Source: Sporosarcina ureae DSM 2281 (GTDB lineage: Bacteria > Bacillota > Bacilli > Bacillales_A > Planococcaceae). From it: a stretch of 64,000 nt of DNA. The stretch is taken from contig NZ_AUDQ01000005.1 in the NCBI RefSeq assembly GCF_000425545.1, positions 62,001-126,000 on the forward strand, read 5' to 3'. The notes beneath the pieces were generated by a model. It was not told the DNA's origin. It worked only from the letters and a program-made list of their open reading frames with translations, and did not search any database. The position numbers and the translations under genes were made by a program. Positions 1-64,000 of this stretch are shown piece after piece (the first letter of the stretch is position 1; the number at the start of each line of letters is the position of its first letter).

Positions 1-67
1 GTTCTGCATAAGCACTTTTCCCACTGCGTGCACCGCCACTGATGAATGTTATTGTTGCTTGAACCAT
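1..67 (-). CDS. cobU: CobU/CobP bifunctional adenosylcobinamide kinase/guanylyltransferase, N-terminal fragment
   Basis: Only the first 22 codons lie in the window; the gene runs off the left edge. It starts at the ATG at 65-67, preceded by a GGGAGG ribosome site. The N-terminus reads MVQATITFISGGARSGKSAY, whose GGARSGKS P-loop is typical of CobU/CobP, the enzyme that phosphorylates adenosylcobinamide and transfers GMP to it during nucleotide-loop assembly. It overlaps the end of the upstream decarboxylase gene by 19 bp, so it belongs to the same cobalamin operon. The assignment rests on one motif plus context; the rest of the protein cannot be seen. Confidence 0.8.
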   Translation of the reverse strand, partial: MVQATITFISGGARSGKSAYAE

Positions 68-1122
68 TGATCCATCGCCTCCCGCAGTGTAGCCATCATC
101 GGTTTGGACTTCATGCCAATCCGTAACCAGTGCCCGTCCATCCCGCGGAAGTTTTCAGAGTGACGCAGGACGATGCCTTGTTTCAATAAATCTGTATACA
201 GCTTCTTCGTATCTTGCAGAGGCTTCATGACGAGATAATTTGCCGAAGAATCGAGTACTTCACAGCCTTGCGAGCGCAAGAACTGCGCCATCTTTAAGCG
301 CTCCGTTTGTGCATGCAAAATCGCCTGTTGACGATACGCTTCTTCCTGCAGACATAACACCCCGATTTCAGCAGCGAGTCCATTAACATGCCAGTGGGAA
401 GCTCGTTGTTTAAGCGTTTTGATTCGTTCAGGGTGAGCGATTATATACCCGAGACGGATACCAGGTATCGCGTACATTTTCGTCATCGAGCGCACAATTA
501 ACAAGTTCGGATAGTTCGCGACTTGCGGAATAAAGGACTTTGATTCATCGACAAAATCGATGAACGCTTCGTCTAACACAACATCAGTCGAACTATTTTT
601 AGCTGCTTCTATAATCGTTAGTAGCTCGTCCTTTGAAGGCAACAAGCCTGTCGGATTATTAGGTGTGCAAATATACAGCGCATCCGCTTCAGGTAATGCT
701 TCTAGAATTTGGCGCATAGGTAATTGAAAACCTTCTGCTTCACTAGCTTGAAGCGATACGACCTCTGCGCCGTTCACTTCAAGCGTCGCGCGATATTCAG
801 AAAACGTTGGGTCAATTAAGAGGACGCGTTTCCCTCGGTAGCTCCCTGCCAATAGAGATAGTATTTCTGCCGCACCGTTGCCAACAAGTACTTGTTGTTC
901 GTCTACTTGATGAAAGAGCGAAACTGCCGAACGAAATGGCTGACCGTCTGGATCGGGATAGCTGTTGAGCGTCGAAATCAACGTAGGCCATGCTTCCACT
1001 ACGGACGGTGGAGGTCCTGCCGGATTACAGTTTTCACTGAAATCGAGCACTTCATCAGGCATCCGAATATTCATTGATACATACAGTCGTTTGCTGTTGG
1101 CACCGTGTTCAGGCAATCGCAT
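49..1122 (-). CDS. cobD: Threonine-phosphate decarboxylase (CobD/CobC-like, PLP-dependent)
   Basis: A 357-residue fold-type I PLP enzyme related to histidinol-phosphate aminotransferase. The N-terminal LPEHGAN resembles the start of threonine-phosphate decarboxylases, which make (R)-1-amino-2-propanol phosphate for the cobalamin side chain. Asp184 in DEAF should contact the PLP ring nitrogen and Lys215 in SMTKMYA should form the Schiff base; PNNPTG near 154 binds substrate phosphate/PLP in this family. The start ATG follows TAGGAGGG at good spacing and overlaps cbiB by 14 bp. A HisC role is possible on sequence alone, but the position between cbiB and cobU argues for cobalamin synthesis. Naming follows Salmonella (CobD is the decarboxylase). 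Confidence 0.85.
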   Translation of the reverse strand: MRLPEHGANSKRLYVSMNIRMPDEVLDFSENCNPAGPPPSVVEAWPTLISTLNSYPDPDGQPFRSAVSLFHQVDEQQVLVGNGAAEILSLLAGSYRGKRVLLIDPTFSEYRATLEVNGAEVVSLQASEAEGFQLPMRQILEALPEADALYICTPNNPTGLLPSKDELLTIIEAAKNSSTDVVLDEAFIDFVDESKSFIPQVANYPNLLIVRSMTKMYAIPGIRLGYIIAHPERIKTLKQRASHWHVNGLAAEIGVLCLQEEAYRQQAILHAQTERLKMAQFLRSQGCEVLDSSANYLVMKPLQDTKKLYTDLLKQGIVLRHSENFRGMDGHWLRIGMKSKPMMATLREAMDQWFKQQ

Positions 1123-2065
1123 AGAAAATCCCTCCTAATACTGTGCCTAGTGACCAGAAAGTCCAAGACACGACTTGCATTTGGTACGTAGCGGAATGAA
1201 TATGATCTTTATTCGCAATGACTGTTGGACCAAGTACCGCTCGTTCCGATACTACTCCCCGATATGTACTGCTGCCGCCTAACTGGATATTAAGTTGCCA
1301 TGCAGTTGCTGCTTCGAGATAGCCGCTATTCGGGCTCATATGCTTTTTGGCATCGCCTAACCAGCCGCTAATCCGCTTTTTTAATGAATGTCCACCTTCA
1401 TTCGGAGTGAACAATAGAATGAGCAATCCTGTAATTCTTGATGGTATCCAGTTAAAGAGATCATCCATACGAGCCGAAACTTTTCCGAATTCACGATAAC
1501 GCTCATCTTTGTATCCGACCATAGAATCGAGTGTATTGACCGCTTTATACAACCACAAACCCGGTGCCCCGAGCAAGAATGCCCAAAATAATGGAGCTGT
1601 GATGCCGTCAGACGTATTTTCTGAAACCGTTTCAATCGTAGCGCGGGATATCGCACTTTCATCGAGCTTCTTCGTATCTCTGCCGACAATCCAACTTAGT
1701 TTCTCACGCGCTTCGTTCATGTCTCCTGACTTCAATGGATCATAGACTAACAAAGCCGCATCACGCAAACTCTTTTGCGCAAGTCCCGCCGCAATGAGTA
1801 GCGCTTCGATCGCGATGCCCGCTACTAGATGCAGACGATACGCGATACTAACGAGCCAGATGACGAGAAAAAACGTCGTCATGCAAATAACTACCCATAA
1901 AATCGCACCTTTTACTGTCCGCATACGGCCTTTATTCATTAGCTTCGTCAACTTACTAATCGTCGTACCTAGCCATTTGACTGGATGGGGCCAGTTAGGC
2001 GGATCACCAATGAGCCGGTCGAGCACCATACCGATGGCGATTGCTATGAAATGTGCGGGGATCAT
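1109..2065 (-). CDS. cbiB: Adenosylcobinamide-phosphate synthase CbiB
   Basis: A 318-residue polytopic membrane protein of the CbiB/CobD family, which joins the aminopropanol (phosphate) arm to adenosylcobyric acid. Family features seen are the N-terminal DRLIGDPPNWPHPVKWLG segment, the SENTSDGITAPLFWAFLLG block near the middle and the AVNTLDSMVGYKDERY segment, between hydrophobic stretches. The ATG overlaps the stop of the upstream ABC-ATPase/CbiZ gene by 4 bp (ATGA), indicating translational coupling. It sits between the amidohydrolase fusion, which supplies cobyric acid, and the decarboxylase, which supplies the linker, so the local order follows the salvage pathway. Confidence 0.93.
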   Translation of the reverse strand: MIPAHFIAIAIGMVLDRLIGDPPNWPHPVKWLGTTISKLTKLMNKGRMRTVKGAILWVVICMTTFFLVIWLVSIAYRLHLVAGIAIEALLIAAGLAQKSLRDAALLVYDPLKSGDMNEAREKLSWIVGRDTKKLDESAISRATIETVSENTSDGITAPLFWAFLLGAPGLWLYKAVNTLDSMVGYKDERYREFGKVSARMDDLFNWIPSRITGLLILLFTPNEGGHSLKKRISGWLGDAKKHMSPNSGYLEAATAWQLNIQLGGSSTYRGVVSERAVLGPTVIANKDHIHSATYQMQVVSWTFWSLGTVLGGIFYAIA

Positions 2066-3534
2066 GTGTGCTCACCTACTGCTAATCGATACGAATGAAT
2101 AGCCCGTACCGTACAGTCATAGACTCCTTTACCGATCAACTTCCCGAGTTGCGTGATCGGTCCGGCATACGGCAAGTATTCCCCTTGCTGTGTCGATGCG
2201 ATCAACAAGCTGTCTGTCGAAGTACCTGTAGCGACCGTGCCGGATTCAGGATCCTTTACTTGCTCATCCTGCAATGCTTTCACTTTCGCTTCTGTTGCAG
2301 TAATCAATGCTTGGACGAAAGCTTCTTCACTTAATTCGCCGTTAATGAATACCCATGTGTTGATCGTCCCGATGTACGGAATATCTTCACGTTGCCAGGA
2401 CTTCGAAACGTCCACTGCGTTTCCGACACCCGCCGTCACCGCCACGACAATCGAGCCAAATTCTCCTTCATACTCTTCTACTTCAACGTGCTCAGGACTA
2501 ACTGCAGTCATCATCGCGACTGTATCTGTCAGATGATAACCAAGCGCTCGCAAGTATTCCGTGTTCTCGCGTTGGACATCATCGATCATATAATCCGCAC
2601 GCACGCCTCGATTGACGAACGTCCGATACCAACCAAGTCCTGCATTATGGACAGCAGAAGAAATTGTCTTCAACGGTTGGCTTGATTGCAATAAGACATG
2701 ATCTTCTTGAATCATTACGTCCGCTTTCTTTACACAAAACTGTTCTACCTTTTCTTGCAAGTTCGGCAATAGCGTCATTTGAGGCTTTGGCATTTCAGGA
2801 TGGGGTTGCGTTTTGACACGCGCATTGTACACATGATGAATTTCTGACTCGAGTACAACGTCTTGCGGTACACCCATTGATGCTACTTCCCCATTCTTCA
2901 ACAGCAGCAGGCGATCGCAATAAAGAGCGGCCAGATTGATGTCGTGAAATACTGAAATGACCGTGATCCCCTTCTGTCTCGCTTGATTGCGGATCGTATC
3001 GAGCAATTGCTGCTGATGCGCAATGTCTAGATGATTCGTTGGTTCATCCAATAATAAAATAGGTGCTTGCTGGGCGAGTGCCTGCGCAACGAATACGCGT
3101 TGTTGCTCGCCTCCAGATAATAATTCAATGGCGGTATTTTCATATCGCGTGACACCTGTATGGTTCATCGCTTCCTGCACCGCTTGCTCGTCCAGCTCCG
3201 ACCAGCTCGAGAAAATCCCTGACTGATACGGATAACGACCGAGAGCGACGGTGTCTTTCACGCTATGGGAAAAAGCATGGGCATGAAGCTGTGGCAAGAC
3301 GGCTACTTGCTGCGCGAATTGCTTTTGGCTATATGCGCCAGAAGGTTTTCCTGCAATCATTACCTTGCCGCTTTGTTTCGGCAAAATACCCGAAATGATT
3401 TTCAGTAAGGTTGACTTTCCGCTACCATTCGGCCCTAAAATCCCAAGAACTTCTCCTTTTTCAACGTGGAACGACACATTTCGCACAATCGGTTCTTTGC
3501 CGTAGCCTCCTGATAAGTTCTCCACTTGCAACAT
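2062..3534 (-). CDS. btuD-cbiZ: Cobalamin ABC transporter ATPase fused to adenosylcobinamide amidohydrolase (BtuD-CbiZ)
   Basis: A 490-residue two-domain protein. Residues 1 to ~250 are a FecE/BtuD-type ABC ATPase: Walker A GPNGSGKST near 34-42, signature LSGGEQQ near 139-145, Walker B ILLLDEP near 159-165, then an H-loop (VFHD). Residues ~262-490 match CbiZ, with FVNRGVRADY, MMTAVSPEH and VTAGVGNAVDVS motifs; CbiZ cleaves the aminopropanol arm of adenosylcobinamides to give adenosylcobyric acid, allowing salvage of incomplete or foreign corrinoids. The ATG at 3532-3534 follows AAAGGAG by 10 nt; a GTG two codons earlier is possible but too close to that site. It overlaps or abuts btuC and overlaps cbiB. 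The fusion couples uptake energy and corrinoid remodelling in one polypeptide. Confidence 0.92.
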   Translation of the reverse strand: MLQVENLSGGYGKEPIVRNVSFHVEKGEVLGILGPNGSGKSTLLKIISGILPKQSGKVMIAGKPSGAYSQKQFAQQVAVLPQLHAHAFSHSVKDTVALGRYPYQSGIFSSWSELDEQAVQEAMNHTGVTRYENTAIELLSGGEQQRVFVAQALAQQAPILLLDEPTNHLDIAHQQQLLDTIRNQARQKGITVISVFHDINLAALYCDRLLLLKNGEVASMGVPQDVVLESEIHHVYNARVKTQPHPEMPKPQMTLLPNLQEKVEQFCVKKADVMIQEDHVLLQSSQPLKTISSAVHNAGLGWYRTFVNRGVRADYMIDDVQRENTEYLRALGYHLTDTVAMMTAVSPEHVEVEEYEGEFGSIVVAVTAGVGNAVDVSKSWQREDIPYIGTINTWVFINGELSEEAFVQALITATEAKVKALQDEQVKDPESGTVATGTSTDSLLIASTQQGEYLPYAGPITQLGKLIGKGVYDCTVRAIHSYRLAVGEHT

Positions 3535-3536
3535 CT

Positions 3537-4559
3537 TCACATCGCTCCTTTTCTACGTTGTTTGTAAAAGATGTAAGCAAACACCGGAGCGCCAATGAAT
3601 GCTGTAATGACGCCGACCGGTAATTCAGCCGGCGAAATAACCGTTCGTGCGACGAGATCGCAAATGATTAATAATGAGGCACCGTTGAATAATGATAACG
3701 GCAACACGTGACGGTGATCAGAACCCCATAGCATACGTGTCATATGAGGGACAACTAGGCCCACGAAGCCGATTGTCCCAGACACAGCAACAGCAGAACC
3801 GGTTAATACCGAACCGCCAAGCAAAATCATTAATTTACGCTGTTTGACATTGACCCCAAGATGATGCGCGCGTTCTTCACCGAATAATAAAGCGTTCAAT
3901 TCGCGACGATTGAGCCACAGCATGAATGAGCCGATGATGAAAAACGGCAGTACCATTAGAATATAATTCCATCCGCGCATGGATACGCTACCAAGCAGCC
4001 AACCCACGATCTGACGGAGTTCTTCTTGCGTTAACGCGATCATCAGCGACAGCACGGAGCCAAGAAACGAACCGAAAATAATGCCTGTCAAAATAATCGT
4101 TTCCATTTTCATTGATCGATCGACGAGACGGGCAAAACCGATCACTAGAAACATCGTTACTGCGGCACCGATCATACTAAATACAGGTAAGGTGAATGCG
4201 CCAAGAACCGGTAGAGAAATACCAAAAAAGAGTGTGATCACGGCGCCGACAGAGGCACCGGATGACACTCCGAGGGTGTAAGGATCAGCTAATGGATTTT
4301 TCAACAGCCCTTGGAAAGCGGCTCCTGAAATAGCCAGTGAGGCACCGACGATTCCCGCCAGCAACACACGAGGCATACGGATCTTCCACAAAATATTACT
4401 TGCGGTCGCGTCCGATTGATTCCATAGCGTCTCTATTGGTATTTTCACTGTACCGATCGATACGCCGAGCCAGATTGCCACAAGCAACGTGGCAATCGAC
4501 ACGACATAGGCGAGAGCGGTTTTATTCACCGAATACCTCAGGATAGACTGCTTTTGCAA
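3537..4559 (-). CDS. btuC: Cobalamin ABC transporter permease, FecCD family (BtuC-like)
   Basis: A 340-residue, highly hydrophobic FecCD permease with about ten membrane segments. Typical family blocks are seen: RMPRVLLAGIVGASLAISGA, NPLADPYTLGVSSGASVGA and GTIGFVGLVVPHMTR, the last near the coupling region for the ATPase. It would form the inner-membrane channel for corrinoid import with the adjoining ATPase and binding protein. The assigned start overlaps the end of btuF by 38 bp; a slightly later start cannot be excluded. Corrinoid rather than iron-siderophore substrate is inferred from the riboswitch and the cobalamin genes downstream. Confidence 0.9.
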   Translation of the reverse strand: MQKQSILRYSVNKTALAYVVSIATLLVAIWLGVSIGTVKIPIETLWNQSDATASNILWKIRMPRVLLAGIVGASLAISGAAFQGLLKNPLADPYTLGVSSGASVGAVITLFFGISLPVLGAFTLPVFSMIGAAVTMFLVIGFARLVDRSMKMETIILTGIIFGSFLGSVLSLMIALTQEELRQIVGWLLGSVSMRGWNYILMVLPFFIIGSFMLWLNRRELNALLFGEERAHHLGVNVKQRKLMILLGGSVLTGSAVAVSGTIGFVGLVVPHMTRMLWGSDHRHVLPLSLFNGASLLIICDLVARTVISPAELPVGVITAFIGAPVFAYIFYKQRRKGAM

Positions 4560-5508
4560 ACAATTCTAATCCGTCAGCTAAACGTGGACCTGTACGGCTT
4601 GTAATATCTTCATCCAATTGAATGACTTGATCTTCTTTGATCGCAGTAACCGCATCGAACCCGTCACGAGTTTTAATGTTTTCTACGACGTTTGGAACAT
4701 AACTATACATAGCCAAAATTACATCGGGATTTTCATCTACAATCTTTTCAGGACTGATCATAATCCAGCCTTCTTCTGTCACGATGTTTTCAGCGTTTAT
4801 CATATCTAAAAATTGCTGTGGGAATGTTCCCTTCCCTGGCGTATAAATTTCAGGTGCATCGGAGTTTTCAACAAACACCCGCTTCTTGTCCGTGATGTCT
4901 GCTGCTTTCTTTTCAATATCCGCAACTTTTGTTTTCATATCTTCGACGATTTGATTCGCTTCCACATTTTTGTCCATGACTGCACCAATCAGTTCAATTG
5001 TTTCATATGTCTCGTCAAATGTCTCAGCATTTGGTACGACGATCACAGGGATGCCTGCGTCACGAATTTGATTCAATCCTTCTTCACTTGAACTCATCAT
5101 CATTTCATGTGCAAATACTGCTTCCGGCTCCAATGAAATGACTTTTTCTACGTTGACCGTAAAGTCCCCTACTGTATCAAGCTCCGTTACTTCCTTAGGG
5201 TAGTCATCGTTTTCTGTTACTGCAATGACTTGATCTCCTGCATCAATACCGAATAAAATTTCCGTATTGCTTGGAACTAATGAGATTACAGTTTCCGGCG
5301 CTTGTTCAAATGTAAGTTCTTTGCCAGCCGCGTCTGTCAGGGTGTATGGATAACTCGTTGTATCCGTCGATTGTTGTTCTGTGTTTGTTTCTTCGCCAGC
5401 TTGTTTTTCATCTGCTGGTGTTTCTTCTTTTTTACTGTCACTTCCGCATGCTGCGAGTAGTAGTACCGCAAGCATTGCCGTCAGCATCAGTTGCAAAAAC
5501 TTCTTCAT
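4522..5508 (-). CDS. btuF: Corrinoid-binding lipoprotein (BtuF-like)
   Basis: A 328-residue periplasmic-binding-protein type III lipoprotein. The signal peptide ends in a lipobox (LLLAACGS, Cys near 21) and is followed by a Thr/Glu-rich linker, then a two-lobed domain with SLVPSNTEILFGIDAGDQVI and EPEAVFAHE segments typical of the cobalamin/Fe3+-siderophore group. It should be anchored outside the membrane and deliver corrinoids to BtuC. The ATG has a strong AAAGGAGG site and is the first gene after the B12 riboswitch, making it the leader of the operon running to cobU. Confidence 0.88.
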   Translation of the reverse strand: MKKFLQLMLTAMLAVLLLAACGSDSKKEETPADEKQAGEETNTEQQSTDTTSYPYTLTDAAGKELTFEQAPETVISLVPSNTEILFGIDAGDQVIAVTENDDYPKEVTELDTVGDFTVNVEKVISLEPEAVFAHEMMMSSSEEGLNQIRDAGIPVIVVPNAETFDETYETIELIGAVMDKNVEANQIVEDMKTKVADIEKKAADITDKKRVFVENSDAPEIYTPGKGTFPQQFLDMINAENIVTEEGWIMISPEKIVDENPDVILAMYSYVPNVVENIKTRDGFDAVTAIKEDQVIQLDEDITSRTGPRLADGLELFAKAVYPEVFGE

Positions 5509-5557
5509 GTGTGTTCCTCCTTTAATATGTGTGTTGCATTACGCAAGCCGCAGACAT

Positions 5558-5766
5558 GAAAAAAACCTTCGATAGTTCGAAGGATTAGGTGGGATGAAAT
5601 CAATACGTGATTTCTTCCACTGTACCTATCCTCGTAGGTTGCTGCGGAACTTCATTTTCTAAAAAGGCAGGTGACCTGGCTTGTGCATGGCACATACAGT
5701 GGCGGGACCGCATCGGATTTGAACCGATTTCGCTTTTCATCTCAAGTTTTGAGAACCTTTTTAGAA
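5558..5766 (-). promoter_or_regulatory. Cobalamin (B12) riboswitch with terminator expression platform
   Basis: Read on the minus strand, the region holds the B12-box core AGCCAGG.CACCTGCC and the upstream GGTCCCGCCACTG motif. An 11-bp P1 helix is formed by TTCTAAAAAGG (5756-5766) and its complement (5657-5667), which encloses the aptamer. Downstream lies a short terminator hairpin (CCTTCGA, four-base loop, TCGAAGG) followed by seven T residues at 5559-5583. A CCGCAG (just after the aptamer) and CTGCGG (after the T-run) pair could form an antiterminator. Binding of adenosylcobalamin is expected to favour termination and shut down btuF to cobU. Confidence 0.93.
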
Positions 5767-5832
5767 GATATGTAATTATGACTTATTATAGCGATAATAG
5801 CGTTGGTTGTACAGGGGATAGGAGGAGATTGA

Positions 5833-5885
5833 GTGGGGCATGGGAGTGAGGCTCCAGCAGGGGAACGCAGCGAAACGTTGCCTTT
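5833..5885. repeat. Fragment of the palindromic intergenic element
   Basis: The segment GAGGCTCCAGCAGGGGAACG followed by CAGCGAAACG resembles one arm and the internal part of the element seen in full at 61048-61174 and 18031-18220. No matching second arm is visible, so it looks like a degraded remnant. It lies in the gap between the argS terminator and the B12 riboswitch. Confidence 0.4.
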
Positions 5886-5907
5886 CCCTTTCCCATTCAT
5901 AAAGAAA

Positions 5908-5940
5908 AAGCCAAGCAGTCGATCTGCTTGGCCATTTTTG
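5908..5940 (-). terminator. Rho-independent terminator of argS
   Basis: On the minus strand GCCAAGCAG, loop ATCGA, CTGCTTGGC forms a 9-bp perfect stem followed by a T-run, just downstream of the argS stop codon. Confidence 0.85.
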
Positions 5941-5945
5941 ATATA

Positions 5946-7613
5946 TTACATTCTTTCAGGTGCTTGCACGCCAACTAATTTCAACGCGTTCGCAATCGTC
6001 GTTTTAGTCGCTGTGATCAAAGCCAAACGTGCTTCGGAAAGATCTTTATTTTCCGGATCAAGCACCTTGTTAGCATTATAGAAACTATGGAATGTAGCTG
6101 CTAGTTCCTGGATATATGTTGTTACACGATGCGGTGCGCGCATGCGTGCCGAGTCGCTGATTAGTTTCGGGAAGTCTCCGAGCTTCTTCAGTAGCTCGAG
6201 TTCTTTTTCATCTTGTAATAGCGTGACGTTCTCTGTTGACGCTTCTACGTTCTGTTCTTTTGCCTGACGTAAGATCGAGCAAATACGTGCGTGCGCGTAT
6301 TGTGCGTAGTAGACAGGGTTTTCGTTGGATTTGGATACTGCCAAATCTAGATCGAAGTCCATTTGTGCGTCACCTGAGCGCATCGCGAAGAAATAACGTA
6401 CAGCGTCTAGGCCGACTTCTTCTACGAGTTCACGCAGTGTGACTGCTTTGCCTGTCCGCTTGCTCATCTTGAATTTTTCTCCGTCTTTATAGAGTTGAAC
6501 CATTTGTGCCACTTCTACTTCGAGCGTATCGCGGTCATAGCCAAGTGCTTGGATTGCCGCTTTCATACGTGGAATATATCCGTGGTGATCTGCTCCCCAA
6601 ATATTGATCAGTTTATCGAATCCACGACTCAGTTTATCTTGGTGATATGCGATATCCGGTGTTAAGTATGTGAATGAACCGTCTTGTTTGATCAGTACAC
6701 GGTCTTTGTCGTCGCCAAATGTAGTGGAGCGGAACCAAGTGGCACCGTCTTCTTCAAAGACATGGCCGTTTTCACGAAGTTTAGTAAGTGCGACTTCAAT
6801 CTTGCCGTTGTTATATAGCGACGTTTCTGAGAACCAGTTGTCGAAATGAACGCGGAAGTCCGCCAAGTCTTTCTTCAGTTTATCCAGTTCGATATTCAAG
6901 CCGTGCTCACGGAAAAATGCAAGTCGCTCTTCTTCTGGAACATCGACATACTTGTCGCCGTATTGTTCGACCAGGTCTTTTGCGATCGTGATAATATCTG
7001 CACCACGATAGCCATCTTCAGGCATTTCTTTTTCCAGTCCAAGCGCTTCGAAATACCGAACGTCTATAGATAACGCCAAGTTGTTTATTTGATTACCTGC
7101 ATCGTTGATATAGTATTCGCGCGCTACGTCATAGCCTGCTTTATCGAGAATATTACATAATGAATCGCCTAGCGAAGCTCCGCGTGCGTGCCCTAAGTGC
7201 AAGTCGCCTGTTGGGTTCGCTGAGACGAATTCAACTTGGATTTTTTGTTGTTGTCCACTGTCGGAACGTCCGTAGCCGGCTCCTTGATCAAGGACAGTCT
7301 TCACGATATCTCCAAGGCTGTCTGTTTTCAAGCGGATATTAAGGAAGCCAGGTCCAGCGATTTCAATGGAGTCAATTGCTGTGTTCGTCGTATCGAGGTG
7401 CTCCAAAATACTTTCCGCGATTGCCCGTGGTGGTTTTTTTGCTAGTTTCGTTAACTGCATGGCGATATTCGCTGCATAGTCGCCGTTCTCTTTACTTCTT
7501 GGTGATTCCAGTTTAATTTCCGGAATTTCTGCACCTTCGACTAATTGTGCTTTTTCAATCGCTTCGTGCAATGCTACTTTAATTTCATGTTGAATCTGCT
7601 CTACTGCATTCAT
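5946..7613 (-). CDS. argS: Arginyl-tRNA synthetase
   Basis: A 555-residue class I aminoacyl-tRNA synthetase that charges tRNA-Arg. It has the N-terminal ArgRS additional domain, the HIGH-type motif in [10 protein letters not shown], the KMSKR signature in [12 protein letters not shown], and the C-terminal DALR anticodon-binding helices ending in [10 protein letters not shown]. The ATG at 7611-7613 follows GGAGGTAACACA and overlaps the stop of the upstream ywiB-like gene (ATGA); an in-frame start 33 codons earlier has no comparable ribosome site and would add residues atypical of the family. Gene order ywiB-argS is as in B. subtilis. Confidence 0.97.
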
Positions 7614-8026
7614 TGTGTTACCTCCGAGTAGGTTATTGTCAAATGGTATTTCCCTAATAAACTTTCGTCTGAATGTAAGTCGTACGCTACTGTAAAGCGT
7701 CCTGGTACCCACTCCAGTTGATTGGTATGAACGGCTAAATCCATAACGGCAGGACCATTACCGTACGTACCGAAACGGACATCGTCCTGTCTGAAAGGCA
7801 ATCGCATCTGTACGCCGCCCTTACGCATGATGAAGGCATCATCGGCATGTAATTTCACGGTCGTTCGGACTGATGGCACTCCTTCTGTTCGTTCTTCAAA
7901 CAATAAGTAGGCCTGTCCTTTTTTCTCAATGAGTTCTCCAGTTGCCTGCATCGTATGCGTTTCTGCTTGCTGGTCTGGATGTTGAATAACGGAACGGAGC
8001 TGAACTTCCATTTTTGGCGCTTCCAT
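7610..8026 (-). CDS. ywiB: DUF1934 beta-barrel protein (YwiB-like)
   Basis: A 138-residue DUF1934 protein, predicted small beta-barrel of the calycin type, function unknown. Alternating polar/hydrophobic strands ([37 protein letters not shown]) fit this fold, and the closing LTITYSEV is typical. It directly precedes argS with a 4-bp ATGA overlap, the same pairing as B. subtilis ywiB-argS, so translation of the two is probably coupled. No catalytic motif is recognisable. Confidence 0.85.
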
Positions 8027-8184
8027 TCGTTCACCGCCTTAAGTAAATAGATTCACTCATTATACACTTCTTCTGGCATTAGTTTCATTGTTACACATCT
8101 AAACTTTTCCTACGAACCGTTTAATCCGTCCATAACCGTACCATACTGTCAAAAGATACTGAATGGAACGGGATGTGATGCTCA

Positions 8185-10239
8185 ATGAAACGTACCGATT
8201 ATATAAAATCTACAAATCGTAAAAAATGGAAAAAGATCGTATTATCTCTGTCGATCACGTCAATAGCCGCAATCCTAACTGTCTTAATCGCCCTTCGAAT
8301 ATATGCTCAAGTACTTGGTGCCCCTTCATTGAGCGTACCAAAGGCTTCATTGTTCCTTGATCATAGTGGACATCAGATAGGGGATCATTTTTCACAACAT
8401 CGACGTTATTGGATGAAGCTGTCTGATATGTCTCCTTATCTTTCGGATGCCTTCGTCGCAACCGAAGATAAGCAATTTTATTCGCATAATGGATTTGATT
8501 ATAAACGGATTGCGGGTGCAGTTCTGAAGGATGTCAAAACGATGAGTAAGGCACAGGGAGCGAGTACGATTACTATGCAATATGCGCGAAATCTGTATTT
8601 GACGCACGAAAAGTCTTGGACACGGAAACTCCATGAGGCGCTGTTTGCCTATCGACTGGAAATCTTCTATGACAAGGATACGATTTTGGAAGGTTATTTA
8701 AATACCGTCTACTTCGGTCACGGAATGTACGGCGTGGAAGCGGCGAGCCGGTTTTATTTCTCCAAAGCCGCTAAAGACCTGACATTAGAGGAAGCGGCTA
8801 CGATTGCGGCGATCGCAAAAGGCCCTTCCATTTATTCACCACTTGATCATCCTGAAAATTCACGTGACCGTCAATTGCTCGTACTGAATCAAATGGAGCG
8901 CTATGACTATATTTCTACTGAACAGAAAGAACGAGCAATAGAAGAGGAAATTGTACTCAAGACAGATAGTTGGAAAGATATGAAGCAAGTGGCACCTTAC
9001 TTTTTGGATGCTGCGTGGCAACAAGCAGAAGACATTCTCGCTTCGAAAGGTCGAGCACCAGCGGAAGGTGGCTGGCAAATCCGCACGACGTTGAATCAAC
9101 AGCACCAGCAAGCGGCGGAACAAGCAATTAAACAAGCAATGCCTGAAAATGATCTGCAAGTTGGATTCATTTCAATGGCCGCAGATACAGGTTTTGTTAC
9201 GTCGATGATAGGCGGTGTGGATTTTGGCGATAGCTCCTTCAACCGGGTGACTCAAGCGAAACGTCAGCCAGGGTCTGCGATGAAGCCGATCCTCTATGCG
9301 GCAGCGCTGGAAAAAGGGATGAATCCTTTAACGTTCATGACAGCTGAAAAAACGCTGTTTACGTATGATGACGGTCGTTCGACATATGAGCCAAGTAATA
9401 TTAACGGGGAGTTTGCGGCGAAGCCAATTTCATTGGCACAGGCGATTGCGATTTCGGATAATATTTATGCAGTCAAGACGCTTGAGCAAGTGGGTTACAA
9501 GCCGTACACGAAAATGGCGCAACGACTCGGTATCGACGTCACGTTTCCCGAATCGCCTGCAGTTGCTCTAGGAACTTCCGACTTGACGCTGTTTGAGATG
9601 ACGACAGCGTATAATCGCATTGCGTCAGAAGGGAAACAGGTTGAGCCCCAAATGATTCTATCGATTACGGATGCGAACGGAAAACTGGTCTATGAGCACC
9701 CTTCGAAGAAACCGAAGCAAGCAATGTCGGAACAAGACGCGTTTGTGCTGACACATTTGATGACAGGGATGTTCGACCCCGTCTTTAATGATTATTTAAC
9801 CTCTACGGGCCTATCCATGCGTCCGAAACAATCACGGCCTTATGCTGCGAAGTCCGGAACGACGATATGGGATCAGTATTTGATTGGATTCTCGCCCACA
9901 TTAACAGCGGGAATTTGGACAGGGTTCGACCGTGGCAAGCAACTCGAGAATTTGGAAGATAAAACTGTCTCGAAAAAAGTCTGGATTGATTTTATGGAAG
10001 CGGCACATGAGGGTACAGCGCCACAACCATTCCTCCCCCCTTCTGGCGTGCAAGGTGTCATTGTAGATATCGAAACTGGCGGAATTGCAGTCAATGAATG
10101 TGCGAAGCAACGATTGATCTACGTGAAGGATAAAGACGTACCGCAGAAGTTATGTACGGATCGCTCGTTGAGAGAACAGCATTCGGGTGAAGAGGAAAAT
10201 TCTAAAATGGAGTTATTCCCGTTTTCGTTTTTTGAGTGA
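8185..10239 (+). CDS. pbpG: Class A penicillin-binding protein (PBP1A family, PbpG/PBP2d-like)
   Basis: A 684-residue bifunctional peptidoglycan synthase. One N-terminal membrane anchor (about 18-42) precedes a GT51 glycosyltransferase domain with catalytic Glu94 in ATEDKQFYSH and the QGASTITMQYARNLYL motif. The transpeptidase domain has the SxxK serine at about 364 (GSAMKP), SDN near 424 and KSGTT near 556. Size and neighbourhood (ywiB on one side, ywhD on the other) match B. subtilis PbpG, a sporulation-related enzyme. The gene is divergent from ywiB-argS, and its stop abuts the first GAGCG array. Confidence 0.9.
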   Translation: MKRTDYIKSTNRKKWKKIVLSLSITSIAAILTVLIALRIYAQVLGAPSLSVPKASLFLDHSGHQIGDHFSQHRRYWMKLSDMSPYLSDAFVATEDKQFYSHNGFDYKRIAGAVLKDVKTMSKAQGASTITMQYARNLYLTHEKSWTRKLHEALFAYRLEIFYDKDTILEGYLNTVYFGHGMYGVEAASRFYFSKAAKDLTLEEAATIAAIAKGPSIYSPLDHPENSRDRQLLVLNQMERYDYISTEQKERAIEEEIVLKTDSWKDMKQVAPYFLDAAWQQAEDILASKGRAPAEGGWQIRTTLNQQHQQAAEQAIKQAMPENDLQVGFISMAADTGFVTSMIGGVDFGDSSFNRVTQAKRQPGSAMKPILYAAALEKGMNPLTFMTAEKTLFTYDDGRSTYEPSNINGEFAAKPISLAQAIAISDNIYAVKTLEQVGYKPYTKMAQRLGIDVTFPESPAVALGTSDLTLFEMTTAYNRIASEGKQVEPQMILSITDANGKLVYEHPSKKPKQAMSEQDAFVLTHLMTGMFDPVFNDYLTSTGLSMRPKQSRPYAAKSGTTIWDQYLIGFSPTLTAGIWTGFDRGKQLENLEDKTVSKKVWIDFMEAAHEGTAPQPFLPPSGVQGVIVDIETGGIAVNECAKQRLIYVKDKDVPQKLCTDRSLREQHSGEEENSKMELFPFSFFE

Positions 10240-10258
10240 TTGGAGAGTTTTGGGTTAT

Positions 10259-10590
10259 GAGCGGTTGGCTGCTGGCTTTGAGCGGATAGCCGAAGACTAT
10301 GAGCGCTCGGATGCTGGTGTTGAGCGGATAGCTTCAAAGTATGAGCGGGTGTACGCTCGTATAGAGCGGATAGCCGGGATAATTGAGCGGATGACGGTCG
10401 CAATAGAGCGGATAGCAAAGTATGAGCGGTTTGCGGGCAGGATAGAGCGGGTAGCGTTGATGTATGAGCGGAATAGGCTCATGATAGAGCGGATAGCCGC
10501 TAACTATGAGCGCTCGGACACTCGCTTTGAGCGAATAGCCGTCGCAATAGAGCACTTAACGACAAAGTATGAGCGCCACAACTAGATTCC
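10259..10590 (+). repeat. GAGCG array 1: 16 units at 21-bp pitch
   Basis: GAGCG cores begin at 10259, 10280, 10301, 10322, 10343, 10364, 10385, 10406, 10424, 10445, 10466, 10487, 10508, 10529, 10550 and 10571: fourteen intervals of 21 bp and one of 18. Each core is preceded by TAT, TTT, GTT, ATT or ATA and followed by a different ~13-bp spacer; frequent continuations are GAGCGGATAGC and the palindrome GAGCGCTC. The unit at 10550 is degenerate (GAGCAC). A plus-strand frame stays open and would give heptads (YERxxxx), but other arrays of the family are interrupted by stops, so this is read as non-coding. It lies between convergent pbpG-like and ywhD genes. Confidence 0.9.
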
Positions 10591-10606
10591 ACCCCTCAAA
10601 CCCCAA

Positions 10607-10652
10607 TAAAAAAGCCTCGTTCTCCGTATCCGCGGAGAGCGAGGCTTTTTTG
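10607..10652. terminator. Bidirectional rho-independent terminator
   Basis: AAAAAAGCCTCG and CGAGGCTTTTTT flank a continued stem (TCTCCG/CGGAGA), giving an A-tract, a long hairpin and a T-tract usable from both strands, between pbpG-like and ywhD. The remaining 220 bases up to ywhD show no gene. Confidence 0.88.
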
Positions 10653-10871
10653 ACCGTTATGCAGGGATCGAATGAATCCGCACTGCTTGGGTTTGTGGTT
10701 TCATCAAACGACTGTCTACATAGCGGGTGTCCTAGATTACAGCGCAAAGCTGTATATTTAGTTTACTTCCTTTGTTGCAGACATTCAACCTCAAAGAGTA
10801 CGTTATGCAAATTGTCACATTTTTGACGTATTTGACGAGAATTGTACTTTTCAATTATGCCGTGTGACGTC

Positions 10872-11390
10872 TTACTCTGTGCGCAAACCTTCGTGTAATT
10901 CAGGTGTACTACGTTCCCAAAGCTCTGCGTTATGCGACTTTAGAAAGTCTTTTAGAATTTTCTTTGAACGATCGTCCATATCGTCTACAATAATTTGACG
11001 TTTCATTGATTTGTCCATGCGGTTGACGTGGTCTGCGAGCAACTTATAGCCTCGCCTCTTTTCGCGATTGACGACCATTTCACACGCTGTGATTCCTGCA
11101 TAATATGGACCTTCCTCACGATAATCAATTGTCACCCAAACGAGCCAGTATGGTTTACCGCCTTCAGAATCTTTGCGGTCCGTGGTGAATTTGATTCCTC
11201 GTTCTGTATCACTACGGGCATGCATAGCACCCATTTCCACTTGTGCTGTACCCGCTTCTACATCGATGATCACAGGCGAAATGTTTTCGAGCGACAACGA
11301 ACCTATGCCAAACCCTTTATGTCCATCTGTGGGATCATTTTTAATTATCGTAAAGCCTAACTTTGGTTTTGAATTTTGCTCACTTGCCAT
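10872..11390 (-). CDS. ywhD: YwhD family protein
   Basis: A 172-residue soluble protein of the YwhD family, found in Bacillales and of unknown function. The N-terminal FTIIKNDPTDGHKGFGIG and ENISPVIIDVEAGTA segments are strongly characteristic. The charged C-terminal half (VNREKRRGYKLLADHVNRMD) is probably helical. It is divergent from the tautomerase gene ywhB; B. subtilis also has ywhB and ywhD close together. No catalytic residues can be named. Confidence 0.9.
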   Translation of the reverse strand: MASEQNSKPKLGFTIIKNDPTDGHKGFGIGSLSLENISPVIIDVEAGTAQVEMGAMHARSDTERGIKFTTDRKDSEGGKPYWLVWVTIDYREEGPYYAGITACEMVVNREKRRGYKLLADHVNRMDKSMKRQIIVDDMDDRSKKILKDFLKSHNAELWERSTPELHEGLRTE

Positions 11391-11457
11391 GTAAATCGCC
11401 CTCCGTCTCTGTTATTATATGTACTATACCTGAATTTTCTGCTAAGGAGGAAATAAA

Positions 11458-11643
11458 ATGCCATACGTCACAGTAAAAATGCTTGAAGGCCGCACTGACG
11501 ACCAAAAACGTGCACTCTGTGAAAAAGTTACGCAAGCCGTTGTGGAAACGACTGGTGCTACTACTGATAGCGTAACAGTTTTCATTGAAGAAATGCCAAA
11601 AAACCATCTTTTTAAAGAAGGTAAACTGATGAGTGATCAGTAA
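11458..11643 (+). CDS. ywhB: 4-oxalocrotonate tautomerase family protein (YwhB-like)
   Basis: A 61-residue tautomerase. After removal of Met the N-terminal Pro (MPYVTVKMLEGRT) is the catalytic base of the 4-OT family, and the C-terminal FIEEMPKNHLFKEGKLMSDQ matches the active-site loop with family-typical spacing. These tiny subunits assemble as hexamers; the physiological substrate of the Bacillus protein is unknown. The start follows TAAGGAGGAA at good spacing, and a bidirectional terminator follows. Confidence 0.92.
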   Translation: MPYVTVKMLEGRTDDQKRALCEKVTQAVVETTGATTDSVTVFIEEMPKNHLFKEGKLMSDQ

Positions 11644-11650
11644 AATTGGC

Positions 11651-11680
11651 AAAAGGATTCTCATCGCGAGAATCCTTTTT
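11651..11680. terminator. Bidirectional terminator between ywhB and ywgA
   Basis: AAAAGGATTCTC, a short ATC loop region and GCGAGAATCCTTTTT form a perfect ~10-bp stem with A- and T-tracts on the two sides, separating convergent ywhB and ywgA. Confidence 0.87.
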
Positions 11681-11691
11681 ACTTAATTCAT

Positions 11692-12207
11692 TCAGCTGAC
11701 TGAACTCACTTGCATCTCTTCGATGAAGGCAAATGCTTGATCCATTTCTTGATCAGTAAAGTTCAGTTTGTTTTTTACGATACGTACTTTAGCAATTTGA
11801 TCCTCTTTATCGAGCTGATCGAAAAATAACAATGTGGAGACCAATTCCAAAAAACGTGACGACTTCTCATTCAATCGCTCGATACATTTGGGTAACTGTT
11901 CTTTCGGCGCTTCTGCTGTCGCAAGGAATTTCGACCCTTCATCCGTCACTTGGTAGCAATATTGTTTATATGAACCCTTGTCCTCAAAACGTTCAGCCAA
12001 AAAGCCCATTTCACATAACTCTTCTACTCGCAATGTCAGTTCTTCCGAATAAGGACCATACATATGGAGCTCGTATTTCTCTGCAAACGGGAAATTCATT
12101 TTCTTTAATATATAAACCATTTTCTGCATTTTCTTACGGCCATTCACTTCATTTGCCAACGATATAAACTGAACGATTTTTGCATGCTCTTGCAGCAAGT
12201 CCCGCAA
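11692..12207 (-). CDS. ywgA: YwgA family protein
   Basis: A 171-residue protein of the YwgA family. The N-terminal QEHAKIVQFISLANEVNGRK-MQKMVYIL block and the YGPYSEELTLRVEELCEMGF stretch resemble the winged-helix-like Panacea/YwgA group, but its function is not established. It starts 8 bp after the stop of the HD-domain gene on the same strand, so the two form an operon, as ywfO and ywgA do in B. subtilis. Some YwgA-like proteins are compared with antitoxin-type proteins; nothing local supports that here. Confidence 0.85.
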   Translation of the reverse strand: MRDLLQEHAKIVQFISLANEVNGRKKMQKMVYILKKMNFPFAEKYELHMYGPYSEELTLRVEELCEMGFLAERFEDKGSYKQYCYQVTDEGSKFLATAEAPKEQLPKCIERLNEKSSRFLELVSTLLFFDQLDKEDQIAKVRIVKNKLNFTDQEMDQAFAFIEEMQVSSVS

Positions 12208-12215
12208 CCCCTCTC

Positions 12216-13505
12216 TTAGCCTCTTAACAACTCCAAAATCTTCTTATGCAACGGGTTTCCATCTATCAACAAATCTTCTGGATAATAAATTTTATGGTCT
12301 GTTCTGCGTTTTCCTGATATCGCTTCGACCACATCGGACATCCGCGACAGTTCACGCAAATCGCCATTTTCTAGTTGTAAATAAATCGGCACGCGCTCAT
12401 TCTCTTCACCTGGACGATAAAAGTCGTAAGGTAAGTCTGATGAAGAATCCGTCACTAAATAATACTCAGGATCGAGCCCTGCTTCTTTAAACAATGTGAT
12501 AAGTTCACCGAATTTCATGTACTGCACTGCAGGATCGAACTCGGCATATTGAAATAGCCGTCTGTTCACGAAGCGATCGCATAAATCCGCTAAAATTGTA
12601 TCATTTTCTTCCATCCACAGCTGGAAATACGTCAATAACACGCCCTCGTCAAGAGCTATGTACTCTTTCAATTTGAACTCTTGTGCGAAAAAAGAAACGA
12701 AATGCAGCGGTTCTTGCTTAAACGCATATCCAGTTTCGAATAAATGTTTCGCTCTGTGTAAAATTTTGATCAAAATCACTTCTGCACTTCGCGATACAGG
12801 GTGGAAATATACTTGCCAGTACATTTGATAACGGCTCATGATATAGTCTTCCACCGCATGCATGCCGCTGTGCTTGATGACGACTTGTTCTTCAGTCGGA
12901 CGCATCACACGCAAAATCCGTTCCATGTCGAAGTGGCCATAGGAAACGCCTGTGTAATACGCATCGCGCTGAAGATAATCCATACGGTCCGCGTCGATTT
13001 GACTGGAAATCAAACTGACGACTAGTTTGTCCGGATACGTCTTATCTATGACATCCGCCACTTTTTGAGGGAAATCTGGCGACACACGATGCAACACTTC
13101 ATGGACTTCTGTCTGTTCCAATAAAATTTGCTGGGTGAATTGTTCGTGATCCAGATTGAATACTTTTTCAAATGCGTGGGAAAACGGACCATGTCCTAGA
13201 TCATGCAATAGTGCTGCACAAAGGGCGACAAGTCGCTGTTCTTCGTCCCATTCTTCACGCCCACTGAAGCCGTCGTCTAGAATTCGTCTGACGATTTCAT
13301 AGACACCGAGCGAGTGCTGGAAGCGGCTGTGTTCTGCGCCGTGGAACACGAGATAGGTAGTGCCAAGCTGGCGAATCCTGCGCAGGCGCTGGAATTCGCG
13401 GGTGTTGACCAGATCCCAAATTACGCGGTCTCGGACATGTATGTAGCGGTGCACGGGGTCTTTAAACACTTTTTCTTCGGGCAGTTTTTCGTTTTGGTAC
13501 GCCAT
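12216..13505 (-). CDS. ywfO: HD-domain phosphohydrolase YwfO
   Basis: A 429-residue HD-superfamily hydrolase. The metal site is seen in H-E-H residues of FHGAEHSRFQHSLGVYE, the HD pair in AALLHDLGHGPFSHAFE and a later Asp in QIDADRMDYLQRDAYYTG. Relatives of YwfO act on nucleoside triphosphates or dNTPs, but the exact substrate here is unknown. The C-terminal part (after about 300) is the family-specific extension. It is divergent from rsfA, with a 635-bp gap that holds GAGCG array 2 and a palindromic-element copy. Confidence 0.9.
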   Translation of the reverse strand: MAYQNEKLPEEKVFKDPVHRYIHVRDRVIWDLVNTREFQRLRRIRQLGTTYLVFHGAEHSRFQHSLGVYEIVRRILDDGFSGREEWDEEQRLVALCAALLHDLGHGPFSHAFEKVFNLDHEQFTQQILLEQTEVHEVLHRVSPDFPQKVADVIDKTYPDKLVVSLISSQIDADRMDYLQRDAYYTGVSYGHFDMERILRVMRPTEEQVVIKHSGMHAVEDYIMSRYQMYWQVYFHPVSRSAEVILIKILHRAKHLFETGYAFKQEPLHFVSFFAQEFKLKEYIALDEGVLLTYFQLWMEENDTILADLCDRFVNRRLFQYAEFDPAVQYMKFGELITLFKEAGLDPEYYLVTDSSSDLPYDFYRPGEENERVPIYLQLENGDLRELSRMSDVVEAISGKRRTDHKIYYPEDLLIDGNPLHKKILELLRG

Positions 13506-13652
13506 GTCGTCACCTCATCCTTCATTCGTTCTAGTATAACAAAAAACGACGGATCGTGACATAGTACTCTATGACGGATTTTAAACAGTAAATAGTAAAA
13601 CGTGTTTTTAGTGAAGAAGGAATTAGTAATTACATGTAGATTCAGCTTATAT

Positions 13653-13802
13653 GAGCGGTTGCCGACTTAGTATGAGCGCTTGTCGCTGATGATAGAGCGG
13701 TTAGACTTGAGTTATGAGCGTTTAATCAGTTTAATGAGCGGCTATGCAGCAAGTATGAGCGCTTGAACAGATTGTTGAGCGTTTGCGACAGTTCAATGCG
13801 CA
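13653..13802 (+). repeat. GAGCG array 2: 7 clear units
   Basis: Cores begin at 13653, 13674, 13695, 13716, 13736, 13757 and 13777, so spacings are 21, 21, 21, 20, 21 and 20; a degenerate TGCGC follows near 13797. Flanks before the cores are TAT, ATA, AAT and GTT as in array 1. This is the only array between divergently transcribed genes (ywfO and rsfA). Reading frames are not maintained because of the 20-bp steps. Confidence 0.85.
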
Positions 13803-13830
13803 ACAAGAAGTATTACCCACTTGCAATGCA

Positions 13831-13957
13831 GGGATTGGAGCGAGAGCAGTAGCGAAGGAGGGCTTTTGCGAGCATAAGCGAAGCGTTGGAAGCGCATCTT
13901 TGTACTAGGAGAGCCGACTCCGGGAGGACACCGCGTCCCCTCCAAAACACCAATTCC
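13831..13957. repeat. Palindromic intergenic element copy carrying the ~70-bp core
   Basis: The element opens with GGGATTGGAGC and closes with CCAATTCCC as an imperfect terminal inverted repeat. Bases 13839-13908 are a copy of a ~70-bp segment (GAGCGAGAGCAG...CTTTGTACTAG) also found at 18092-18162 and, inverted, at 30505-30575. The remaining sequence to the rsfA start (13958-14141) has no recognisable gene. Confidence 0.65.
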
Positions 13958-14141
13958 CACCCCAACAGCCCGTCAGCCTATTCCCGAACACCCTACCAAC
14001 TACCATATTCAACTCCTACTCACCCAAAAAGCCCGCCCGCTTTATTACCATCTTGATAGAATTTTGTGACTCTCTGAATAAAAGACTCATTTCGTGGTCA
14101 TAATGGCAGTAGAAAGAGAGTACAAGACAGGAGGCATGGAG

Positions 14142-14780
14142 ATGGTGAAAGTTAGACAAGACGCATGGTTAGAACAGGACGATGAATTATTGGCAGAGAC
14201 GGTGCTACGACATGTAAGAGAAGGAAGTACACAACTAGGTGCATTTGAGGAAGTAGGCGACGCTCTGAACCGAACTGCAGCAGCTTGTGGGTTCAGATGG
14301 AATGCAGTCGTGCGAAGAGACTACGAGAGTGAACTCTCCGAAGCGAAGAAAGAGAGAAAGCAAACGTTACGTGTGCTAGGTACAGATTTTAAAAGACGTA
14401 ACCAGCAAATGTACAACTCCGAGACAGGCGCAGATGGCCAGGAGAAAATACAGGTTCCATTATCCGCCCTATCGCTCGACACCGTCATTGCATATTTAAT
14501 TCGCATGCATCATAACGGGGGTGCCGATACGGATGCTCTTCGATGGAGACAGACGGCAAAAACAGCGACGGAACAAATGAAATCGCTGGAATCGCAAATA
14601 GAAGATCTGAAAAAAGAGAACAGAACATTGAAAGACGATTATGAGCAATTCGTCCAAATCATGAATCGTGCACGCCGATTAATCGCTTTGAATGAAGAAA
14701 GCGAGCACATAGCACCGTTGTTCAAAATGGAGCCTAATGGAAATCTAGTCTCATCAAAAGAGCCGCCAATCAATAACTGA
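14142..14780 (+). CDS. rsfA: RsfA-type prespore transcription regulator
   Basis: A 212-residue regulator of the RsfA/PrsfA family, which tunes sigma-F-dependent genes in the forespore. The N-terminal Myb/SANT-like helix-turn-helix reads VRQDAWLEQDDELLAETVLR with GTQLGAFEEVG-type and ACGFRWNAVVRRDY segments; a coiled coil (TATEQMKSLESQIEDLKKEN) follows near 155-185. The ATG at 14142 sits 9 nt after GGAGG, whereas an upstream in-frame GTG has no site. Position next to ywfO and lipL matches B. subtilis ywfN (rsfA). Confidence 0.88.
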   Translation: MVKVRQDAWLEQDDELLAETVLRHVREGSTQLGAFEEVGDALNRTAAACGFRWNAVVRRDYESELSEAKKERKQTLRVLGTDFKRRNQQMYNSETGADGQEKIQVPLSALSLDTVIAYLIRMHHNGGADTDALRWRQTAKTATEQMKSLESQIEDLKKENRTLKDDYEQFVQIMNRARRLIALNEESEHIAPLFKMEPNGNLVSSKEPPINN

Positions 14781-14797
14781 TTGGCAGCTTTTTTTCG
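14760..14797. terminator. Terminator overlapping the end of rsfA
   Basis: GCCGCCAATC, short loop, GATTGGCAGC followed by seven T residues; the stem includes the last codons of rsfA and lies 3 bp from the convergent lipL stop codon. Confidence 0.8.
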
Positions 14798-14799
14798 TT

Positions 14800-15636
14800 C
14801 TATGACAGCATCTTTTGATTGCGTTCAAAGACGCGTTTCAAATAAAATCCGTATAATTCCATTTCCTCGTCTGTTAAACCACCGTGTCGCACATCTTCTG
14901 TCAACGAGCGCAATAATACTTGCAGACGAATAACGACTTCATTGACCGTCAAATGCGTATCGAGAATTTCCGATAACGACGCCATCGTATCCGGCTTGAT
15001 CACAGGATAGCTGAATTTTGTCGGCTGTCGTTGTAAGCCCTTCTCATAGACTTCACGAATGATCTCCGCTCGTTCAGATCCACTGCCTTCAATGCATAAA
15101 TACACTTGTACAGCGATTCCTTGGCGCAGACGCCGCTGGGAGATCCCTGCGAATTTCTTACCATCAACACTTAAATCATACGATCCAGGACAATAAGATC
15201 CGACAATTTCATAGGCTTCTATCCGTTCGCCAAGTTCAGGAAATAGTAGCTGAACTAGTGATAGCATCGCTTCATAGCCTACCGGAATATCAATCGAAGA
15301 CTTTTGTTCGGAAAAGATTAAGGAAATATTTAATACCCCTTCATCTAGAACGACTGCCAGACCGCCCGAGTTGCGAACGATTGACTGATAGCCGTGCTGC
15401 TCGATCCCTTCCATCGCTTGTTGAATAAAAGGCATGCGATGATCTTGAATACCTAACACGATCGTCTTGTCATGTACCCATGTTCTGACTACAGGTACGC
15501 TTTGTTGCTGTCCAACTAATTGGCATAACGTATCATCCATAGCGAATGATTCGAGTGCAGAACGATTGCGTGCTGAAATCGATTCGTCAATGAAACGCCA
15601 AGCTGGTTGATTCAATAATTGTTTATCTTGTGACAT
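14800..15636 (-). CDS. lipL: Octanoyl-[GcvH]:protein N-octanoyltransferase LipL
   Basis: A 278-residue member of the BPL/LplA/LipB fold. It keeps the R-(N/S)-SGGLAVVLDEGVLNIS block and SYCPGSYDLSVDGKKFAGIS with a cysteine suitable as the acyl-thioester nucleophile, which marks LipL rather than an ATP-dependent lipoate ligase. LipL moves octanoyl groups from GcvH to E2 subunits during lipoate assembly. It follows pta on the same strand by about 66 bp; the ywfL(lipL)-pta neighbourhood is conserved with B. subtilis. Confidence 0.88.
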   Translation of the reverse strand: MSQDKQLLNQPAWRFIDESISARNRSALESFAMDDTLCQLVGQQQSVPVVRTWVHDKTIVLGIQDHRMPFIQQAMEGIEQHGYQSIVRNSGGLAVVLDEGVLNISLIFSEQKSSIDIPVGYEAMLSLVQLLFPELGERIEAYEIVGSYCPGSYDLSVDGKKFAGISQRRLRQGIAVQVYLCIEGSGSERAEIIREVYEKGLQRQPTKFSYPVIKPDTMASLSEILDTHLTVNEVVIRLQVLLRSLTEDVRHGGLTDEEMELYGFYLKRVFERNQKMLS

Positions 15637-15702
15637 GTCTAGCTCTCCTATGGTGGTTGATCTGGATTTTATGTAGACGGTTCACAAACTTCGAACCTGT
15701 GA

Positions 15703-16674
15703 TTATAGGCTCTGAGCTGCTGTGATGATAGATAGCTTGTACACGTCTTCTGCAGAACAACCGCGTGACAAGTCGTTGACAGGACCATTCAGGCCTTGAA
15801 GAATGGGACCGATCGCTTCATAGCCGCCAAGACGTTCAGTCAATTTGTAGCCAATGTTTCCTGCATCGAGTGTCGGGAAAATAAAGACGTTTGCATCGCC
15901 TTTGATGACAGATTCCGGAGCTTTTTTCGCTGCTACACTTGGTACATATGCTGCGTCAAATTGGAATTCTCCATCAATCAATAGCTCAGGCGCCAATTCT
16001 TTTGCAATTCTAGCCGCCTCCACCACTTTTTCCGTCTCTTCAGTCACAGCAGAACCTTTAGTGGAGAATGAAAGCATCGCAACGCGCGGATCAATTCCGA
16101 ATGCTTTTGCAGTTTTTGTACTTTCCACAGCGATTTCAGCCAACTCTTTAGCCGAAGGATTCACAGTAATAGCACAGTCTGCAAAAATCAGACGCTCATC
16201 TTCTTTCATCATAATGAAAGCTCCGCTTGTTTTTGAAATGCCAGGCTTTGTCTTGATGATCTGCAATGCCGGACGAACTGTATCTGCCGTCGAATGTGCA
16301 GCTCCACTCACTAAACCATCTACACGTCCTGTATAGATTAGCATAGTTCCGAAATAGTTTACATCTTTCAATTGCTCGCGCGCTTGCTCAATTGTAGCTT
16401 TTCCTGCACGACGTTCAACGAATTTTTCCGCCAGTTCTTCAAAATAGGAAGCGTTTGCAGGATCGATTAACTTAATTTCAGAAATATCGAAACCACCATC
16501 TTTCGCTGCTTTATTTACCGCTTCTTCATTCCCTAATAAAACCGGTGTAATAATCCCCTCTTGTTGAAGATGCACAGCTGCTTCTAGTATTCTCACGTCT
16601 TCCCCTTCAGGTAATACGATCGATTTTCCTTTACCTTCCAACGTTTTACGAATTCCTTTAAAAAGATCTGCCAT
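15703..16674 (-). CDS. pta: Phosphate acetyltransferase
   Basis: A 323-residue short-form phosphotransacetylase converting acetyl-CoA and phosphate to acetyl phosphate and CoA. Family blocks seen are SIVLPEGEDVRILEAA, DGLVSGAAHSTADTVRPALQ, RVAMLSFSTKGSA and the C-terminal GGYEAIGPILQGLNGPVNDLSRG. Length is normal for the Firmicute enzyme, without the N-terminal regulatory domain of enteric Pta. The start has an AAAGGGTGGG site. The gene is divergent from hemQ. Confidence 0.97.
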   Translation of the reverse strand: MADLFKGIRKTLEGKGKSIVLPEGEDVRILEAAVHLQQEGIITPVLLGNEEAVNKAAKDGGFDISEIKLIDPANASYFEELAEKFVERRAGKATIEQAREQLKDVNYFGTMLIYTGRVDGLVSGAAHSTADTVRPALQIIKTKPGISKTSGAFIMMKEDERLIFADCAITVNPSAKELAEIAVESTKTAKAFGIDPRVAMLSFSTKGSAVTEETEKVVEAARIAKELAPELLIDGEFQFDAAYVPSVAAKKAPESVIKGDANVFIFPTLDAGNIGYKLTERLGGYEAIGPILQGLNGPVNDLSRGCSAEDVYKLSIITAAQSL

Positions 16675-16888
16675 ATGTCATTCCCACCCTTTGTTATATT
16701 TTCCTATTCATCATACCTGAAAAGCTTAATTATTACACTAGGAACTCTGAAATATTCTGATAACTGTCACCTAGCTATTCATTTTTACACTACGTGTCGT
16801 GGATCTTACCTTATTCCTTAACGAGTAAAGGCCGTTATGATACACTTGAAATAGAAAGTACTTTGATTTAAAAGGAGACTGAATTCAA

Positions 16889-17638
16889 GTGAACGAAGCA
16901 GCTATTACATTAGACGGTTGGTATGTACTTCATGATTTTCGCACGATGGACTGGGCTTCTTGGAAACTAATTTCAAAAGAAGAACGCCAGGCAGCAGTCA
17001 ATGAATTTCTAACATTTTTAGAGCGTATGCAAGAAGCGGATGATGCTAAAACAGGAAGTCATGCGTTTTATACAGTAGTTGGTCAAAAGGCAGACTTCAT
17101 GCTGATGACATTACGTCCTACAATGGATGAACTTCAGCAACTAGAAGCAGAATTCAATAAGTTAACGATTGCGGATTACACTATCCCGGCGTATTCGTAT
17201 GTGTCGGTAGTCGAGTTATCGAATTACCTAGCAGGTGAATCTGACGAAGATCCATATCAGAACCCATATGTACGCGGTCGCTTGTATCCTGAACTACCAC
17301 GTAGCCAATACGTTTGTTTCTATCCAATGGACAAGAAGCGCGAAGGCGAAGACAACTGGTACATGCTCGACATGGACAACCGCAAGAGTTTAATGCGCAG
17401 CCACGGCATGATCGGCCGCGGATATGCAGGTAAAGTGAAGCAAATCATCTCCGGCTCCGTTGGTTTTGACGATTACGAGTGGGGCGTCACGTTGTTCTCT
17501 GATGACGTGTTGCAGTTTAAGAAGCTCATCTATGAAATGCGTTTTGATGAAGTCAGCGCACGCTACGGCGTATTCGGCTCGTTCTTCGTCGGTACGATTT
17601 TAGACGCCGACAAGCGCGCAGCATTTTTCGAAGTATAA
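16889..17638 (+). CDS. hemQ: Coproheme decarboxylase HemQ
   Basis: A 249-residue chlorite-dismutase-fold enzyme that converts coproheme III to heme b in the Gram-positive coproporphyrin pathway. The [20 protein letters not shown] block contains the catalytic tyrosine region, and [19 protein letters not shown] contains the proximal heme histidine. Translation starts at GTG (16889) behind AAAGGAGA. B. subtilis has hemQ (ywfI) beside pta, the same divergent arrangement as here. Confidence 0.96.
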
Positions 17639-17650
17639 TACGTAAGACTG

Positions 17651-17684
17651 AAGCCGCGAATGAAACACTTCGCGGCTTTTTTTG
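17651..17684 (+). terminator. hemQ terminator
   Basis: AGCCGCGAA, an eight-base loop, TTCGCGGCT and seven T residues immediately after the hemQ stop. Confidence 0.9.
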
Positions 17685-17720
17685 TTATCTGTAGTAGAAA
17701 GTGAATGGGGCTTAGGGATA

Positions 17721-17895
17721 GGGATTGAAGCTCCAGTTGGGGGACGCTTTCCGGGGGAGCAATCTTGAGCCAAGCGAACAGCGAAGGGTTCGCTTTGCCT
17801 TAATTTCTGTGTATTTTGCAGAAATTAAGGCACCTGCCTAGGGTCTCAAGATCACTCTATTCCCCAGGAGTCGCCCCCAACTTCCGCTCCAATCC
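17721..17895. repeat. Palindromic intergenic element with an inserted perfect hairpin
   Basis: The left end GGGATTGAAGCTCCAGTTGG and the inverted complement of the right end (GGATTGGAGCGGAAGTTGGG) match with few differences, forming terminal inverted repeats more than 20 bp long. Inner motifs CTTGAGCC and GGGTCTCAAG also pair. In the loop, 17797-17809 and 17819-17831 form a perfect 13-bp hairpin (GCCTTAATTTCTG) that other copies lack. Between this copy and the next (17896-18030) lies a short segment resembling 26850-26970. Confidence 0.7.
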
Positions 17896-18030
17896 TACGT
17901 TCAAAGTGGTTTAACTTAGAAGCATTACTGTTAATAGCAAGTGAATTATTGTTGGCTTCTAACTTAGTTAAATTTAAGCGCAACATAAGGTCTTGAATTT
18001 CACTCTCTAACTCCAGAAAATGACAGTAGT

Positions 18031-18220
18031 GAAGCGAAGTGGAAGGCGGCGACTCGGGGAGGATCAGCCCGACAGGTAAGACCACTAAAGAGAGCAAGAG
18101 CCGTAACGAAGGACGGCTTTTGCGAGTAAAAGCGAAGCGTTAGGAGCACATCTTTGCACTAGCGACTAGGGGGCTTACCGCGAGCCCTCCCGAACGCGTC
18201 CGCCTGGAACGCAGCGAAAC
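18031..18220. repeat. Palindromic intergenic element with the ~70-bp core nested inside
   Basis: Arms contain GGAAGGCGGCGACTCGGGG and, inverted at the other end, CGCGTCCGCC with flanking CTGGAACGC. The segment 18092-18162 is the ~70-bp core (GAGCAAGAGCCGT...CTTTGCACTAG), containing a small AAGAGCCGT/ACGGCTTTT hairpin. It lies 266 bp upstream of gerQ. Confidence 0.7.
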
Positions 18221-18326
18221 GAAGCCTTCCCCCAGCCTTGAACTCCCTCTTCCGAAAAACATCATTCATACCCACCACCCTTCCAACATAAGATACAACC
18301 AAGGGGGTTTTGCTTTAGCTGTCATC

Positions 18327-18458
18327 GTGACAACCAAAAAGGGAATAGATGCGCTTGCTCGTCTCATACAGACTGAAGAATGTCTGAAACGACTTCACAC
18401 AGACTACTTCAAAACGCAACGCGCCTTTCCCTCGTCCAACAAGACTGCCCGCGAGTAA
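18327..18458 (+). other. Possible short reading frame upstream of gerQ
   Basis: A frame from GTG 18327 to the TAA at 18456 would encode about 43 residues beginning VTTKKGIDALARLIQTEECL and is open further upstream without an ATG. There is no convincing ribosome site at the GTG. It could be a small leader or the remnant of a gene; function cannot be assigned. The rest of 18221-18486 shows nothing recognisable. Confidence 0.2.
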
Positions 18459-18486
18459 AACTAACAGATCTGGAGAGGATGTTGAA

Positions 18487-18831
18487 ATGGTTCAATATTA
18501 TTGGAATCCCGGCTATGCCCAGCAACAAATGGTACCACCACAAACAAATGTACAGGGGAACGCACCAACTACGCCTTTTAGAGAGCAGTCGTACATCGAG
18601 AATATTTTACGGCTTAACAGAGGAAAACCCGGCGTCTTTCACTTTTCATTCGAGCATGCGGTAGAAGCAGGCAAGAACACGAAATCTGTCACGGGTATGG
18701 TAGAAGCTGCAGGACGCGATCACGTCATCCTCAGCGAAGCCAATACAGGACGACGCTATTTATTCCCTATGATCTACTTCGATTATGCGGAGTTCCCTGA
18801 GGAATTAAATTACTTCGACCAAACGCCATAA
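18487..18831 (+). CDS. gerQ: Spore coat protein GerQ
   Basis: A 114-residue GerQ (YwdL) protein: Gln/Pro-rich, low-complexity N-terminus (about 1-35), then the conserved EQSYIENILRLNRGKPGVF block and VEAAGRDHVILSEANTGRRY. In B. subtilis GerQ is an inner-coat protein cross-linked by the transglutaminase Tgl and needed for CwlJ localisation in germination. The start follows GGAGAGGATG at suitable spacing. Its neighbour is ywdK as in B. subtilis. No cwlJ homologue is adjacent. Confidence 0.93.
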   Translation: MVQYYWNPGYAQQQMVPPQTNVQGNAPTTPFREQSYIENILRLNRGKPGVFHFSFEHAVEAGKNTKSVTGMVEAAGRDHVILSEANTGRRYLFPMIYFDYAEFPEELNYFDQTP

Positions 18832-18832
18832 G

Positions 18833-18863
18833 AAAAAACCGCTCATCATGTGTGAGCGGTTTT
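18833..18863. terminator. Bidirectional terminator gerQ/ywdK
   Basis: AAAACCGCTCA and TGAGCGGTTTT form an 11-bp perfect stem with a ~7-base loop between convergent genes. Confidence 0.87.
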
Positions 18864-18869
18864 CCTTTG

Positions 18870-19250
18870 TTATCTTCCAAATTTCACTGCAGCAATGATC
18901 AACATGATCCACCCTGCGATGAATGCAACGCCGCCAATCGGAGTGATGGCGCCGAGTATCCCGATTCCAGATAAGCTGAGTACATACAGGCTTCCGGAAA
19001 AAATAATGATACCAGCCAGAATTAAATAGCCAGCCCATGATAGTTGCGTCGATGGCCCAAGCAATGTGCTGCTCATCAAAATACCAATTGCGAGCAAGGC
19101 AATCGCATGGAACATCTGATATTGTACCGCGGTTTCCCAGATGGCTAAGTAATGTTCGGATAGGCGATCTTTCAATGCGTGTGCACCAAATGCTCCAAAT
19201 CCAACTGCGATCGCGGCGTTAATAGCTCCTGCGATAATAAAAAACGGCAT
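18870..19250 (-). CDS. ywdK: DUF423 membrane protein (YwdK-like)
   Basis: A 126-residue integral membrane protein with four predicted transmembrane helices. The [20 protein letters not shown] segment after the first helix and [16 protein letters not shown] are signatures of DUF423. Function is unknown. Gene order gerQ(ywdL)-ywdK-ywdI-ung is preserved from B. subtilis. Confidence 0.9.
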
Positions 19251-19349
19251 GATTATTCCTTCTTTCTAACAAATCTTGTATATCCTGTTTCCAGTCTACC
19301 ATATTAAAACACGTAGATATGACAGGTGTTTGAACGGTTTGTGGCGCTA

Positions 19350-19613
19350 TCAGAAATCAAACAGCGACTCTCCGTTGGCATCCGCTTCCTGCAATGGTTG
19401 CTCGTTAAGCGACGTAATCGGCGTCGCCTGTACAGAACTCATTTGCATAGCTTGAGGCATGGATGGCACAGATGGCCTTTCATCACTGAGCATCACATTA
19501 CATAACGCTCGCACAGCATAGATGGCTTCTCTTTGTGCCGCTTCATTCTGTGTTTGTTTCGCCAAGCGTACTTGTTGCTCAATTTCTCCAAGCAATTGTG
19601 TAGCTGTAATCAT
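19350..19613 (-). CDS. ywdI: YwdI family protein
   Basis: An 87-residue protein resembling YwdI. The N-terminal helix MITATQLLGEIEQQVRLAK and YAVRALCNVMLSDE are family-like, while the C-terminal third is low complexity (Met/Pro/Gln-rich). The ATG at 19611-19613 follows AAGGGGATG and overlaps the stop of the upstream cysteine-rich gene by 4 bp (ATGA). Function is unknown. Confidence 0.75.
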   Translation of the reverse strand: MITATQLLGEIEQQVRLAKQTQNEAAQREAIYAVRALCNVMLSDERPSVPSMPQAMQMSSVQATPITSLNEQPLQEADANGESLFDF

Positions 19614-19786
19614 CGAATTTTCATCCCCTTTTTCGGTTCGAATTTCATACACTCCATACCAGAAGAACGCTTTACCACTATAGATGGCAACATTTTCGTC
19701 TTAAATCCATATGCCTTGCAGCCGCGCGGACTTGCAGGATCCCATGTTGTATAAAAAAAGATACAGTCGAAGCAATTGACGGCCAT
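19610..19786 (-). CDS. Small conserved four-cysteine protein
   Basis: A 58-residue protein starting MAVNCFDCIFFYTTWDPASP. It has CxxC at the N-terminus, a third cysteine in PRGCKAYGFKT and a fourth in GMECMKFEP, so a zinc-binding rubredoxin-like knuckle is plausible. I recognise the TWDPxxPRGCxxFGFK pattern as recurring beside ung in Bacillales but cannot name a function. The ATG at 19784-19786 lies 8 nt after AAGGAA. It is translationally coupled to ywdI and lies 23 bp after ung on the same strand. Confidence 0.75.
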   Translation of the reverse strand: MAVNCFDCIFFYTTWDPASPRGCKAYGFKTKMLPSIVVKRSSGMECMKFEPKKGMKIR

Positions 19787-19809
19787 CGTCACACTTCCTT
19801 TCTACTTAT

Positions 19810-20487
19810 TCACTTGGTAGTTTTCGCCCAATCTATCGGCTCTCTTCCCCACTCCCGTAAATACTCATTCGTTTTAGTAAACGGCTTACTGCCAAAAAAT
19901 CCTCTGGACGCACTGAACGGACTTGGATGCGGTGATTCAATAATCGCATGGCGCCTGCGGTTGATCAATGCCGTTTTTTCCTGCGCATGTCTTCCCCATA
20001 AAATGAAAACAATTGGTGTGCTGCGCATCGACAGTTTACGAATGACTTCGTCCGTAAAGCGTTCCCAACCTTTTCCGCGATGCGATGCCGCTGCTCCTTC
20101 GCGCACAGTCAGTACAGTATTCAATAATAATACACCTTGTTCGGCCCATCCTGTCAACATTCCTTCAGTTGGGACATCGATCCCGATATCCGATGACAGC
20201 TCTTTAAAAATGTTGCGCAAACTTGGTGGCACTTTCACGCCAGGCTGGACAGAAAAACTCATACCATGCGCCTGGTTTGGCCCATGATACGGATCCTGAC
20301 CCAAAATCACGACTTTGACGTCCTGAAAAGGTGTCAGTTTAAAAGCCGTCCACATATCGGTCATTTGCGGATAGATGATGTGATTTGTATATTCATCTCG
20401 TAGGAACGTACGCAATTCCTGATAATACGGTTTGTCGAATTCATCTTTTAGTAGGTGATCCCAATCATTACGAAATTCTGCTACCAT
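19810..20487 (-). CDS. ung: Uracil-DNA glycosylase
   Basis: A 225-residue family-1 UDG that removes uracil from DNA. The catalytic water-activating motif is [20 protein letters not shown], and the leucine-intercalation/His loop is [17 protein letters not shown]. The ATG at 20485-20487 lies 8 nt after AGGAG; two in-frame starts slightly upstream overlap that site. It overlaps or abuts the DUF4230 gene upstream, so they are probably co-transcribed. Confidence 0.96.
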
Positions 20488-20492
20488 ATGCA

Positions 20493-21248
20493 TCACTCCT
20501 TAAATTCAATATCCAGTCGATAGCCTGCGAAAGAAAACATATCTTTCAGCGTTTTTACTGCATTCTGCTCAGCGGATTCCAGCACACCCCGTTCGGATGC
20601 CTCTTCCATTATGAGCGTTTTGGCTTCATTCGCTAGCTCATAGCCTTCTTTTATATCTGCTTTTCCACGGAATAGTCCTTCTACAGAATAGACTTCTACC
20701 TTATCGAAATACAATTCTGCACCACCGAGGAATTCAGCTTTCGGAATTGTCAGCTCAATACGTTTTTCTTCTTCATCCACCCACATATCCTGCTCGGTGA
20801 TTTTACTTAGATCAATTCCCGCTTTGATGGAACCTGGAATGACGACTAATAAATTCCGCTTCGTTCCAGGAAAATTAACACCGATGCTTTGACCGAATAA
20901 TTCATTGTCGGTGCGTTTGACGAGCACTTTCGTATAAGCTTCCGCGGTTGTCAGTTGCTGTAGCTCTTGAACACGCTCAACAAAAGCGGATTTTTGTTCT
21001 GAAAAAGTAGAGCCTAGTTGCATTAAATAAAAGCCTGCGATCGGCAGGGTAATAAGTGCAGCGACCAATAGTAAAATTAATAAAATATACGTTTTTCTCC
21101 ATGATGTCCACAAAGTGAAGGCGAGTTCAAGAATTCCTCCCCTGCGCTTCCGTTTGATCTTTTTTCGCCCAGCGAATGTGACAGCTGCTTGCGCATCAGC
21201 CTCCGTCATTTCCTTCTTCCCTCTCTTAGACGAATCACGCTTACTCAT
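20493..21248 (-). CDS. DUF4230 membrane-anchored protein
   Basis: A 251-residue protein: basic cytoplasmic tail ([10 protein letters not shown], about 30-40), one transmembrane helix near 53-75 ([20 protein letters not shown]), then an extracellular domain typical of DUF4230 with [13 protein letters not shown] and [23 protein letters not shown]. Function is unknown. It overlaps the ribosome site of ung and is divergent from pdxK. Confidence 0.8.
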
Positions 21249-21443
21249 GGCTCACATCCTCTCGTTTAATCAAACACTCCGTTTCTATTTGTACGTTCCG
21301 TCGAATAATAGGTTTCATTCGTAAGACATGTTCGCGTTACAAGCTTTCTAGACTTTCATCATAACCGAGTTGTTTGTATTTCGATAATTAGTTGTATACT
21401 ATAAATAACATGAAAATTTAGTAAGCGAAGGAGACGTTTTATT

Positions 21444-22277
21444 ATGTCATTAAAGAAAACCTTAACGATTGCAGGCTCGGATACATCAGGCGGTGCGGGT
21501 ATTCAGGCGGATTTGAAGACTTTTCAGGAGCACGGTACGTATGGCATGACAGCTGTGACAGTGATTGTCACGATGGATCCCGATCAGAATTGGTCACATC
21601 ATGTCTATTCTTTGCCGATCGATGTCGTGAAAGCACAATTGAAAACGGCATTATCCACTGGAATCGACGCGATCAAGACAGGCATGTTGAGCACAGAGGA
21701 AGTCATTCAGACAGCTGGTCAGGCAATTGATGAATCCGGTTTGGATCATGTAGTCATCGACCCCGTCATGGTGTGTAAAGGTGAAGATGAGGTATTGAAT
21801 CCTGGGAATACGGATGCGATGATTAAATATCTCGTACCAAAAGCAGAAATCGTCACACCCAATTTATTTGAAGCGGGACAATTGGCTTCTATGAAAACAC
21901 CAAAGACAATTGATGATATGAAAGTGGTGGCACAGAAAATCCATGAACTCGGTGCACGTAATGTGGTGATCAAAGGCGGTAAACAACTCGATCATGAAGA
22001 AGCAGTAGATTTATTCTACGATGGATTGACGTTTACGTTATTAAAATCAGAACGATCTGAAACGTATCATAATCATGGTGCCGGATGCACGTTTGCGGCA
22101 GCAATTACAGCAAATTTAGCGAATGGGTTGTCAATCAAGGATGCGGTCATTGAAGCGAAGCGGTTTGTCACAGCGGCCATTGCGCACGGCTGGAAGCTCA
22201 ATGAGTATGTAGGACCTGTCATGCACGGTGCAAAAAATCAATTCGACGTGCCACAAGTAAAGCTGCAGGAAGTATAA
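21444..22277 (+). CDS. pdxK: Pyridoxine/hydroxymethylpyrimidine kinase (PdxK/ThiD family)
   Basis: A 277-residue ribokinase-fold kinase. The N-terminal LTIAGSDTSGGAGIQADLKT is the ThiD/PdxK substrate-binding block, and NHGAGCTFAAAITANLANG carries the anion-hole GxGC and catalytic region. The single-step kinase type seen next to the ywd genes in B. subtilis (YwdB) is a pyridoxal/pyridoxine kinase, so PdxK is preferred to thiamine-specific ThiD; sequence alone does not separate them. A good site, GAAGGAG, precedes the ATG. Confidence 0.9.
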   Translation: MSLKKTLTIAGSDTSGGAGIQADLKTFQEHGTYGMTAVTVIVTMDPDQNWSHHVYSLPIDVVKAQLKTALSTGIDAIKTGMLSTEEVIQTAGQAIDESGLDHVVIDPVMVCKGEDEVLNPGNTDAMIKYLVPKAEIVTPNLFEAGQLASMKTPKTIDDMKVVAQKIHELGARNVVIKGGKQLDHEEAVDLFYDGLTFTLLKSERSETYHNHGAGCTFAAAITANLANGLSIKDAVIEAKRFVTAAIAHGWKLNEYVGPVMHGAKNQFDVPQVKLQEV

Positions 22278-22287
22278 CGAATCCTTA

Positions 22288-22316
22288 CAAGTCAGGTGTA
22301 TTCCTGACTTTTTTGT
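22288..22316 (+). terminator. pdxK terminator
   Basis: AAGTCAGG, loop TGTATT, CCTGACTT and a T-run directly after the stop. Confidence 0.87.
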
Positions 22317-22407
22317 GAGCCGTCTGATCGCATTCAAACTACACTATCTATATAATAGTAAATAGGAAGATTGCAGCGAAATGACTGCAAGATTTAGGAG
22401 GATGAGT

Positions 22408-22758
22408 ATGGAAACTGTTGACGTAAAACATTTACAGGAGTTACTGGACTCCTTTGCCAATAAAGATGTCTACATACATTTGGAAACAACAAATGGATCG
22501 TATGCTTCTCATTTCCAAGAAGGTTTTTTTAATGCTGGGGCGTTTATCCGTAATGTCGTGATCCGTTATGAACTTGGAAAAGTGGCGGGCGAATCCCCTC
22601 ACCGTATCGGTTTGAAATTGCCGAGTGGCTGGATTTACGCACAAGGAATCACACACTATACACTTGACGAACATAATCGTTTACTGATGGCGGGACTTGG
22701 ACCTGATGGAAAACTAGCGGTAGCGCTTGAAATCAGCGAAACGCCATTTGCTTATTAA
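22408..22758 (+). CDS. yojF: YojF family protein (DUF1806)
   Basis: A 116-residue YojF protein of unknown function. Conserved stretches include DVYIHLETTNGSYA, GAFIRNVVIRYELGKVAG and RIGLKLPSGWIYAQGITHY. The ATG at 22408 lies 6 nt after AGGAGG; an ATG two codons earlier touches that site. A TATAAT at 22351-22356 is a likely -10 box. It precedes bshB2, as yojF precedes yojG in B. subtilis, which suggests a link to bacillithiol metabolism. Confidence 0.88.
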   Translation: METVDVKHLQELLDSFANKDVYIHLETTNGSYASHFQEGFFNAGAFIRNVVIRYELGKVAGESPHRIGLKLPSGWIYAQGITHYTLDEHNRLLMAGLGPDGKLAVALEISETPFAY

Positions 22759-22774
22759 GAAGGGAGATTTTTTG

Positions 22775-23446
22775 ATGTTACAAAAAGAACGACACGTACT
22801 CATTGTGTTCCCTCATCCTGATGATGAATCATTCGGCACTGCCGGCACGATTGCACAATATATTGAAATGGGCGTACCCGTTACGTATGCTTGCTTGACA
22901 CTTGGCGAGATGGGCCGAAACCTGGGAAATCCTCCTTTTGCAAACCGCGAAACACTACCGCAAATCCGTAAACAAGAGTTGCTGGATGCGTGTAATGCAA
23001 TGGGATTGACAGATTTACGAATGATGGGACTTCGCGATAAAACGATAGAATTTGAAGATCCCGAGAAACTTGTTAAACTGATGACCGATCTCATTGAAGA
23101 AACAAACCCTTCAGTAGTCATCTCATTCCACCCGACGCTTGCTGTACACCCTGACCACAATGCAACAGGTGTAGCTGTGATTGAAGCGATGAACCGTAGG
23201 CCGGAAACGGATCGACCGGTACTGTACATGAAAGCATTCGATAATGATACGTTGAACCAACTGGGTGAGCCGCATGTTGTGCACCATACACCTAACGTAG
23301 CAGATAAAAAGATTGCCGCTTTACGCGCACATGCCTCCCAGACAGTTTGGATGCTACCCGATATGGAAAAACGATGGGCTGCAGACGACAAGGATGCACT
23401 TGACTGGTTGTATAATGAAGCCTTTTATATCCATGAATTCAAGTAA
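22775..23446 (+). CDS. bshB2: Bacillithiol biosynthesis deacetylase BshB2
   Basis: A 223-residue LmbE-fold, zinc-dependent N-acetylglucosaminyl-malate deacetylase. Metal ligands lie in FPHPDDESFG near residues 11-20 and HPDHNATG near 127; the fold's GEMGRNLGNP and VVISFHPTLAVHPDH segments are present. The ATG at 22775 follows AAGGGAG. It works in the second step of bacillithiol synthesis (or in bacillithiol-conjugate processing), paired with yojF. Confidence 0.92.
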   Translation: MLQKERHVLIVFPHPDDESFGTAGTIAQYIEMGVPVTYACLTLGEMGRNLGNPPFANRETLPQIRKQELLDACNAMGLTDLRMMGLRDKTIEFEDPEKLVKLMTDLIEETNPSVVISFHPTLAVHPDHNATGVAVIEAMNRRPETDRPVLYMKAFDNDTLNQLGEPHVVHHTPNVADKKIAALRAHASQTVWMLPDMEKRWAADDKDALDWLYNEAFYIHEFK

Positions 23447-23476
23447 AAAACCGCAGAGTCTGCGGTTTTTTTGTTT
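23447..23476. terminator. Bidirectional terminator after bshB2
   Basis: AAAAACCGCAGA, GTC, TGCGGTTTTTTT; serves bshB2 and the convergent ATPase gene. Confidence 0.87.
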
Positions 23477-23487
23477 TATATACGACA

Positions 23488-24597
23488 TTACTTCTCTTCA
23501 AACGCTTTAATAAAGGCATAGAGATCTTGCAACTTCTTCTCAAACACTTCCACGTTTAACGCACGGTCCATTTGGATTCTTGCGCTGTTTTGTGATTGCA
23601 CAGCGACTTGCATCTGCCTGCCCGCTTCCCCAATCACTGTTTGATAGCGACGTCGTATAGTATCGATTTGCTTTTCTGCTTCTTCATCTTCTGCGCATAA
23701 CGGCACGATATCCACTAATTCATCGCGCGGACTTTCTGCATCATAAGCATGGGGCTGCGTCGAATCAAACAGGCACACCGATAACTCTGGGAACAGGACT
23801 AAGTCGATACTTGCAGGATCCAGTCCACACCAACCATACAGCACATCAAGCCCCCGACGCTGTGCTTCGTCTCCGAGCGCTCTCATCATCGTTGACTTGC
23901 CTGTGCCCGGTAAGCCCTTGATTAGTAAGCGACGTTTCGTACGTTTCGTGATGGACGGGATGAAGTCATGTGCACTGCCAGCTGACAATGAACCGATAAT
24001 GCGATGCGAGACGTGAGCCAATTTCGTTAGTTCAATCGTACCAAATAGCTCTTGCTTTAATTCTTCTGTAATCTCTTCATGGCGGGCCCAATCCATACGT
24101 GCGATATTGACTGCTTCCCATTCGTCATGAATCGCTTTTGCTCGTTTCAGCTCTTTCAACGATTGATCGAAGTGTGTTCTCTCCTGTTTCAACAAAGCAC
24201 TCACTTCGTCATGCTGTCCGAGTAACTGATCCTGATGATAGACATCATAGAAGCAAAAGACTTTATGTCTCTTGCCAAGATCTGTCGGCTCGAATGAAAT
24301 CGGATGGGATGCCTGCAAGATGAAAAGTTCCAGTCCTTTAACATAAATCGCATTAGTTTTATCCACATGACCAGGATTCATGAATCGATCCACACTATAG
24401 CCCCTGTTGACAAAATAGACCGCCAAGTCATTGAGCACTTGCGATAAGGAATGTGTAGGCAAACACTTCAAAAATATCGTCTTCTTTGATTCCGCGAGCA
24501 ACTCCTCATATTTATGCTGCACGCCTTGTCCTGTATAAGCCGTTCCCATATATTCTGTAATATGTCCGTATATATTGACCACCCTTTCTTTCTTCAT
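23488..24597 (-). CDS. PRK06851-like P-loop ATPase with one degenerate half
   Basis: About 369 residues. The C-terminal half has an intact Walker A, LLIKGLPGTGKSTMMRAL (near 225-242), and an FPELSVCLFDSTQPH strand. The N-terminal half appears to be a second, decayed copy: FLKCLPTHSLSQVLNDLA aligns with the Walker A region but lacks the GxxGxGKS residues. A charged coiled-coil-like stretch (about 135-185) lies between. Related two-domain ATPases in Bacilli have no established function. The start is uncertain: ATG 24597 has no clear ribosome site, an AGAAAGG just downstream touches a GTG at 24582, and an upstream GTG at 24630 is also open. Confidence 0.7.
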   Translation of the reverse strand: MKKERVVNIYGHITEYMGTAYTGQGVQHKYEELLAESKKTIFLKCLPTHSLSQVLNDLAVYFVNRGYSVDRFMNPGHVDKTNAIYVKGLELFILQASHPISFEPTDLGKRHKVFCFYDVYHQDQLLGQHDEVSALLKQERTHFDQSLKELKRAKAIHDEWEAVNIARMDWARHEEITEELKQELFGTIELTKLAHVSHRIIGSLSAGSAHDFIPSITKRTKRRLLIKGLPGTGKSTMMRALGDEAQRRGLDVLYGWCGLDPASIDLVLFPELSVCLFDSTQPHAYDAESPRDELVDIVPLCAEDEEAEKQIDTIRRRYQTVIGEAGRQMQVAVQSQNSARIQMDRALNVEVFEKKLQDLYAFIKAFEEK

Positions 24598-24642
24598 TTC
24601 ATTATATGTATAGGCAAATAAAAAAAGCACAGCCGAGTGGGC

Positions 24643-25296
24643 TTATGCTCCTTTATAGTGTAATAAAACTTTTTCATCCGTTTGATGAGTGATCTTCAAT
24701 AACATCTTCTTGCATTGCGGTAAGGCGATTTGAATGATTTGACCAGAGAAGAGGACGACAACCAATGTACCGACCCCTACAGGACCACCCAGTAAGAAAC
24801 CAATCAGTGTAGCAATGGCTTCAATCGTAGTCCGTACTAATCGAAGACTCCAACCAAACTTTTCAACGAACAACAGCATCAAGCTGTCACGAGGTCCAGC
24901 CCCAAGATTCGGCGAGACATATATTCCTACCCCATAGGACAGGACAAATACACCAATGATGAAACAAATAATTTGCACAGTCAATGAAGTAACATCAGGT
25001 ATCAGCCAGTTGAAAAAGTCGATAAATAATCCGATGACCAACATATTAAGCCATGTACCTAATCTTGGCCATTCTCTTAAAATAATCGACGTCACCGAAA
25101 TGATAACAAAACCCGATATAATACTCCACGACCCTATCGTTAATCCAAAGTTTTGATACAAACCAAGATGGAGCACATCCCAAGGGGCAATCCCAAGCCG
25201 CTGACCTTTAATCATCAATGAGATGCCAAGCGACATGATCATCATGCCGCCGATGAAAAATATCCATCGCCAAGCTAATAAATTACGCATATACAT
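24643..25296 (-). CDS. YczE/YitT-type membrane protein
   Basis: A 217-residue protein with five to six transmembrane helices. The LGIAPWDVLHLGLYQNFGLTIG and SPNLGAGPRDSLMLLFVEKFG repeats are typical of the YczE/YyaS group (two related halves). Function is unknown; B. subtilis YczE affects lipopeptide production. It follows the ATPase's upstream end by 45 bp and could share a transcript with it. Confidence 0.78.
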   Translation of the reverse strand: MYMRNLLAWRWIFFIGGMMIMSLGISLMIKGQRLGIAPWDVLHLGLYQNFGLTIGSWSIISGFVIISVTSIILREWPRLGTWLNMLVIGLFIDFFNWLIPDVTSLTVQIICFIIGVFVLSYGVGIYVSPNLGAGPRDSLMLLFVEKFGWSLRLVRTTIEAIATLIGFLLGGPVGVGTLVVVLFSGQIIQIALPQCKKMLLKITHQTDEKVLLHYKGA

Positions 25297-25362
25297 TCTT
25301 CTTTCTTTTAATCGTCAGTCTCATCATTCATTGTAACAGAAATCAACAAAGTTGCTATGGCA

Positions 25363-25851
25363 TTACTTTACGAGATCGCTAAATTGTGCTTTTGTGACCT
25401 GTGCCAAGTCTTGTGGCGCCAATTTCAATTGCAAACCGACTTTGCCCGCACTGACATAAAAATAGTCGAGCGTTTCAGCTTGTTGGTCAATGAATGTCGG
25501 TAACTCCCGTTTCATACCGATTGGCGAACAACCGCCACGGACATAACCCGTTTCTTTCGTCAATTCTTTCATTGGAAGCATTTCTACTTTTTTAAAGCCT
25601 GCCGTTTTTGCTGCCTTTTTCAAGTCTAGCTCATCTGAGACAGGAATGATAAAGACGAGTAAATCCGTTTTGCTCGCCATGGCAACGAGCGTTTTATACA
25701 CGCTAGAGACTGGTTCATTCGTTTTATTCGCAACGGAAATACCATCATTGTATCCATCATCCGTTTGATAACTACGGATTTCAAATGGAAAATCTTCACT
25801 TTCTATGATGCGAATTGCATTGGTTTTCGGTAATTTATTCTTCTTTGACAT
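25363..25851 (-). CDS. ybaK: Cys-tRNA(Pro) deacylase YbaK/EbsC
   Basis: A 162-residue YbaK-family trans-editing protein that hydrolyses mischarged Cys-tRNA(Pro). The conserved lysine lies in SVYKTLVA, and the GYVRGGCSPIGMKRELPTFID segment is diagnostic for YbaK as opposed to ProXp-ala. A usable AGGAAG site precedes the ATG. Confidence 0.92.
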   Translation of the reverse strand: MSKKNKLPKTNAIRIIESEDFPFEIRSYQTDDGYNDGISVANKTNEPVSSVYKTLVAMASKTDLLVFIIPVSDELDLKKAAKTAGFKKVEMLPMKELTKETGYVRGGCSPIGMKRELPTFIDQQAETLDYFYVSAGKVGLQLKLAPQDLAQVTKAQFSDLVK

Positions 25852-25911
25852 ATGTAGGACTTCCTTTCTCTTCGTTTTAATGGAAAGCTAGCAGAATATA
25901 TATCATCGAAA

Positions 25912-25955
25912 AAGCCCATTCACTGGGTTCCAGCAAAACGGGCTTTATTTTCAAA
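25912..25955 (-). terminator. Terminator downstream of the 194-residue gene
   Basis: On the minus strand AAAGCCCGTT...AATGGGCTTTTTC forms a 10-bp stem with a T-run, about 10 bp from the stop at 25965. Confidence 0.75.
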
Positions 25956-25964
25956 CAAATCAGA

Positions 25965-26534
25965 TCAAATGCTGACATTCATTTGTGGCTGCTCCATTTC
26001 ATACTGATTCATTCTAGCTTGATTTTGTATTTGATAGATGGAAAATGCATGGCTATATTGCTGTTGCATACGCTTCGGTCTGTCAGTTGCTAAGGTGCTG
26101 TCAACTGTATCCGTTTGATCACGAATAGTTTTGGCGCGGTTATGTAACGCTAATTGTAGTTCCGCTTGCGTTATTTTCGCAGATGCATCACTGGCTAGCT
26201 GATAATCCGCTGTCGTTGGCGGTGATTCAGAGTATGCCTCTTTACGAACTTGACGCCAGAGATCAATCGTTTCATCCAAGTTATTGCCGAGCGGAATTGA
26301 AACATTCTTCATCTGGCCTGCACCAAGCTTTTGGAAGTCTTTTTGCGTTTCTTCGGATTTCTCAATCGGTTGTGAGTTTCCGCGTAGCAATGCAATTAGA
26401 TCGTCTTTGGTCTTTTGCGCTTGTTCACGGAATTCTGTCTGGCGTTCATAGGCGTTTTCGGCATTCTTTCTACGGACTGCGTCATACCGCTGTAGTGGTT
26501 CGGCGGCGCTCGCAAACCCTATTACAGCATTCAT
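25965..26534 (-). CDS. Hypothetical protein, helical
   Basis: A 189-residue protein that I do not recognise. It starts MNAVIGFASAAEPLQRYDAV, with the ATG 8 nt after GGAGGTGG. It is mostly charged and helical (KNAENAYERQTEFREQAQKT), has no signal peptide or membrane segment, and ends in a Gln/Met-rich tail (QNQARMNQYEMEQPQMNVSI). It is monocistronic with its own terminator. The N-terminal methionine-alanine start and Gln-rich tail resemble some small cytoplasmic or spore/flagellum-associated proteins, but no function is proposed. Confidence 0.7.
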   Translation of the reverse strand: MNAVIGFASAAEPLQRYDAVRRKNAENAYERQTEFREQAQKTKDDLIALLRGNSQPIEKSEETQKDFQKLGAGQMKNVSIPLGNNLDETIDLWRQVRKEAYSESPPTTADYQLASDASAKITQAELQLALHNRAKTIRDQTDTVDSTLATDRPKRMQQQYSHAFSIYQIQNQARMNQYEMEQPQMNVSI

Positions 26535-26796
26535 GGTATCCACCTCCAATTAGAAATTTTCGACATGTGTATCTAGTATAACTAGTTTACGCAGTAGCGC
26601 GTGAACTGCCAATCCATCAAAAGATTGCATTTGCGTGGGATGGTGATTTCATTTTACCCACTGGTTACGCATTTCATACTAGATGGATATGCTAGGCGGT
26701 GGGAATTTACTAGTTTCAATGTAGGAATATGTGTGGTATAGATACCCTTTTTTTCATGTGAGTAAACAAGGTTACTTGTTGCTTGATAGAGTGCAT

Positions 26797-26830
26797 GGGA
26801 TTGAAGCTCCAGCTGGCGGACGCTTCAATG
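26797..26830. repeat. Single arm of the palindromic intergenic element
   Basis: GGGATTGAAGCTCCAGCTGG and GCGGACGCTTC match the left end of the 17721-17895 copy, but no partner arm follows. The rest of the 500-bp gap 26535-27055 has no convincing gene; a minus-strand frame (26716-27042) is treated as chance or decayed sequence. Confidence 0.6.
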
Positions 26831-26968
26831 CTACGTGTAGAGTGGAGGTACATAAATTCGTCACTGTAGATAGTATATGAATTTTTGTTGGCTTTGGACT
26901 TAGCTACGTCCAAATACAAATCTAATTTTAGTTCCAATCGTTCCCAGTCCGTAGTGTATGAATTAGTA

Positions 26969-27000
26969 AAGCCCTTGAACTTTGATAGGTTCAAGGGCTT
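26969..27000. terminator. Perfect inverted repeat, possible weak terminator of the antiporter gene
   Basis: AAGCCCTTGAAC and GTTCAAGGGCTT form a perfect 12-bp stem with an eight-base loop, 56 bp downstream of the antiporter stop on the minus strand. Only a three-T run follows on that strand, so termination would be weak. Confidence 0.55.
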
Positions 27001-27055
27001 GTCGAATTCACCTATAGAAACAATTACAATTTCAATGAGCACCGATAAATGTTAC

Positions 27056-28987
27056 TCAATCTTTCATAATCTTCGGCGGCGTCTCGCCCGGAATCGCTGG
27101 CTTTTCATTCGGTATATCTTCCAAGAACTTTGTCTCGACGACTTCCTTTGGCACAGTCGCTTTACCGTTCTTTTCTTCGAGTCGGTCAATCGTCCGTTCG
27201 ATCGTTTTATTCAACGTCGATAGCGCTACGATCGTATCCCCTGTTTGTGCTTTTAATTCTTTCTCTGCGGTGTAAAACTCCATGTCCCCATTTTCCCGTA
27301 TGATGTACAACAACACCGATCGGTCATCGCGCTCGCGTAAGTACTGCGTGTAGCTGTATTGTTTCGTTAGCAAAGTCTTACGGAATACATGCCCTTGGTT
27401 CATACGATCGTCTAGTTCGTGGATGGATAAGTTCGGCGTGAACAGGAATTGCCCTGTCGCCAGGTTGAACTGTTGATCTGCGCTTCGTTTATGCGTCGTC
27501 GTCTGGAACAATAAGTCCCGTCCTAGATCCGGTGTGAAATCGGCACATACGTGCGAGTTATAGGAATCCGTCTTAGTCATGGCCAAAATATAACGGTATG
27601 GCGTCAAGTCTAAATGATAGCCCGTATGCTCGGATAAAATATCTCCCATGTACGTTGGCACGCCGAGTTTTCGTGCATTGGACAGACCGCCCCATGAATC
27701 TTCTACAACTAAAACTTTGTGGCCAGCGTTACTAATATTCTTCGCAAGTTCCGCTACAAACCTTGTACTTCCGATCAGTACTACACCGGATTCTTCCGGC
27801 GTGGCCAAATTGAGTTTCTTTGCAAGCCAGCCGATCGAGAAACCATGTACGACGACGGTCGCAAATACGAGTGCGAAAGTCAAAGCGGTTAGTAGCTCCG
27901 CATCTTTATAGCCGTTCTCGAGCAATATGGTCGCAAAATATCCTGATACGGTCAGCGCTACAATACCACGTGGCGCAATCCAGCCGATGAGTGTTTTTTC
28001 ACGATTCGTCAAATCCGTACCGATTGTTGATACCCATATCGATAGTGGTCTGACAACAAATAGCATCGCAAGTACGTATAGAATAATTTTCGGATTCAAT
28101 ATTTCAATCAAAATATGCGGATCCAAGGACGCCGTCAACATGACGAAAATTCCCGAGATGAGCAATACTGAAATATTCTCCTTAAAATTGCGGATGTCAT
28201 CTAAAGTAGTTAAATGCATATTCGCCATCGTCATCCCCATCGCGGTGACAGCCAACAAGCCCGTTTCATGCATAATTTCATCAGACAATACGAAGACAAA
28301 TAACACGAAACCGAATAAAATTGGAGCTTTCAAATACTCCGGTACCCAACCTTTTTCAAATGCTGTACCTAAAATCCGGCTCGTTCCCCAGCCAAGAAGC
28401 ACCGAGAACAGTGAAGCCCCAACGAACAGCAACATTGCTTTGGCCGTAACTTCACTATTAAGGAACCTAATGACTTCAAATGCAAATACCGCAAGAAGTG
28501 CACCGAACGGATCGACGACAATTCCTTCCCACTTCAATATTGCGGCTGCACGAGGTTTTAACCGCGCTTGTCTAAGCAAAGGCAAGATTACGGTAGGACC
28601 TGTGACGATAAACAGTCCTCCTATGATGAATGCCACTTCCCACGACAATCCTGCGATATAGTGAGCTGCAAGTGAACCTGCGATCCATGCGATAAACGCA
28701 CCGAATGTTACGATTCTTGCAACGGGACGTCCAAATCCTTTAATTTCTTTAAAATCAAGATTCAAACTGCCTTCAAATAATATAATAGCTACTGCGAATG
28801 TAATGATGGGTGAATATAATTCGCCCATTGATTGCTGTGGATTAATCAAACCGAAAATCGGTCCAATTAATAGCCCTGCAATTGCCATCACGACAATCGC
28901 TGGCATCCTCGTTCGCCACGCTATCCATTGCGACGCTACGCCAATTAACACGACCAACATCAAATCCATAATCAATGAATTGAACAT
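27056..28987 (-). CDS. Sodium/proton antiporter (CPA1) with C-terminal NAD-binding domain
   Basis: A 643-residue transporter. About twelve transmembrane segments cover residues 1-390, with NhaP-type motifs (FEGSLNLDF, GPTVILPLLRQARL, GIVVDPFGALLAVFAFE, the latter with the conserved ion-binding Asp). Residues ~410-500 form a TrkA-N/Rossmann-like domain (VVLIGSTRFVAELAKNISNA), followed by a cytoplasmic tail. It probably exchanges Na+ or K+ for H+. The ATG at 28985-28987 follows GGAGGCGACC at 11-nt spacing; an upstream in-frame extension is unlikely. It is divergent from the PseG-like gene. Confidence 0.87.
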   Translation of the reverse strand: MFNSLIMDLMLVVLIGVASQWIAWRTRMPAIVVMAIAGLLIGPIFGLINPQQSMGELYSPIITFAVAIILFEGSLNLDFKEIKGFGRPVARIVTFGAFIAWIAGSLAAHYIAGLSWEVAFIIGGLFIVTGPTVILPLLRQARLKPRAAAILKWEGIVVDPFGALLAVFAFEVIRFLNSEVTAKAMLLFVGASLFSVLLGWGTSRILGTAFEKGWVPEYLKAPILFGFVLFVFVLSDEIMHETGLLAVTAMGMTMANMHLTTLDDIRNFKENISVLLISGIFVMLTASLDPHILIEILNPKIILYVLAMLFVVRPLSIWVSTIGTDLTNREKTLIGWIAPRGIVALTVSGYFATILLENGYKDAELLTALTFALVFATVVVHGFSIGWLAKKLNLATPEESGVVLIGSTRFVAELAKNISNAGHKVLVVEDSWGGLSNARKLGVPTYMGDILSEHTGYHLDLTPYRYILAMTKTDSYNSHVCADFTPDLGRDLLFQTTTHKRSADQQFNLATGQFLFTPNLSIHELDDRMNQGHVFRKTLLTKQYSYTQYLRERDDRSVLLYIIRENGDMEFYTAEKELKAQTGDTIVALSTLNKTIERTIDRLEEKNGKATVPKEVVETKFLEDIPNEKPAIPGETPPKIMKD

Positions 28988-29099
28988 TAGGTAGGTCGCC
29001 TCCTTCCCTCTTCCAAGCCTTTCTGAACTGCTTTCATCCCATTGTAATAAACTATTCCCGTTTTTCATAGGGTAAGAGGAACGAGCAGGTTCAGAAAGG

Positions 29100-30140
29100 G
29101 TGGTTCCAATCGAAAAACAAGTCCAAAAAACAATCGTGATTTATCTTTCCATAACAGAAGGTAAAGGAAGTTATCCTTTACGACGTGCACTACTACTGGC
29201 AAACACACTAAAAAATGAAGCACAAGTCATCTTTTTATACGACCAAGAAACACCAGTCCCAAGTGAACATTTCACGTGTCATAAAGTAATCGGTCCTTCT
29301 TCATTGAGTAAATTAATAGGTAAACTTCAACCTGATCTTTTAATTCGAGACAGTGGTCCAAGCCATAAAGAGGAAATGTCCAAAATTCATGAACTAGTGC
29401 CAAGCATTCTACATTTTGACGATTTCGGTGATGGTGGACAATTAGCAGACTGGGTGATCCAGACGCTGTATCCCGAAACTCAAGAACTACATGCCGAGCA
29501 CTATATCGTGGGGCCACAGACATTCATGGTAGATGCGCCACTGCAATCACTCCGGCATGCTGGTTTAAAGAGAAAATCTCCCTCCTCTTCTTCGCAACTC
29601 GTCATTTCATTCGGTGATGAAGACCCTGGTAACCTCACGTTCCGGGCGTTGCGACATTTAAAGCAACTACAAATTCCTTTGTCCGTTACAGTACTACTCG
29701 GACCGAATTATAAACATGATGTGAGTGAAATTCAAATGATGGCATTGAGCCGACCGAACACGAAAGTCGTCCAAGCCCCTGACAACCGTGCAGAACTGTT
29801 TTCAAAAGCCGATATGGTTCTGTGCGATGCTGGTTATACACCATATGAAGTAGCCGTCATCGGTGTTCCTTGTATTGTACTCGCTCAAAACGAGTTCGAA
29901 TCAACTCTCGGATTTCCGACTGAAAAAAATGGCTTTACCCACCTGGGCCTCGGCCGTAAAGTGACCCAGTCGAACTTATTGAACGCAATTATGGAACCGT
30001 TGCTTCATGACGCACGTAAGGAACGCGCAATCAAAAAGCAGTTGCAGATCGACGTCGGAGCAAGTGACGAAAAAGTGCTTGAGGCGATCCGTTATTTGCT
30101 GGAGTTCCCTAAACGCACAAGACAGAATGTGTTACACTAA
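29100..30140 (+). CDS. PseG/SpsG-like GT-B fold sugar protein
   Basis: A 346-residue GT-B-like protein. The C-terminal half holds LVISFGDEDPGNLTFRALR, SVTVLLGPNYKHDV and MVLCDAGYTPYEVAVIGVPCIVLAQNE, as in PseG (UDP-sugar hydrolase) and SpsG, enzymes of nonulosonate or spore-polysaccharide synthesis. The N-terminal half is less conserved (YPLRRALLLANTLK, LLIRDSGPSHKEE). Start is GTG at 29100, overlapping a GAAAGGG site; no ATG is near. No other polysaccharide genes are adjacent, so the substrate is unknown. Confidence 0.7.
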   Translation: MVPIEKQVQKTIVIYLSITEGKGSYPLRRALLLANTLKNEAQVIFLYDQETPVPSEHFTCHKVIGPSSLSKLIGKLQPDLLIRDSGPSHKEEMSKIHELVPSILHFDDFGDGGQLADWVIQTLYPETQELHAEHYIVGPQTFMVDAPLQSLRHAGLKRKSPSSSSQLVISFGDEDPGNLTFRALRHLKQLQIPLSVTVLLGPNYKHDVSEIQMMALSRPNTKVVQAPDNRAELFSKADMVLCDAGYTPYEVAVIGVPCIVLAQNEFESTLGFPTEKNGFTHLGLGRKVTQSNLLNAIMEPLLHDARKERAIKKQLQIDVGASDEKVLEAIRYLLEFPKRTRQNVLH

Positions 30141-30169
30141 AGGAAAACAAATGATAGGAGTTTTCCCTT

Positions 30170-30358
30170 ATGACAAAGGATCAGTTGGAGCAGGAGATCG
30201 CGGAGCTTAAGATGGACTACATCAGCTTGCAGGGCGATATGGAGAAGTTAGAGTCGACCGGTCACGTGAAGATGATCGAAAATGCAGAGTTGCGTCTTTC
30301 TAAAATGGAAGAGCGCCTAGCGGATTTGAATAAGCAGCTTGCTGAAGCGACAAATTAA
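30170..30358 (+). CDS. SE1832-type small coiled-coil protein
   Basis: A 62-residue acidic helical protein (MTKDQLEQEIAELKMDYISL), with heptads across its whole length. The LKMDYISLQGDMEKLESTG and ENAELRLSKMEERLADLNKQL segments recall the short SE1832 family of Firmicutes, of unknown function. AGGAG lies 9 nt before the ATG, and a terminator follows. Confidence 0.75.
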   Translation: MTKDQLEQEIAELKMDYISLQGDMEKLESTGHVKMIENAELRLSKMEERLADLNKQLAEATN

Positions 30359-30362
30359 TACG

Positions 30363-30402
30363 AACAACCTCTACCATGTATAGCTGATAGAGGTTGTTTT
30401 TT
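30363..30402 (+). terminator. Terminator of the SE1832-type gene
   Basis: AACAACCTCTA, a ~14-base loop, TAGAGGTTGTTTTTT follows the stop codon. Confidence 0.87.
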
Positions 30403-30432
30403 AGCGTCTTTAGAGTTGCTAAGGCTCGAGGT

Positions 30433-30578
30433 GCTGTCGGGGTGGGGGTGCGCTCTAGGCCGTTAAAGGCACGCAGCGAGTTGACCCTCTGGGAGTCGCC
30501 CCTCCTAGTGCAAAGATGTGCTCCTAACGCTCCGCTTTTACTCGTAAAAGCCGTCCTTCGTGACGGCTCTTGCTCCAT
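30433..30578. repeat. Palindromic-element remnant with inverted copy of the ~70-bp core
   Basis: Bases 30505-30575 are, on the minus strand, a ~70-bp core copy (GAGCAAGAGCCGTCACGAAG...CTTTGCACTAG) differing from 18092-18162 at only a few places. The adjoining GGGAGTCGCCCC and the G-rich block at 30435-30455 look like arm remnants of the palindromic element. Confidence 0.65.
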
Positions 30579-30579
30579 T

Positions 30580-30607
30580 AAAAAAAGCCCACAGCAAATG
30601 TGAGCTT
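30580..30607 (-). terminator. Terminator of the ECF sigma gene
   Basis: On the minus strand AGCTCACA, TTTGC, TGTGGGCT and seven T residues, overlapping the stop codon. Confidence 0.82.
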
Positions 30608-31151
30608 AAGCCATTACATATTCGTGGGATGCTTCGTCTTGCACGAGCAACTCCTTCAGATACTTCTTCGCGCGGAACAAGCGGGACTTCACGGTACCGA
30701 TTGACACACTCATCAACCCTGCAATCTCCACTAACGAATACTGATTCACATAGAAATACTCAATCGTCTTCCGATAAATACCGTCCAACTCACCGATCTT
30801 CTGCTGCACAAGCTCGGAAATATCACTCTGCTCCATCAACTCAGCAGGAGTTTTCGCATTACTGGGAACCAAATCCAAGATCGGAACGTCTAATGTATCA
30901 GGTTGATTCATCACGTATTGACTGTGACGTACATTTTTTCGATAACGGTCGCGGAATGTGTTCATACAAATCGTCGTCAACCAAGCCTTCATGCGGTTGA
31001 CTTCACTCATTTCACCTCTGTAGCGCACTACTTTCACCCATACGTCTTGCATGAGATCTTCTGCTTCTTCTTTGTTGCGAGTCAATTTAAGACATAAATG
31101 ATATATATAGCGTCCATATTCTTCGTATAATGCGTTTAAGTCGTTTTTCAT
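30606..31151 (-). CDS. ECF-type RNA polymerase sigma factor
   Basis: A 181-residue sigma-70 family factor with region 2 (CLKLTRNKEEAEDLMQDVWV, then RMKAWLTTICMNTFRDRYR) and region 4 with a helix-turn-helix (YSLVEIAGLMSVSIGTVKSR). The ATG at 31149-31151 follows CGGAGG. Residues 85-115 link the two regions. Unlike most ECF factors there is no anti-sigma gene next to it: downstream is a repeat and a convergent gene, upstream a CNNM-type transporter. A perfect palindrome lies about 80 bp upstream. The trigger is unknown. Confidence 0.88.
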   Translation of the reverse strand: MKNDLNALYEEYGRYIYHLCLKLTRNKEEAEDLMQDVWVKVVRYRGEMSEVNRMKAWLTTICMNTFRDRYRKNVRHSQYVMNQPDTLDVPILDLVPSNAKTPAELMEQSDISELVQQKIGELDGIYRKTIEYFYVNQYSLVEIAGLMSVSIGTVKSRLFRAKKYLKELLVQDEASHEYVMA

Positions 31152-31228
31152 AATAAGTAGCCTCCGTTTTATAACTGGTACCCTTATTATCACCGACAAA
31201 CACCTTACGAACTATCGCTTTCTCTTTC

Positions 31229-31256
31229 AGTAACCTTACAATTGTGTAAGGTTACT
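31229..31256. promoter_or_regulatory. Perfect 12-bp palindrome upstream of the ECF sigma gene
   Basis: AGTAACCTTACA, loop ATTG, TGTAAGGTTACT. It is 78 bp upstream of the sigma gene start and 10 bp after the CNNM-type gene stop. No T-run follows on either strand, so a terminator is less likely than an operator or an mRNA 3' stabiliser. Confidence 0.5.
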
Positions 31257-31265
31257 TGACATATC

Positions 31266-32531
31266 CTACGCTTCAATGACCTCTTCTTTTGGTTCCTGCT
31301 TGGTAATCTTTAGGCGCAAAATCCGCGTTCGATCCATTTCTTCAATCTCAAACAACAACGAATTATAACTGAACTTTTCGCCTTCTTCTGGAATATGTCC
31401 TATTTCCTGAAAAACAAAACCACCGATAGTATCATGATCTGTCGGTATCTCTATATCGAGTAGTTCAATAACGTCTTCAATCTCTAAACGTCCTTGACAG
31501 ACTAAATGATTTTCTTCTTTTTCGAAGACCATCGACTCTTCCTCAACATCCGTTTCGTCCTCTATATCCTGCCCAATCATTTCTTCAATAATATCTTCCT
31601 GTGTCACGATCCCCAGTGTTCCACCGTATTCATCTAGCACAATCGCCATATGTTTCTTTTGCGTTAACATACGTTTAAATACAAGCTCTACACTTGCCGT
31701 CTGCACGACGAACAAAGGCTGGCGGTCAATGACATCCGCAAACGACCGCTCGGGAAACATGGACCACTCGATCAACATTTTTGAATAAAAAATACCGACC
31801 ACTTTGTCGATACTCTCTTCATATACTGGATAGCGGGTGTAGAAATACTGCAATACGACGTCACGTACATCTTCATACGTTGAATCCATCGGCAGTGAAA
31901 TAATATCTGTACGGTGTGTCTCCATTACATCGCTCACATCTTTATCGCGAAAATCTAGCATACCCTTTAAACGGATGGATTCATCCTGACCGAAAGTACC
32001 TTCTGTAGACGCAATGTCCACCATCGAACGCACATCTTCTTTCGTCAAAGTTGCTTCCGTCACCGTTCCTTTAGAAATCAAGCGTACGAAGAAATTGGTA
32101 AACAACGATAGAACCAACGTCAATGGAATCAATAACTTCACGAGCACCGAAATAGGTGGCGCTACAATATACGCGATACGATCTGCAAATGTTGCAGCAA
32201 TCGTTTTCGGCAATACTTCTCCGAATATAATCAAAACGACAGTTAAGATTCCTGTCAGTAATCCAATACTCAATCCTTTATCGATTGCAATCATTGTCAC
32301 AATCGTCGGCATCAAAATATTTACAACATTATTCCCAATTAGGATGGCCGTAATCATACGGTCCGGCTTGGAAATCAACTTTCGTAATTTTATCGATTTA
32401 ATGTCTCCTTGATCCGCACGCAATTGAACTTTCATTCGATTGATAGCGGTTAGAGCTGTTTCACTTCCCGATAAAAAGAAGGACAAAATCAAACATAGTC
32501 CCAGTGCAATAAACAATTGCGTCTCCTCCAA
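31266..32531 (-). CDS. CNNM/CorC-type (hemolysin C family) membrane protein
   Basis: A 421-residue protein: DUF21 membrane domain with four helices (about 1-190, FLSGSETALTAINRMKVQLR), two CBS domains (about 205-325, ISLPMDSTYEDVRDVVLQYF and VLDEYGGTLGIVTQEDIIEE) and a C-terminal CorC_HlyC domain (about 340-415, GGFVFQEIGHIPEEGEKFSY). Relatives (YhdP, YqhB, MpfA) are implicated in Mg2+ export or divalent cation tolerance. It is the nearest gene upstream of the ECF sigma factor on the same strand. Confidence 0.9.
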   Translation of the reverse strand: MEETQLFIALGLCLILSFFLSGSETALTAINRMKVQLRADQGDIKSIKLRKLISKPDRMITAILIGNNVVNILMPTIVTMIAIDKGLSIGLLTGILTVVLIIFGEVLPKTIAATFADRIAYIVAPPISVLVKLLIPLTLVLSLFTNFFVRLISKGTVTEATLTKEDVRSMVDIASTEGTFGQDESIRLKGMLDFRDKDVSDVMETHRTDIISLPMDSTYEDVRDVVLQYFYTRYPVYEESIDKVVGIFYSKMLIEWSMFPERSFADVIDRQPLFVVQTASVELVFKRMLTQKKHMAIVLDEYGGTLGIVTQEDIIEEMIGQDIEDETDVEEESMVFEKEENHLVCQGRLEIEDVIELLDIEIPTDHDTIGGFVFQEIGHIPEEGEKFSYNSLLFEIEEMDRTRILRLKITKQEPKEEVIEA

Positions 32532-32760
32532 CGTTTCCCCATTTATTTGTCATCATTCATCATGTCATATTGCCATGAATCCAACATTTCTTATTGCGTA
32601 AGTATATCATACATATAAACTGAATCGTTAATCCAACATACAGGTAGGACGTATATTTTTATCATTTGGTTCCCCTATTCGTAAGCGTCTAAACCTTATT
32701 ACATCACGAATTTCTGCTATACTGTGGAATAGAAAATATCCAAAGAAAAGAGGGTTTACT

Positions 32761-34143
32761 ATGACTTCATTACCATCATTGGACCAATATTTCACAAACA
32801 ACCGTGACCGCCACTTGGAAGAGTTAACGAACTTCCTGGCAATTCCAAGCATCAGCGCACTTTCCGAACATCAACCGGATATGCAAAAAGCAGCGGAATG
32901 GTTGTCGAATGAATTCGAAAATATCGGCTTGGAAAACGTGTCGATTGAAAAAACGGCTGGACAATCCGTTGTCTATGCAGACTGGTTGCATGCCGAAGGT
33001 CAGCCAACCATCCTGATCTATGGCCACTACGATGTGCAACCTGTTGACCCGCTTCACTTATGGGAAACACCTCCATTTGAAGCAACAATACGTGATAATA
33101 AATTATATGCACGCGGAGCAAGCGATGATAAAGGGCAAGTGTTTATGCACAGTAAAGCAATCGAGGCGCTAATGAATGTTGAAGGCAAACTTCCTGTAAA
33201 CGTCAAGCTCATTATTGAAGGGGAAGAGGAAATTGGTAGCCCGAGCCTTGAGGAATATATCCAAAATAATCAAGACAAACTAGCGGCAGACTTCATCGTT
33301 ATTTCTGATACAGGCATGTACGGACCAGGACAGCCCGCCATTTGCTACGGACTGCGCGGATTAGCCGGCGTACAAATCGACGTGAAAGGCCCTAAAGGTG
33401 ACTTGCATTCCGGACTATACGGTGGCGGTGTTCAAAACCCGATCCACGCACTCGTCGAAATTCTAGCTTCATTCCGTGATGCCGAAGGAACTATTGCAAT
33501 CGACGGATTCTATGATCAAGTTCGCGACCTAACTGAAGAAGAGCGTGCAGGATGGGCAGCTCTCGACTTCGATAAGGAAGCAGTGAAAAAAGAAGTCGGG
33601 GTTAAAGAACTGACCGGTGAACCAGGCTACACGTACACGGAACGCACATGGGCACGTCCTACACTCGAGATCAACGGCGTATTCGGAGGATTTTCAGGAG
33701 AAGGCATCAAAACCGTCCTCCCTTCCGAAGCAGGAGCGAAAATCACTTGTCGACTAGTCCCCGATCAAGAACCGGATGAAATCGTAGAAAAGCTACGCGC
33801 GCACATTGCGAAACACGAACCCGTCGGCTGTGAAGTAACAGTAACTGAATTTGATAAAGGGAAACCTTACCTAACGCCATACGACCACGAAGTGATTCAA
33901 GCGGCAGGCAGAGCGTATGAGCAAGTATATGGCGTACCTACCGTTTACACACGGGGTGGCGGCTCCATACCAATCGTTGCAGCATTTGATGAAATCCTTA
34001 ACATCCCAGTCGTCTTAATGGGCTTCGGACTGGATACGGAAAACTTCCACGCGCCGAATGAACACTTCCACTTGGAGAATTTCGATAAAGGACTGCGTGT
34101 CATCAGCAGTTATTATGGAGAGATTGAAAAGCTTGGATTGTGA
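32761..34143 (+). CDS. M20 family dipeptidase
   Basis: A 460-residue M20 metallopeptidase. Zinc ligands and catalytic residues are visible: YGHYDVQP (His89, Asp91), ARGASDDKG (bridging Asp near 122) and IEGEEEIGS (general-base Glu near 156); the dimerisation domain follows GLRGLAGVQIDVKGP, and the last His is in APNEHFHLENFDKG. This subgroup hydrolyses dipeptides or acylated amino acids in the cytoplasm; the exact substrate is unknown. The start follows AGAGGG, and the stop abuts GAGCG array 3. Confidence 0.9.
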   Translation: MTSLPSLDQYFTNNRDRHLEELTNFLAIPSISALSEHQPDMQKAAEWLSNEFENIGLENVSIEKTAGQSVVYADWLHAEGQPTILIYGHYDVQPVDPLHLWETPPFEATIRDNKLYARGASDDKGQVFMHSKAIEALMNVEGKLPVNVKLIIEGEEEIGSPSLEEYIQNNQDKLAADFIVISDTGMYGPGQPAICYGLRGLAGVQIDVKGPKGDLHSGLYGGGVQNPIHALVEILASFRDAEGTIAIDGFYDQVRDLTEEERAGWAALDFDKEAVKKEVGVKELTGEPGYTYTERTWARPTLEINGVFGGFSGEGIKTVLPSEAGAKITCRLVPDQEPDEIVEKLRAHIAKHEPVGCEVTVTEFDKGKPYLTPYDHEVIQAAGRAYEQVYGVPTVYTRGGGSIPIVAAFDEILNIPVVLMGFGLDTENFHAPNEHFHLENFDKGLRVISSYYGEIEKLGL

Positions 34144-34149
34144 TTGAAT

Positions 34150-34412
34150 GAGCGGTTGTGTGTGGTGATAGAGCGCTTGCCCGGTTGCATTGAGCGGGTG
34201 CGGTGCTGGATAGAGCGCTCGCGGGAGTGCATTGAGCGCTTAAGCTGCTGGATAGAGCGCTCGCTGGGTTACATTGAGCGCTTACGTTGCTAGATAGAGC
34301 GCTCGCTGGGTTGCATTGAGCGCTTACGCTGCTGAATAGAGCGCTCGTGGGGTTGCATTGAGCGCTTGCGTTAGCCGGATAGAGCGCCCACAAGAAACCA
34401 TGAGCACTTCTC
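34150..34412 (+). repeat. GAGCG array 3: 13 units with 42-bp superstructure
   Basis: Cores begin at 34150, 34171, 34192, 34213, 34234, 34255, 34276, 34297, 34318, 34339, 34360, 34382 and 34402: ten steps of 21 bp, then 22 and 20. After the first unit the preceding triplets alternate strictly ATA / ATT, and spacers alternate between GAGCGCTCGC-type and GAGCGCTTAC-type, giving a 42-bp higher-order repeat. The plus frame is broken by TAG within the array. It lies between convergent dipeptidase and nitroreductase genes. Confidence 0.9.
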
Positions 34413-34425
34413 CCTTTTCTCACAC

Positions 34426-34463
34426 AAAAAACAGGCTACTCCACAAAGGGGTAGCCTGTTTCG
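34426..34463 (-). terminator. Nitroreductase-side terminator
   Basis: AAACAGGCTAC and GTAGCCTGTTT flank an 11-base loop; the longer T-run is on the minus strand, serving the nitroreductase gene. Confidence 0.82.
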
Positions 34464-34512
34464 TATTTCATATCACTAATATATCCACATTAAGAACGAT
34501 ACTTTCCCGCCC

Positions 34513-35109
34513 TCACGCTTCCTCTTCTTCGTCCTCACTACTACCAAAGTACGTGATGATTTCCTCTACCGGCTTACGCGGTGGAGCTTTTGGTGATGTG
34601 TCGAAATAGCCGAATTGTAACATGCTGATGATGCGCTCGCCTGCTTCTACACCTAGACGCTCTCGGAACTTCGGGTTGTCGATGAACGGCGGCGTCTTCC
34701 AACAAGTACCGATTCCTTTATCCCAAGCAAGTAATTGGATATTCTGAATCAGTATGCTGGCTGCTGCAAAATCCTCCATACGCTCTTTTTGGCGTACATC
34801 TTCAGGGACGATGACGAATACAGCTGCACTGGCAGTCGAGAACTTCTTCATTTGTTTTTCGAGATCCTCGTCAGAAAGCTGTTTCCAATTTGCTACACCG
34901 AACTCCTTCAAGACGTCCAAAAGCTCTTCATACTGTTCGTCTGTTGCTACGATCAATCGCCAAGGATTACGGTTTCCGTGGTTTGGCGCCCAAACGGCAT
35001 CTTCTATAATTTCTGGGATGATCTCTGGTTCGATCGGTTGTCCGTTAAAATTCTTGATAGAGCGCCGTGTGACGATGGCCTCTCTTACCGATAATGCTTG
35101 TTCATTCAC
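34513..35109 (-). CDS. Nitroreductase family protein (YdjA-like)
   Basis: A 198-residue FMN-dependent oxidoreductase. VREAIVTRRSIKNFNGQPIE near the N-terminus binds FMN phosphate; WAPNHGNRNPWRLIVA and AWDKGIGTCWKTPPF are nitroreductase-fold segments. The C-terminus is acidic (GSSEDEEEEA). I chose GTG at 35107-35109, 10 nt after AAAGGAG; an upstream ATG (35148) would add 13 residues without a site. The natural electron acceptor is unknown. Confidence 0.85.
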   Translation of the reverse strand: MNEQALSVREAIVTRRSIKNFNGQPIEPEIIPEIIEDAVWAPNHGNRNPWRLIVATDEQYEELLDVLKEFGVANWKQLSDEDLEKQMKKFSTASAAVFVIVPEDVRQKERMEDFAAASILIQNIQLLAWDKGIGTCWKTPPFIDNPKFRERLGVEAGERIISMLQFGYFDTSPKAPPRKPVEEIITYFGSSEDEEEEA

Positions 35110-35213
35110 ACTCAACCTTCTCCTTTGCACTAAGTATCTGTTTCTCATTATACCCTAACTTGGTAGTCTGTTGCTAGAGGCTATGAGAAACACTTTGATG
35201 CAGAACTGGACAA

Positions 35214-35699
35214 TTATGAGAAATGATCATTAATTTTGAAGAAGATATACTTCGCATTCGGCGAGTAAGCGTAGGAGTCTTTATAATCCCATGTGCGATG
35301 ATACGCGTTATACGTATGGGCATTGACAAGAGGGTTATCCCCGTCCTTGGCAGTTACAATCGTTGTATGGTCGAAGCGGCCATCCCCATGGAAGTCGTAC
35401 GTAATGATATCCCCAATCTGCAGTTCTTGTGGAGTTTTTACTTGAGTTGCAGTCAACCCTTTTGTAGAAGTTGCTAAGTACCAGCGCATCGAGTGAGCGA
35501 CGGTAAAACTGAAGCTCCACGTGCCTTTACGCATCCACCAGCCCTTTTCGCGGTTCGGTGCTCCGTGCATCGGTGCCCCTCCTGCCAACAGACATTGTGA
35601 AATGAAATTCGTGCAGTCATCTTCAAAACTTGGGAAAGCGGGGTTTCTGCTATTCCACCATTTATCTGCATAGTCTACTGCCGCTTGTCGATTGTACAA
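35214..35699 (-). CDS. Amidase-domain protein (Amidase_6, NlpC/P60-like)
   Basis: A 161-residue papain-like amidase domain alone. Catalytic Cys29 is in FEDDCTNFISQCLLAGG, and a His lies in GRFDHTTIVTAKDG; AHTYNAYHRTWDY completes the family pattern. Start is TTG at 35697-35699 behind AAGGAGG at 7-nt spacing, giving MYNRQAAVDYADKWWN, the usual start of this family; there is no signal peptide. It follows glnQ by about 45 bp and may be co-transcribed, though a functional link is unclear. Confidence 0.85.
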   Translation of the reverse strand: MYNRQAAVDYADKWWNSRNPAFPSFEDDCTNFISQCLLAGGAPMHGAPNREKGWWMRKGTWSFSFTVAHSMRWYLATSTKGLTATQVKTPQELQIGDIITYDFHGDGRFDHTTIVTAKDGDNPLVNAHTYNAYHRTWDYKDSYAYSPNAKYIFFKINDHFS

Positions 35700-35744
35700 A
35701 AAAATCCCTCCTTGCCATATCATATGACAACGAGGGACGTTCAA

Positions 35745-36482
35745 TTAATGATGTAATACTTTCGATAAAAAGTTTTGGGCGCGTTCAGAATCGGGATTCG
35801 TGAAGAACTTGGCAGGTGTTGCCTGTTCCACGACTTTGCCGTCTGCCATAAAGATGATTTCGTCGCAAATTTCTTTGGCGAAGCCCATTTCATGCGTCAC
35901 GACGACCATCGTCATACCACTTTCAGCGAGTTTACGGATCGCATCAAGAACTTCCGTGACCATCTCGGGATCGAGTGCAGAAGTCGGCTCATCGAATAAC
36001 ATGACTTGTGGATCCATCGCAAGCGCACGCGCTATCGCTACACGTTGTTGCTGACCGCCCGATAACCGGTTTGGATACGCGTCGAATTTATCGCCAAGGC
36101 CGAGTGAAGTCAGCAACTCCTTCCCTCGCTCTTCCGCTGCACTTTTACTTAATCCTTTTACATTGATGGGCGCAAGCGTGACGTTTTGCAACGCTGTGAG
36201 GAAAGGATAAAGATTAAAGCTTTGGAAAACGAATCCTATTTCAGAACGTGCTTTATTGATATTCACTTTTTTATCGTGGATGGAAATTCCGTCTACAACA
36301 ATTTCTCCGTTATCGATCGGCTCGAGCGCATTGATCGTGCGAATTAATGTAGACTTCCCTGCTCCACTTGGGCCAATGATGGCCACAACGTTTGATTTAG
36401 GCACTTCAAGCGTGACATCTGTCAGCACTTGGTTCATACCGAATGTTTTATTCACATGTTTTATAGAAATCATATCTGGCAC
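35745..36482 (-). CDS. glnQ: Polar amino-acid ABC transporter ATPase (GlnQ-like)
   Basis: A 245-residue ABC ATPase: Walker [10 protein letters not shown] near 33-41, signature [15 protein letters not shown] near 141, Walker [15 protein letters not shown] near 160, H-loop [10 protein letters not shown]. The close spacing to permease and binding protein, and the family features, indicate uptake of glutamine, glutamate or another polar amino acid. Confidence 0.93.
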
Positions 36483-36498
36483 TCCTTCACATCGAACT

Positions 36499-37167
36499 TC
36501 ATGAATTTTCTCTCGCTAATAACTTTTGTTCGATCGCACGAATGATCATGGATAACGTGAACGTCATGGCAAAGTAAACGAAACCTATGAATGTCCATAC
36601 TTCAATGGAACGCATACTAGTGGCAACGAGGTTCTTCGCGTTCAACGTCAATTCCGTCGCACCGATGACCGAAATCAAAGATGAGTCTTTAATTAGCATG
36701 ATGAATTGTGAAGCAAGTGGCGGTAAAACTCGTCGGAATGCTTGTGGCAAGACGATCAAACGCATTGCCTGCCAGTAGGTCATACCTGACGAACGAGCCG
36801 CTTCCATCTGACCTCTTGGCACACCTTGTATTCCTGAACGAACGATTTCTGCAATGAATGCTGCGGTAAAGACAGCTAGACCAATAATCGATGCCCAATA
36901 GGAACCGAGTTTTAAAAATTGACCTAGCACAAAGAAAATCCAAATCAGCAGTACTAGCAACGGCACACCGCGCATGACTTCTACATAGGCTGAGGAAAGA
37001 ATACGGATAAATCGATTGCGGGAAATCCGGCCCATTCCGATGATAATACCCAGCGGAATAGCCAGCAATAATGCGATTGCTGAAATTTCGAGTGTTTTCA
37101 GCGCCCCTTCAATAAAGATATCCATATTTTGCGATATTACACTGAAGTCATATTCATAGCCGCCCAT
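36499..37167 (-). CDS. glnP: Amino-acid ABC transporter permease (GlnP-like)
   Basis: A 222-residue HisM/GlnP-type permease with about five transmembrane helices. The EAA loop is [26 protein letters not shown]-like (near 140-165) and contacts the ATPase. It lies between the binding protein and the ATPase in a three-gene operon. Confidence 0.92.
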
Positions 37168-37168
37168 A

Positions 37169-37990
37169 TTATTCTCCCGAAACCTTATCTAGCCAGTCGC
37201 TTTCCTCAAACCAGCGACTTCTTGATTCCAATTCTTCCGGGCTATCAACATAGCTATGCAAGAATGAATTCAACCATTGAATCGTTTCAAAATCATTTTT
37301 CTTCACTGCAATCCCTAAGTTTTCAGCTGAAAGCAAACCTTCGAGCTGATGAACTTCTCCTTCGTGTTCTAAGCGCCATACCGCAATAGCAGGTTCATCA
37401 TACACCACTGCATCAGCCTGTCCTGAACCCATTGTCGTAGCTGCCAACGGGAAATCTTCGTAATCTACTACTTCCGCATTTTTGAACTGAGACTTTGCAA
37501 GCAGTGCGCCCGTAGTCCCGATACCTACAGCAATTTTATTACCTTTAACATCAAGCTCTTCCCATGATTTGATACCTTTGCTCGCAGCTGGCACCATGAT
37601 CGCCTGACCTGTTTTATAGTAAGGATTCGACATGCTAATGGATAGTGCACGGTCTCCACGGATCGTCATACCCGCGATGACCATATCCACATCACCTATT
37701 TGCAAAGCTGGTCCTAAGCCATCAAATGCGAATTGTTTAAATTCCACTTCTGTATTTAGCGCTTCACCTACCGCGTTTGCTAAATCGATATCGTAGCCGA
37801 CAAATCCGCCGTCAATGCTTTTCATTTCAAAAGGGAAATAACCTGGTGCAATTCCGATCACCAATTTCTTGTTGTCTTTAATATTCTTTAACGTGGACTT
37901 CTCTGTTGATCCTGCTCCTCCATCGTTACTACTACATCCCGCAACAACCAAGACTAGGATTAGTAATAGTGCTGTAAACATCTTCTTCAT
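37169..37990 (-). CDS. glnH: Amino-acid-binding lipoprotein (GlnH-like)
   Basis: A 273-residue SBP_bac_3 protein. Signal peptide MKKMFTALLLILVLVVAGCS with lipobox VAGC, then KLVIGIAPGYFPFEMKSIDG, VGYDIDLANAVGEAL and DMVIAGMTIRGDRALSISMS, the ligand-binding pattern of this family. The ATG at 37988-37990 follows AAGGGG; an upstream start is less likely. It is the first gene of the operon; no riboswitch is visible upstream. Confidence 0.92.
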   Translation of the reverse strand: MKKMFTALLLILVLVVAGCSSNDGGAGSTEKSTLKNIKDNKKLVIGIAPGYFPFEMKSIDGGFVGYDIDLANAVGEALNTEVEFKQFAFDGLGPALQIGDVDMVIAGMTIRGDRALSISMSNPYYKTGQAIMVPAASKGIKSWEELDVKGNKIAVGIGTTGALLAKSQFKNAEVVDYEDFPLAATTMGSGQADAVVYDEPAIAVWRLEHEGEVHQLEGLLSAENLGIAVKKNDFETIQWLNSFLHSYVDSPEELESRSRWFEESDWLDKVSGE

Positions 37991-38236
37991 ACATTTCCCC
38001 TTCTCTCTCTTCACTAGTATAAATATTCTAAATTAATACAATTATAAGATACTGACTTACAACTGTCTACAAGTATATGTATACGTTTGCTTGCATACTA
38101 CATATATTGGACAAGATCTTATAACGGTTACTTCCTATATTATTTAATATACGCTAGAATGAATAATTATACAATAGTAAATAGTTTTATTGCGTACGGT
38201 AAAGGGGAGTATAGTATGAGTAGTATCATTTTAAAT

Positions 38237-38276
38237 AAAAAAAGCAGCAGTTCTTGGAGATTTCTCTCAAGAACTG
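38237..38276 (-). terminator. Terminator of tRNA-Ala
   Basis: On the minus strand GGCAGTTCTTGAGAG pairs with the following CAAGAACTGCTGC region (ten-plus base pairs) and is followed by seven T residues, just after the tRNA 3' end. Confidence 0.88.
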
Positions 38277-38291
38277 CCGCTATTATCTTAA

Positions 38292-38364
38292 TGGAGCATA
38301 GGGGGCTCGAACCCCTGACCTTTGCACTGCCAGCGCAACGCTCTCCCAGCTGAGCTAATGCCCC
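38292..38364 (-). tRNA. tRNA-Ala (anticodon GGC)
   Basis: A 73-nt cloverleaf on the minus strand: GGGGCAT acceptor strand pairs with ATGCTCC, D-arm AGCTCAGCTGGGAGAGC, anticodon loop CTGGCAG with GGC reading GCC/GCU codons, T-arm AGGGGTTCGAGCCCCCT, discriminator A. CCA is not encoded. An isolated tRNA with its own terminator. Confidence 0.97.
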
Positions 38365-38437
38365 TCATATCTGATACAATATAGAGTATATCAACTGTTC
38401 GTTTAAAAGACAATAGGCAAGAAAGGTGGTTAACGGC

Positions 38438-39454
38438 ATGCAGCATGAAGAAAGAGAGTTGACTGAAACTGTGTCTCTGTGTGACTCCAAGGGACTTCTG
38501 AATCCTGAATCAATAGGATACGCACGCAGCCCTTTAGTGAGGAGCAATCTAAGAGGACAGTTTATGAAAAAGAAGCGCTGGAATAATTGGTGCATCTACG
38601 GGGAAGAGGTCTTATTGACTGCCTCGATTGTACACTTAGATCATAAAGTTATTTGTCTAGTTTACATACTCAACTATGAAACACAGCGTTTCTATGAAAA
38701 ACATGTAACCCTACCTTTTGGAAGACGTATAAAAATGCCTGAAGAGGCACTCGAAAGTATTAAGTTTGTGCATGACGATATTACGATTCAACTCGTCCAT
38801 ATGCAAGGCGAAACGCATTTGTCCGTGGTCATTCCTGATTTCGACAATGAAGTATTGCATGCAGATTTGCATATTATTCATCCCGAGAAAGATGAATCTT
38901 TAAATGTGGTCATCCCGAGAAGTCGAGACTCATTCCATTTCACCTCCAAACACTCTATTATGCCGACTGGCGGATATGTTCGCGTTGGCGATCGACGCTA
39001 TGATTTTAATCCGTATTATAGTTTCGCGGTCCACGATTATGGTCGTGGTGTGTGGCATGCCGGAACGAATTGGGATTGGGCAATGGCCTCTCAACGGACA
39101 AGCGGTAAACGAATCGGCTTGAATTTCGGCGGCCGTTGGACGGATGGTACGGGGTTAACGGAAAATGCTGTCTTTGTGGAAGGTGCAATGCATAAATTTC
39201 ACGAGGATGTAGTATTCACGAGCGATAAAAAAGACCCGAAAAGTGCTTGGAAAATCCAAACGAAATTTTCGGATAATATCCAATTGACATTTAAACCATT
39301 CTTCCAATGCCCAACGCTCGATCACTATCTTGTTAGAAAGATGTCGATTACTCAATATGTCGGCTATTATCATGGAAAAGTTCGACTACCAAGCGGACAA
39401 GTCTTACCTATTCGACAGATGCTCGGTTCGATCTTGGAGCGTAAGTATCGCTAA
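38438..39454 (+). CDS. DUF2804 family protein
   Basis: A 338-residue DUF2804 protein of unknown function. Conserved segments include FAVHDYGRGVWHAGTNWDWA, RIGLNFGGRWTDGTGLTENA and VRLPSGQVLPIRQMLGSILE; the family forms a lipocalin-like beta structure. The ATG at 38438 lies 7-8 nt after GAAAGGTGG. It is transcribed away from the tRNA-Ala gene. Confidence 0.85.
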   Translation: MQHEERELTETVSLCDSKGLLNPESIGYARSPLVRSNLRGQFMKKKRWNNWCIYGEEVLLTASIVHLDHKVICLVYILNYETQRFYEKHVTLPFGRRIKMPEEALESIKFVHDDITIQLVHMQGETHLSVVIPDFDNEVLHADLHIIHPEKDESLNVVIPRSRDSFHFTSKHSIMPTGGYVRVGDRRYDFNPYYSFAVHDYGRGVWHAGTNWDWAMASQRTSGKRIGLNFGGRWTDGTGLTENAVFVEGAMHKFHEDVVFTSDKKDPKSAWKIQTKFSDNIQLTFKPFFQCPTLDHYLVRKMSITQYVGYYHGKVRLPSGQVLPIRQMLGSILERKYR

Positions 39455-39555
39455 TTATCCTTCTCTCCTACCTACAAAGAGATCCGTTTTTTGTTTAAGT
39501 TTACTGTTTTAAGGTGATAATACAAGTAGTATACACTTTAGAAAGGGTGGCGCTT

Positions 39556-40011
39556 ATGTCATTACTACGAATATTATCTATTGCAGGGGTTTCATCTATT
39601 TTACTTCTCGGAGGTTGCTCGTCAAAAGACAAGGCACCGGACAATGACGCTGCGGTCAGCATTGAAGGCGAGGATGAAGGCAGTACAATGAACACAGGTG
39701 ACGGCTATGGCTTCACGGATTTCGATTTAACGATCAAGAAAGACGATAAGAAAATCGAAACGGATTATGAGGATGTAAAGCCTGGTGATGCAGAGTATGT
39801 CAATGAGTTCCAGGAAGTGAATCTTGAAGGCAATGAAGCGATTGACGATATGCATAAGATGTTTATGGAGATTTTGATTGATAACGGAACTACTAAAGAT
39901 GAAGCGATTGATCGCATTTTACAGTGGTACGGTCTCGATGGGTATGATGAGTTTAAGTTGGATGTAGAGTTTGCAGACGGCAAGACTCTTCATATTGATG
40001 AGAAGAAGTAA
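39556..40011 (+). CDS. YusW-like lipoprotein
   Basis: A 151-residue lipoprotein. Signal peptide MSLLRILSIAGVSSILLLGG with a lipobox cysteine at 22 (LLLGGCSS), an acidic linker, then a YusW-like domain (YGFTDFDLTIKKDDKKIETD, then VNLEGNEAIDDMHKMFMEIL and ILQWYGLDGYDEFKLDVEFA). The ATG at 39556 follows AAAGGGTGG. Function unknown; probably membrane-anchored outside. Confidence 0.82.
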   Translation: MSLLRILSIAGVSSILLLGGCSSKDKAPDNDAAVSIEGEDEGSTMNTGDGYGFTDFDLTIKKDDKKIETDYEDVKPGDAEYVNEFQEVNLEGNEAIDDMHKMFMEILIDNGTTKDEAIDRILQWYGLDGYDEFKLDVEFADGKTLHIDEKK

Positions 40012-40078
40012 TAACGTGGAACGAGCTATTTATACAGGTTTTGTAAACCATTCTGATTACTTATTCAAAATAAGGCAT

Positions 40079-40113
40079 GAAAAAACCGCTAATTTTTATG
40101 AATTAGCGGTTTT
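40079..40113. terminator. Bidirectional terminator after the YusW-like gene
   Basis: AAAAACCGCTAATT, TTTATG, AATTAGCGGTTTTT: a 14-bp perfect stem with A and T tracts. Confidence 0.87.
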
Positions 40114-40197
40114 TCATGCCTTTATATTACTATTATAAGTAAATAATAGGAAAATTGTACGGAATCCGCTACTAATTTATAGTTGTAGTTGGAAACC

Positions 40198-40287
40198 GTT
40201 GATCTGCGCTGCAGCCGGACGCGTTCCGGAGGGTGGGCGGTGAACCACTGACCTTCCCGGGAGTCGCCGGCTTCCGCTCCGATCAAC
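40198..40287. repeat. Compact copy of the palindromic intergenic element
   Basis: Ends GTTGATCTGCGCTGCAGCCG and, inverted, GTTGATCGGAGCGGAAGCCG form terminal repeats; inner motifs CGGACGCGTTCCGG and CCGGGAGTCGCCGG match other copies. This 90-bp version lacks the nested core and marks the left edge of the AT-rich island. Confidence 0.75.
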
Positions 40288-40299
40288 TAAGCCACTACG

Positions 40300-40345
40300 A
40301 ATAAACTTCTTCCACAATCGCCCCCATTTGTTTAATAGTTCAATT
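40300..40345 (-). repeat. Gene-boundary motif 1 of the AT-rich island
   Basis: On the minus strand, directly after the stop of the small membrane gene: ATTAAACAAATGGGGGCGAT then TGTGGAAGAAG. Shares GGGGG..ATT.T.GAAGAAG with motif 3. Confidence 0.5.
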
Positions 40346-40505
40346 GCAAACCTTTCTTTTCTTTTTAGTAGCAAGTATAAAACCACCACATGCTCCTCCA
40401 CAGATTATAAAAATAATCATAGGAATTACATTATCAAATATCACTATGCCAACCACTATCCACACAAAAAGATATGAAAAAAAACAAAGTCCAATTTATC
40501 TTCAT
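40340..40505 (-). pseudogene. Small membrane protein gene, frameshifted in an A/T homopolymer
   Basis: Start ATG at 40503-40505 follows AAAGGAG by 10 nt. The frame begins MKINWTLF and meets an 8-base poly-T run (40477-40484, A on the plus strand). Removing one T joins it to a continuous frame giving 54 residues with a hydrophobic core (WIVVGIVIFDNVIPMIIFII), a CGGACGG turn and a basic tail (TKKKRKVCN). As written it stops after 23 residues. Either a pseudogene, a sequencing indel, or a slippage-controlled gene. Not recognised as a known family. Confidence 0.6.
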
Positions 40506-40540
40506 AAGTTATCTACTCCTTTAAATACATTATTAAATAA

Positions 40541-40592
40541 TTTGGCCCGTTAATGACATGAAATTTGTGCAACAATCCCGCCCGATTGCCTT
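40541..40592 (-). repeat. Gene-boundary motif 2 of the AT-rich island
   Basis: Minus strand: CGGGCGGGATTGTTGCACAA, ... TTAACGGGCCAAATT, between the YhfM-like lipoprotein stop and the next gene. The GTTGCAC and ACGGGCC parts recur in motifs 4-6. Confidence 0.5.
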
Positions 40593-40596
40593 ATAA

Positions 40597-41022
40597 TCAT
40601 TGGTTATCTAAAACTTCTTTTAATACTTTTGTATCTTCAGACGATATATTAAAACCGTTGTTTTCGTGACCGACATACATTACTCTGCTTTTTTCTCCTG
40701 TATTTCCTAGTACAAGATGTAATCCGTGGGTTTCTCCATTTTCATAACGAATTAAAATATCATAATCAGGCTTTTCAGTACCAACATCAATTTTCTGTTT
40801 TCTGCCTTCTGCATTTTTGAATACTTCTTCAACCCTTGATATGATTGCATCTTTATCGATTGTTGTATCATAGTTTTCGTTAATACCACCATAGCTATTA
40901 GATTCAGAAATAGAAATCGATGAAATACCATCTAACATCGTCATTACCTTGTCTTTAGATTGACAGGCAAATAAAAGTGAAGCACAAAAAGCCAAAGTAA
41001 GTGATAAAGTAACTTTCTTCAA
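40597..41022 (-). CDS. Lipoprotein, possibly YhfM-like
   Basis: A 141-residue lipoprotein: MKKVTLSLTLAFCASLLFAC with lipobox LFAC, then a short linker and a domain with SSISISESNSYGGIN and a C-terminal part (DYDILIRYENGETHGLHLVL, then VMYVGHENNGFNISSEDTKV) that resembles B. subtilis YhfM-type lipoproteins. Assignment is tentative. Function unknown. It is followed by boundary motif 2. Confidence 0.65.
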   Translation of the reverse strand: MKKVTLSLTLAFCASLLFACQSKDKVMTMLDGISSISISESNSYGGINENYDTTIDKDAIISRVEEVFKNAEGRKQKIDVGTEKPDYDILIRYENGETHGLHLVLGNTGEKSRVMYVGHENNGFNISSEDTKVLKEVLDNQ

Positions 41023-41075
41023 AATTATCCCTCCCCATTAAATTCAAAATAATTTTATTCTACAAACTGGCTCTA

Positions 41076-41125
41076 TTACTGAATTAGGTGCGATCCTTCT
41101 TCAAGAATTTCCCCCTTTAGTTCAA
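41076..41125 (-). repeat. Gene-boundary motif 3 of the AT-rich island
   Basis: Minus strand: TATTGAACTAAAGGGGGAAA, TTCTTGAAGAAGG, ATCGCACC. Matches motif 1 in AAC.AA.GGGGG..ATT.T.GAAGAAG. Confidence 0.45.
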
Positions 41126-41158
41126 TAAGAATACAAATTACAGATTAGATACATTCCT

Positions 41159-41842
41159 CTAAAGTTTATATTTTTCAAAAGTTTTATTTGGCGGAAGTGC
41201 TTCCGATTCATCAGGCATATAACATTCTCTATCATGATAAGGCATTTCTAACTCTTCCCATTCAAAATCGTCGTCAACGCATTTGATGAATAAATCATAT
41301 CCCTCGCCATCAGAAGGCATCAAACCTAATCTTGTTTCTTCATGCTTTAAGGCAACATCAATTGCCTCTTTCAGTTCCAGTAAAGCTGTCCTATTGGCAA
41401 TGAGGTAAGCGTTGCTATGCCACATTTGTTGCCCAAAAATATGGCACGTGGGCGTAGGTTCATCTTCATCATAAAACCTATCGTTAAATACATGATTTAA
41501 GCAATCGAATACCTCTTCAGGACTATCTACATCTAAATAAACATCCATGCCACTTTCCCAATACCTTTGTCCCCCACCCCAAAACTGCGAAACAAAGTCA
41601 TCATATAAATCATTGTTCTCCACAAACAAATATCTTTCCAACTCATCTTCTAAATCCTCGAAATAATAACAGTGAATTTGTTTTTCATCCCTTTTATAAA
41701 TAAAATGATAAAGATTATCTACCATTTTTTCACTTCCGAGTAGTTCAAAGCAATATTTCTTTGCCTTATTAAGCTTTAATACTCCATTGACAAACGGTGT
41801 CTCTGGAATATAAATAGCTTTAAACAACTTTTCATTAGCCAT
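41159..41842 (-). CDS. Hypothetical acidic protein
   Basis: A 227-residue acidic, soluble protein without signal or membrane segments. It starts MANEKLFKAIYIPETPFVNG (ATG at 41840-41842, after GAGGTGC). The C-terminal third, LIANRTALLELKEAIDVALK with DGEGYDLFIKCVDD, has the look of domains seen in polymorphic-toxin immunity proteins and related uncharacterised proteins, but no toxin gene is near. No firm family is recognised. Confidence 0.7.
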   Translation of the reverse strand: MANEKLFKAIYIPETPFVNGVLKLNKAKKYCFELLGSEKMVDNLYHFIYKRDEKQIHCYYFEDLEDELERYLFVENNDLYDDFVSQFWGGGQRYWESGMDVYLDVDSPEEVFDCLNHVFNDRFYDEDEPTPTCHIFGQQMWHSNAYLIANRTALLELKEAIDVALKHEETRLGLMPSDGEGYDLFIKCVDDDFEWEELEMPYHDRECYMPDESEALPPNKTFEKYKL

Positions 41843-41888
41843 TTTTCGAGCACCTCTTAACATTTTATTATACCTTCATTTCCTAAAG

Positions 41889-41950
41889 TAAATGGCCCGT
41901 TTGATGCGCAACGGTAGTTCAGTTAATAATGCACCCATGTGTTGAAGATA
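41889..41950 (-). repeat. Gene-boundary motif 4 of the AT-rich island
   Basis: Minus strand: GTTGCGCATCAAACGGGCCA then TTTAC, preceded by CACATGGGTGCATT. It fills most of the gap between the 74-residue gene and the hypothetical acidic-protein gene. Confidence 0.5.
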
Positions 41951-41967
41951 TCAAACCGATTTCACGA

Positions 41968-42192
41968 TTAGTTATCTTCTACAAATCGTAACATTCCTTT
42001 TGATACAGATATAACATCCTCTTGATTGAAAATAAGGCAGGCTATACCTCCACCATACTTTTCATGTTCAAATTCACCAAGAACTGTCACGTATCCCTTT
42101 TCAAAAAAGTAAATGAGTTCATGATCATGTTCTTCAACAGCACTTAAATCATTAAACAAATACGCTTTAAGTGGTTTATCGTAAAATCGCAT
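41968..42192 (-). CDS. Hypothetical small protein
   Basis: A 74-residue protein, MRFYDKPLKAYLFNDLSAVE..., with a beta-rich look (KGYVTVLGEFEHEKYGGGIA, ISVSKGMLRFVEDN). No signal peptide, no recognisable domain. The ATG follows AGGAGGTATCC. Flanked on both sides by boundary motifs 4 and 5. Confidence 0.6.
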   Translation of the reverse strand: MRFYDKPLKAYLFNDLSAVEEHDHELIYFFEKGYVTVLGEFEHEKYGGGIACLIFNQEDVISVSKGMLRFVEDN

Positions 42193-42224
42193 TGCAGGAT
42201 ACCTCCTGTTCTTGGTCTGTGCTG

Positions 42225-42285
42225 TAAATGGCCCTTGTTATTGAAATGGGGTGCAAATCCTTGTTACAGAATTGCCACTGTTTGA
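42225..42285 (-). repeat. Gene-boundary motif 5 of the AT-rich island
   Basis: Minus strand: GTGGCAATTCTGTAACAAGG, ATTTGCACCCC, CAATAACAAGGGCCATTTAC. The closing GGGCCATTTA is identical to motif 4. Confidence 0.5.
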
Positions 42286-42327
42286 CGAAAATTTACCAAA
42301 ACGTTCATCATTCGTTAGATAGTCAAC

Positions 42328-42645
42328 TTATTTTACTATATCTAAAATCTCAACTTCGTAATTAGTAACGCCATTATTGGCAAGTTCTTTTTCAAAATAA
42401 CGTCTTGCTTTTTCTTTATTATGTAAATTATCTTCGTCTATATGTACTGAAAAGATCTTCTCACTCTTACCAACACCCATAAAAGTTATGCCGAATTTCA
42501 TTTCAGCGTTATCATATAATTCCGATTCAAAAAGATTATCGATTTTCTCATCTTCATTTGGCGAAGCAGAGGAAATATAATCGTCCCCAAAATAAAATAA
42601 TGAACATGACATTACAGCAACTATAGCTACGTATTTCTTTTTCAT
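42328..42645 (-). CDS. Hypothetical exported protein
   Basis: A 105-residue protein with an N-terminal hydrophobic signal (KKKYVAIVAVMSCSLFYFGD) and an acidic mature part (FESELYDNAEMKFGITFMGV, ... ARRYFEKELANNGVTNYEVE). A Cys in the signal lacks a proper lipobox context, so a cleaved or uncleaved signal is more likely. Function unknown; ATG after AAGGAGAATG. Confidence 0.6.
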   Translation of the reverse strand: MKKKYVAIVAVMSCSLFYFGDDYISSASPNEDEKIDNLFESELYDNAEMKFGITFMGVGKSEKIFSVHIDEDNLHNKEKARRYFEKELANNGVTNYEVEILDIVK

Positions 42646-42732
42646 AGCTAATCATTCTCCTTTTTTCTTAATGGAACTTGTACAAACTTGTATTCGTAAT
42701 TTATTTTGTACATACTCTACTTTATATACATA

Positions 42733-43188
42733 TCACTCCAAGCTAATTATTCTAATAATCGAACCCACATTAGCACCAAACCAAGCACCTAATAATGCCC
42801 AAATATACATAAACTGCAATGGTTCAGAGTCAATATCAATAGGAAATACAAGTAGTGTACAAACAACGCTTAACACACTAAAGAGAATAACTTCAACTAT
42901 CTTTAGCCTTTTCCAGCGCCTACCTCCCGAACGATCTCTATCAAAAGCTTGGACTAGCTTATTTGTTTTGGTACCAGTAGTTTTTCCTGTTATAAGAATA
43001 TAAAGCGAATGTGCTGTGAAAAACCAGATTACCAGACACGCTATACCGAAGAATACAGAAACTGGCCATCCCATATTTATATACAAAGCAGAAATTAGGA
43101 GTATCAACAGCATCCCAAGATTATATTCAACCAACCCTTTTTTCTTTAAACGCTTGATTTCTTGTATATCCCATACTATTTCCTCCAT
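42733..43188 (-). CDS. Hypothetical four-helix membrane protein
   Basis: A 151-residue membrane protein with four predicted transmembrane helices (about 22-40, 43-65, 97-115, 125-147) and a basic cytoplasmic loop (DRDRSGGRRWKRLK). No family recognised. The gap after its stop (42646-42732) is the only one in the island without the boundary motif. Confidence 0.65.
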   Translation of the reverse strand: MEEIVWDIQEIKRLKKKGLVEYNLGMLLILLISALYINMGWPVSVFFGIACLVIWFFTAHSLYILITGKTTGTKTNKLVQAFDRDRSGGRRWKRLKIVEVILFSVLSVVCTLLVFPIDIDSEPLQFMYIWALLGAWFGANVGSIIRIISLE

Positions 43189-43305
43189 AGTATTCCCACC
43201 TTATATCACAAATGTTTTCCCATACGAATATCAGCCCACATATTTCCTTCACAATACGAAAAGTACTCTATCCATCCGATTTCTTTGTAACCGCGCTTCT
43301 CTTAC

Positions 43306-43362
43306 AACCTAATGGCCCATTTCAGGCACAACACTTCTTCCACAACAACACCTGTTAATTTA
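43306..43362 (-). repeat. Gene-boundary motif 6 of the AT-rich island
   Basis: Minus strand, starting 12 bp after the stop at 43374: TGTTGTGGAAGAAGTGTTGT, GCCTGAAATGGGCCATTAGG. It joins the left part (GTGGAAGAAG) of motifs 1 and 3 to the right part (GGGCCATT) of motifs 2, 4 and 5, so it defines the full element. Confidence 0.55.
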
Positions 43363-43373
43363 CATACAACTCA

Positions 43374-43784
43374 TTATTTCTTTACACTATCTAATAAAAT
43401 AAAGCCAAACACCACACCAGCTATTGTTTGAATGGTTGAATTTCCCGAATACATTATTTCTGGTACAAACGGAATAATATTCTCCCCTGCCGGTGTAAAT
43501 ATTAATATACTTATAGATAATACACCAAGAGATGGCAACCCAATCCCCATGAATTTAGCCCAATTAAAGGTCCATTGTCTATTTTCTATAATTTCATTTA
43601 TAAGTTTTGGCAACTTAAGCAACATTCCAATACCAATAGGATAAATTGATGAAAACAAAACAAATGATAGGGCTTCATAGTTTTTCATATATTCTTGTTT
43701 CAACAGGAACTGATATTTAGCACCTATATAAATAATAATTCCTATCACCATTGTCCAACCGAAGTAATAAAAGAACCTTCTCAT
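43374..43784 (-). CDS. Hypothetical membrane protein
   Basis: A 136-residue protein with four predicted transmembrane helices (about 5-22, 38-58, 78-98, 110-132). No known family recognised. The ATG follows AAGGGGGA. It is the most upstream gene of the AT-rich island. The 310-bp gap above it (43785-44094) holds only the terminator of the ABC operon. Confidence 0.62.
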   Translation of the reverse strand: MRRFFYYFGWTMVIGIIIYIGAKYQFLLKQEYMKNYEALSFVLFSSIYPIGIGMLLKLPKLINEIIENRQWTFNWAKFMGIGLPSLGVLSISILIFTPAGENIIPFVPEIMYSGNSTIQTIAGVVFGFILLDSVKK

Positions 43785-43980
43785 AAAAATCCCCCTTTTT
43801 GTCTCAATTCTTGAACAATCATAGTTCTACTATTTATACGTCCGTAAAGTGTAAAAGTATCCACCTTTTTGAATACTGTGAATCCAAGTAACTATGTTTA
43901 GACTTTCTGATTCCACTCTTTCAATTACCATACTATGAGTATACATAAATTCCCAAAAATATTCTAATTAAGTTTATTCA

Positions 43981-44012
43981 AAAAAATAAAAGCACCGCTA
44001 AATGCGATGCTC
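43981..44012 (-). terminator. Terminator of the ABC exporter operon
   Basis: Minus strand AGCATCGC, ATTTA, GCGGTGCT then TTTTATTTTTTT, 83 bp after the stop codon. Confidence 0.7.
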
Positions 44013-44094
44013 ATTCATGTTGTATTTATTCAATTTCTTAGACAAAGAAGTAATTAAGGTTTCTAACTCCACTCTCCAACATTAGAAAACGTCA

Positions 44095-45942
44095 TTAGTC
44101 AATCGTAAGTGGAAGGCTTCGATCAACGGCTTCCACTTTCTCTTCATTATTCAGCATCCCATAAAACACGCCTTTGCGTTTCAGCAGTTCATCGTGGCTG
44201 CCGGATTCGAGTAGCTCGCCATCTGCCAGTACGAAGATTTTGTCTGCTTGTCTAATCGTGTTCAAACGGTGGGCGATGACGAAGCTTGTTCGTCCTTCCA
44301 TGAGACGCTCTAACGCTTCTTGAATCGCGAGCTCTGTCACTGTATCAATGCTGCTCGTCGCTTCGTCGAGTAACAGCAAGGTCGGATCCGCCACGAGTGC
44401 TCGCGCGATAGATAACAGTTGTTTTTGTCCTTGTGATATCTCTTCGCCACCTGCCGTCAGCACCGTGTCATAGCCAGACGATAGTTTGCAGATGAAGCTG
44501 TGGGCGTTGGCTTTTTTTGCAGCTTCTTCCACTTCTTCGTCCGTTGCGTCGAGTCTGCCGTAGCGAATGTTTTCGCGAACTGTCGCCTCGAACAAGAACG
44601 GATCTTGCAAGACGAAGGCCATTTGGCTACGTACGGTATGGCGTGGCAGTTCGTCGATTGCGATGCCGTCGAGCAGAATTTGGCCGCTGTCTACTTCATA
44701 AAAGCGTGACAGCAGTTGCATGATCGTCGTCTTCCCTGCTCCTGTTGCACCAACAAAGGCTGCGGTTTCACCTGATTGAACATGGAAGCTAAGGTTCTTA
44801 ATAATCGCTTCCTCTTCATAACCAAACGTCACATCGCGGAACTCGACATCGCCATGTAATGTTTCGATTTGCTTCGTTGCTTCGTCTTTTTCCACCGGCT
44901 CGTCCATAATGGCAAACACTCGCTCCGCTCCTGCAATGGCGGAGAGGACGGTATTAAATTGATTGGCCAAATCGTTCAGCGGTCGCGTGAATTGCCGTGC
45001 GTACTCACTGAAGATGACAATCGTTCCGACTGTTACGCCACCATATCCTGTCACCGCCAGCAGTCCGCCAACCCCCGCAACTATCGCGAACGACATATTA
45101 TTAAGTGTGTTCATGACTTTTGGAATGAAGCCTGAATATGTCTGCGCCCAAAAACCCGCTGTACGAAGGCGTTCGCTTTTTTGCGCGAACTCTTCCATGA
45201 CATTCTGTTCCTGTGAGAACGCTTTGACGACACGTTGACCAGAAATCGTTTCTTCAATCATCCCATTTAATTCACCGATTGCGCGCTGTTGCTCTTTAAA
45301 TAATATACCCGTGCGACGAGTAATCCAGCGCATGGCAATGAACATTAAAGGTACGATAATCATAGTCAGCAACGTCAATAACGGACTGAGATACAGCATA
45401 ATTGATACCGTACCGACCAGTGTCAGTACACTTGAAAACACTTGGATCAACGAAGAATTCAGCGTCTGGCTAACATTCTCGATATCGTTCGTCACGCGGC
45501 TCATCAATTCACCGTGCTGCCGCTTATCAAAGAATCGGATGGGCAGCTTCTGTAGATGGCCAAATAATTGCGTGCGCAGACGATAAACTGTTTGCTGTGC
45601 AATTCCGACCATCCAGTAGTTTTGGAAATAAGTAGACAATGAGAAGCCTGCATACACGAGCAGTAATAAGCCAATCTGCATACTGAGCCCGTCCACTTTT
45701 TTCGGAATGATGAAATCGTCGATAATCTTTCCAATCATCAATGGGCCAATTAGCGCTAGGGCTGAACTGATTAATACGAGAGTCATGACTGCGATTAGTA
45801 AACTTCGTTGTTGATCGATCAAACGCCAAATGCGTGCAAGTACGGATTTCCAGTCGCCCGCTTTCTGAACTTTTTTACGCTGAACTTTTGATAAATCCTC
45901 TTTCCGAATAATAGGTTCATAGCCGAAAGGTTTTCGCATCAT
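44095..45942 (-). CDS. Heterodimeric ABC exporter, subunit B (YfiC/BmrD-like)
   Basis: A 615-residue half-transporter: six-helix ABC membrane domain (about 45-335), then an NBD with Walker A GATGAGKTT, an altered signature ISQGQKQLLSIARAL (canonical LSGGQ) and an intact Walker B LLLLDEATSSID with the catalytic Glu. The N-terminus has a cytoplasmic extension (about 1-40). The altered signature pairs with the altered Walker B of the partner, giving one degenerate and one active ATP site. It overlaps the partner gene by 4 bp. Likely drug or lipid export. Confidence 0.88.
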   Translation of the reverse strand: MMRKPFGYEPIIRKEDLSKVQRKKVQKAGDWKSVLARIWRLIDQQRSLLIAVMTLVLISSALALIGPLMIGKIIDDFIIPKKVDGLSMQIGLLLLVYAGFSLSTYFQNYWMVGIAQQTVYRLRTQLFGHLQKLPIRFFDKRQHGELMSRVTNDIENVSQTLNSSLIQVFSSVLTLVGTVSIMLYLSPLLTLLTMIIVPLMFIAMRWITRRTGILFKEQQRAIGELNGMIEETISGQRVVKAFSQEQNVMEEFAQKSERLRTAGFWAQTYSGFIPKVMNTLNNMSFAIVAGVGGLLAVTGYGGVTVGTIVIFSEYARQFTRPLNDLANQFNTVLSAIAGAERVFAIMDEPVEKDEATKQIETLHGDVEFRDVTFGYEEEAIIKNLSFHVQSGETAAFVGATGAGKTTIMQLLSRFYEVDSGQILLDGIAIDELPRHTVRSQMAFVLQDPFLFEATVRENIRYGRLDATDEEVEEAAKKANAHSFICKLSSGYDTVLTAGGEEISQGQKQLLSIARALVADPTLLLLDEATSSIDTVTELAIQEALERLMEGRTSFVIAHRLNTIRQADKIFVLADGELLESGSHDELLKRKGVFYGMLNNEEKVEAVDRSLPLTID

Positions 45943-47657
45943 GCCACTCCCCCATTCTGTTGCGATTTTGCAATTTCCCGATAGAAGGCAGACGTTTGAA
46001 GTAACTCTTCATGCGTGCCATAGCCCACAATCTCACCATCTGATAATAATAAAATCGCATCAGCAATTTGAGCGGTTTGGATTTTTTGCGTGACAATCAG
46101 CATCGTCGTATCTTCTTCCTGCAATGCGTCCCATAATGACGATTCGGTTTTGACGTCGAGTGCACTCGTGCTATCATCCAAAATCAGTAAGGAGGGCTTA
46201 CGAATCAATGCGCGAGCAATAGACAAGCGCTGTTTTTGACCGCCAGATAAATTCACGCCGCGCTGCCCGACACGTGTTTCATAGCCATCTGTAAAGTTCA
46301 TGACAGACGAATGTATTTGTGCTTTTTTACCGGCCTCTTCGATTTCATTCGCAGTGGCGTCCGGTTTACCCCATGACAGATTATCGGTGATCGTACCTGT
46401 AAAGAGCATTGATTGCTGCGGCACATAACCGATCAAGTTTCGTAATGTGTTAAGCGGCCAGTCGGCTATGTTTTTGCCATCGATCCACACAGTACCTTCC
46501 GTCGCCGTGAACATGCGCGGGAGTAGTTGAAGCATCGTAGATTTACCGGAACCGGTAGCCCCCATAATGACAAGCTTCTCACCCGCTGGAATTTCAAACG
46601 ACACGTCTCTAAGCACATCTTCAGTCGTTCCTGGATAACGGAATGAGACGTGCTCAAAACGAACTGAAACAGCACCTTGTTGGCAATTGTCGGCTATCTC
46701 TAGCTTTTCGAGATCACCATCGGCAACTAGCAGTTCTTCCATCCGATCGGAAGACGCTTTTGCGCGCGAGAAAATGACGATCAAAAAGGAGAACATTGAA
46801 AAAGCGCTTGTCATTCTCATCGTGTAGTTGACGACTGCTACGACGTCTCCGACAGGCATATTGGAGTTGCGCACTTCGTCTGCACCGAACCAAAGCACCG
46901 CCATAAAGCTGACGTTCATGATAAACAGTAACACGGGTAAAATTAGTTCCATTAAACGCATCGCATGGACACTGTCTTTTTTCAGTGCACTTGCCGCTTT
47001 GGAAAAACGGTTCGTTTCAAAAACACCTCGTAAATAGGCTTTAATGAGACGAACCGCTTGTAAATTTTCTTGTACGAGTTGATTGACACCGTCCAAACGG
47101 CGTTGAACTTGCCCGAATAAACGTACACCTTTGCGCGCCATGACGACGAGGAATACAGCTAGGAACGGTGAACCAATTAGTAAGAATACTGCGAGTTTCG
47201 GACTGACGACGAATGCCATAATCAGACTGCCGAGTGCCATTAACGGTGCGCGGGCCATAATTCGTAACCCCATGAAGAGCGCGGTTTGGGCAAGCGTCAC
47301 ATCACTTGTCAAACGTGTAATGAGACTAGATGTCGGAAAGCGCAAAAATGCCGCTAGCGAAAACGTCTGGACGCGCCGAAACAAAGCTTGTCTGAGATCA
47401 TAGCCGAAACTTTGCGCGGCATGTGCAGCGAAATAGGAATTGACGACGCCCGTAAAGAGCGCTATAAAGGCGAGTGCCATCATGACACTCCCCCAAATCA
47501 GAACGGTGTTCAAGTCTTCTTTCATAATTCCTTCATCTATAATTCTACCGATCAGCAATGGTTGAATTAATTCGACCGATAGTTCAAGTAACATGAGTAA
47601 AATGGCGATGAACATTGGCCATTTATAAGGTAGTGCATAGCGAAAAACCGTTTTCAT
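45939..47657 (-). CDS. Heterodimeric ABC exporter, subunit A (YfiB/BmrC-like)
   Basis: A 572-residue half-transporter. Six-helix membrane domain (about 1-310), then an NBD with Walker A GATGSGKST, canonical signature LSGGQKQRLSIARAL and Walker B SLLILDDSTSALD, where Asp replaces the catalytic Glu. This is the usual asymmetry of heterodimeric exporters. It is first in the two-gene operon; no attenuator or regulator gene is adjacent. Confidence 0.88.
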   Translation of the reverse strand: MKTVFRYALPYKWPMFIAILLMLLELSVELIQPLLIGRIIDEGIMKEDLNTVLIWGSVMMALAFIALFTGVVNSYFAAHAAQSFGYDLRQALFRRVQTFSLAAFLRFPTSSLITRLTSDVTLAQTALFMGLRIMARAPLMALGSLIMAFVVSPKLAVFLLIGSPFLAVFLVVMARKGVRLFGQVQRRLDGVNQLVQENLQAVRLIKAYLRGVFETNRFSKAASALKKDSVHAMRLMELILPVLLFIMNVSFMAVLWFGADEVRNSNMPVGDVVAVVNYTMRMTSAFSMFSFLIVIFSRAKASSDRMEELLVADGDLEKLEIADNCQQGAVSVRFEHVSFRYPGTTEDVLRDVSFEIPAGEKLVIMGATGSGKSTMLQLLPRMFTATEGTVWIDGKNIADWPLNTLRNLIGYVPQQSMLFTGTITDNLSWGKPDATANEIEEAGKKAQIHSSVMNFTDGYETRVGQRGVNLSGGQKQRLSIARALIRKPSLLILDDSTSALDVKTESSLWDALQEEDTTMLIVTQKIQTAQIADAILLLSDGEIVGYGTHEELLQTSAFYREIAKSQQNGGVA

Positions 47658-47729
47658 CTAATTCACCCTTTACTTGCTGTCTTTCCTTTCATTATGTCAT
47701 ATAGGAATACAGTGTGTACAGGCGAAAAG

Positions 47730-48677
47730 CTATACCTCGCTATGGTCATACTCTTGAATAGGATCTGGGAACGGAGCGCTTTTCTTCTTGCGATTACCGC
47801 CTATGGATAACCAGACAACCCCCACTAGCATGATGGCCGCGCCGGTTAGTTGCCAGACACCCATTGCCTGACCTAGCCAGAATACGGAGATTATCATCGC
47901 TGTAAGCGGTTCGAAGCTGGAAAGCACGCTCGTTTCAACAGGTGAAATATAGTTCATACTTTGCAGGAACATGATGAATGCGAGTGTTCCCATAATGATG
48001 ACGAGTAACAACATACCCATCGCTGGACCGTCAAGCAAAGCACCAAGATTCATGAAGAACATCGGCAAGTTGATGATGAATAAAGTCATACCACCAATGA
48101 ACATTCCCCAGCCAACGACGAGTAATACACCCCACTCCGCCATAAGAACTACGGGATATAGTGTGTAGAAAGTGAAGGCAAATCCCACAATTATCCCCCA
48201 CACAATTGCGGTCGTATCTAATGAAATGCTCGAGAACGAACCATTTGTCAAGAGCAAGATCAAGCCGAATAACGCAATGACCATACCGATTACTTGGCTG
48301 CCTGGCGGGAAGGATTTCTGAAATATGGAAAGCAGAATGATGATGTAGACCGGTGCAACGAACTGGAATAATGTTGCGACTACTGCGTCACTATGTGCGA
48401 TGGTTTGAACGAATCCAAACTGTACACCGAGCATTCCGATCACGCCGAACATCACCATTTTGCGCAACCACAACTTTTGCCTCATAGGACGACCGACCTG
48501 TATGCCTTTTGCTTTCAATAATAATAGCAACACGCCACCCGCGATCGACAAACGTAGGATTAACATCATCGAAACGGACATTTCACTATGGTTCAAAATC
48601 CACTCCATCATAGGCCCCGTAGCGCCCCATAACATCGAACCTATAATAATCATGATAATTCCTTTTAATCGCAACAT
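47730..48677 (-). CDS. EamA/DMT family transporter
   Basis: A 315-residue protein with ten predicted transmembrane helices in two EamA repeats (GSMLWGATGPMMEWIL near 12; SALVWGIIVG-like second repeat near 155, then YISPVETSVLSSFEPLTAMI near 250). Likely exports a metabolite or drug; substrate unknown. Short basic C-terminal tail. Confidence 0.88.
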   Translation of the reverse strand: MLRLKGIIMIIIGSMLWGATGPMMEWILNHSEMSVSMMLILRLSIAGGVLLLLLKAKGIQVGRPMRQKLWLRKMVMFGVIGMLGVQFGFVQTIAHSDAVVATLFQFVAPVYIIILLSIFQKSFPPGSQVIGMVIALFGLILLLTNGSFSSISLDTTAIVWGIIVGFAFTFYTLYPVVLMAEWGVLLVVGWGMFIGGMTLFIINLPMFFMNLGALLDGPAMGMLLLVIIMGTLAFIMFLQSMNYISPVETSVLSSFEPLTAMIISVFWLGQAMGVWQLTGAAIMLVGVVWLSIGGNRKKKSAPFPDPIQEYDHSEV

Positions 48678-48743
48678 GATCTGTCACCCCTAACTAATTT
48701 CTTGTCTTTTTAGTCATATAGTATAAAATTCACACATGAGTCA

Positions 48744-48771
48744 TGGACAACACTGAAACTTCATTTATAAT
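48744..48771 (+). promoter_or_regulatory. Sigma-A type promoter of the EAL-domain gene
   Basis: TGGACA (48744-48749) and TATAAT (48766-48771) with a 16-bp spacer, about 34 bp upstream of the start codon. Confidence 0.6.
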
Positions 48772-48804
48772 AGTTATATAGTAGAATTGGAGAGGAGTAC
48801 CTTT

Positions 48805-50457
48805 ATGCACACAATTCCGTTACCAGAGACAAGCAGATATCAGGCACTAGTCGATAGTCTAAGTAAATACCAATTAGTTACACATACGGATGGCGATGGT
48901 CTAATCACCTATGCTAATCAAAACTACCTAACCGTCAGTGGTTGGACTCCTAAGCGCATTTTAGGAAAATCTTTCTGGCAAATGTTTTCGGATCAACCTG
49001 AAAGCCAGGAAATAGCGAACTCCATTTGGGATTGTTTGCTGTCAGGGAAAACATGGGCGGGTAAAATAGAAAAAATGTCTCGCAAAGGTGAATCATTCTA
49101 TGTGAATACACTCGCTGTCCCTACCCTCTCCGACTTCGGAGAACTGCAATCCGTATTTTTCTTGGAGCTAGATATTACGGAAGATGTTCGTTTGCAGAAA
49201 CGCTTAGGAGACATTGCATTCATTGATGTAGAAACAGGACTCATGAGCCGCCACAAGCTAGAACAAGTGGTGAACGAATACATCGCAAATGCTAACCATT
49301 TTTCATTTGTCTATTTGACGATCGATCATTACTTCACTATGAAAGAGCTGCAATCCCAAGAAACTGAGACGCAGCTGATTCAAGAATTCACCAATCGATT
49401 AAAACGTTATTTCCAAGATAATCCGATTGCACGTATCGATACGAATAGCTTTGTTGTGCTGACAGCTTTCGGTGATTGGTATATTCAAGGATTCTATGAT
49501 TTCTTAAAGCAACAGCCAATCTACCTCAGCCACAATGCGCAAACACTTTCGATCAGTGGCGGGATTGTACGTTTCCCTGAAGACCAGAAAACATACACGC
49601 AACTATACAAAGTTGCGATGACTGCCGCAGATGATGTCATTAGTCAAGGTGGTGGACGGATTGCTTCACTGTCTGCTGAGTCCCATAAAATTCTGAACCG
49701 CCGTTTGGAAATTGACCGCAAGATGCTGACAGCACTAGATCGCAATTCATTGCATGTAGCGTATCAACCGCAATATGATGTGGCTAGCGAGAAAATCACA
49801 TGCTATGAAGCGCTCGTTCGTTGGGAGGATGAAGATCTTGGCGTCATCAGTCCCGACGAATTGATTCCGATTGCAGAAGAAAACGGTTTGATTGAAGAAG
49901 TCGGTGCATATGTGGCAGAAGAAGCGATGACGTTCGTAACGAAATGGCATCGCGCCGGGAATGATATGAGTATTTCCATCAACTCTTCTATTCGTGAATC
50001 TTTGAATCCACAATGGAAAGACCGATTAATCTCCATCTTAAATGAAACAGGTTGCCCCGCAAATAAAGTGCATCTTGAGTTTACGGAGAAATTTGCGCTT
50101 AAAGCGGAAGAAGAACAATCCGTGCTGGCACAAATGTCCGAACTACAAAACCTCGGTTTACAGTTCACTCTCGATGATTTCGGTTCAGGATATGCATCGT
50201 TGCGTTACTTGCAGCATTTGCCGATCTCCAGCGTCAAGATTGACCGCGTCTTTATCGATGCGTTATTGAGCAATCCGAAGACGCAGAAATTGATCGAAGG
50301 ACTGATCCAACTTTCCAAGAAGATCAACTTATACACGATCGCAGAAGGCGTTAGCAATGAACAGCAATTTGAATTGCTGAAAGAGATGGGCATCGATGCT
50401 ATGCAAGGTCATTTCATCGGAATGCCAATGCCGGGTGAGCAAATCGAAATTAAATAA
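48805..50457 (+). CDS. PAS-GGDEF(degenerate)-EAL cyclic-di-GMP phosphodiesterase
   Basis: A 550-residue cytoplasmic protein. A PAS domain (about 10-130: GLITYANQNYLTVSGWTPKR), then a GGDEF-like domain (about 135-290) in which the signature is replaced by IDTNSFVVL, so no cyclase activity is expected. The EAL domain (about 300-545) keeps EALVRW, SINSS, HLEFTE, LDDFGSGYASL, VKIDR and AEGV, the residues needed for metal binding and hydrolysis of c-di-GMP. The ATG at 48805 follows GGAGAGGAG. No transmembrane helix; the PAS domain probably senses a cytoplasmic signal. Confidence 0.92.
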   Translation: MHTIPLPETSRYQALVDSLSKYQLVTHTDGDGLITYANQNYLTVSGWTPKRILGKSFWQMFSDQPESQEIANSIWDCLLSGKTWAGKIEKMSRKGESFYVNTLAVPTLSDFGELQSVFFLELDITEDVRLQKRLGDIAFIDVETGLMSRHKLEQVVNEYIANANHFSFVYLTIDHYFTMKELQSQETETQLIQEFTNRLKRYFQDNPIARIDTNSFVVLTAFGDWYIQGFYDFLKQQPIYLSHNAQTLSISGGIVRFPEDQKTYTQLYKVAMTAADDVISQGGGRIASLSAESHKILNRRLEIDRKMLTALDRNSLHVAYQPQYDVASEKITCYEALVRWEDEDLGVISPDELIPIAEENGLIEEVGAYVAEEAMTFVTKWHRAGNDMSISINSSIRESLNPQWKDRLISILNETGCPANKVHLEFTEKFALKAEEEQSVLAQMSELQNLGLQFTLDDFGSGYASLRYLQHLPISSVKIDRVFIDALLSNPKTQKLIEGLIQLSKKINLYTIAEGVSNEQQFELLKEMGIDAMQGHFIGMPMPGEQIEIK

Positions 50458-50476
50458 AGTATCGCTATCAAATTAG

Positions 50477-50514
50477 ATGGAGCTCCTTTCATAAAGAAAG
50501 GGCTCCATTTTTGT
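50477..50514 (+). terminator. Terminator of the EAL-domain gene
   Basis: ATGGAGCTCCTTTC, ATAAA, GAAAGGGCTCCAT and a T-run. Confidence 0.87.
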
Positions 50515-50616
50515 CTATCTTGTTCAGTTGTGGTAAGTCTTAGTGCGTTTGATTACAGCTTACTGTACGGGAGGTGAAAAGACAACCTTTTTTGGTTGGG
50601 TTGTGGGGGTGTGATT

Positions 50617-50935
50617 GAGCGGATGGCGGTTGCGATTGAGCGGTTGGCCGGGTGGATTGAGCGGATTGCAGGTGCGATTGAGCGATTGGCCGGGTGAATT
50701 GAGCGGATCGCAGGTGCGATTGAGCGATTGGCTGGCTTCATTGAGCGGATAACGGGTCCGATTGAGCGCTTGGCTGGCTTCATTGAGCGGATTGCGGGTT
50801 CGATTGAGCGCTTGGCTGGCTTCATTGAGCGGATTGCGGGTCCGATTGAGCGCTTGACTAGCTTCATTGAGCGGATCGCCACCGCCATAGAGCGCTCGAC
50901 AATATAAATGAGCGCCCACCAATACTAGTGAGCGC
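50617..50935 (+). repeat. GAGCG array 4: 16 units at 21-bp pitch
   Basis: Cores begin at 50617, 50638, 50659, 50680, 50701, 50722, 50743, 50764, 50785, 50806, 50827, 50848, 50869, 50890, 50910 and 50930: thirteen steps of 21 bp, then two of 20. Almost all are preceded by ATT. Spacers repeat in pairs (GAGCGGATTGCGGGT / GAGCGCTTGGCTGGCTTC), a 42-bp superstructure. The plus frame is stopped by TGA within the array. It lies between convergent EAL-domain and beta-propeller genes. Confidence 0.92.
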
Positions 50936-50942
50936 TCAAGCC

Positions 50943-53072
50943 TTATTTTTCTATCGATTCACGGGGTGGTACACTGTCCGATGTGTAGCTAGCTCTTTCT
51001 AACGTATCCAGCGGTGTGAATTGGTCTAATGTGTAGCTGTTTACTTCATTTACGGAAATCGTGTAAAGGGAATTGCCACTATACACTAGACGTTGGATTT
51101 CTTTTTCCCAGTCCATGTAGTCATTTGTCATGCGATTGGTTAGATCAGCTGCCTTAACGATACCGTGTTCAGCTGTGATTTCGTAGATCATTGCGCCAGA
51201 GCTTTGTAGATTTAGAATGTTTTCTCGCTTGGATTGCTCATACACTGAAATCGGGAAACCGAATAAGTTACGGTTTGGATGGATGAACAACGCGTGATGA
51301 TCGTGCTGGACTGAGGAATAGGTCCCTTGCCCACCGATGACTTCGGATGCGGTTTCTTTGGGATTCGCAAAATCTGTTACGTCGAACACTGAGATTTTCA
51401 TGCCGCCTGTTTGGATGATCGGCGCGCCGCCTTGTGGATTTTTCTTCGCGATTGTTTCATAGCCGAAGCCGATTAAATGACCTTCATCAAGCGGATGTAA
51501 GTAGTTGCTGAAGCCAGGTATTTTTAGTTCGCCGAGTACTTTCGGGTTAGTCGGGTTCGCCACGTCCATGACGAATAGTGGATCCGTTTCGCGGAACGTT
51601 ACCATATACGCTTTGTCTCCAAGGAATCGTGCGGAATAAATGCGTTCATTGACTGCCAGATTTTCGACTGAACCAACTTGTTTCATATTTTCGTCGAGGA
51701 TGAATAGATGGTTCTTCGCTTTATTGCGTTCGTCCCAGAGATTGCCTTCTGTTGTGACTGTCCGGAAATAGCCGTTGTGCTCATCCATCGAAAATTGATT
51801 TAAGATAGTCCCTTTTAGTTGAGCGGTTTGATGAAAATGAACGTGCGTTTTGTCGAGTATGAATTTGAATACTTCGCTAGTGCTTTGCTGATTGTCTTGG
51901 TAGTTTGTCGACGTCAAGTACAGATGCTCTTCAGACATGTACAGTTGTTCACCGCTGCCGAGATAAGCTTTCGTATCTACTCCGCCCTGTTCTCCAGATT
52001 CGATATCGAGAGTCGTGATGACAGAATAAGAGGGTTCCATCGCGCCTGGCAAAATCGAGATTTTATCTAATGCTAGTGGCTGCACTTGTTGATTGGCTGC
52101 GGAATCAAACACTTTTGGTACTAGCTGATCTTCTACCGGAGTTGGATGATCGTACCAGAGAAATGGTTGGTTATTCGTGATCATGTAAACGAATCGGCCG
52201 ATTTTACGTGTTCCGATGACGTAGCCTTCTGCACCTGTTTCACGAATGAGTTTCGGGTTCATGCGGTCGGTGACGTCATATACACGGATAACGGACAGTT
52301 GGTGCATCGGCATGATACGATCTTCTGTTATGTTCTGATCCATAGTGGACGTCGGTGCATCTAGATTTTGTCCTCCGATTACTACGACTTTGTTCTGATC
52401 CACATACAGTTGGTTTGCATAGAATCCATCGGTGAAGTCGGTCTTGCTGGCAAGGACCATCCCATTCGGATTGCGGATATCCGTGATCATAAGTCCATCA
52501 CCATTTAAAACATCATACAGGAAATCGCCGTCTGTTTTGACAGTATCTGCTTCATCTACACCCGCTACTTGCTGATTGGTCTTTGAATGATCGTTACCGC
52601 CACCAGAAGCTTTATCTTCCGAAGAAGACTCCTCCATAATCTCACTGCGTCCTTGAGGTTTCACCCGTTCAAAGAAGTTCTCGATCTCCTTAATTGAGGT
52701 GACAGGCTGTATAGATTCGAGTACGGTGAATGAAAGCGCTTGGTCAGCTGCGCGTTTCCATAGTCCAAAACTATTTGCTGGAATATGCAATGTATAATCT
52801 CCTGGTTGCAGCTCCCCTACTTGCAATGAATTCTTTCCATTTCCGTACGCTAGCTTGGCCGGTGTCTTCTTATTGCTTTTCGTCACATAAAACTGCGAAG
52901 CATCCAAGTTTCCTCTCACCGGATCCGTAAAGTAAACATGTAGCGACTGACCCGCGAGCACGGACTTCGTCGATGTGATGCCTACTTTCGGCCAAAACAG
53001 GAAACTGATTAGCACTAGGATTCCAATCGTTCCAGCTACACCTAACACAATGAGCCATCTACCTGTATTCAT
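50943..53072 (-). CDS. Membrane-anchored beta-propeller domain protein
   Basis: A 709-residue protein. N-terminal transmembrane anchor (RWLIVLGVAGTIGILVLISF, about 5-27), an Ig-like domain (about 30-115, LAGQSLHVYFTDPVRGNLDA), a Ser/Asp/Gly-rich linker, then a large beta-propeller of the PF09826 type (VDEADTVKTDGDFLYDVLNG, KVVVIGGQ, HPNRNLFGFPISVYEQ). Location outside the membrane is expected; function unknown. The ATG at 53070-53072 is 9 nt after AAAGGAG; an ATG three codons earlier touches the site. Confidence 0.88.
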   Translation of the reverse strand: MNTGRWLIVLGVAGTIGILVLISFLFWPKVGITSTKSVLAGQSLHVYFTDPVRGNLDASQFYVTKSNKKTPAKLAYGNGKNSLQVGELQPGDYTLHIPANSFGLWKRAADQALSFTVLESIQPVTSIKEIENFFERVKPQGRSEIMEESSSEDKASGGGNDHSKTNQQVAGVDEADTVKTDGDFLYDVLNGDGLMITDIRNPNGMVLASKTDFTDGFYANQLYVDQNKVVVIGGQNLDAPTSTMDQNITEDRIMPMHQLSVIRVYDVTDRMNPKLIRETGAEGYVIGTRKIGRFVYMITNNQPFLWYDHPTPVEDQLVPKVFDSAANQQVQPLALDKISILPGAMEPSYSVITTLDIESGEQGGVDTKAYLGSGEQLYMSEEHLYLTSTNYQDNQQSTSEVFKFILDKTHVHFHQTAQLKGTILNQFSMDEHNGYFRTVTTEGNLWDERNKAKNHLFILDENMKQVGSVENLAVNERIYSARFLGDKAYMVTFRETDPLFVMDVANPTNPKVLGELKIPGFSNYLHPLDEGHLIGFGYETIAKKNPQGGAPIIQTGGMKISVFDVTDFANPKETASEVIGGQGTYSSVQHDHHALFIHPNRNLFGFPISVYEQSKRENILNLQSSGAMIYEITAEHGIVKAADLTNRMTNDYMDWEKEIQRLVYSGNSLYTISVNEVNSYTLDQFTPLDTLERASYTSDSVPPRESIEK

Positions 53073-53146
53073 GATTTTCATCTCCTTTTATTTAGTATGT
53101 AGTAGAGTAGACTGAAAATTTTCAGTTTCGTTACATTCTATTTAAA

Positions 53147-53186
53147 AAAGCTAAAAGCACTCTTTTTATAGAGTGATTTTAGCTTG
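53147..53186 (-). terminator. Terminator of the 192-residue protein gene
   Basis: Minus strand AGCTAAAATCACTC, short A-rich loop, GAGTGCTTTTAGCT and a T-run. Confidence 0.75.
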
Positions 53187-53187
53187 G

Positions 53188-53766
53188 TTATAGCTTCTTC
53201 CATTGTCTGTCGCCTTCAACATTACTGATTGATTGTCCCGTGTGAAATAGATTTTCAAGCTCTAGTTCATCCAGATAGCCTTTCAATTCAAGCATAACGT
53301 GATTAGTATCAATCGTCTCCTTGTTGAGTAGACTTACATTCACTGCAAGCGGTACTTTCATTTTTTGCCCCGGTTCAATTTCCAGTCCAAGATCAGTTGA
53401 GTACTTGAAGGGGTTTTCTGCCCAACCTTTCTCTAGTTTCACTTCGAAACTGAAGATTAATGTAGGCTGGTGAATTACCCTATTGGTGTCATTATTTATC
53501 TCAATTAAATATTCGATTTCTCCATCTTCTAACGGTTTTTCTTGTAACACCTTGAGTTGTAAATTTTCTAGATCTTCATACAGGCCTACAGCTGGTATAA
53601 CTTTTTCATTTTCCGTATTCGACTCTTGCAACAATGGTAACACGAGTAGCAAAAACATCACGGTGGCTGTCGCGACAACACTCCAGATCACAATACTCTG
53701 CTTTTTTCTACGGGGTTGAATTCTGTTGTCTTTCTGGTAGCTTCGGTCCTTTTTACGTTCGGTCAT
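53188..53766 (-). CDS. Hypothetical single-pass membrane protein
   Basis: A 192-residue protein: basic N-terminus (RIQPRRKKQ), a transmembrane helix (VIWSVVATATVMFLLLVLPL, about 26-46) and an extracellular beta-rich domain (EYLIEINNDTNRVIHQPTLI, then EIEPGQKMKVPLAVNVSLLN). Not recognised. It lies just upstream of the beta-propeller gene on the same strand but is separated by its own terminator. Confidence 0.68.
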   Translation of the reverse strand: MTERKKDRSYQKDNRIQPRRKKQSIVIWSVVATATVMFLLLVLPLLQESNTENEKVIPAVGLYEDLENLQLKVLQEKPLEDGEIEYLIEINNDTNRVIHQPTLIFSFEVKLEKGWAENPFKYSTDLGLEIEPGQKMKVPLAVNVSLLNKETIDTNHVMLELKGYLDELELENLFHTGQSISNVEGDRQWKKL

Positions 53767-53877
53767 CGTATCCCCTCCTCTCTCTGTTACGTTTCTATTA
53801 ATATTTTGCGGTAGTAACTTAATGTATGCAGTAGACGTCTTGTATCGAATTGATTTTGAACCATTTCTTTGATTATA

Positions 53878-53917
53878 AAAAAAGGAAGAGCATAAAAAAA
53901 CGCTCTTCCTTTTTTAT
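53878..53917. terminator. Terminator downstream of the aminotransferase
   Basis: AAAAAAGGAAGAGC, ATAAAAAAAC, GCTCTTCCTTTTTT: a 14-bp stem with A and T tracts. Confidence 0.88.
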
Positions 53918-55090
53918 TTACACGCTAACAATCGATAATTTTCTAAGCTGTTCAATCGCTTGTTCAATCAATTCGACTTTTTGCACGAGGGCAAGGCGGA
54001 CGTAACCTTTTCCTGCGGTACCGAAGATGCTGCCAGGTACCATGACGACGCCCGCTTGTTTAATAACTTCGAAGACGAATTCTATGTCGTCGATGTCATA
54101 TGGATACTTCGCCCAGACGAACATACCGCCTTCAGATGGGGTCGTTTCCCAGCCTAGTGATGCGAGTCCGTCCATTAACGCGTGGTGGCGTTTAGAGAAC
54201 TCGGCGCGTAGGCGATCCGTGATTTCTTCACCGTTATCGAGTGCCACAATGGCTGCTTCTTGGATCGGTCCGAATGTTCCATAGTCGAGGTTGGATTTCA
54301 GTTCGCGTATTACTTTGATCATTTCTGCATTTCCGACGAAGTAAGCGATCCGTGCGCCAGCCAAGCTGAAGCTTTTTGACAGCGAGTTGATTTCCAGACC
54401 GACTTCCATTGCGCCAGGTGTTGTGAGGAAACTTGCTGGACGGTCGCCAGTGAAATAGTATTCCGAATACGCTGCGTCATGAAGCACGATGATTTCGTGT
54501 TTCTTTGCGAACGCTACGACTTCTTCGAAAAAGGCTTCACTTGGCATTGCCGGTACTGGGTTTCCTGGTAAGTTTAGGATAAGTAGTTTAGTCTTTTTCA
54601 GCACGTCTTCCGGGACTTCATTCAGATTAGGCAAGAAGTCGTTTTCCGCAAGTAATGGCATGTAATAAGGCACTGCGCCTGCTAGTTTGATCCCTGCGTC
54701 ATAGGCGACGTAGGCAGGATTCGTCGTCAGGACGTAATCTCCTTCGTCACAGAACGCGAACGGTAAATGAACGAGACCTTCCTGCGAACCCATTGTCTGC
54801 AGAATTTCTGTATCGGGATTGATGATGACACCTGTGCGTCGTTTGTAATAATTTGCGACGGCTTCATGGAATCGCTTCGTCCCTCCCAGTGTGTAACCGT
54901 AAGATGAGGCCAACGCGCTATGCTCAGACAACGCTTGACGTACACGCTCGTCAGGTGGTAGATCCGGGCTACCGAGACTCAAATCGACGACTTGCGCGCC
55001 TGTTGCTTTTTTTAACTCAGCAGCTGCTTTTAAGTCACCAAAGATCGCTGGTGAGAATATGGACATTTTTTTGGAAGGTTGAAAGTTCAC
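53918..55090 (-). CDS. Class I/II PLP-dependent aminotransferase
   Basis: A 390-residue aminotransferase. Catalytic Lys lies in INSLSKSFSLAGARIAYFVG (near 235), the PLP-binding Asp in VLHDAAYSEYYFTG, and NLPGNPVPAM replaces the more usual NPNNPTG. Overall similar to the PatA/LL-diaminopimelate aminotransferase group; substrate cannot be fixed by eye. Only weak ribosome site before the ATG (GGAGCGTG). It is near, but not contiguous with, the lysine-catabolic cluster. Confidence 0.88.
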   Translation of the reverse strand: MNFQPSKKMSIFSPAIFGDLKAAAELKKATGAQVVDLSLGSPDLPPDERVRQALSEHSALASSYGYTLGGTKRFHEAVANYYKRRTGVIINPDTEILQTMGSQEGLVHLPFAFCDEGDYVLTTNPAYVAYDAGIKLAGAVPYYMPLLAENDFLPNLNEVPEDVLKKTKLLILNLPGNPVPAMPSEAFFEEVVAFAKKHEIIVLHDAAYSEYYFTGDRPASFLTTPGAMEVGLEINSLSKSFSLAGARIAYFVGNAEMIKVIRELKSNLDYGTFGPIQEAAIVALDNGEEITDRLRAEFSKRHHALMDGLASLGWETTPSEGGMFVWAKYPYDIDDIEFVFEVIKQAGVVMVPGSIFGTAGKGYVRLALVQKVELIEQAIEQLRKLSIVSV

Positions 55091-55185
55091 GAAGACACGC
55101 TCCTTAGCTGTTATATAGTACTACACGACTTTATTATAACACGCAAAAACACCGCTTGGATTAATTTTATACCGGACATTTGAAT

Positions 55186-55210
55186 GTTTGGTCATGAGCA
55201 ATCGGGGAAT
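55186..55210 (+). promoter_or_regulatory. Possible sigma-B promoter of the SDR gene
   Basis: GTTTGG (55186-55191) and GGGAAT (55205-55210) separated by 13 bp resemble the GTTTAA-N12-15-GGGWAW general-stress promoter, 35 bp upstream of the start codon. Confidence 0.5.
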
Positions 55211-55244
55211 ACTTTTGGTAACTATGTATTGAGGAGGATATTAC

Positions 55245-56126
55245 ATGAGCCAAAACCCATACGAAAAAATCGACGACAACATTTCAGGACAGACACAATC
55301 TACACAGCCCGGTGTCGAGGAAAAGATGGACCCCGCGCCAATTTACGATGACCCGAATTTTAAAGGCGCGGATAAACTTAAAGGAAAAACGGCCTTGATC
55401 ACAGGTGGTGACAGCGGAATTGGACGAGCCGTCGCGGTTGCCTATGCGAAAGAAGGTGCGAACGTCGCCATCGCATATTTAGCTGATCAGGAAGATGAGG
55501 ATGCCGATAAAACAATTGAATTAATCGAGAAATACGGTGGTAAAGCAAAAAAATATCAAACGGATATTAGCAGCGATCAAAACTGTAAACAACTGATCCG
55601 CCAAGTGATAGAAGACTTTGGCAAACTCAATATACTAGTTAACAATGCCGGTAAACAGTTCCCGCAAAAATCTATCGAAGACATTACGGAAGAGCAGTTG
55701 AAGGAAACATTTGAAACGAACTTCTTTGGGTTGTTCTTTATGTCCAAGGCAGCCATTACACATATGAAAAAAGGCGACTGCATAGTCAATACTTCTTCGA
55801 TAACAGCCTATAACGGATCACCTGGTTTGCTTGATTACTCTGCGACAAAAGGGGCCATCACAAGCTTTACACGTTCATTGGCATTAAATTTATCGGACAA
55901 AGGAATTCGTGTCAACGCAGTGGCACCAGGACCGATCTGGACACCGCTGATTCCCGCTACATTTGACGCGAAGACGGTGGATGAACATGGTGCAGACACA
56001 CCGATGAAACGCCGTGGACAGCCTGCTGAGAACGCACCCGCGTATGTATTCTTAGCTTCACAGGACTCGAGCTATATGACTGGACAAACTATACACGTCG
56101 ATGGCGGAGATTTTGTTGGGTCTTAA
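55245..56126 (+). CDS. SDR family oxidoreductase, general-stress type (YdaD/YhdF-like)
   Basis: A 293-residue short-chain dehydrogenase with a ~45-residue N-terminal extension typical of the YhdF/YdaD/YhxC group. NAD(P) motif TGGDSGIGRAVA (near 52), NNAG near 132, catalytic Ser in NTSSITAYNGSPG, Tyr-Lys in YSATKGA and the DGGDFVGS end. B. subtilis relatives are sigma-B controlled, consistent with the promoter-like sequence upstream. Substrate unknown. AGGAGGATATTAC precedes the ATG. Confidence 0.92.
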   Translation: MSQNPYEKIDDNISGQTQSTQPGVEEKMDPAPIYDDPNFKGADKLKGKTALITGGDSGIGRAVAVAYAKEGANVAIAYLADQEDEDADKTIELIEKYGGKAKKYQTDISSDQNCKQLIRQVIEDFGKLNILVNNAGKQFPQKSIEDITEEQLKETFETNFFGLFFMSKAAITHMKKGDCIVNTSSITAYNGSPGLLDYSATKGAITSFTRSLALNLSDKGIRVNAVAPGPIWTPLIPATFDAKTVDEHGADTPMKRRGQPAENAPAYVFLASQDSSYMTGQTIHVDGGDFVGS

Positions 56127-56196
56127 TTCGGTATATATGAAGGGTAAAGCGTTAAGCACGACCGCGCTACACCCTCAAAATCAGAATTTCCGCACA

Positions 56197-56241
56197 AAAA
56201 AAACGATGCAGTAAGCCATACCGGCTTACCGCATCGTTTTC
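56197..56241. terminator. Bidirectional terminator SDR / acyl-CoA dehydrogenase
   Basis: AAAACGATGCAGTAAGCC and GGCTTACCGCATCGTTTT form a ~17-bp stem with one mismatch. Confidence 0.87.
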
Positions 56242-57433
56242 ATTCCTCAAACGGCCACTTAGGCAACATCCGATTCAACTTCTTATCACTACGCTCCCCA
56301 AGCACATACTCCGCCTGCATGATCGTATGGATTTCCCGCGTGCCCTCGTAAATAACAGGCGCCTTTGAATTGCGTAAATACCGCGCAACCGGATACTCAT
56401 CCGAATAGCCATACGCTCCATGGATCTGCACAGCATCATCTGCAGCTTGATTAGCAAAATCACACGCTTGCCACTTCGCGAGTGACGTCTCACGTGTATT
56501 CCGAACACCGCTATTCTTCAACTCACCCGCACGATAGACAAGAAGACGACTCATCTCATAACCCGCTTCCATCTTCGCAAGCATCTGCTGGACTAGTTGG
56601 TGTTCACCTATTTTCTTACCGAATGTTTCACGCGTGGTTGCATACTGTACGCTCGATTCAAGACAAGCGTACAGTAAGCCCACTGCACCTGCCGCCACCG
56701 TAAAACGACCATTATCCAGCGCCGCCATCGAAATCTTGAACCCTTCGCCTTCTTCACCTAATAGGTTGACAGCCGGTACACGAACGTCTTCAAAGAATAG
56801 CTCACCCGTGTTACCTGCCCGAATGCCGTACTTCCCTTTGATTGCCTTTGATGAAAATCCCGGCATGCTTCGCTCTACAATAAACGCGCTGATGCCGTGG
56901 TGCTTCTGTGATTTATCCGTGTAAGCAAAAACGAGAAAGTTGTCTGCCGAATCACAAAGTGAAATCCAGGTTTTCTGACCGTTCAATACATAGTCATCGC
57001 CATCACGAACCGCGGTTGTCTGAATGGCGGAAACATCTGAGCCGGCGCCTGGTTCCGTCAATCCGAATGCGCCGATTTTCTCGCCTTTCGCTTGCGGTAC
57101 TAAATACTTCTTCTTCTGCTCTTCCGTTCCCCACTGCATCAACGTCATGCAATTCAAGCCGATGTGGACAGAAACCGCGGTGCGAAAAGCTGTGTCTCCA
57201 CGTTCGAGTTCCTCGCATAAAATCGCCAAAGCATTATAATCCATCCCGCTGCCACCGTACTTTTCCGGGACACAGACGCCCATAAATCCAAGGTCCGCGA
57301 GCCGTTTCCAAATTCCTTTGTCAAAACTTCCCTCTGCATCCCATTTCGCAATATACGGCATAATTTCCGCATCTACAAACTGTCTTGCCGTCTGTCGCAA
57401 CATGTTCTGTTCATCTGTAAATGTAAAGTCCAT
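56240..57433 (-). CDS. Acyl-CoA dehydrogenase
   Basis: A 397-residue FAD-dependent acyl-CoA dehydrogenase: FGLTEPGAGSDVSAIQTTAV (FAD/substrate loop), NGQKTWISLCDSADNFLVFA, QIHGAYGYSDEYPVARYLRN and catalytic Glu in APVIYEGTREIHTIMQAEYV. It closes the downstream end of a same-strand group with a GNAT gene, lysine 6-dehydrogenase and an aldehyde dehydrogenase, so a role in glutaryl-CoA or other acyl-CoA oxidation of lysine catabolism is an inference. ATG after AAAGGAGGAC. Confidence 0.92.
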   Translation of the reverse strand: MDFTFTDEQNMLRQTARQFVDAEIMPYIAKWDAEGSFDKGIWKRLADLGFMGVCVPEKYGGSGMDYNALAILCEELERGDTAFRTAVSVHIGLNCMTLMQWGTEEQKKKYLVPQAKGEKIGAFGLTEPGAGSDVSAIQTTAVRDGDDYVLNGQKTWISLCDSADNFLVFAYTDKSQKHHGISAFIVERSMPGFSSKAIKGKYGIRAGNTGELFFEDVRVPAVNLLGEEGEGFKISMAALDNGRFTVAAGAVGLLYACLESSVQYATTRETFGKKIGEHQLVQQMLAKMEAGYEMSRLLVYRAGELKNSGVRNTRETSLAKWQACDFANQAADDAVQIHGAYGYSDEYPVARYLRNSKAPVIYEGTREIHTIMQAEYVLGERSDKKLNRMLPKWPFEE

Positions 57434-57458
57434 CTTCGTGTCCTCCTTTACAATGAAA

Positions 57459-58067
57459 CTAAGCTTTTTCGATGCGTGCGTTCACCGCAATCTGTCCTAC
57501 TGGTATGCGGTATACGCGGTTATATAACTGTCGATAAAACTTACGGAACTGACGCTCGTTCAATGCAGGCAGTGCCGTAGTTGTCATTAATAATAACGGG
57601 TGCTTAAAATTGGTTAGCTTCACTGTTTGATCCAGTGTCAGTCCATTCCGTTCATAAAATGCGATACGTCGTGTCCGAATCGATAATTCTTCTTCATTCC
57701 GAGAGAAGTCGGGATCTTCCACTTCCAGTAAAATTCCCGCTGGTGATAACGCATCTAGACGGCGAAGCATGACGCTGCCTAAGCCATATGAACGGAATTC
57801 CGGCGCAATTGCCAAGTAGAGTACGTGAATACCTCCATATTTCGGGATTTCCTGATAGATGGCATAGCCGTAAACGTTAATACCGTCCGTCAAATAGACT
57901 GCACGCAAGATGTTTTTCTTAAGTGCGTTGCGCATAATCGGGAATGGAATATGGTCGAGAAATCCGAAGTCTACTAGCACGAATTTGAATAATCTATTCA
58001 ATGTCCGTCGATTCGTTGCGAGATGCTGTAATCCCATCTGTGATGTATTCAATGTTTGTTGTTGCAT
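57459..58067 (-). CDS. GNAT family N-acetyltransferase
   Basis: A 202-residue GNAT protein. Motif A, LYLAIAPEFRSYGLGSVMLR, carries the acetyl-CoA pyrophosphate-binding loop, and AFYERNGLTLD is motif B. An N-terminal helical part (LNRLFKFVLVDFGFLDHIPF) precedes it. Substrate unknown. It lies 26 bp upstream of the acyl-CoA dehydrogenase gene, with AAGGAGTGAAGTG before the ATG. Confidence 0.85.
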   Translation of the reverse strand: MQQQTLNTSQMGLQHLATNRRTLNRLFKFVLVDFGFLDHIPFPIMRNALKKNILRAVYLTDGINVYGYAIYQEIPKYGGIHVLYLAIAPEFRSYGLGSVMLRRLDALSPAGILLEVEDPDFSRNEEELSIRTRRIAFYERNGLTLDQTVKLTNFKHPLLLMTTTALPALNERQFRKFYRQLYNRVYRIPVGQIAVNARIEKA

Positions 58068-58145
58068 TTCACTTCACTCCTTAGAATTACGAGGAGATGG
58101 TCTGTTGAGATCTAAATCCACGCTTTCTTACCAGTATATACCGTA

Positions 58146-59294
58146 TCAGGCCTGTTGTACGTCAATAACCACTCCGCGTTTCTTCATCTCAGCGATATAC
58201 AGTTCGCCAGGCACGATATTTTCCGGTGGATATGCGCCTCTTTTCGTGATGATTCCATTGCCGATCATTTGCGCTACGACAGAAATAGTGTTGGCCGTTG
58301 CGAGTGCCATAGCCGTTTCATTCGTGTTCGGATCCTTTTCCGTAATCATATTAAACGTCACCGTCTGCGGATTATTGTCTTTCGTACCGCTCACTATGAC
58401 GCGAAGTAAGACAGCGTCCGATTTATCTCCAAGGCGTAATTGCGGTGTCAAATGAGCGAGCATGACGTCGCGCACACGTAAAGGTCTACTATCTACTTGA
58501 ATTGTAGAATCTCTAGATAGCAAGCCAAGATCAACCAATAGCTGCGCCTTTTCTGCATGACCCGGGTAGCGGATTGTCTTGTATTCTAGTGTTTCAATGT
58601 TAGGGAATGATTCAAGCATCGTCGACGTACCACCTGATGTATGGAAGGCTTCCATTTCGCCATAGCCATCGAATTCTAGCGTTTCGATTTCCGATAATGA
58701 AGGTAACTCCATCACTTCACCATTTCGCATAACGCGAGATGAATCGGTATAATGATCGAATAATCCTTCCAATGAAAAGACAACATTATAGTTCAGTGGC
58801 GGTTCGGATTGGACCGGAACTCCGCCTACGTACAGTTTGATCGACTTAATTTCATCTAGTAACGACGCGCCATATCCTGACAGAATATTAATCATACCGG
58901 GCGCTACACCAAGGTCTGGAATTAACGTCACGCCTTTTGCAGCAGCCTGTTCACTTAGCGCGAGCACTTTTTCCGTTGCCCCACCGATATGTCCGCCTAG
59001 GTCGACAACATGTACGCCACGCTCTACTGCACAACGGGCGACCGCTTCATTGAATGTATAAAACAGGGCGTTGACGACAATATCCCCAAGCCCGATGACA
59101 TCGCTGAGTTGCTCTTCATTCGTAGCATCGAGCAATAGAATGTCGAGCTTTTCATTCATGAGTTCTTCGGCGAAATCTTCCGCTTGCCGAATGGCGCGGT
59201 CCGCGAGATACACTTTTCTCACTTCGTCCTGCTTGACTAAATCACGAACGACTTCTTTTCCCATTAATCCTGCACCTAATACAACAACTTTCAT
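58146..59294 (-). CDS. Lysine 6-dehydrogenase (saccharopine dehydrogenase-like)
   Basis: A 382-residue NAD-dependent enzyme. Rossmann motif MKVVVLGAGLMGKEVVRDLV opens it; NALFYTFNEAVARCAVERGV, VDLGGHIGGATEKVL, IPDLGVAPGMINILSGYGAS and EAFHTSGGTSTMLESFPN closely follow my recollection of Geobacillus lysine 6-dehydrogenase, which oxidises L-lysine to allysine. The ATG at 59292-59294 follows GAAGGGATG; an upstream open frame of 96 codons overlaps the aldehyde dehydrogenase gene and is not expected to be translated. The adjacent aldehyde dehydrogenase could take the semialdehyde product. Confidence 0.85.
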   Translation of the reverse strand: MKVVVLGAGLMGKEVVRDLVKQDEVRKVYLADRAIRQAEDFAEELMNEKLDILLLDATNEEQLSDVIGLGDIVVNALFYTFNEAVARCAVERGVHVVDLGGHIGGATEKVLALSEQAAAKGVTLIPDLGVAPGMINILSGYGASLLDEIKSIKLYVGGVPVQSEPPLNYNVVFSLEGLFDHYTDSSRVMRNGEVMELPSLSEIETLEFDGYGEMEAFHTSGGTSTMLESFPNIETLEYKTIRYPGHAEKAQLLVDLGLLSRDSTIQVDSRPLRVRDVMLAHLTPQLRLGDKSDAVLLRVIVSGTKDNNPQTVTFNMITEKDPNTNETAMALATANTISVVAQMIGNGIITKRGAYPPENIVPGELYIAEMKKRGVVIDVQQA

Positions 59295-59319
59295 CTGCTC
59301 ATCCCTTCTTCCTGTGAGT

Positions 59320-60795
59320 TCATTCCGTATCGATTTGTGCGCGTTGCAACTTGCCGCTGTAATCGATGTAAATGCTCTTCCATTCCGTAAAGACGTCGAG
59401 TGCCGCAACTCCAGAGTCACGATGACCGTTCCCCGTCCCCTTCGTTCCGCCAAATGGCAAATGAATTTCCGCGCCCGTTGTGCCTGCGTTGATATAAACA
59501 ATACCCGTATCGAGGTCGCGTTGTGCGCGGAATACTTTATTGACATCTTGCGAGAAAATGGAACTGGACAAGCCATATGCAACGCTGTTATTCACTTCGA
59601 TCGCTTCATCCAGACTGCTGACTGTAATCAATGAAACAACCGGACCGAAAATTTCTTCCTGTGCAAGTCGACTATCCCATGCGACATCCGTAAACAATGT
59701 AGGCTCAAAATAATGTCCGGTAGCGAATTTGCCTTCATTCAGCACATGTCCACCTGCCACTAGATTCGCGCCTTCGCTTTTGCCGATTTCGATATAGCTT
59801 TGGATTTTCTCCAGCGCTTTTTCATTAATCACAGGACCGACTTTCACTGTTTCATCCAATCCGTCACCCATCGTTAGGTCTTGCATGCTCTCTAGCAGAC
59901 GCTTCTGCAACTCTTCCTTCACGTCTTTATGCACGATGACCCGACTGCAAGCTGTACAGCGTTGTCCTGCCGTTCCAAATGCGCTCCATAAAATACCTTC
60001 TACCGCTAGCTCGATATCTGCATCTTCCAGCACGATGACTGCATTCTTGCCGCCCATTTCAAGAGACACTTTCTTCAAGTGACGACCGCCTAATTCCGCA
60101 ACGTGGCGACCTGTTTCCGTCGAGCCAGTAAACGAAATAACGCGCACGTCGGGATGTTCGATCAGCGCAGTACCCACATCTGAGCCTGAACCGAAGACGA
60201 TGTTCGCGACACCATGTGGCAAACCCACTTCTTCGAAAATCAACGCCATTTCATACGCCATCAACGGTGTTTCCGTCGCCGGTTTCCAAATGAATGTATT
60301 CCCCGCCACAATTGCCGGAAACGACTTCCACGTAGCAATCGCAATTGGGAAATTCCACGGCGTGATCAGACCGACCACGCCAATCGGTGCACGTACGCTC
60401 ATCGCGAACTTATCCTGCAACTCAGACGGAACCGTTTCCCCAATCAAGCGTCGACCTTCTCCCGCCATGTAGAACGCCATATCGATTCCCTCTTGCACCT
60501 CTCCGCGGGCCTCTTCTATTACTTTGCCCATTTCCTTCGTCAGTACTTGCGCTAGATGTTCTTTTTTATCTTTCATCATACGGCCAATTTCATAGAGATA
60601 ATCCGCACGTTTCGGTGCCGGCACCAAAGCCCACTTCTTCTGCGCCTTCTTCGCCGCAGCCACCGCCTGCTGCACCTCTTCCTCCGTCGACAAAGGCACC
60701 TGCGCCAACTCTTCCCCATTTGCTGGATTGAGCACAACAGCATAACTAGCGGCTTCCCCCTGCCAAACACCATCAATGTAATTAGTTAGCTTCAT
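59320..60795 (-). CDS. NAD(P)-dependent aldehyde dehydrogenase
   Basis: A 491-residue aldehyde dehydrogenase. Catalytic Cys lies in [15 protein letters not shown] (near 288) and Glu in [13 protein letters not shown] (near 254); [17 protein letters not shown] and [16 protein letters not shown] bind NAD(P). 25 bp before the lysine 6-dehydrogenase start on the same strand, so a role as aminoadipate-semialdehyde dehydrogenase is likely though not shown. ATG behind AGAGAGGGG. Confidence 0.9.
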
Positions 60796-61047
60796 CCATA
60801 CTACCCCTCTCTACTCCATATCGTTTTCGTAAGTTGTCCCTATTAGAATTGTTCGACAATATATCATCCTATTCCTTTAAGGCTAGACATATTCCGGAAA
60901 TTTAAATAAGATATGCAACCTTGGAAAAGCATTGCATTCTGTGAGTTGCTTGCGGATGCTTCCTTGCTAAGCCTACGGTTTGGAGGTGCCTTCGTTTAGT
61001 TAATGAAAGGAATCTTTACACATCACTAGTTTTAGAAACGTAAAGTA

Positions 61048-61174
61048 GTTGATCTGCGTTTTAGGCGGCGACTCCCGCGGGAAAAGCATGAGCCTTGAGA
61101 CCCCGCAGGAACGCAGTGACGAGGAGGCACAAGCCATGCCCGCAGGAAAGCGTCCGCCTAAAACGCAGATTAAC
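61048..61174. repeat. Full-length palindromic intergenic element
   Basis: The best-preserved copy: GTTGATCTGCGTTTTAGGCG at the left and, inverted, GTTAATCTGCGTTTTAGGCG at the right (one mismatch in 20), followed inside by GACTCCCGCGGG and GAAAGCGTCC. The loop holds GAGACCCCGCAGGAACGCAG and GACGAGGAGGCAC. It lies in the 467-bp gap between the aldehyde dehydrogenase and SEC-C genes; 60796-61047 holds no recognisable gene. Confidence 0.85.
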
Positions 61175-61208
61175 GGTGCCCTTCTCATCGCTCACCAATG
61201 CCAACACA

Positions 61209-61250
61209 AAAAGCCGCCACAGCAAGTCGGAAACTCCAACTCGCCATGAC
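61209..61250 (-). terminator. Terminator of the SEC-C gene
   Basis: Minus strand GCCGTCATGGCGAGTTGG, AGTTT, CCGACTTGCTGTGGCGGC then TTTTTG: an 18-bp stem with G-T wobbles. Confidence 0.8.
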
Positions 61251-61262
61251 GGCCTGCATTCA

Positions 61263-63125
61263 TTACAACAAATACCAAATATAATGCGCTTCCTCATGAC
61301 TACCCGGGATAAGAGCAACACTCTTCGGATAGCTCATCTTCTCCACAGCCATCTCCATCAACTTACTCACATGTGGATTCAACTGCTCAGCCTTAGCAAA
61401 CAACTCCAAAGCATTCTCCGAAGACTCACCTTGCGCACGCTCCATCTCCACCAACCACGACAAATACCAATACGCTGCATCGCCTTCAGAAACTTCTTCA
61501 GTCGCCTCCAACAATCGCGTTGCCTGATCAATTTCTCCTTGATGAATCAACGAAGAAACCGCCAAGTACCGTGCACGTTGATGATCAAAGAGGTCGAGCG
61601 ACAGCAGACGTATAAACATCTCGCTCGCGTCAGCAAAACGGTCTTGCTCATAGAGCCACACGCCGTACTGCAGCAAACTACGTAAATACGGACGATTCGG
61701 TGCAAACTTCCACGCGTCTTCCGCACGATTATCAAACTGTTTTTCACCAGAGAATATAGCTTGTTTAAAGAATTTCTCCTGCTCGTCCTTTGAATCTGTC
61801 AGCTCCGTCTGAAGTAACAACGCATCGACGTTCGTCGGATCAGCGCCATACGCACCTACCGCGAAGTCATGTCGCTGTTCAATCGTTTCGGCATTGTACG
61901 CCATATAACAAAGCATCTGTGCTTCTTGTTGCTGATTTTCCGGCTCGAACGGTTGCTGCATTGCTTCTTGAATGTATGCTTGTGCTTCTTCTAACGAATC
62001 AAAGTTATGCTTTTGCGTCAACATATGCACTTGCCAATTCATTTGCTCAGATGGAAGTGGATTGGTTCCAATAGGATATGCAGCATCCTTCTTCCCTTCC
62101 TCCATCATCTTCTCGAGTTCTTCAATCTTCTCTAGCAAAATATCCGTATGCTTTCGGAATGAAGATACAGAAACATCGAACAGTTTCCCTACTTCCGCTT
62201 GTGTGTACGTATTCGGCATCATGTTCGTGTCCACTGCCAATTGGAAAGCCGCTGCGGCGAGTACTTCCGGCTTACGGAACTTCGGATCTTGATCGGTAAA
62301 GTAATACGCCATCAAGGACAGTACCATTTCATACGCGCCCGGGTATAGCTCTTCCTTTTCGAGTTTAGCATCCAGAATTTCTATCACTTCGCGCTGTAAT
62401 GGTGTGAAGTTCTGCTCGACTACGTCAGATAACGTTTGAACATCGAGTTTACAAACGACTTCGTAAATGTCGACTAGATGCTTCTTGAAGAAATCGAAGC
62501 TATTCTTTTCGTCACTCGTTTCAGCTAGTTCCTGCACACGCGTCAATAGTTCATCACTCATATGCTCATTCACTGCGATGGCAGAAATCGGCATGACCCA
62601 GCGCTCTTCATTGCGCATCTCTTCCAGGACGATGGCAACGATGGCGCGAACATCTTCAGGCTCGCCTGCTTCTCTCGCCAATAAATACTCGCCACTCCCA
62701 AGAATCTCTTTCATATGGTAGACTTCTTTCTCCGCCTTCGTCACTTCCGCGAACGTTATAAAAGCATTCTGCCAGCTCTTCAGAATAGCTCGTACCCCTC
62801 TGTTTTGCGTACGGTTCAACGCTTTTACTAGGTGGCGTCTCCAAAGATCTTTACGAACGATGAAGAAATAATAATCGCTCACATTCGTCACGAGTTCCTC
62901 TTCTTCCATCCACTCACCCAGACGTCCAGCCCACTCTTTCAATAATCCTTCTAATGATTGAATCTCAGCAGGAGACAATGAAGTTTCATAATAGCTGTTT
63001 AATACTTTCTTCAGTTCTTCTTGAACGATATTTGTGCCCGGCATATCTGTTTTGCCGCAGCAGTTCTCTACAATTTCCCCGCTTCCGCATGGGCACTTTT
63101 CTTTGTTCCCTATCACATCGAACAC
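61263..63125 (-). CDS. SEC-C motif helical protein
   Basis: A 620-residue protein. The N-terminal SEC-C zinc motif reads KEKCPCGSGEIVENCCG (ligands Cys11, Cys13 and the Cys22/23 pair). The remainder is almost entirely helical; residues ~430-610 look like TPR repeats (ALLLQTELTDSKDEQEKFFK, FADASEMFIRLLSLDLFDHQ). SEC-C motifs are found in SecA and in many unrelated proteins and mediate protein or metal contacts; no function can be given. Confidence 0.82.
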   Translation of the reverse strand: MFDVIGNKEKCPCGSGEIVENCCGKTDMPGTNIVQEELKKVLNSYYETSLSPAEIQSLEGLLKEWAGRLGEWMEEEELVTNVSDYYFFIVRKDLWRRHLVKALNRTQNRGVRAILKSWQNAFITFAEVTKAEKEVYHMKEILGSGEYLLAREAGEPEDVRAIVAIVLEEMRNEERWVMPISAIAVNEHMSDELLTRVQELAETSDEKNSFDFFKKHLVDIYEVVCKLDVQTLSDVVEQNFTPLQREVIEILDAKLEKEELYPGAYEMVLSLMAYYFTDQDPKFRKPEVLAAAAFQLAVDTNMMPNTYTQAEVGKLFDVSVSSFRKHTDILLEKIEELEKMMEEGKKDAAYPIGTNPLPSEQMNWQVHMLTQKHNFDSLEEAQAYIQEAMQQPFEPENQQQEAQMLCYMAYNAETIEQRHDFAVGAYGADPTNVDALLLQTELTDSKDEQEKFFKQAIFSGEKQFDNRAEDAWKFAPNRPYLRSLLQYGVWLYEQDRFADASEMFIRLLSLDLFDHQRARYLAVSSLIHQGEIDQATRLLEATEEVSEGDAAYWYLSWLVEMERAQGESSENALELFAKAEQLNPHVSKLMEMAVEKMSYPKSVALIPGSHEEAHYIWYLL

Positions 63126-63151
63126 AACCTTTTCTTTTTACTATACCATAC

Positions 63152-63193
63152 TAAAAAGAAGCTCCGCATGCATAGTAGCATACGAAACTTCTT
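63152..63193 (-). terminator. Terminator of the MFS gene
   Basis: Minus strand GAAGTTTCGTATGC, TACTAT, GCATGCGGAGCTTC and TTTTT: a 14-bp stem with G-T pairs, directly after the stop. Confidence 0.82.
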
Positions 63194-63196
63194 ATT

Positions 63197-64000
63197 CTAC
63201 TTTTCGGACTGTTCCTTCACTTCACCAATAGTTGGCGAAGTCGGTGGCATGACCCGTTTAATGAATAACGATAGAATCAATGCAATGGCTGTAATAATCG
63301 TTGAGATGAAGAACGCGTGATTGACACCGTCGAGCATCGCCAAACGTCCAATCTCTTCTGTCATAGTGGACACATCGACTCCAGACGCGGCCAAATCCTT
63401 TGCTTGTGCCACTGCCGATGCATCCAACCGTTTTGTCATGAGTGTCAATAACAATGCCGAACCAATAGCACCAGATACTTGCTGCAATGTGTTATTCATT
63501 GCGGTACCATGTGGATTCGAGATCATCGGCAACGAGTTCATTCCGTTTGTCATAACCGGCATCATGACCATCGACAAGCCAAACATTCGGAATGTATATA
63601 CGCCCATCAAATAATAATAGCTTGTATCCATCTGCAATTGGCTCAATAAATACGTCGTGAATACCGAAATAGTCAGTCCCGTATAGACTAGGGCACGCGG
63701 ACCGTATTTATCGAATAAGCGACCTGTGATCGGCGACATGATACCCATTAACACTGCACCTGGCAACATCAGCAATCCTGCATCTAGCGGTGAAATACCC
63801 CGAACATTTTGTACATATAACGGTGTCAAAATCATTCCGGAAAACATCGCTACTGCTATCACCATGGATATGACGGAAGCGAGTGCAAACATCGGGTACT
63901 TGTAAATTCGAAAATCAAGCAACGGCTCTTTCATACGTAATTGTCTTAGAATAAACCATACGAGCGAAATGGTACCGAGCGCAATCATGCCATAGACAAT
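63197..64000 (-). CDS. MFS multidrug transporter (DHA2/EmrB-like), C-terminal part
   Basis: The last ~267 codons of a 14-helix MFS exporter that continues beyond the right edge. LLDFRIYKYPMFALASVISM, LTPLYVQNVRGISPLDAGLL, PITGRLFDKYGPRALVYTG, MNSLPMISNPHGTAMNNTLQ-type segments and QQVSGAIGSALLLTLMTKR are typical of the EmrB/QacA group. Drug efflux is likely; substrate unknown. Confidence 0.88.
   Translation of the reverse strand: MVYGMIALGTISLVWFILRQLRMKEPLLDFRIYKYPMFALASVISMVIAVAMFSGMILTPLYVQNVRGISPLDAGLLMLPGAVLMGIMSPITGRLFDKYGPRALVYTGLTISVFTTYLLSQLQMDTSYYYLMGVYTFRMFGLSMVMMPVMTNGMNSLPMISNPHGTAMNNTLQQVSGAIGSALLLTLMTKRLDASAVAQAKDLAASGVDVSTMTEEIGRLAMLDGVNHAFFISTIITAIALILSLFIKRVMPPTSPTIGEVKEQSEK

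What the first reader, a model, noticed from the sequence alone, without database searches (positions are those of the whole stretch)
10259..50935. Four arrays of a GAGCG core phased at 21 bp on one strand
Arrays at 10259-10590, 13653-13802, 34150-34412 and 50617-50935 hold 16, 7, 13 and 16 cores. Of 48 within-array intervals, 40 are exactly 21 bp; the others are 18, 20 or 22. Five bases are almost invariant with a (T/A)AT or ATA lead-in, while the remaining ~13 bases vary. All four read GAGCG on the plus strand. A 21-bp pitch is two helical turns, placing every core on one DNA face, so a protein-binding scaffold (nucleoid, replication or segregation factor) is one reading; an RNA with repeated CGCUC/GAGCG stems is another. 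Short invariant core with variable spacers and strict pitch is unlike ordinary minisatellites. No protein partner is identified here.
Basis: partly seen in the sequence, partly recalled or inferred. Interest (0 to 1): 0.8.

Follow-up and report, generated by a model that had tools for sequence, protein, structure and literature searches.

The report
Replication-polar 21-bp DNA site arrays
Between genes of Sporosarcina and related bacteria lie rows of an evenly spaced five-letter DNA word that mostly point toward the replication origin, which looks like an undescribed direction-marking DNA-binding platform whose partner protein is still unknown.

Summary
The window (a Sporosarcina genome) holds four intergenic arrays: 50 exact GAGCG cores plus 2 GAGCA, with 41 of 48 intervals exactly 21 bp (Markov expectation 0.045 pairs). 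This genome has 368 four-core matches, 0 in the reversed control.

Beyond the finding:
(1) Orthologous sites in relatives keep an array while spacers and copy number turn over. Core mismatch is 1.1% against 32% elsewhere.
(2) Orientation follows replication, not transcription: GAGCG points 5'->3' toward the origin in 59 of 62 intergenic arrays. Per genome it ranges from 21/21 and 14/14 to 30/40, 8/11 and 5/8.
(3) A scan for any 5-mer at any period finds 21 bp almost alone, with other cores in relatives.
(4) Coding, RNA and plain-minisatellite readings fail for the GAGCG arrays.

Best reading: head-to-tail sites for a sequence-specific dsDNA-binding protein, one per two helical turns, forming a polar complex aligned with replication. 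The protein is unidentified, one relative seems array-free, and lagging-strand slippage as the cause of polarity remains a rival. Six literature searches aimed at such arrays listed no description.

The parts
10259..10575 (+). Array A1: 15 GAGCG + 1 GAGCA, between the stop of the 684-aa transglycosylase/transpeptidase gene and a terminator-like hairpin; convergent intergenic region
   Evidence: array at the same site in G018, G245, G224, G023, G001 and G226, none in G217
10608..10651 (+). Terminator-like hairpin with T-run after A1; its stem holds one further GAGCG (10637-10641) that is not in phase
   Evidence: read by eye; coordinates
13653..13781 (+). Array A2: 7 GAGCG (21,21,21,20,21,20), divergent intergenic region; an array only in G000 among the eight genomes compared at this site
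34150..34406 (+). Array A3: 12 GAGCG + 1 GAGCA, between the stop of the M20 peptidase gene and a terminator-like hairpin; convergent
   Evidence: array at the same site in G018, G245, G224, G023 and G001
50617..50934 (+). Array A4: 16 GAGCG, between the convergent EAL/GGDEF gene (+) and beta-propeller gene (-)
   Evidence: array at the same site in G018, G245, G224 and G023
60900..61262 (.). Site A5 (bounds approximate): no array in this genome, but G018, G245 and G023 carry a short array (6-7 GAGCG) here; here the place holds an inverted repeat (arms 61048-61068 and 61154-61174)
8185..10239 (+). Gene left of A1: transglycosylase + penicillin-binding transpeptidase
   Evidence: Pfam PF00912, PF00905
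32761..34143 (+). Gene left of A3: peptidase M20
   Evidence: Pfam PF01546
50943..53081 (-). Gene right of A4: beta-propeller domain protein
   Evidence: Pfam PF09826

Best explanation
Each array is a row of direct, head-to-tail binding sites (about 11 bp, WWWGAGCGSWTR) for one sequence-specific double-stranded-DNA-binding protein. The sites are spaced two helical turns apart, so neighbouring protomers lie on one DNA face and can bind cooperatively. Because the sites are asymmetric, the complex is directional. Its direction is aligned with replication (core 5'->3' toward the origin on both arms), so it mostly meets origin-to-terminus forks, or any motor that travels with or against the fork, from the same side. 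Shown: the sites, the pitch, core conservation, the polarity, its independence from transcription, and a preference for convergent intergenic regions. Inferred: the protein, cooperativity, and what the polarity is for; the likeliest use is a polar road sign or anchor for a chromosome motor or fork, not gene regulation. Other genera, and sometimes one genome, use other cores with the same pitch, which suggests that the protein's specificity changes while the geometry is kept.
For: Core mismatch 1.1% (5 positions) against 31.7% at the other 16 positions between units 42 bp apart (756 pairs, test unit not selected for its core), and 1.9% against 60.9% between adjacent units (1028 pairs). At five orthologous units of site A5 in three genomes: core 2 of 75, spacer 55 of 237, left flank 81 of 480 mismatches. 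Gaps in 84 arrays: 1243 at 21, 63 at 20, 17 at 18, 5 at 22 (the array caller itself asks for at least three gaps of 20-22, so the unselected evidence for pitch is). The scan blind to core and period returns 21 nearly alone, with other cores in G003, G013, G217, G073, G020. Polarity toward the origin: 59 of 62 intergenic arrays with known arm, 59 of 64 with two inside ORFs; with both neighbours leading 11/12, both lagging 9/9, convergent 28/29, divergent 11/12. In a second genus G076 14/14, and G074 with a different core 7/8. Convergent gaps hold arrays in 27 of 98 cases against 20 of 318 co-directional gaps. Outside arrays GAGCG leans the other way (785 leading, 518 lagging).
Against: No binding protein is identified. 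Polarity is not absolute: G018 30/40, G245 16/19, G217 8/11, G077 5/8 (listing cut, terminus not mapped), a second core in G217 2/6, and G000 11 of 14 when local GC skew stands in for the arm. At least one discordant array looks conserved between G018 and G245 (similar spacers and similar offset from dnaA; not aligned). G005, in the same genus, shows no array of any core in 280 kb, and G015 (60 kb) and G019 (40 kb) none, so the trait is dispensable. Helical phase is not restored after 20-bp steps (63 at 20 against 5 at 22), so at most neighbour spacing matters. One array with a constant 20-bp pitch exists (G002). A test for a 10.5-bp bending signal in the unit was not significant.
Confidence: 0.5

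Rival explanations
1. Polarity is mutational. Arrays expand when the more strongly folding strand is the nascent lagging strand and shrink in the other orientation, as is known for triplet repeats (recalled). The core may be kept by a non-polar binding protein.
For: The GAGCG strand folds more stably (DNA parameters, first 300 nt) in 81 of 84 Sporosarcina arrays, and it is the nascent lagging strand.
Against: In G076 the core strand is the more stable in only 9 of 14 arrays while polarity is 14 of 14, and in 1 of 3 arrays of G074. The three discordant intergenic arrays have 6, 17 and 32 cores against a concordant median of 18, so they are not all short. Slippage alone does not explain why only the core is kept.
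Confidence: 0.25
2. A translocase pointer set (KOPS/SRS-like) or a fork trap (Ter-like), that is, a specific known polar system in a new form.
For: Orientation flips at the origin in G018, G224 and G076, and again on the opposite side of the chromosome in G076.
Against: KOPS/SRS are octamers biased to the leading strand (PMC2680272, passages); here the core is on the lagging sense and in long arrays. Ter sites are grouped around the terminus (PMC7174701, passages); here arrays begin 15 kb from dnaA in G018 and G224.
Confidence: 0.12
3. A mobile or selfish repeat, spread by an enzyme acting on lagging-strand single-stranded DNA (REP/RAYT-like).
For: Lagging-strand polarity, convergent and downstream locations, and an array at A2 in only one genome.
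Against: No palindromic unit or constant end was seen. Arrays at different loci mostly share only the core, and site A1 persists in G226, whose neighbouring gene is 76% identical. Two window arrays found no plasmid or phage match (A4 in plasmids; A3 in phages). Transposases were not searched.
Confidence: 0.08
4. Transcribed RNA element or 3'-UTR device.
For: A1 and A3 lie between a stop codon and a terminator-like hairpin.
Against: Co-directional arrays are same-sense in 11 and antisense in 14; convergent arrays agree with the nearer gene in 22 and not in 20. No Rfam match in the window's arrays.
Confidence: 0.04
5. Coding coiled-coil heptads (7 codons = 21 bp) or their relics.
For: One frame reads IERLAxx-like heptads; 38 of 84 arrays leave at least one of six frames open.
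Against: 46 of 84 arrays have stops in all six frames and 70 of 84 in the GAG frame. Frame-shifting gaps (20, 22, 19: 69) outnumber gaps of 18 (17). The ORF that spans A1 has no Pfam match (P0001).
Confidence: 0.02

Closest known systems
KOPS (E. coli) / SRS (B. subtilis) pointers for FtsK/SpoIIIE
   Same: Short asymmetric motif whose orientation follows the replication arm
   Different: Octamers biased to the leading strand, oriented origin to terminus (PMC2680272, passages); here long 21-bp-pitch arrays, core on the lagging sense, intergenic, with lineage-specific cores
Ter sites with Tus or RTP (replication fork trap)
   Same: Asymmetric sites in one orientation per arm; works by polar encounter with forks
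   Different: Grouped around the terminus, RTP only in a subgroup of Bacillales (PMC7174701, passages); here about 40 listed array sites in one genome, reaching to 15 kb from dnaA
BldC direct-repeat operators
   Same: Variable numbers of head-to-tail direct repeats bound cooperatively and directionally (PMC5859096, passages)
   Different: Promoter regulator with AATTXXXX(C) repeats in Streptomyces; here 21-bp pitch, mostly away from promoters, replication-polar
REP/BIME palindromic repeats
   Same: Intergenic, many copies, downstream and convergent locations, lineage-specific families (PMC3733652, abstract)
   Different: 20-40 bp palindromes with GTAG or CGTC tags; here no palindrome, 5-bp core, direct repeats
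Plasmid or origin iterons (recalled)
   Same: Direct repeats about two helical turns apart bound by one protein
   Different: Near a rep gene, one locus per replicon; here dozens of chromosomal loci
RemA sites
   Same: Repetitive DNA bound by an oligomer in Bacillus
   Different: AT-rich, 7-bp footprints with 3-bp intervals upstream of promoters (PMC8481266, passages)

Membership tests
KOPS/SRS | Orientation bias relative to replication arm | tested here: met
   59 of 62 intergenic arrays; 30 of 40 sites in G018 by listing
KOPS/SRS | Single octamers on the leading strand, origin to terminus | tested here: not met
   GAGCG reads terminus to origin and lies in arrays. Its complement CGCTC does lie on the leading strand, so this row rests on the array form as much as on the strand
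KOPS/SRS | Read by the FtsK/SpoIIIE gamma domain | not testable with these tools
   no binding data
Ter/RTP fork trap | Grouped around the terminus | tested here: not met
   arrays from 15 kb beyond dnaA outward in G018 and G224
Ter/RTP fork trap | Polar fork arrest | not testable with these tools
   needs two-dimensional gels or marker frequency
Chi (B. subtilis AGCGG, recalled) | Constant Chi sequence, leading-strand bias | tested here: not met
   base after GAGCG is G in 537 of 1032 units; array cores lie on the lagging sense
REP/BIME | Palindromic unit | tested here: not met
   unit logo shows a non-palindromic direct motif
REP/BIME | RAYT transposase in the genome | not tested
   not searched
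Ordinary minisatellite/VNTR | Units near-identical along their whole length | tested here: not met
   61% mismatch outside the core between neighbours against 1.9% in the core
CRISPR | Constant repeat of over 20 bp with unrelated spacers, and cas genes | tested here: inconclusive
   constant part only 5-12 bp and spacers related at 42 bp; cas genes not searched
Plasmid or origin iterons | Single locus beside a replication initiator | tested here: not met
   40 array sites listed in G018
BldC-type direct-repeat binder | Repeat pitch about 9 bp | tested here: not met
   pitch 21
BldC-type direct-repeat binder | Cooperative head-to-tail oligomer | not testable with these tools
   no protein in hand
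Protein-coding heptad repeat | Open frame, indels in threes | tested here: not met
   GAGCG arrays only; arrays with other cores not tested one by one
Structured RNA family | Match to a curated family, or fixed sense to transcription | tested here: not met

The most novel reading that the evidence does not exclude
Bacillales chromosomes carry an undescribed direction code: arrays of two-helical-turn sites on which a fast-evolving DNA-binding protein assembles as a polar filament. The filament tells moving machinery (replisome, SMC or a translocase) which way is origin. The geometry is conserved while the recognised word is rewritten from lineage to lineage, a bacterial parallel to fast-evolving recognition systems such as centromere repeats or PRDM9 sites.
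Probability: 0.33. Interest if true: 0.93.

Novelty: categorically new. Interest (0 to 1): 0.8.

Why it matters
If real, this is a new class of chromosomal element in a common bacterial family: about 40 listed sites in one complete genome, replication-polar and physically phased, with a recognition word that changes between lineages while the spacing does not. It offers a handle on an open question: how Gram-positive chromosomes encode arm direction beyond the known octamer pointers, and how a DNA-binding specificity and its many sites can turn over together. It may also account for some spurious repetitive 'hypothetical proteins' in such genomes (inference; not searched).

Tried and rejected
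Rejected: coding heptads for the GAGCG arrays (46 of 84 with stops in all six frames), RNA element, minisatellite, chance, B. subtilis-type Chi, composition skew as the cause of polarity (GAGCG outside arrays is biased the other way).

Tried without result: Rfam; A4 against plasmids and A3 against phages; a bending signal at 10.5 bp (p 0.05 to 0.61); polarity of a second core in G217 (2 of 6 toward the origin). Six literature searches aimed at such arrays and four at comparators listed no description by title or abstract beginning. I found no way to screen for the binding protein, since proteomes were not available.

Controls that were not clean: the reversed control pattern (GCGAG) is 0 in G000 but hits 27 of 261 genomes; in G073, G074 and G097 these are arrays with another core. 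The phylum draw had 4 of 398 genomes with a match, G000 and three that look like coding or short-period repeats, and its control hit 2 genomes; it held only two genomes of the window's family.

Caveats on counts: the 84 arrays include orthologous sites in several Sporosarcina genomes, so they are not independent. The polarity lists were merged by hand, with close neighbours counted once. G077's length was entered as about 4.7 Mb. Arms were set as half the genome from dnaA. Two arrays inside ORFs (G217) were left out of the 62. Some stretches were fetched because they held arrays, so densities are not genome averages. Genes were called by a simple ORF rule. Scan rows from runs of N were set aside. 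That scan covered only 20-60 kb for most comparison genomes. At A5 five units were compared of the six or seven present.
Full report
WHAT IS THERE. The four arrays exist at the stated places. With those, 41 of 48 intervals are 21 bp. In the 64-kb window 39 same-strand GAGCG pairs are 21 bp apart against a mean of 0.045 (maximum 2) in 200 Markov sequences, and GAGCG at 21 outranks every other 5-mer at every distance from 8 to 89. The whole genome (3.32 Mb, 35 contigs) has 245 forward and 123 reverse matches to four consecutive cores and none to the reversed control pattern.

WHOSE GENOME. The genus is Sporosarcina by inference: relative G023 of the same genus has a contig of 728,557 bases, the length of a Sporosarcina sp. 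P34 contig in the named collection.

DISTRIBUTION. In the order-wide search 85 of 261 genomes match, in 11 of 19 genera; all 261 belong to the window's own family, so this says nothing about other families. Of 16 genomes drawn from other families of the class none matched. A draw from the phylum gave 4 of 398, and the three besides G000 look like coding or short-period repeats. The reversed control is clean in G000 but hits 27 of 261 genomes; in G073, G074 and G097 these are arrays with the core CGCGAGTATT. A4 found no plasmid match and A3 no phage match.

ANATOMY. 84 arrays in fetched stretches of eight Sporosarcina genomes (median 17 cores, range 5 to 69) give 1032 distinct units: WWWGAGCGSWTR followed by about nine variable bases. 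C or G occurs in 9 of 1032 at position -1 and in 4 at position 0. Gaps are 21 in 1243 cases, 20 in 63, 18 in 17 and 22 in 5, with 70 double gaps of 42 (the caller requires three gaps of 20-22 per array). Among 67 lost middle cores, 34 are GAGCA.

CONSERVATION. Between units 42 bp apart, scored only where a further core lies in register so that the tested unit is not selected for its core, core positions differ in 1.1% and the other 16 in 31.7% (756 pairs); adjacent units give 1.9% and 60.9% (1028 pairs). The window's sites A1 (six relatives), A3 (five) and A4 (four) carry arrays at the same intergenic place in every fetched relative that covers them, with 6 to 38 cores; the exception is G217, which has none at A1. 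Spacers are largely unrelated between genomes. A2 is an array only in G000. At site A5 (window about 60.9-61.26 kb), where the window itself has no array, three relatives have a short array; over five units that align one to one, mismatches are 2 of 75 in the core, 55 of 237 in the spacer and 81 of 480 in the left flank (Fisher p about 1e-5 for core against spacer, genome pairs not independent). The core is under strong constraint and the spacers are not.

POLARITY. dnaA was located in the genomes used. In arrays with a known arm, GAGCG points 5'->3' toward the origin in 59 of 64, or 59 of 62 without two that lie inside ORFs. This does not follow the genes: with both neighbours leading 11 of 12, both lagging 9 of 9, convergent 28 of 29, divergent 11 of 12. 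Same sense and antisense to co-directional neighbours are 11 and 14. Per genome, by hand-merged listings: G018 30 of 40, G245 16 of 19 (listing cut), G224 21 of 21, G226 7 of 7, G217 8 of 11; in another genus G076 14 of 14, G077 5 of 8 (listing cut, terminus not mapped), and G074, whose core is GCGAGTAT, 7 of 8. A further core in G217 is not polar (2 of 6). The flip at the origin is seen in G018, G224 and G076, the flip on the opposite side only in G076. In the window GC skew is negative on +, and by that proxy its four arrays are on the lagging sense; over all fetched G000 arrays the proxy agrees in 11 of 14. The window's orthologous region in G018 lies on the right arm in reverse orientation, which agrees. 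Outside arrays GAGCG leans the other way (785 leading, 518 lagging in 967 kb), so the polarity is not a composition effect.

PLACE. Arrays sit in 27 of 98 convergent gaps of at least 50 bp, 11 of 109 divergent, 11 of 233 co-directional leading and 9 of 85 co-directional lagging in the stretches examined. Three lie some 3.5 kb beyond a 16S motif, so probably just after an rRNA operon (L232, L253, L254, 23S not checked). The G018 arrays at 1.35, 1.97, 1.995 and 2.08 Mb share spacer sequence.

ONE PITCH, MANY CORES. A scan blind to core and period (any 5-mer, period 12 to 40 or 45, at least five in register) returned period 21 (and its double 42) almost alone. Besides GAGCG it found GCGAAACGACTAAAG and AAAACGTTTCC in G003, GGTTGGACACTTTCG in G002, GTGCAAGCAAA in G013, GCGCCCGTAAA and TATCACCGCTT in G217, CGAGTT-type units in G020 and CCGCGAGTATT in G073. 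Exceptions were one 20-bp array in G002 and two runs at 30 and 45 in G020. No array was found in 280 kb of G005, 60 kb of G015 or 40 kb of G019, so the trait can be absent. Several of these other-core stretches have an open frame, and I did not exclude coding for each.

MECHANISM. Shown: discrete constrained sites, near-constant two-turn spacing, orientation linked to replication, independence from transcription, preference for convergent regions. Inferred: a sequence-specific dsDNA-binding protein sits on each core; neighbours on one face contact each other; since the site is asymmetric and repeated head to tail, the complex has a direction. BldC shows that directional head-to-tail assembly on variable numbers of direct repeats exists, though with a shorter repeat (PMC5859096, passages read). 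What the direction serves is open: an anchor or sign for the fork, for SMC or for a translocase. The main rival is that polarity records lagging-strand expansion. In its favour the GAGCG strand folds better in 81 of 84 Sporosarcina arrays; against it, polarity is complete in the G076 list although the core strand is the stabler in only 9 of 14, and a discordant array of 32 cores exists. Coding is excluded for most GAGCG arrays (46 of 84 with stops in all frames, frame-shifting gaps outnumber gaps of 18). A 10.5-bp bending pattern was not significant.

AGAINST KNOWN SYSTEMS. KOPS and SRS share the arm-dependent orientation but are octamers biased to the leading strand (PMC2680272, passages read). 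Ter sites share polar placement but are grouped around the terminus, and RTP is limited to part of the Bacillales (PMC7174701, passages read). REP elements share location and lineage specificity but are palindromes (PMC3733652, abstract read). RemA protects 7-bp stretches with 3-bp intervals (PMC8481266, passages read). Each fails at least one tested defining feature, so it is filed under none; it may still work like a polar pointer. Six searches of the open library aimed at such arrays listed no description; subscription literature was not covered.

Noticed in passing
window 61048-61174; G018, G245, G001 and G023 at site A2: An inverted-repeat element occupies site A5 in this genome where relatives have an array, and inverted-repeat-like sequence (read by eye) occupies site A2 in relatives where this genome has an array: two repeat kinds may replace each other at the same places.
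   Followed up: partly
window 50545-50596: A stretch upstream of A4 (GCGTTTGATTACAGCTTACTGTACGG...) is very similar in G000, G018, G245, G224 and G023 although intergenic; possible small RNA or regulatory site.
   Followed up: no
L277 about 19278-19400 (G002): An array with a constant 20-bp pitch and core CTAATTGCAACTT, the only period-20 array in the scan.
   Followed up: no
L253, L254 (G224), L232 (G018): Arrays about 3.5 kb beyond a 16S motif, probably just after rRNA operons; G018 arrays at four loci share spacer sequence, as if converted between loci.
   Followed up: partly
window 14094-14780: Myb-like DNA-binding domain gene (PF13921) downstream of A2; a possible but untested lead for a binder.
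   Followed up: no
window 5649-5775 (-): Cobalamin riboswitch (RF00174).
   Followed up: no
L324-L326 (G074), L310-L323 (G076): In this genus the spacers on the core strand are pyrimidine-rich and poor in G (0% and 14%), unlike Sporosarcina, where they are slightly G-rich.
   Followed up: partly
L087 (Virgibacillus oceani) 96-971: The array leaves several overlapping long repetitive ORFs open on both strands; likely spurious proteins if annotated.
   Followed up: no
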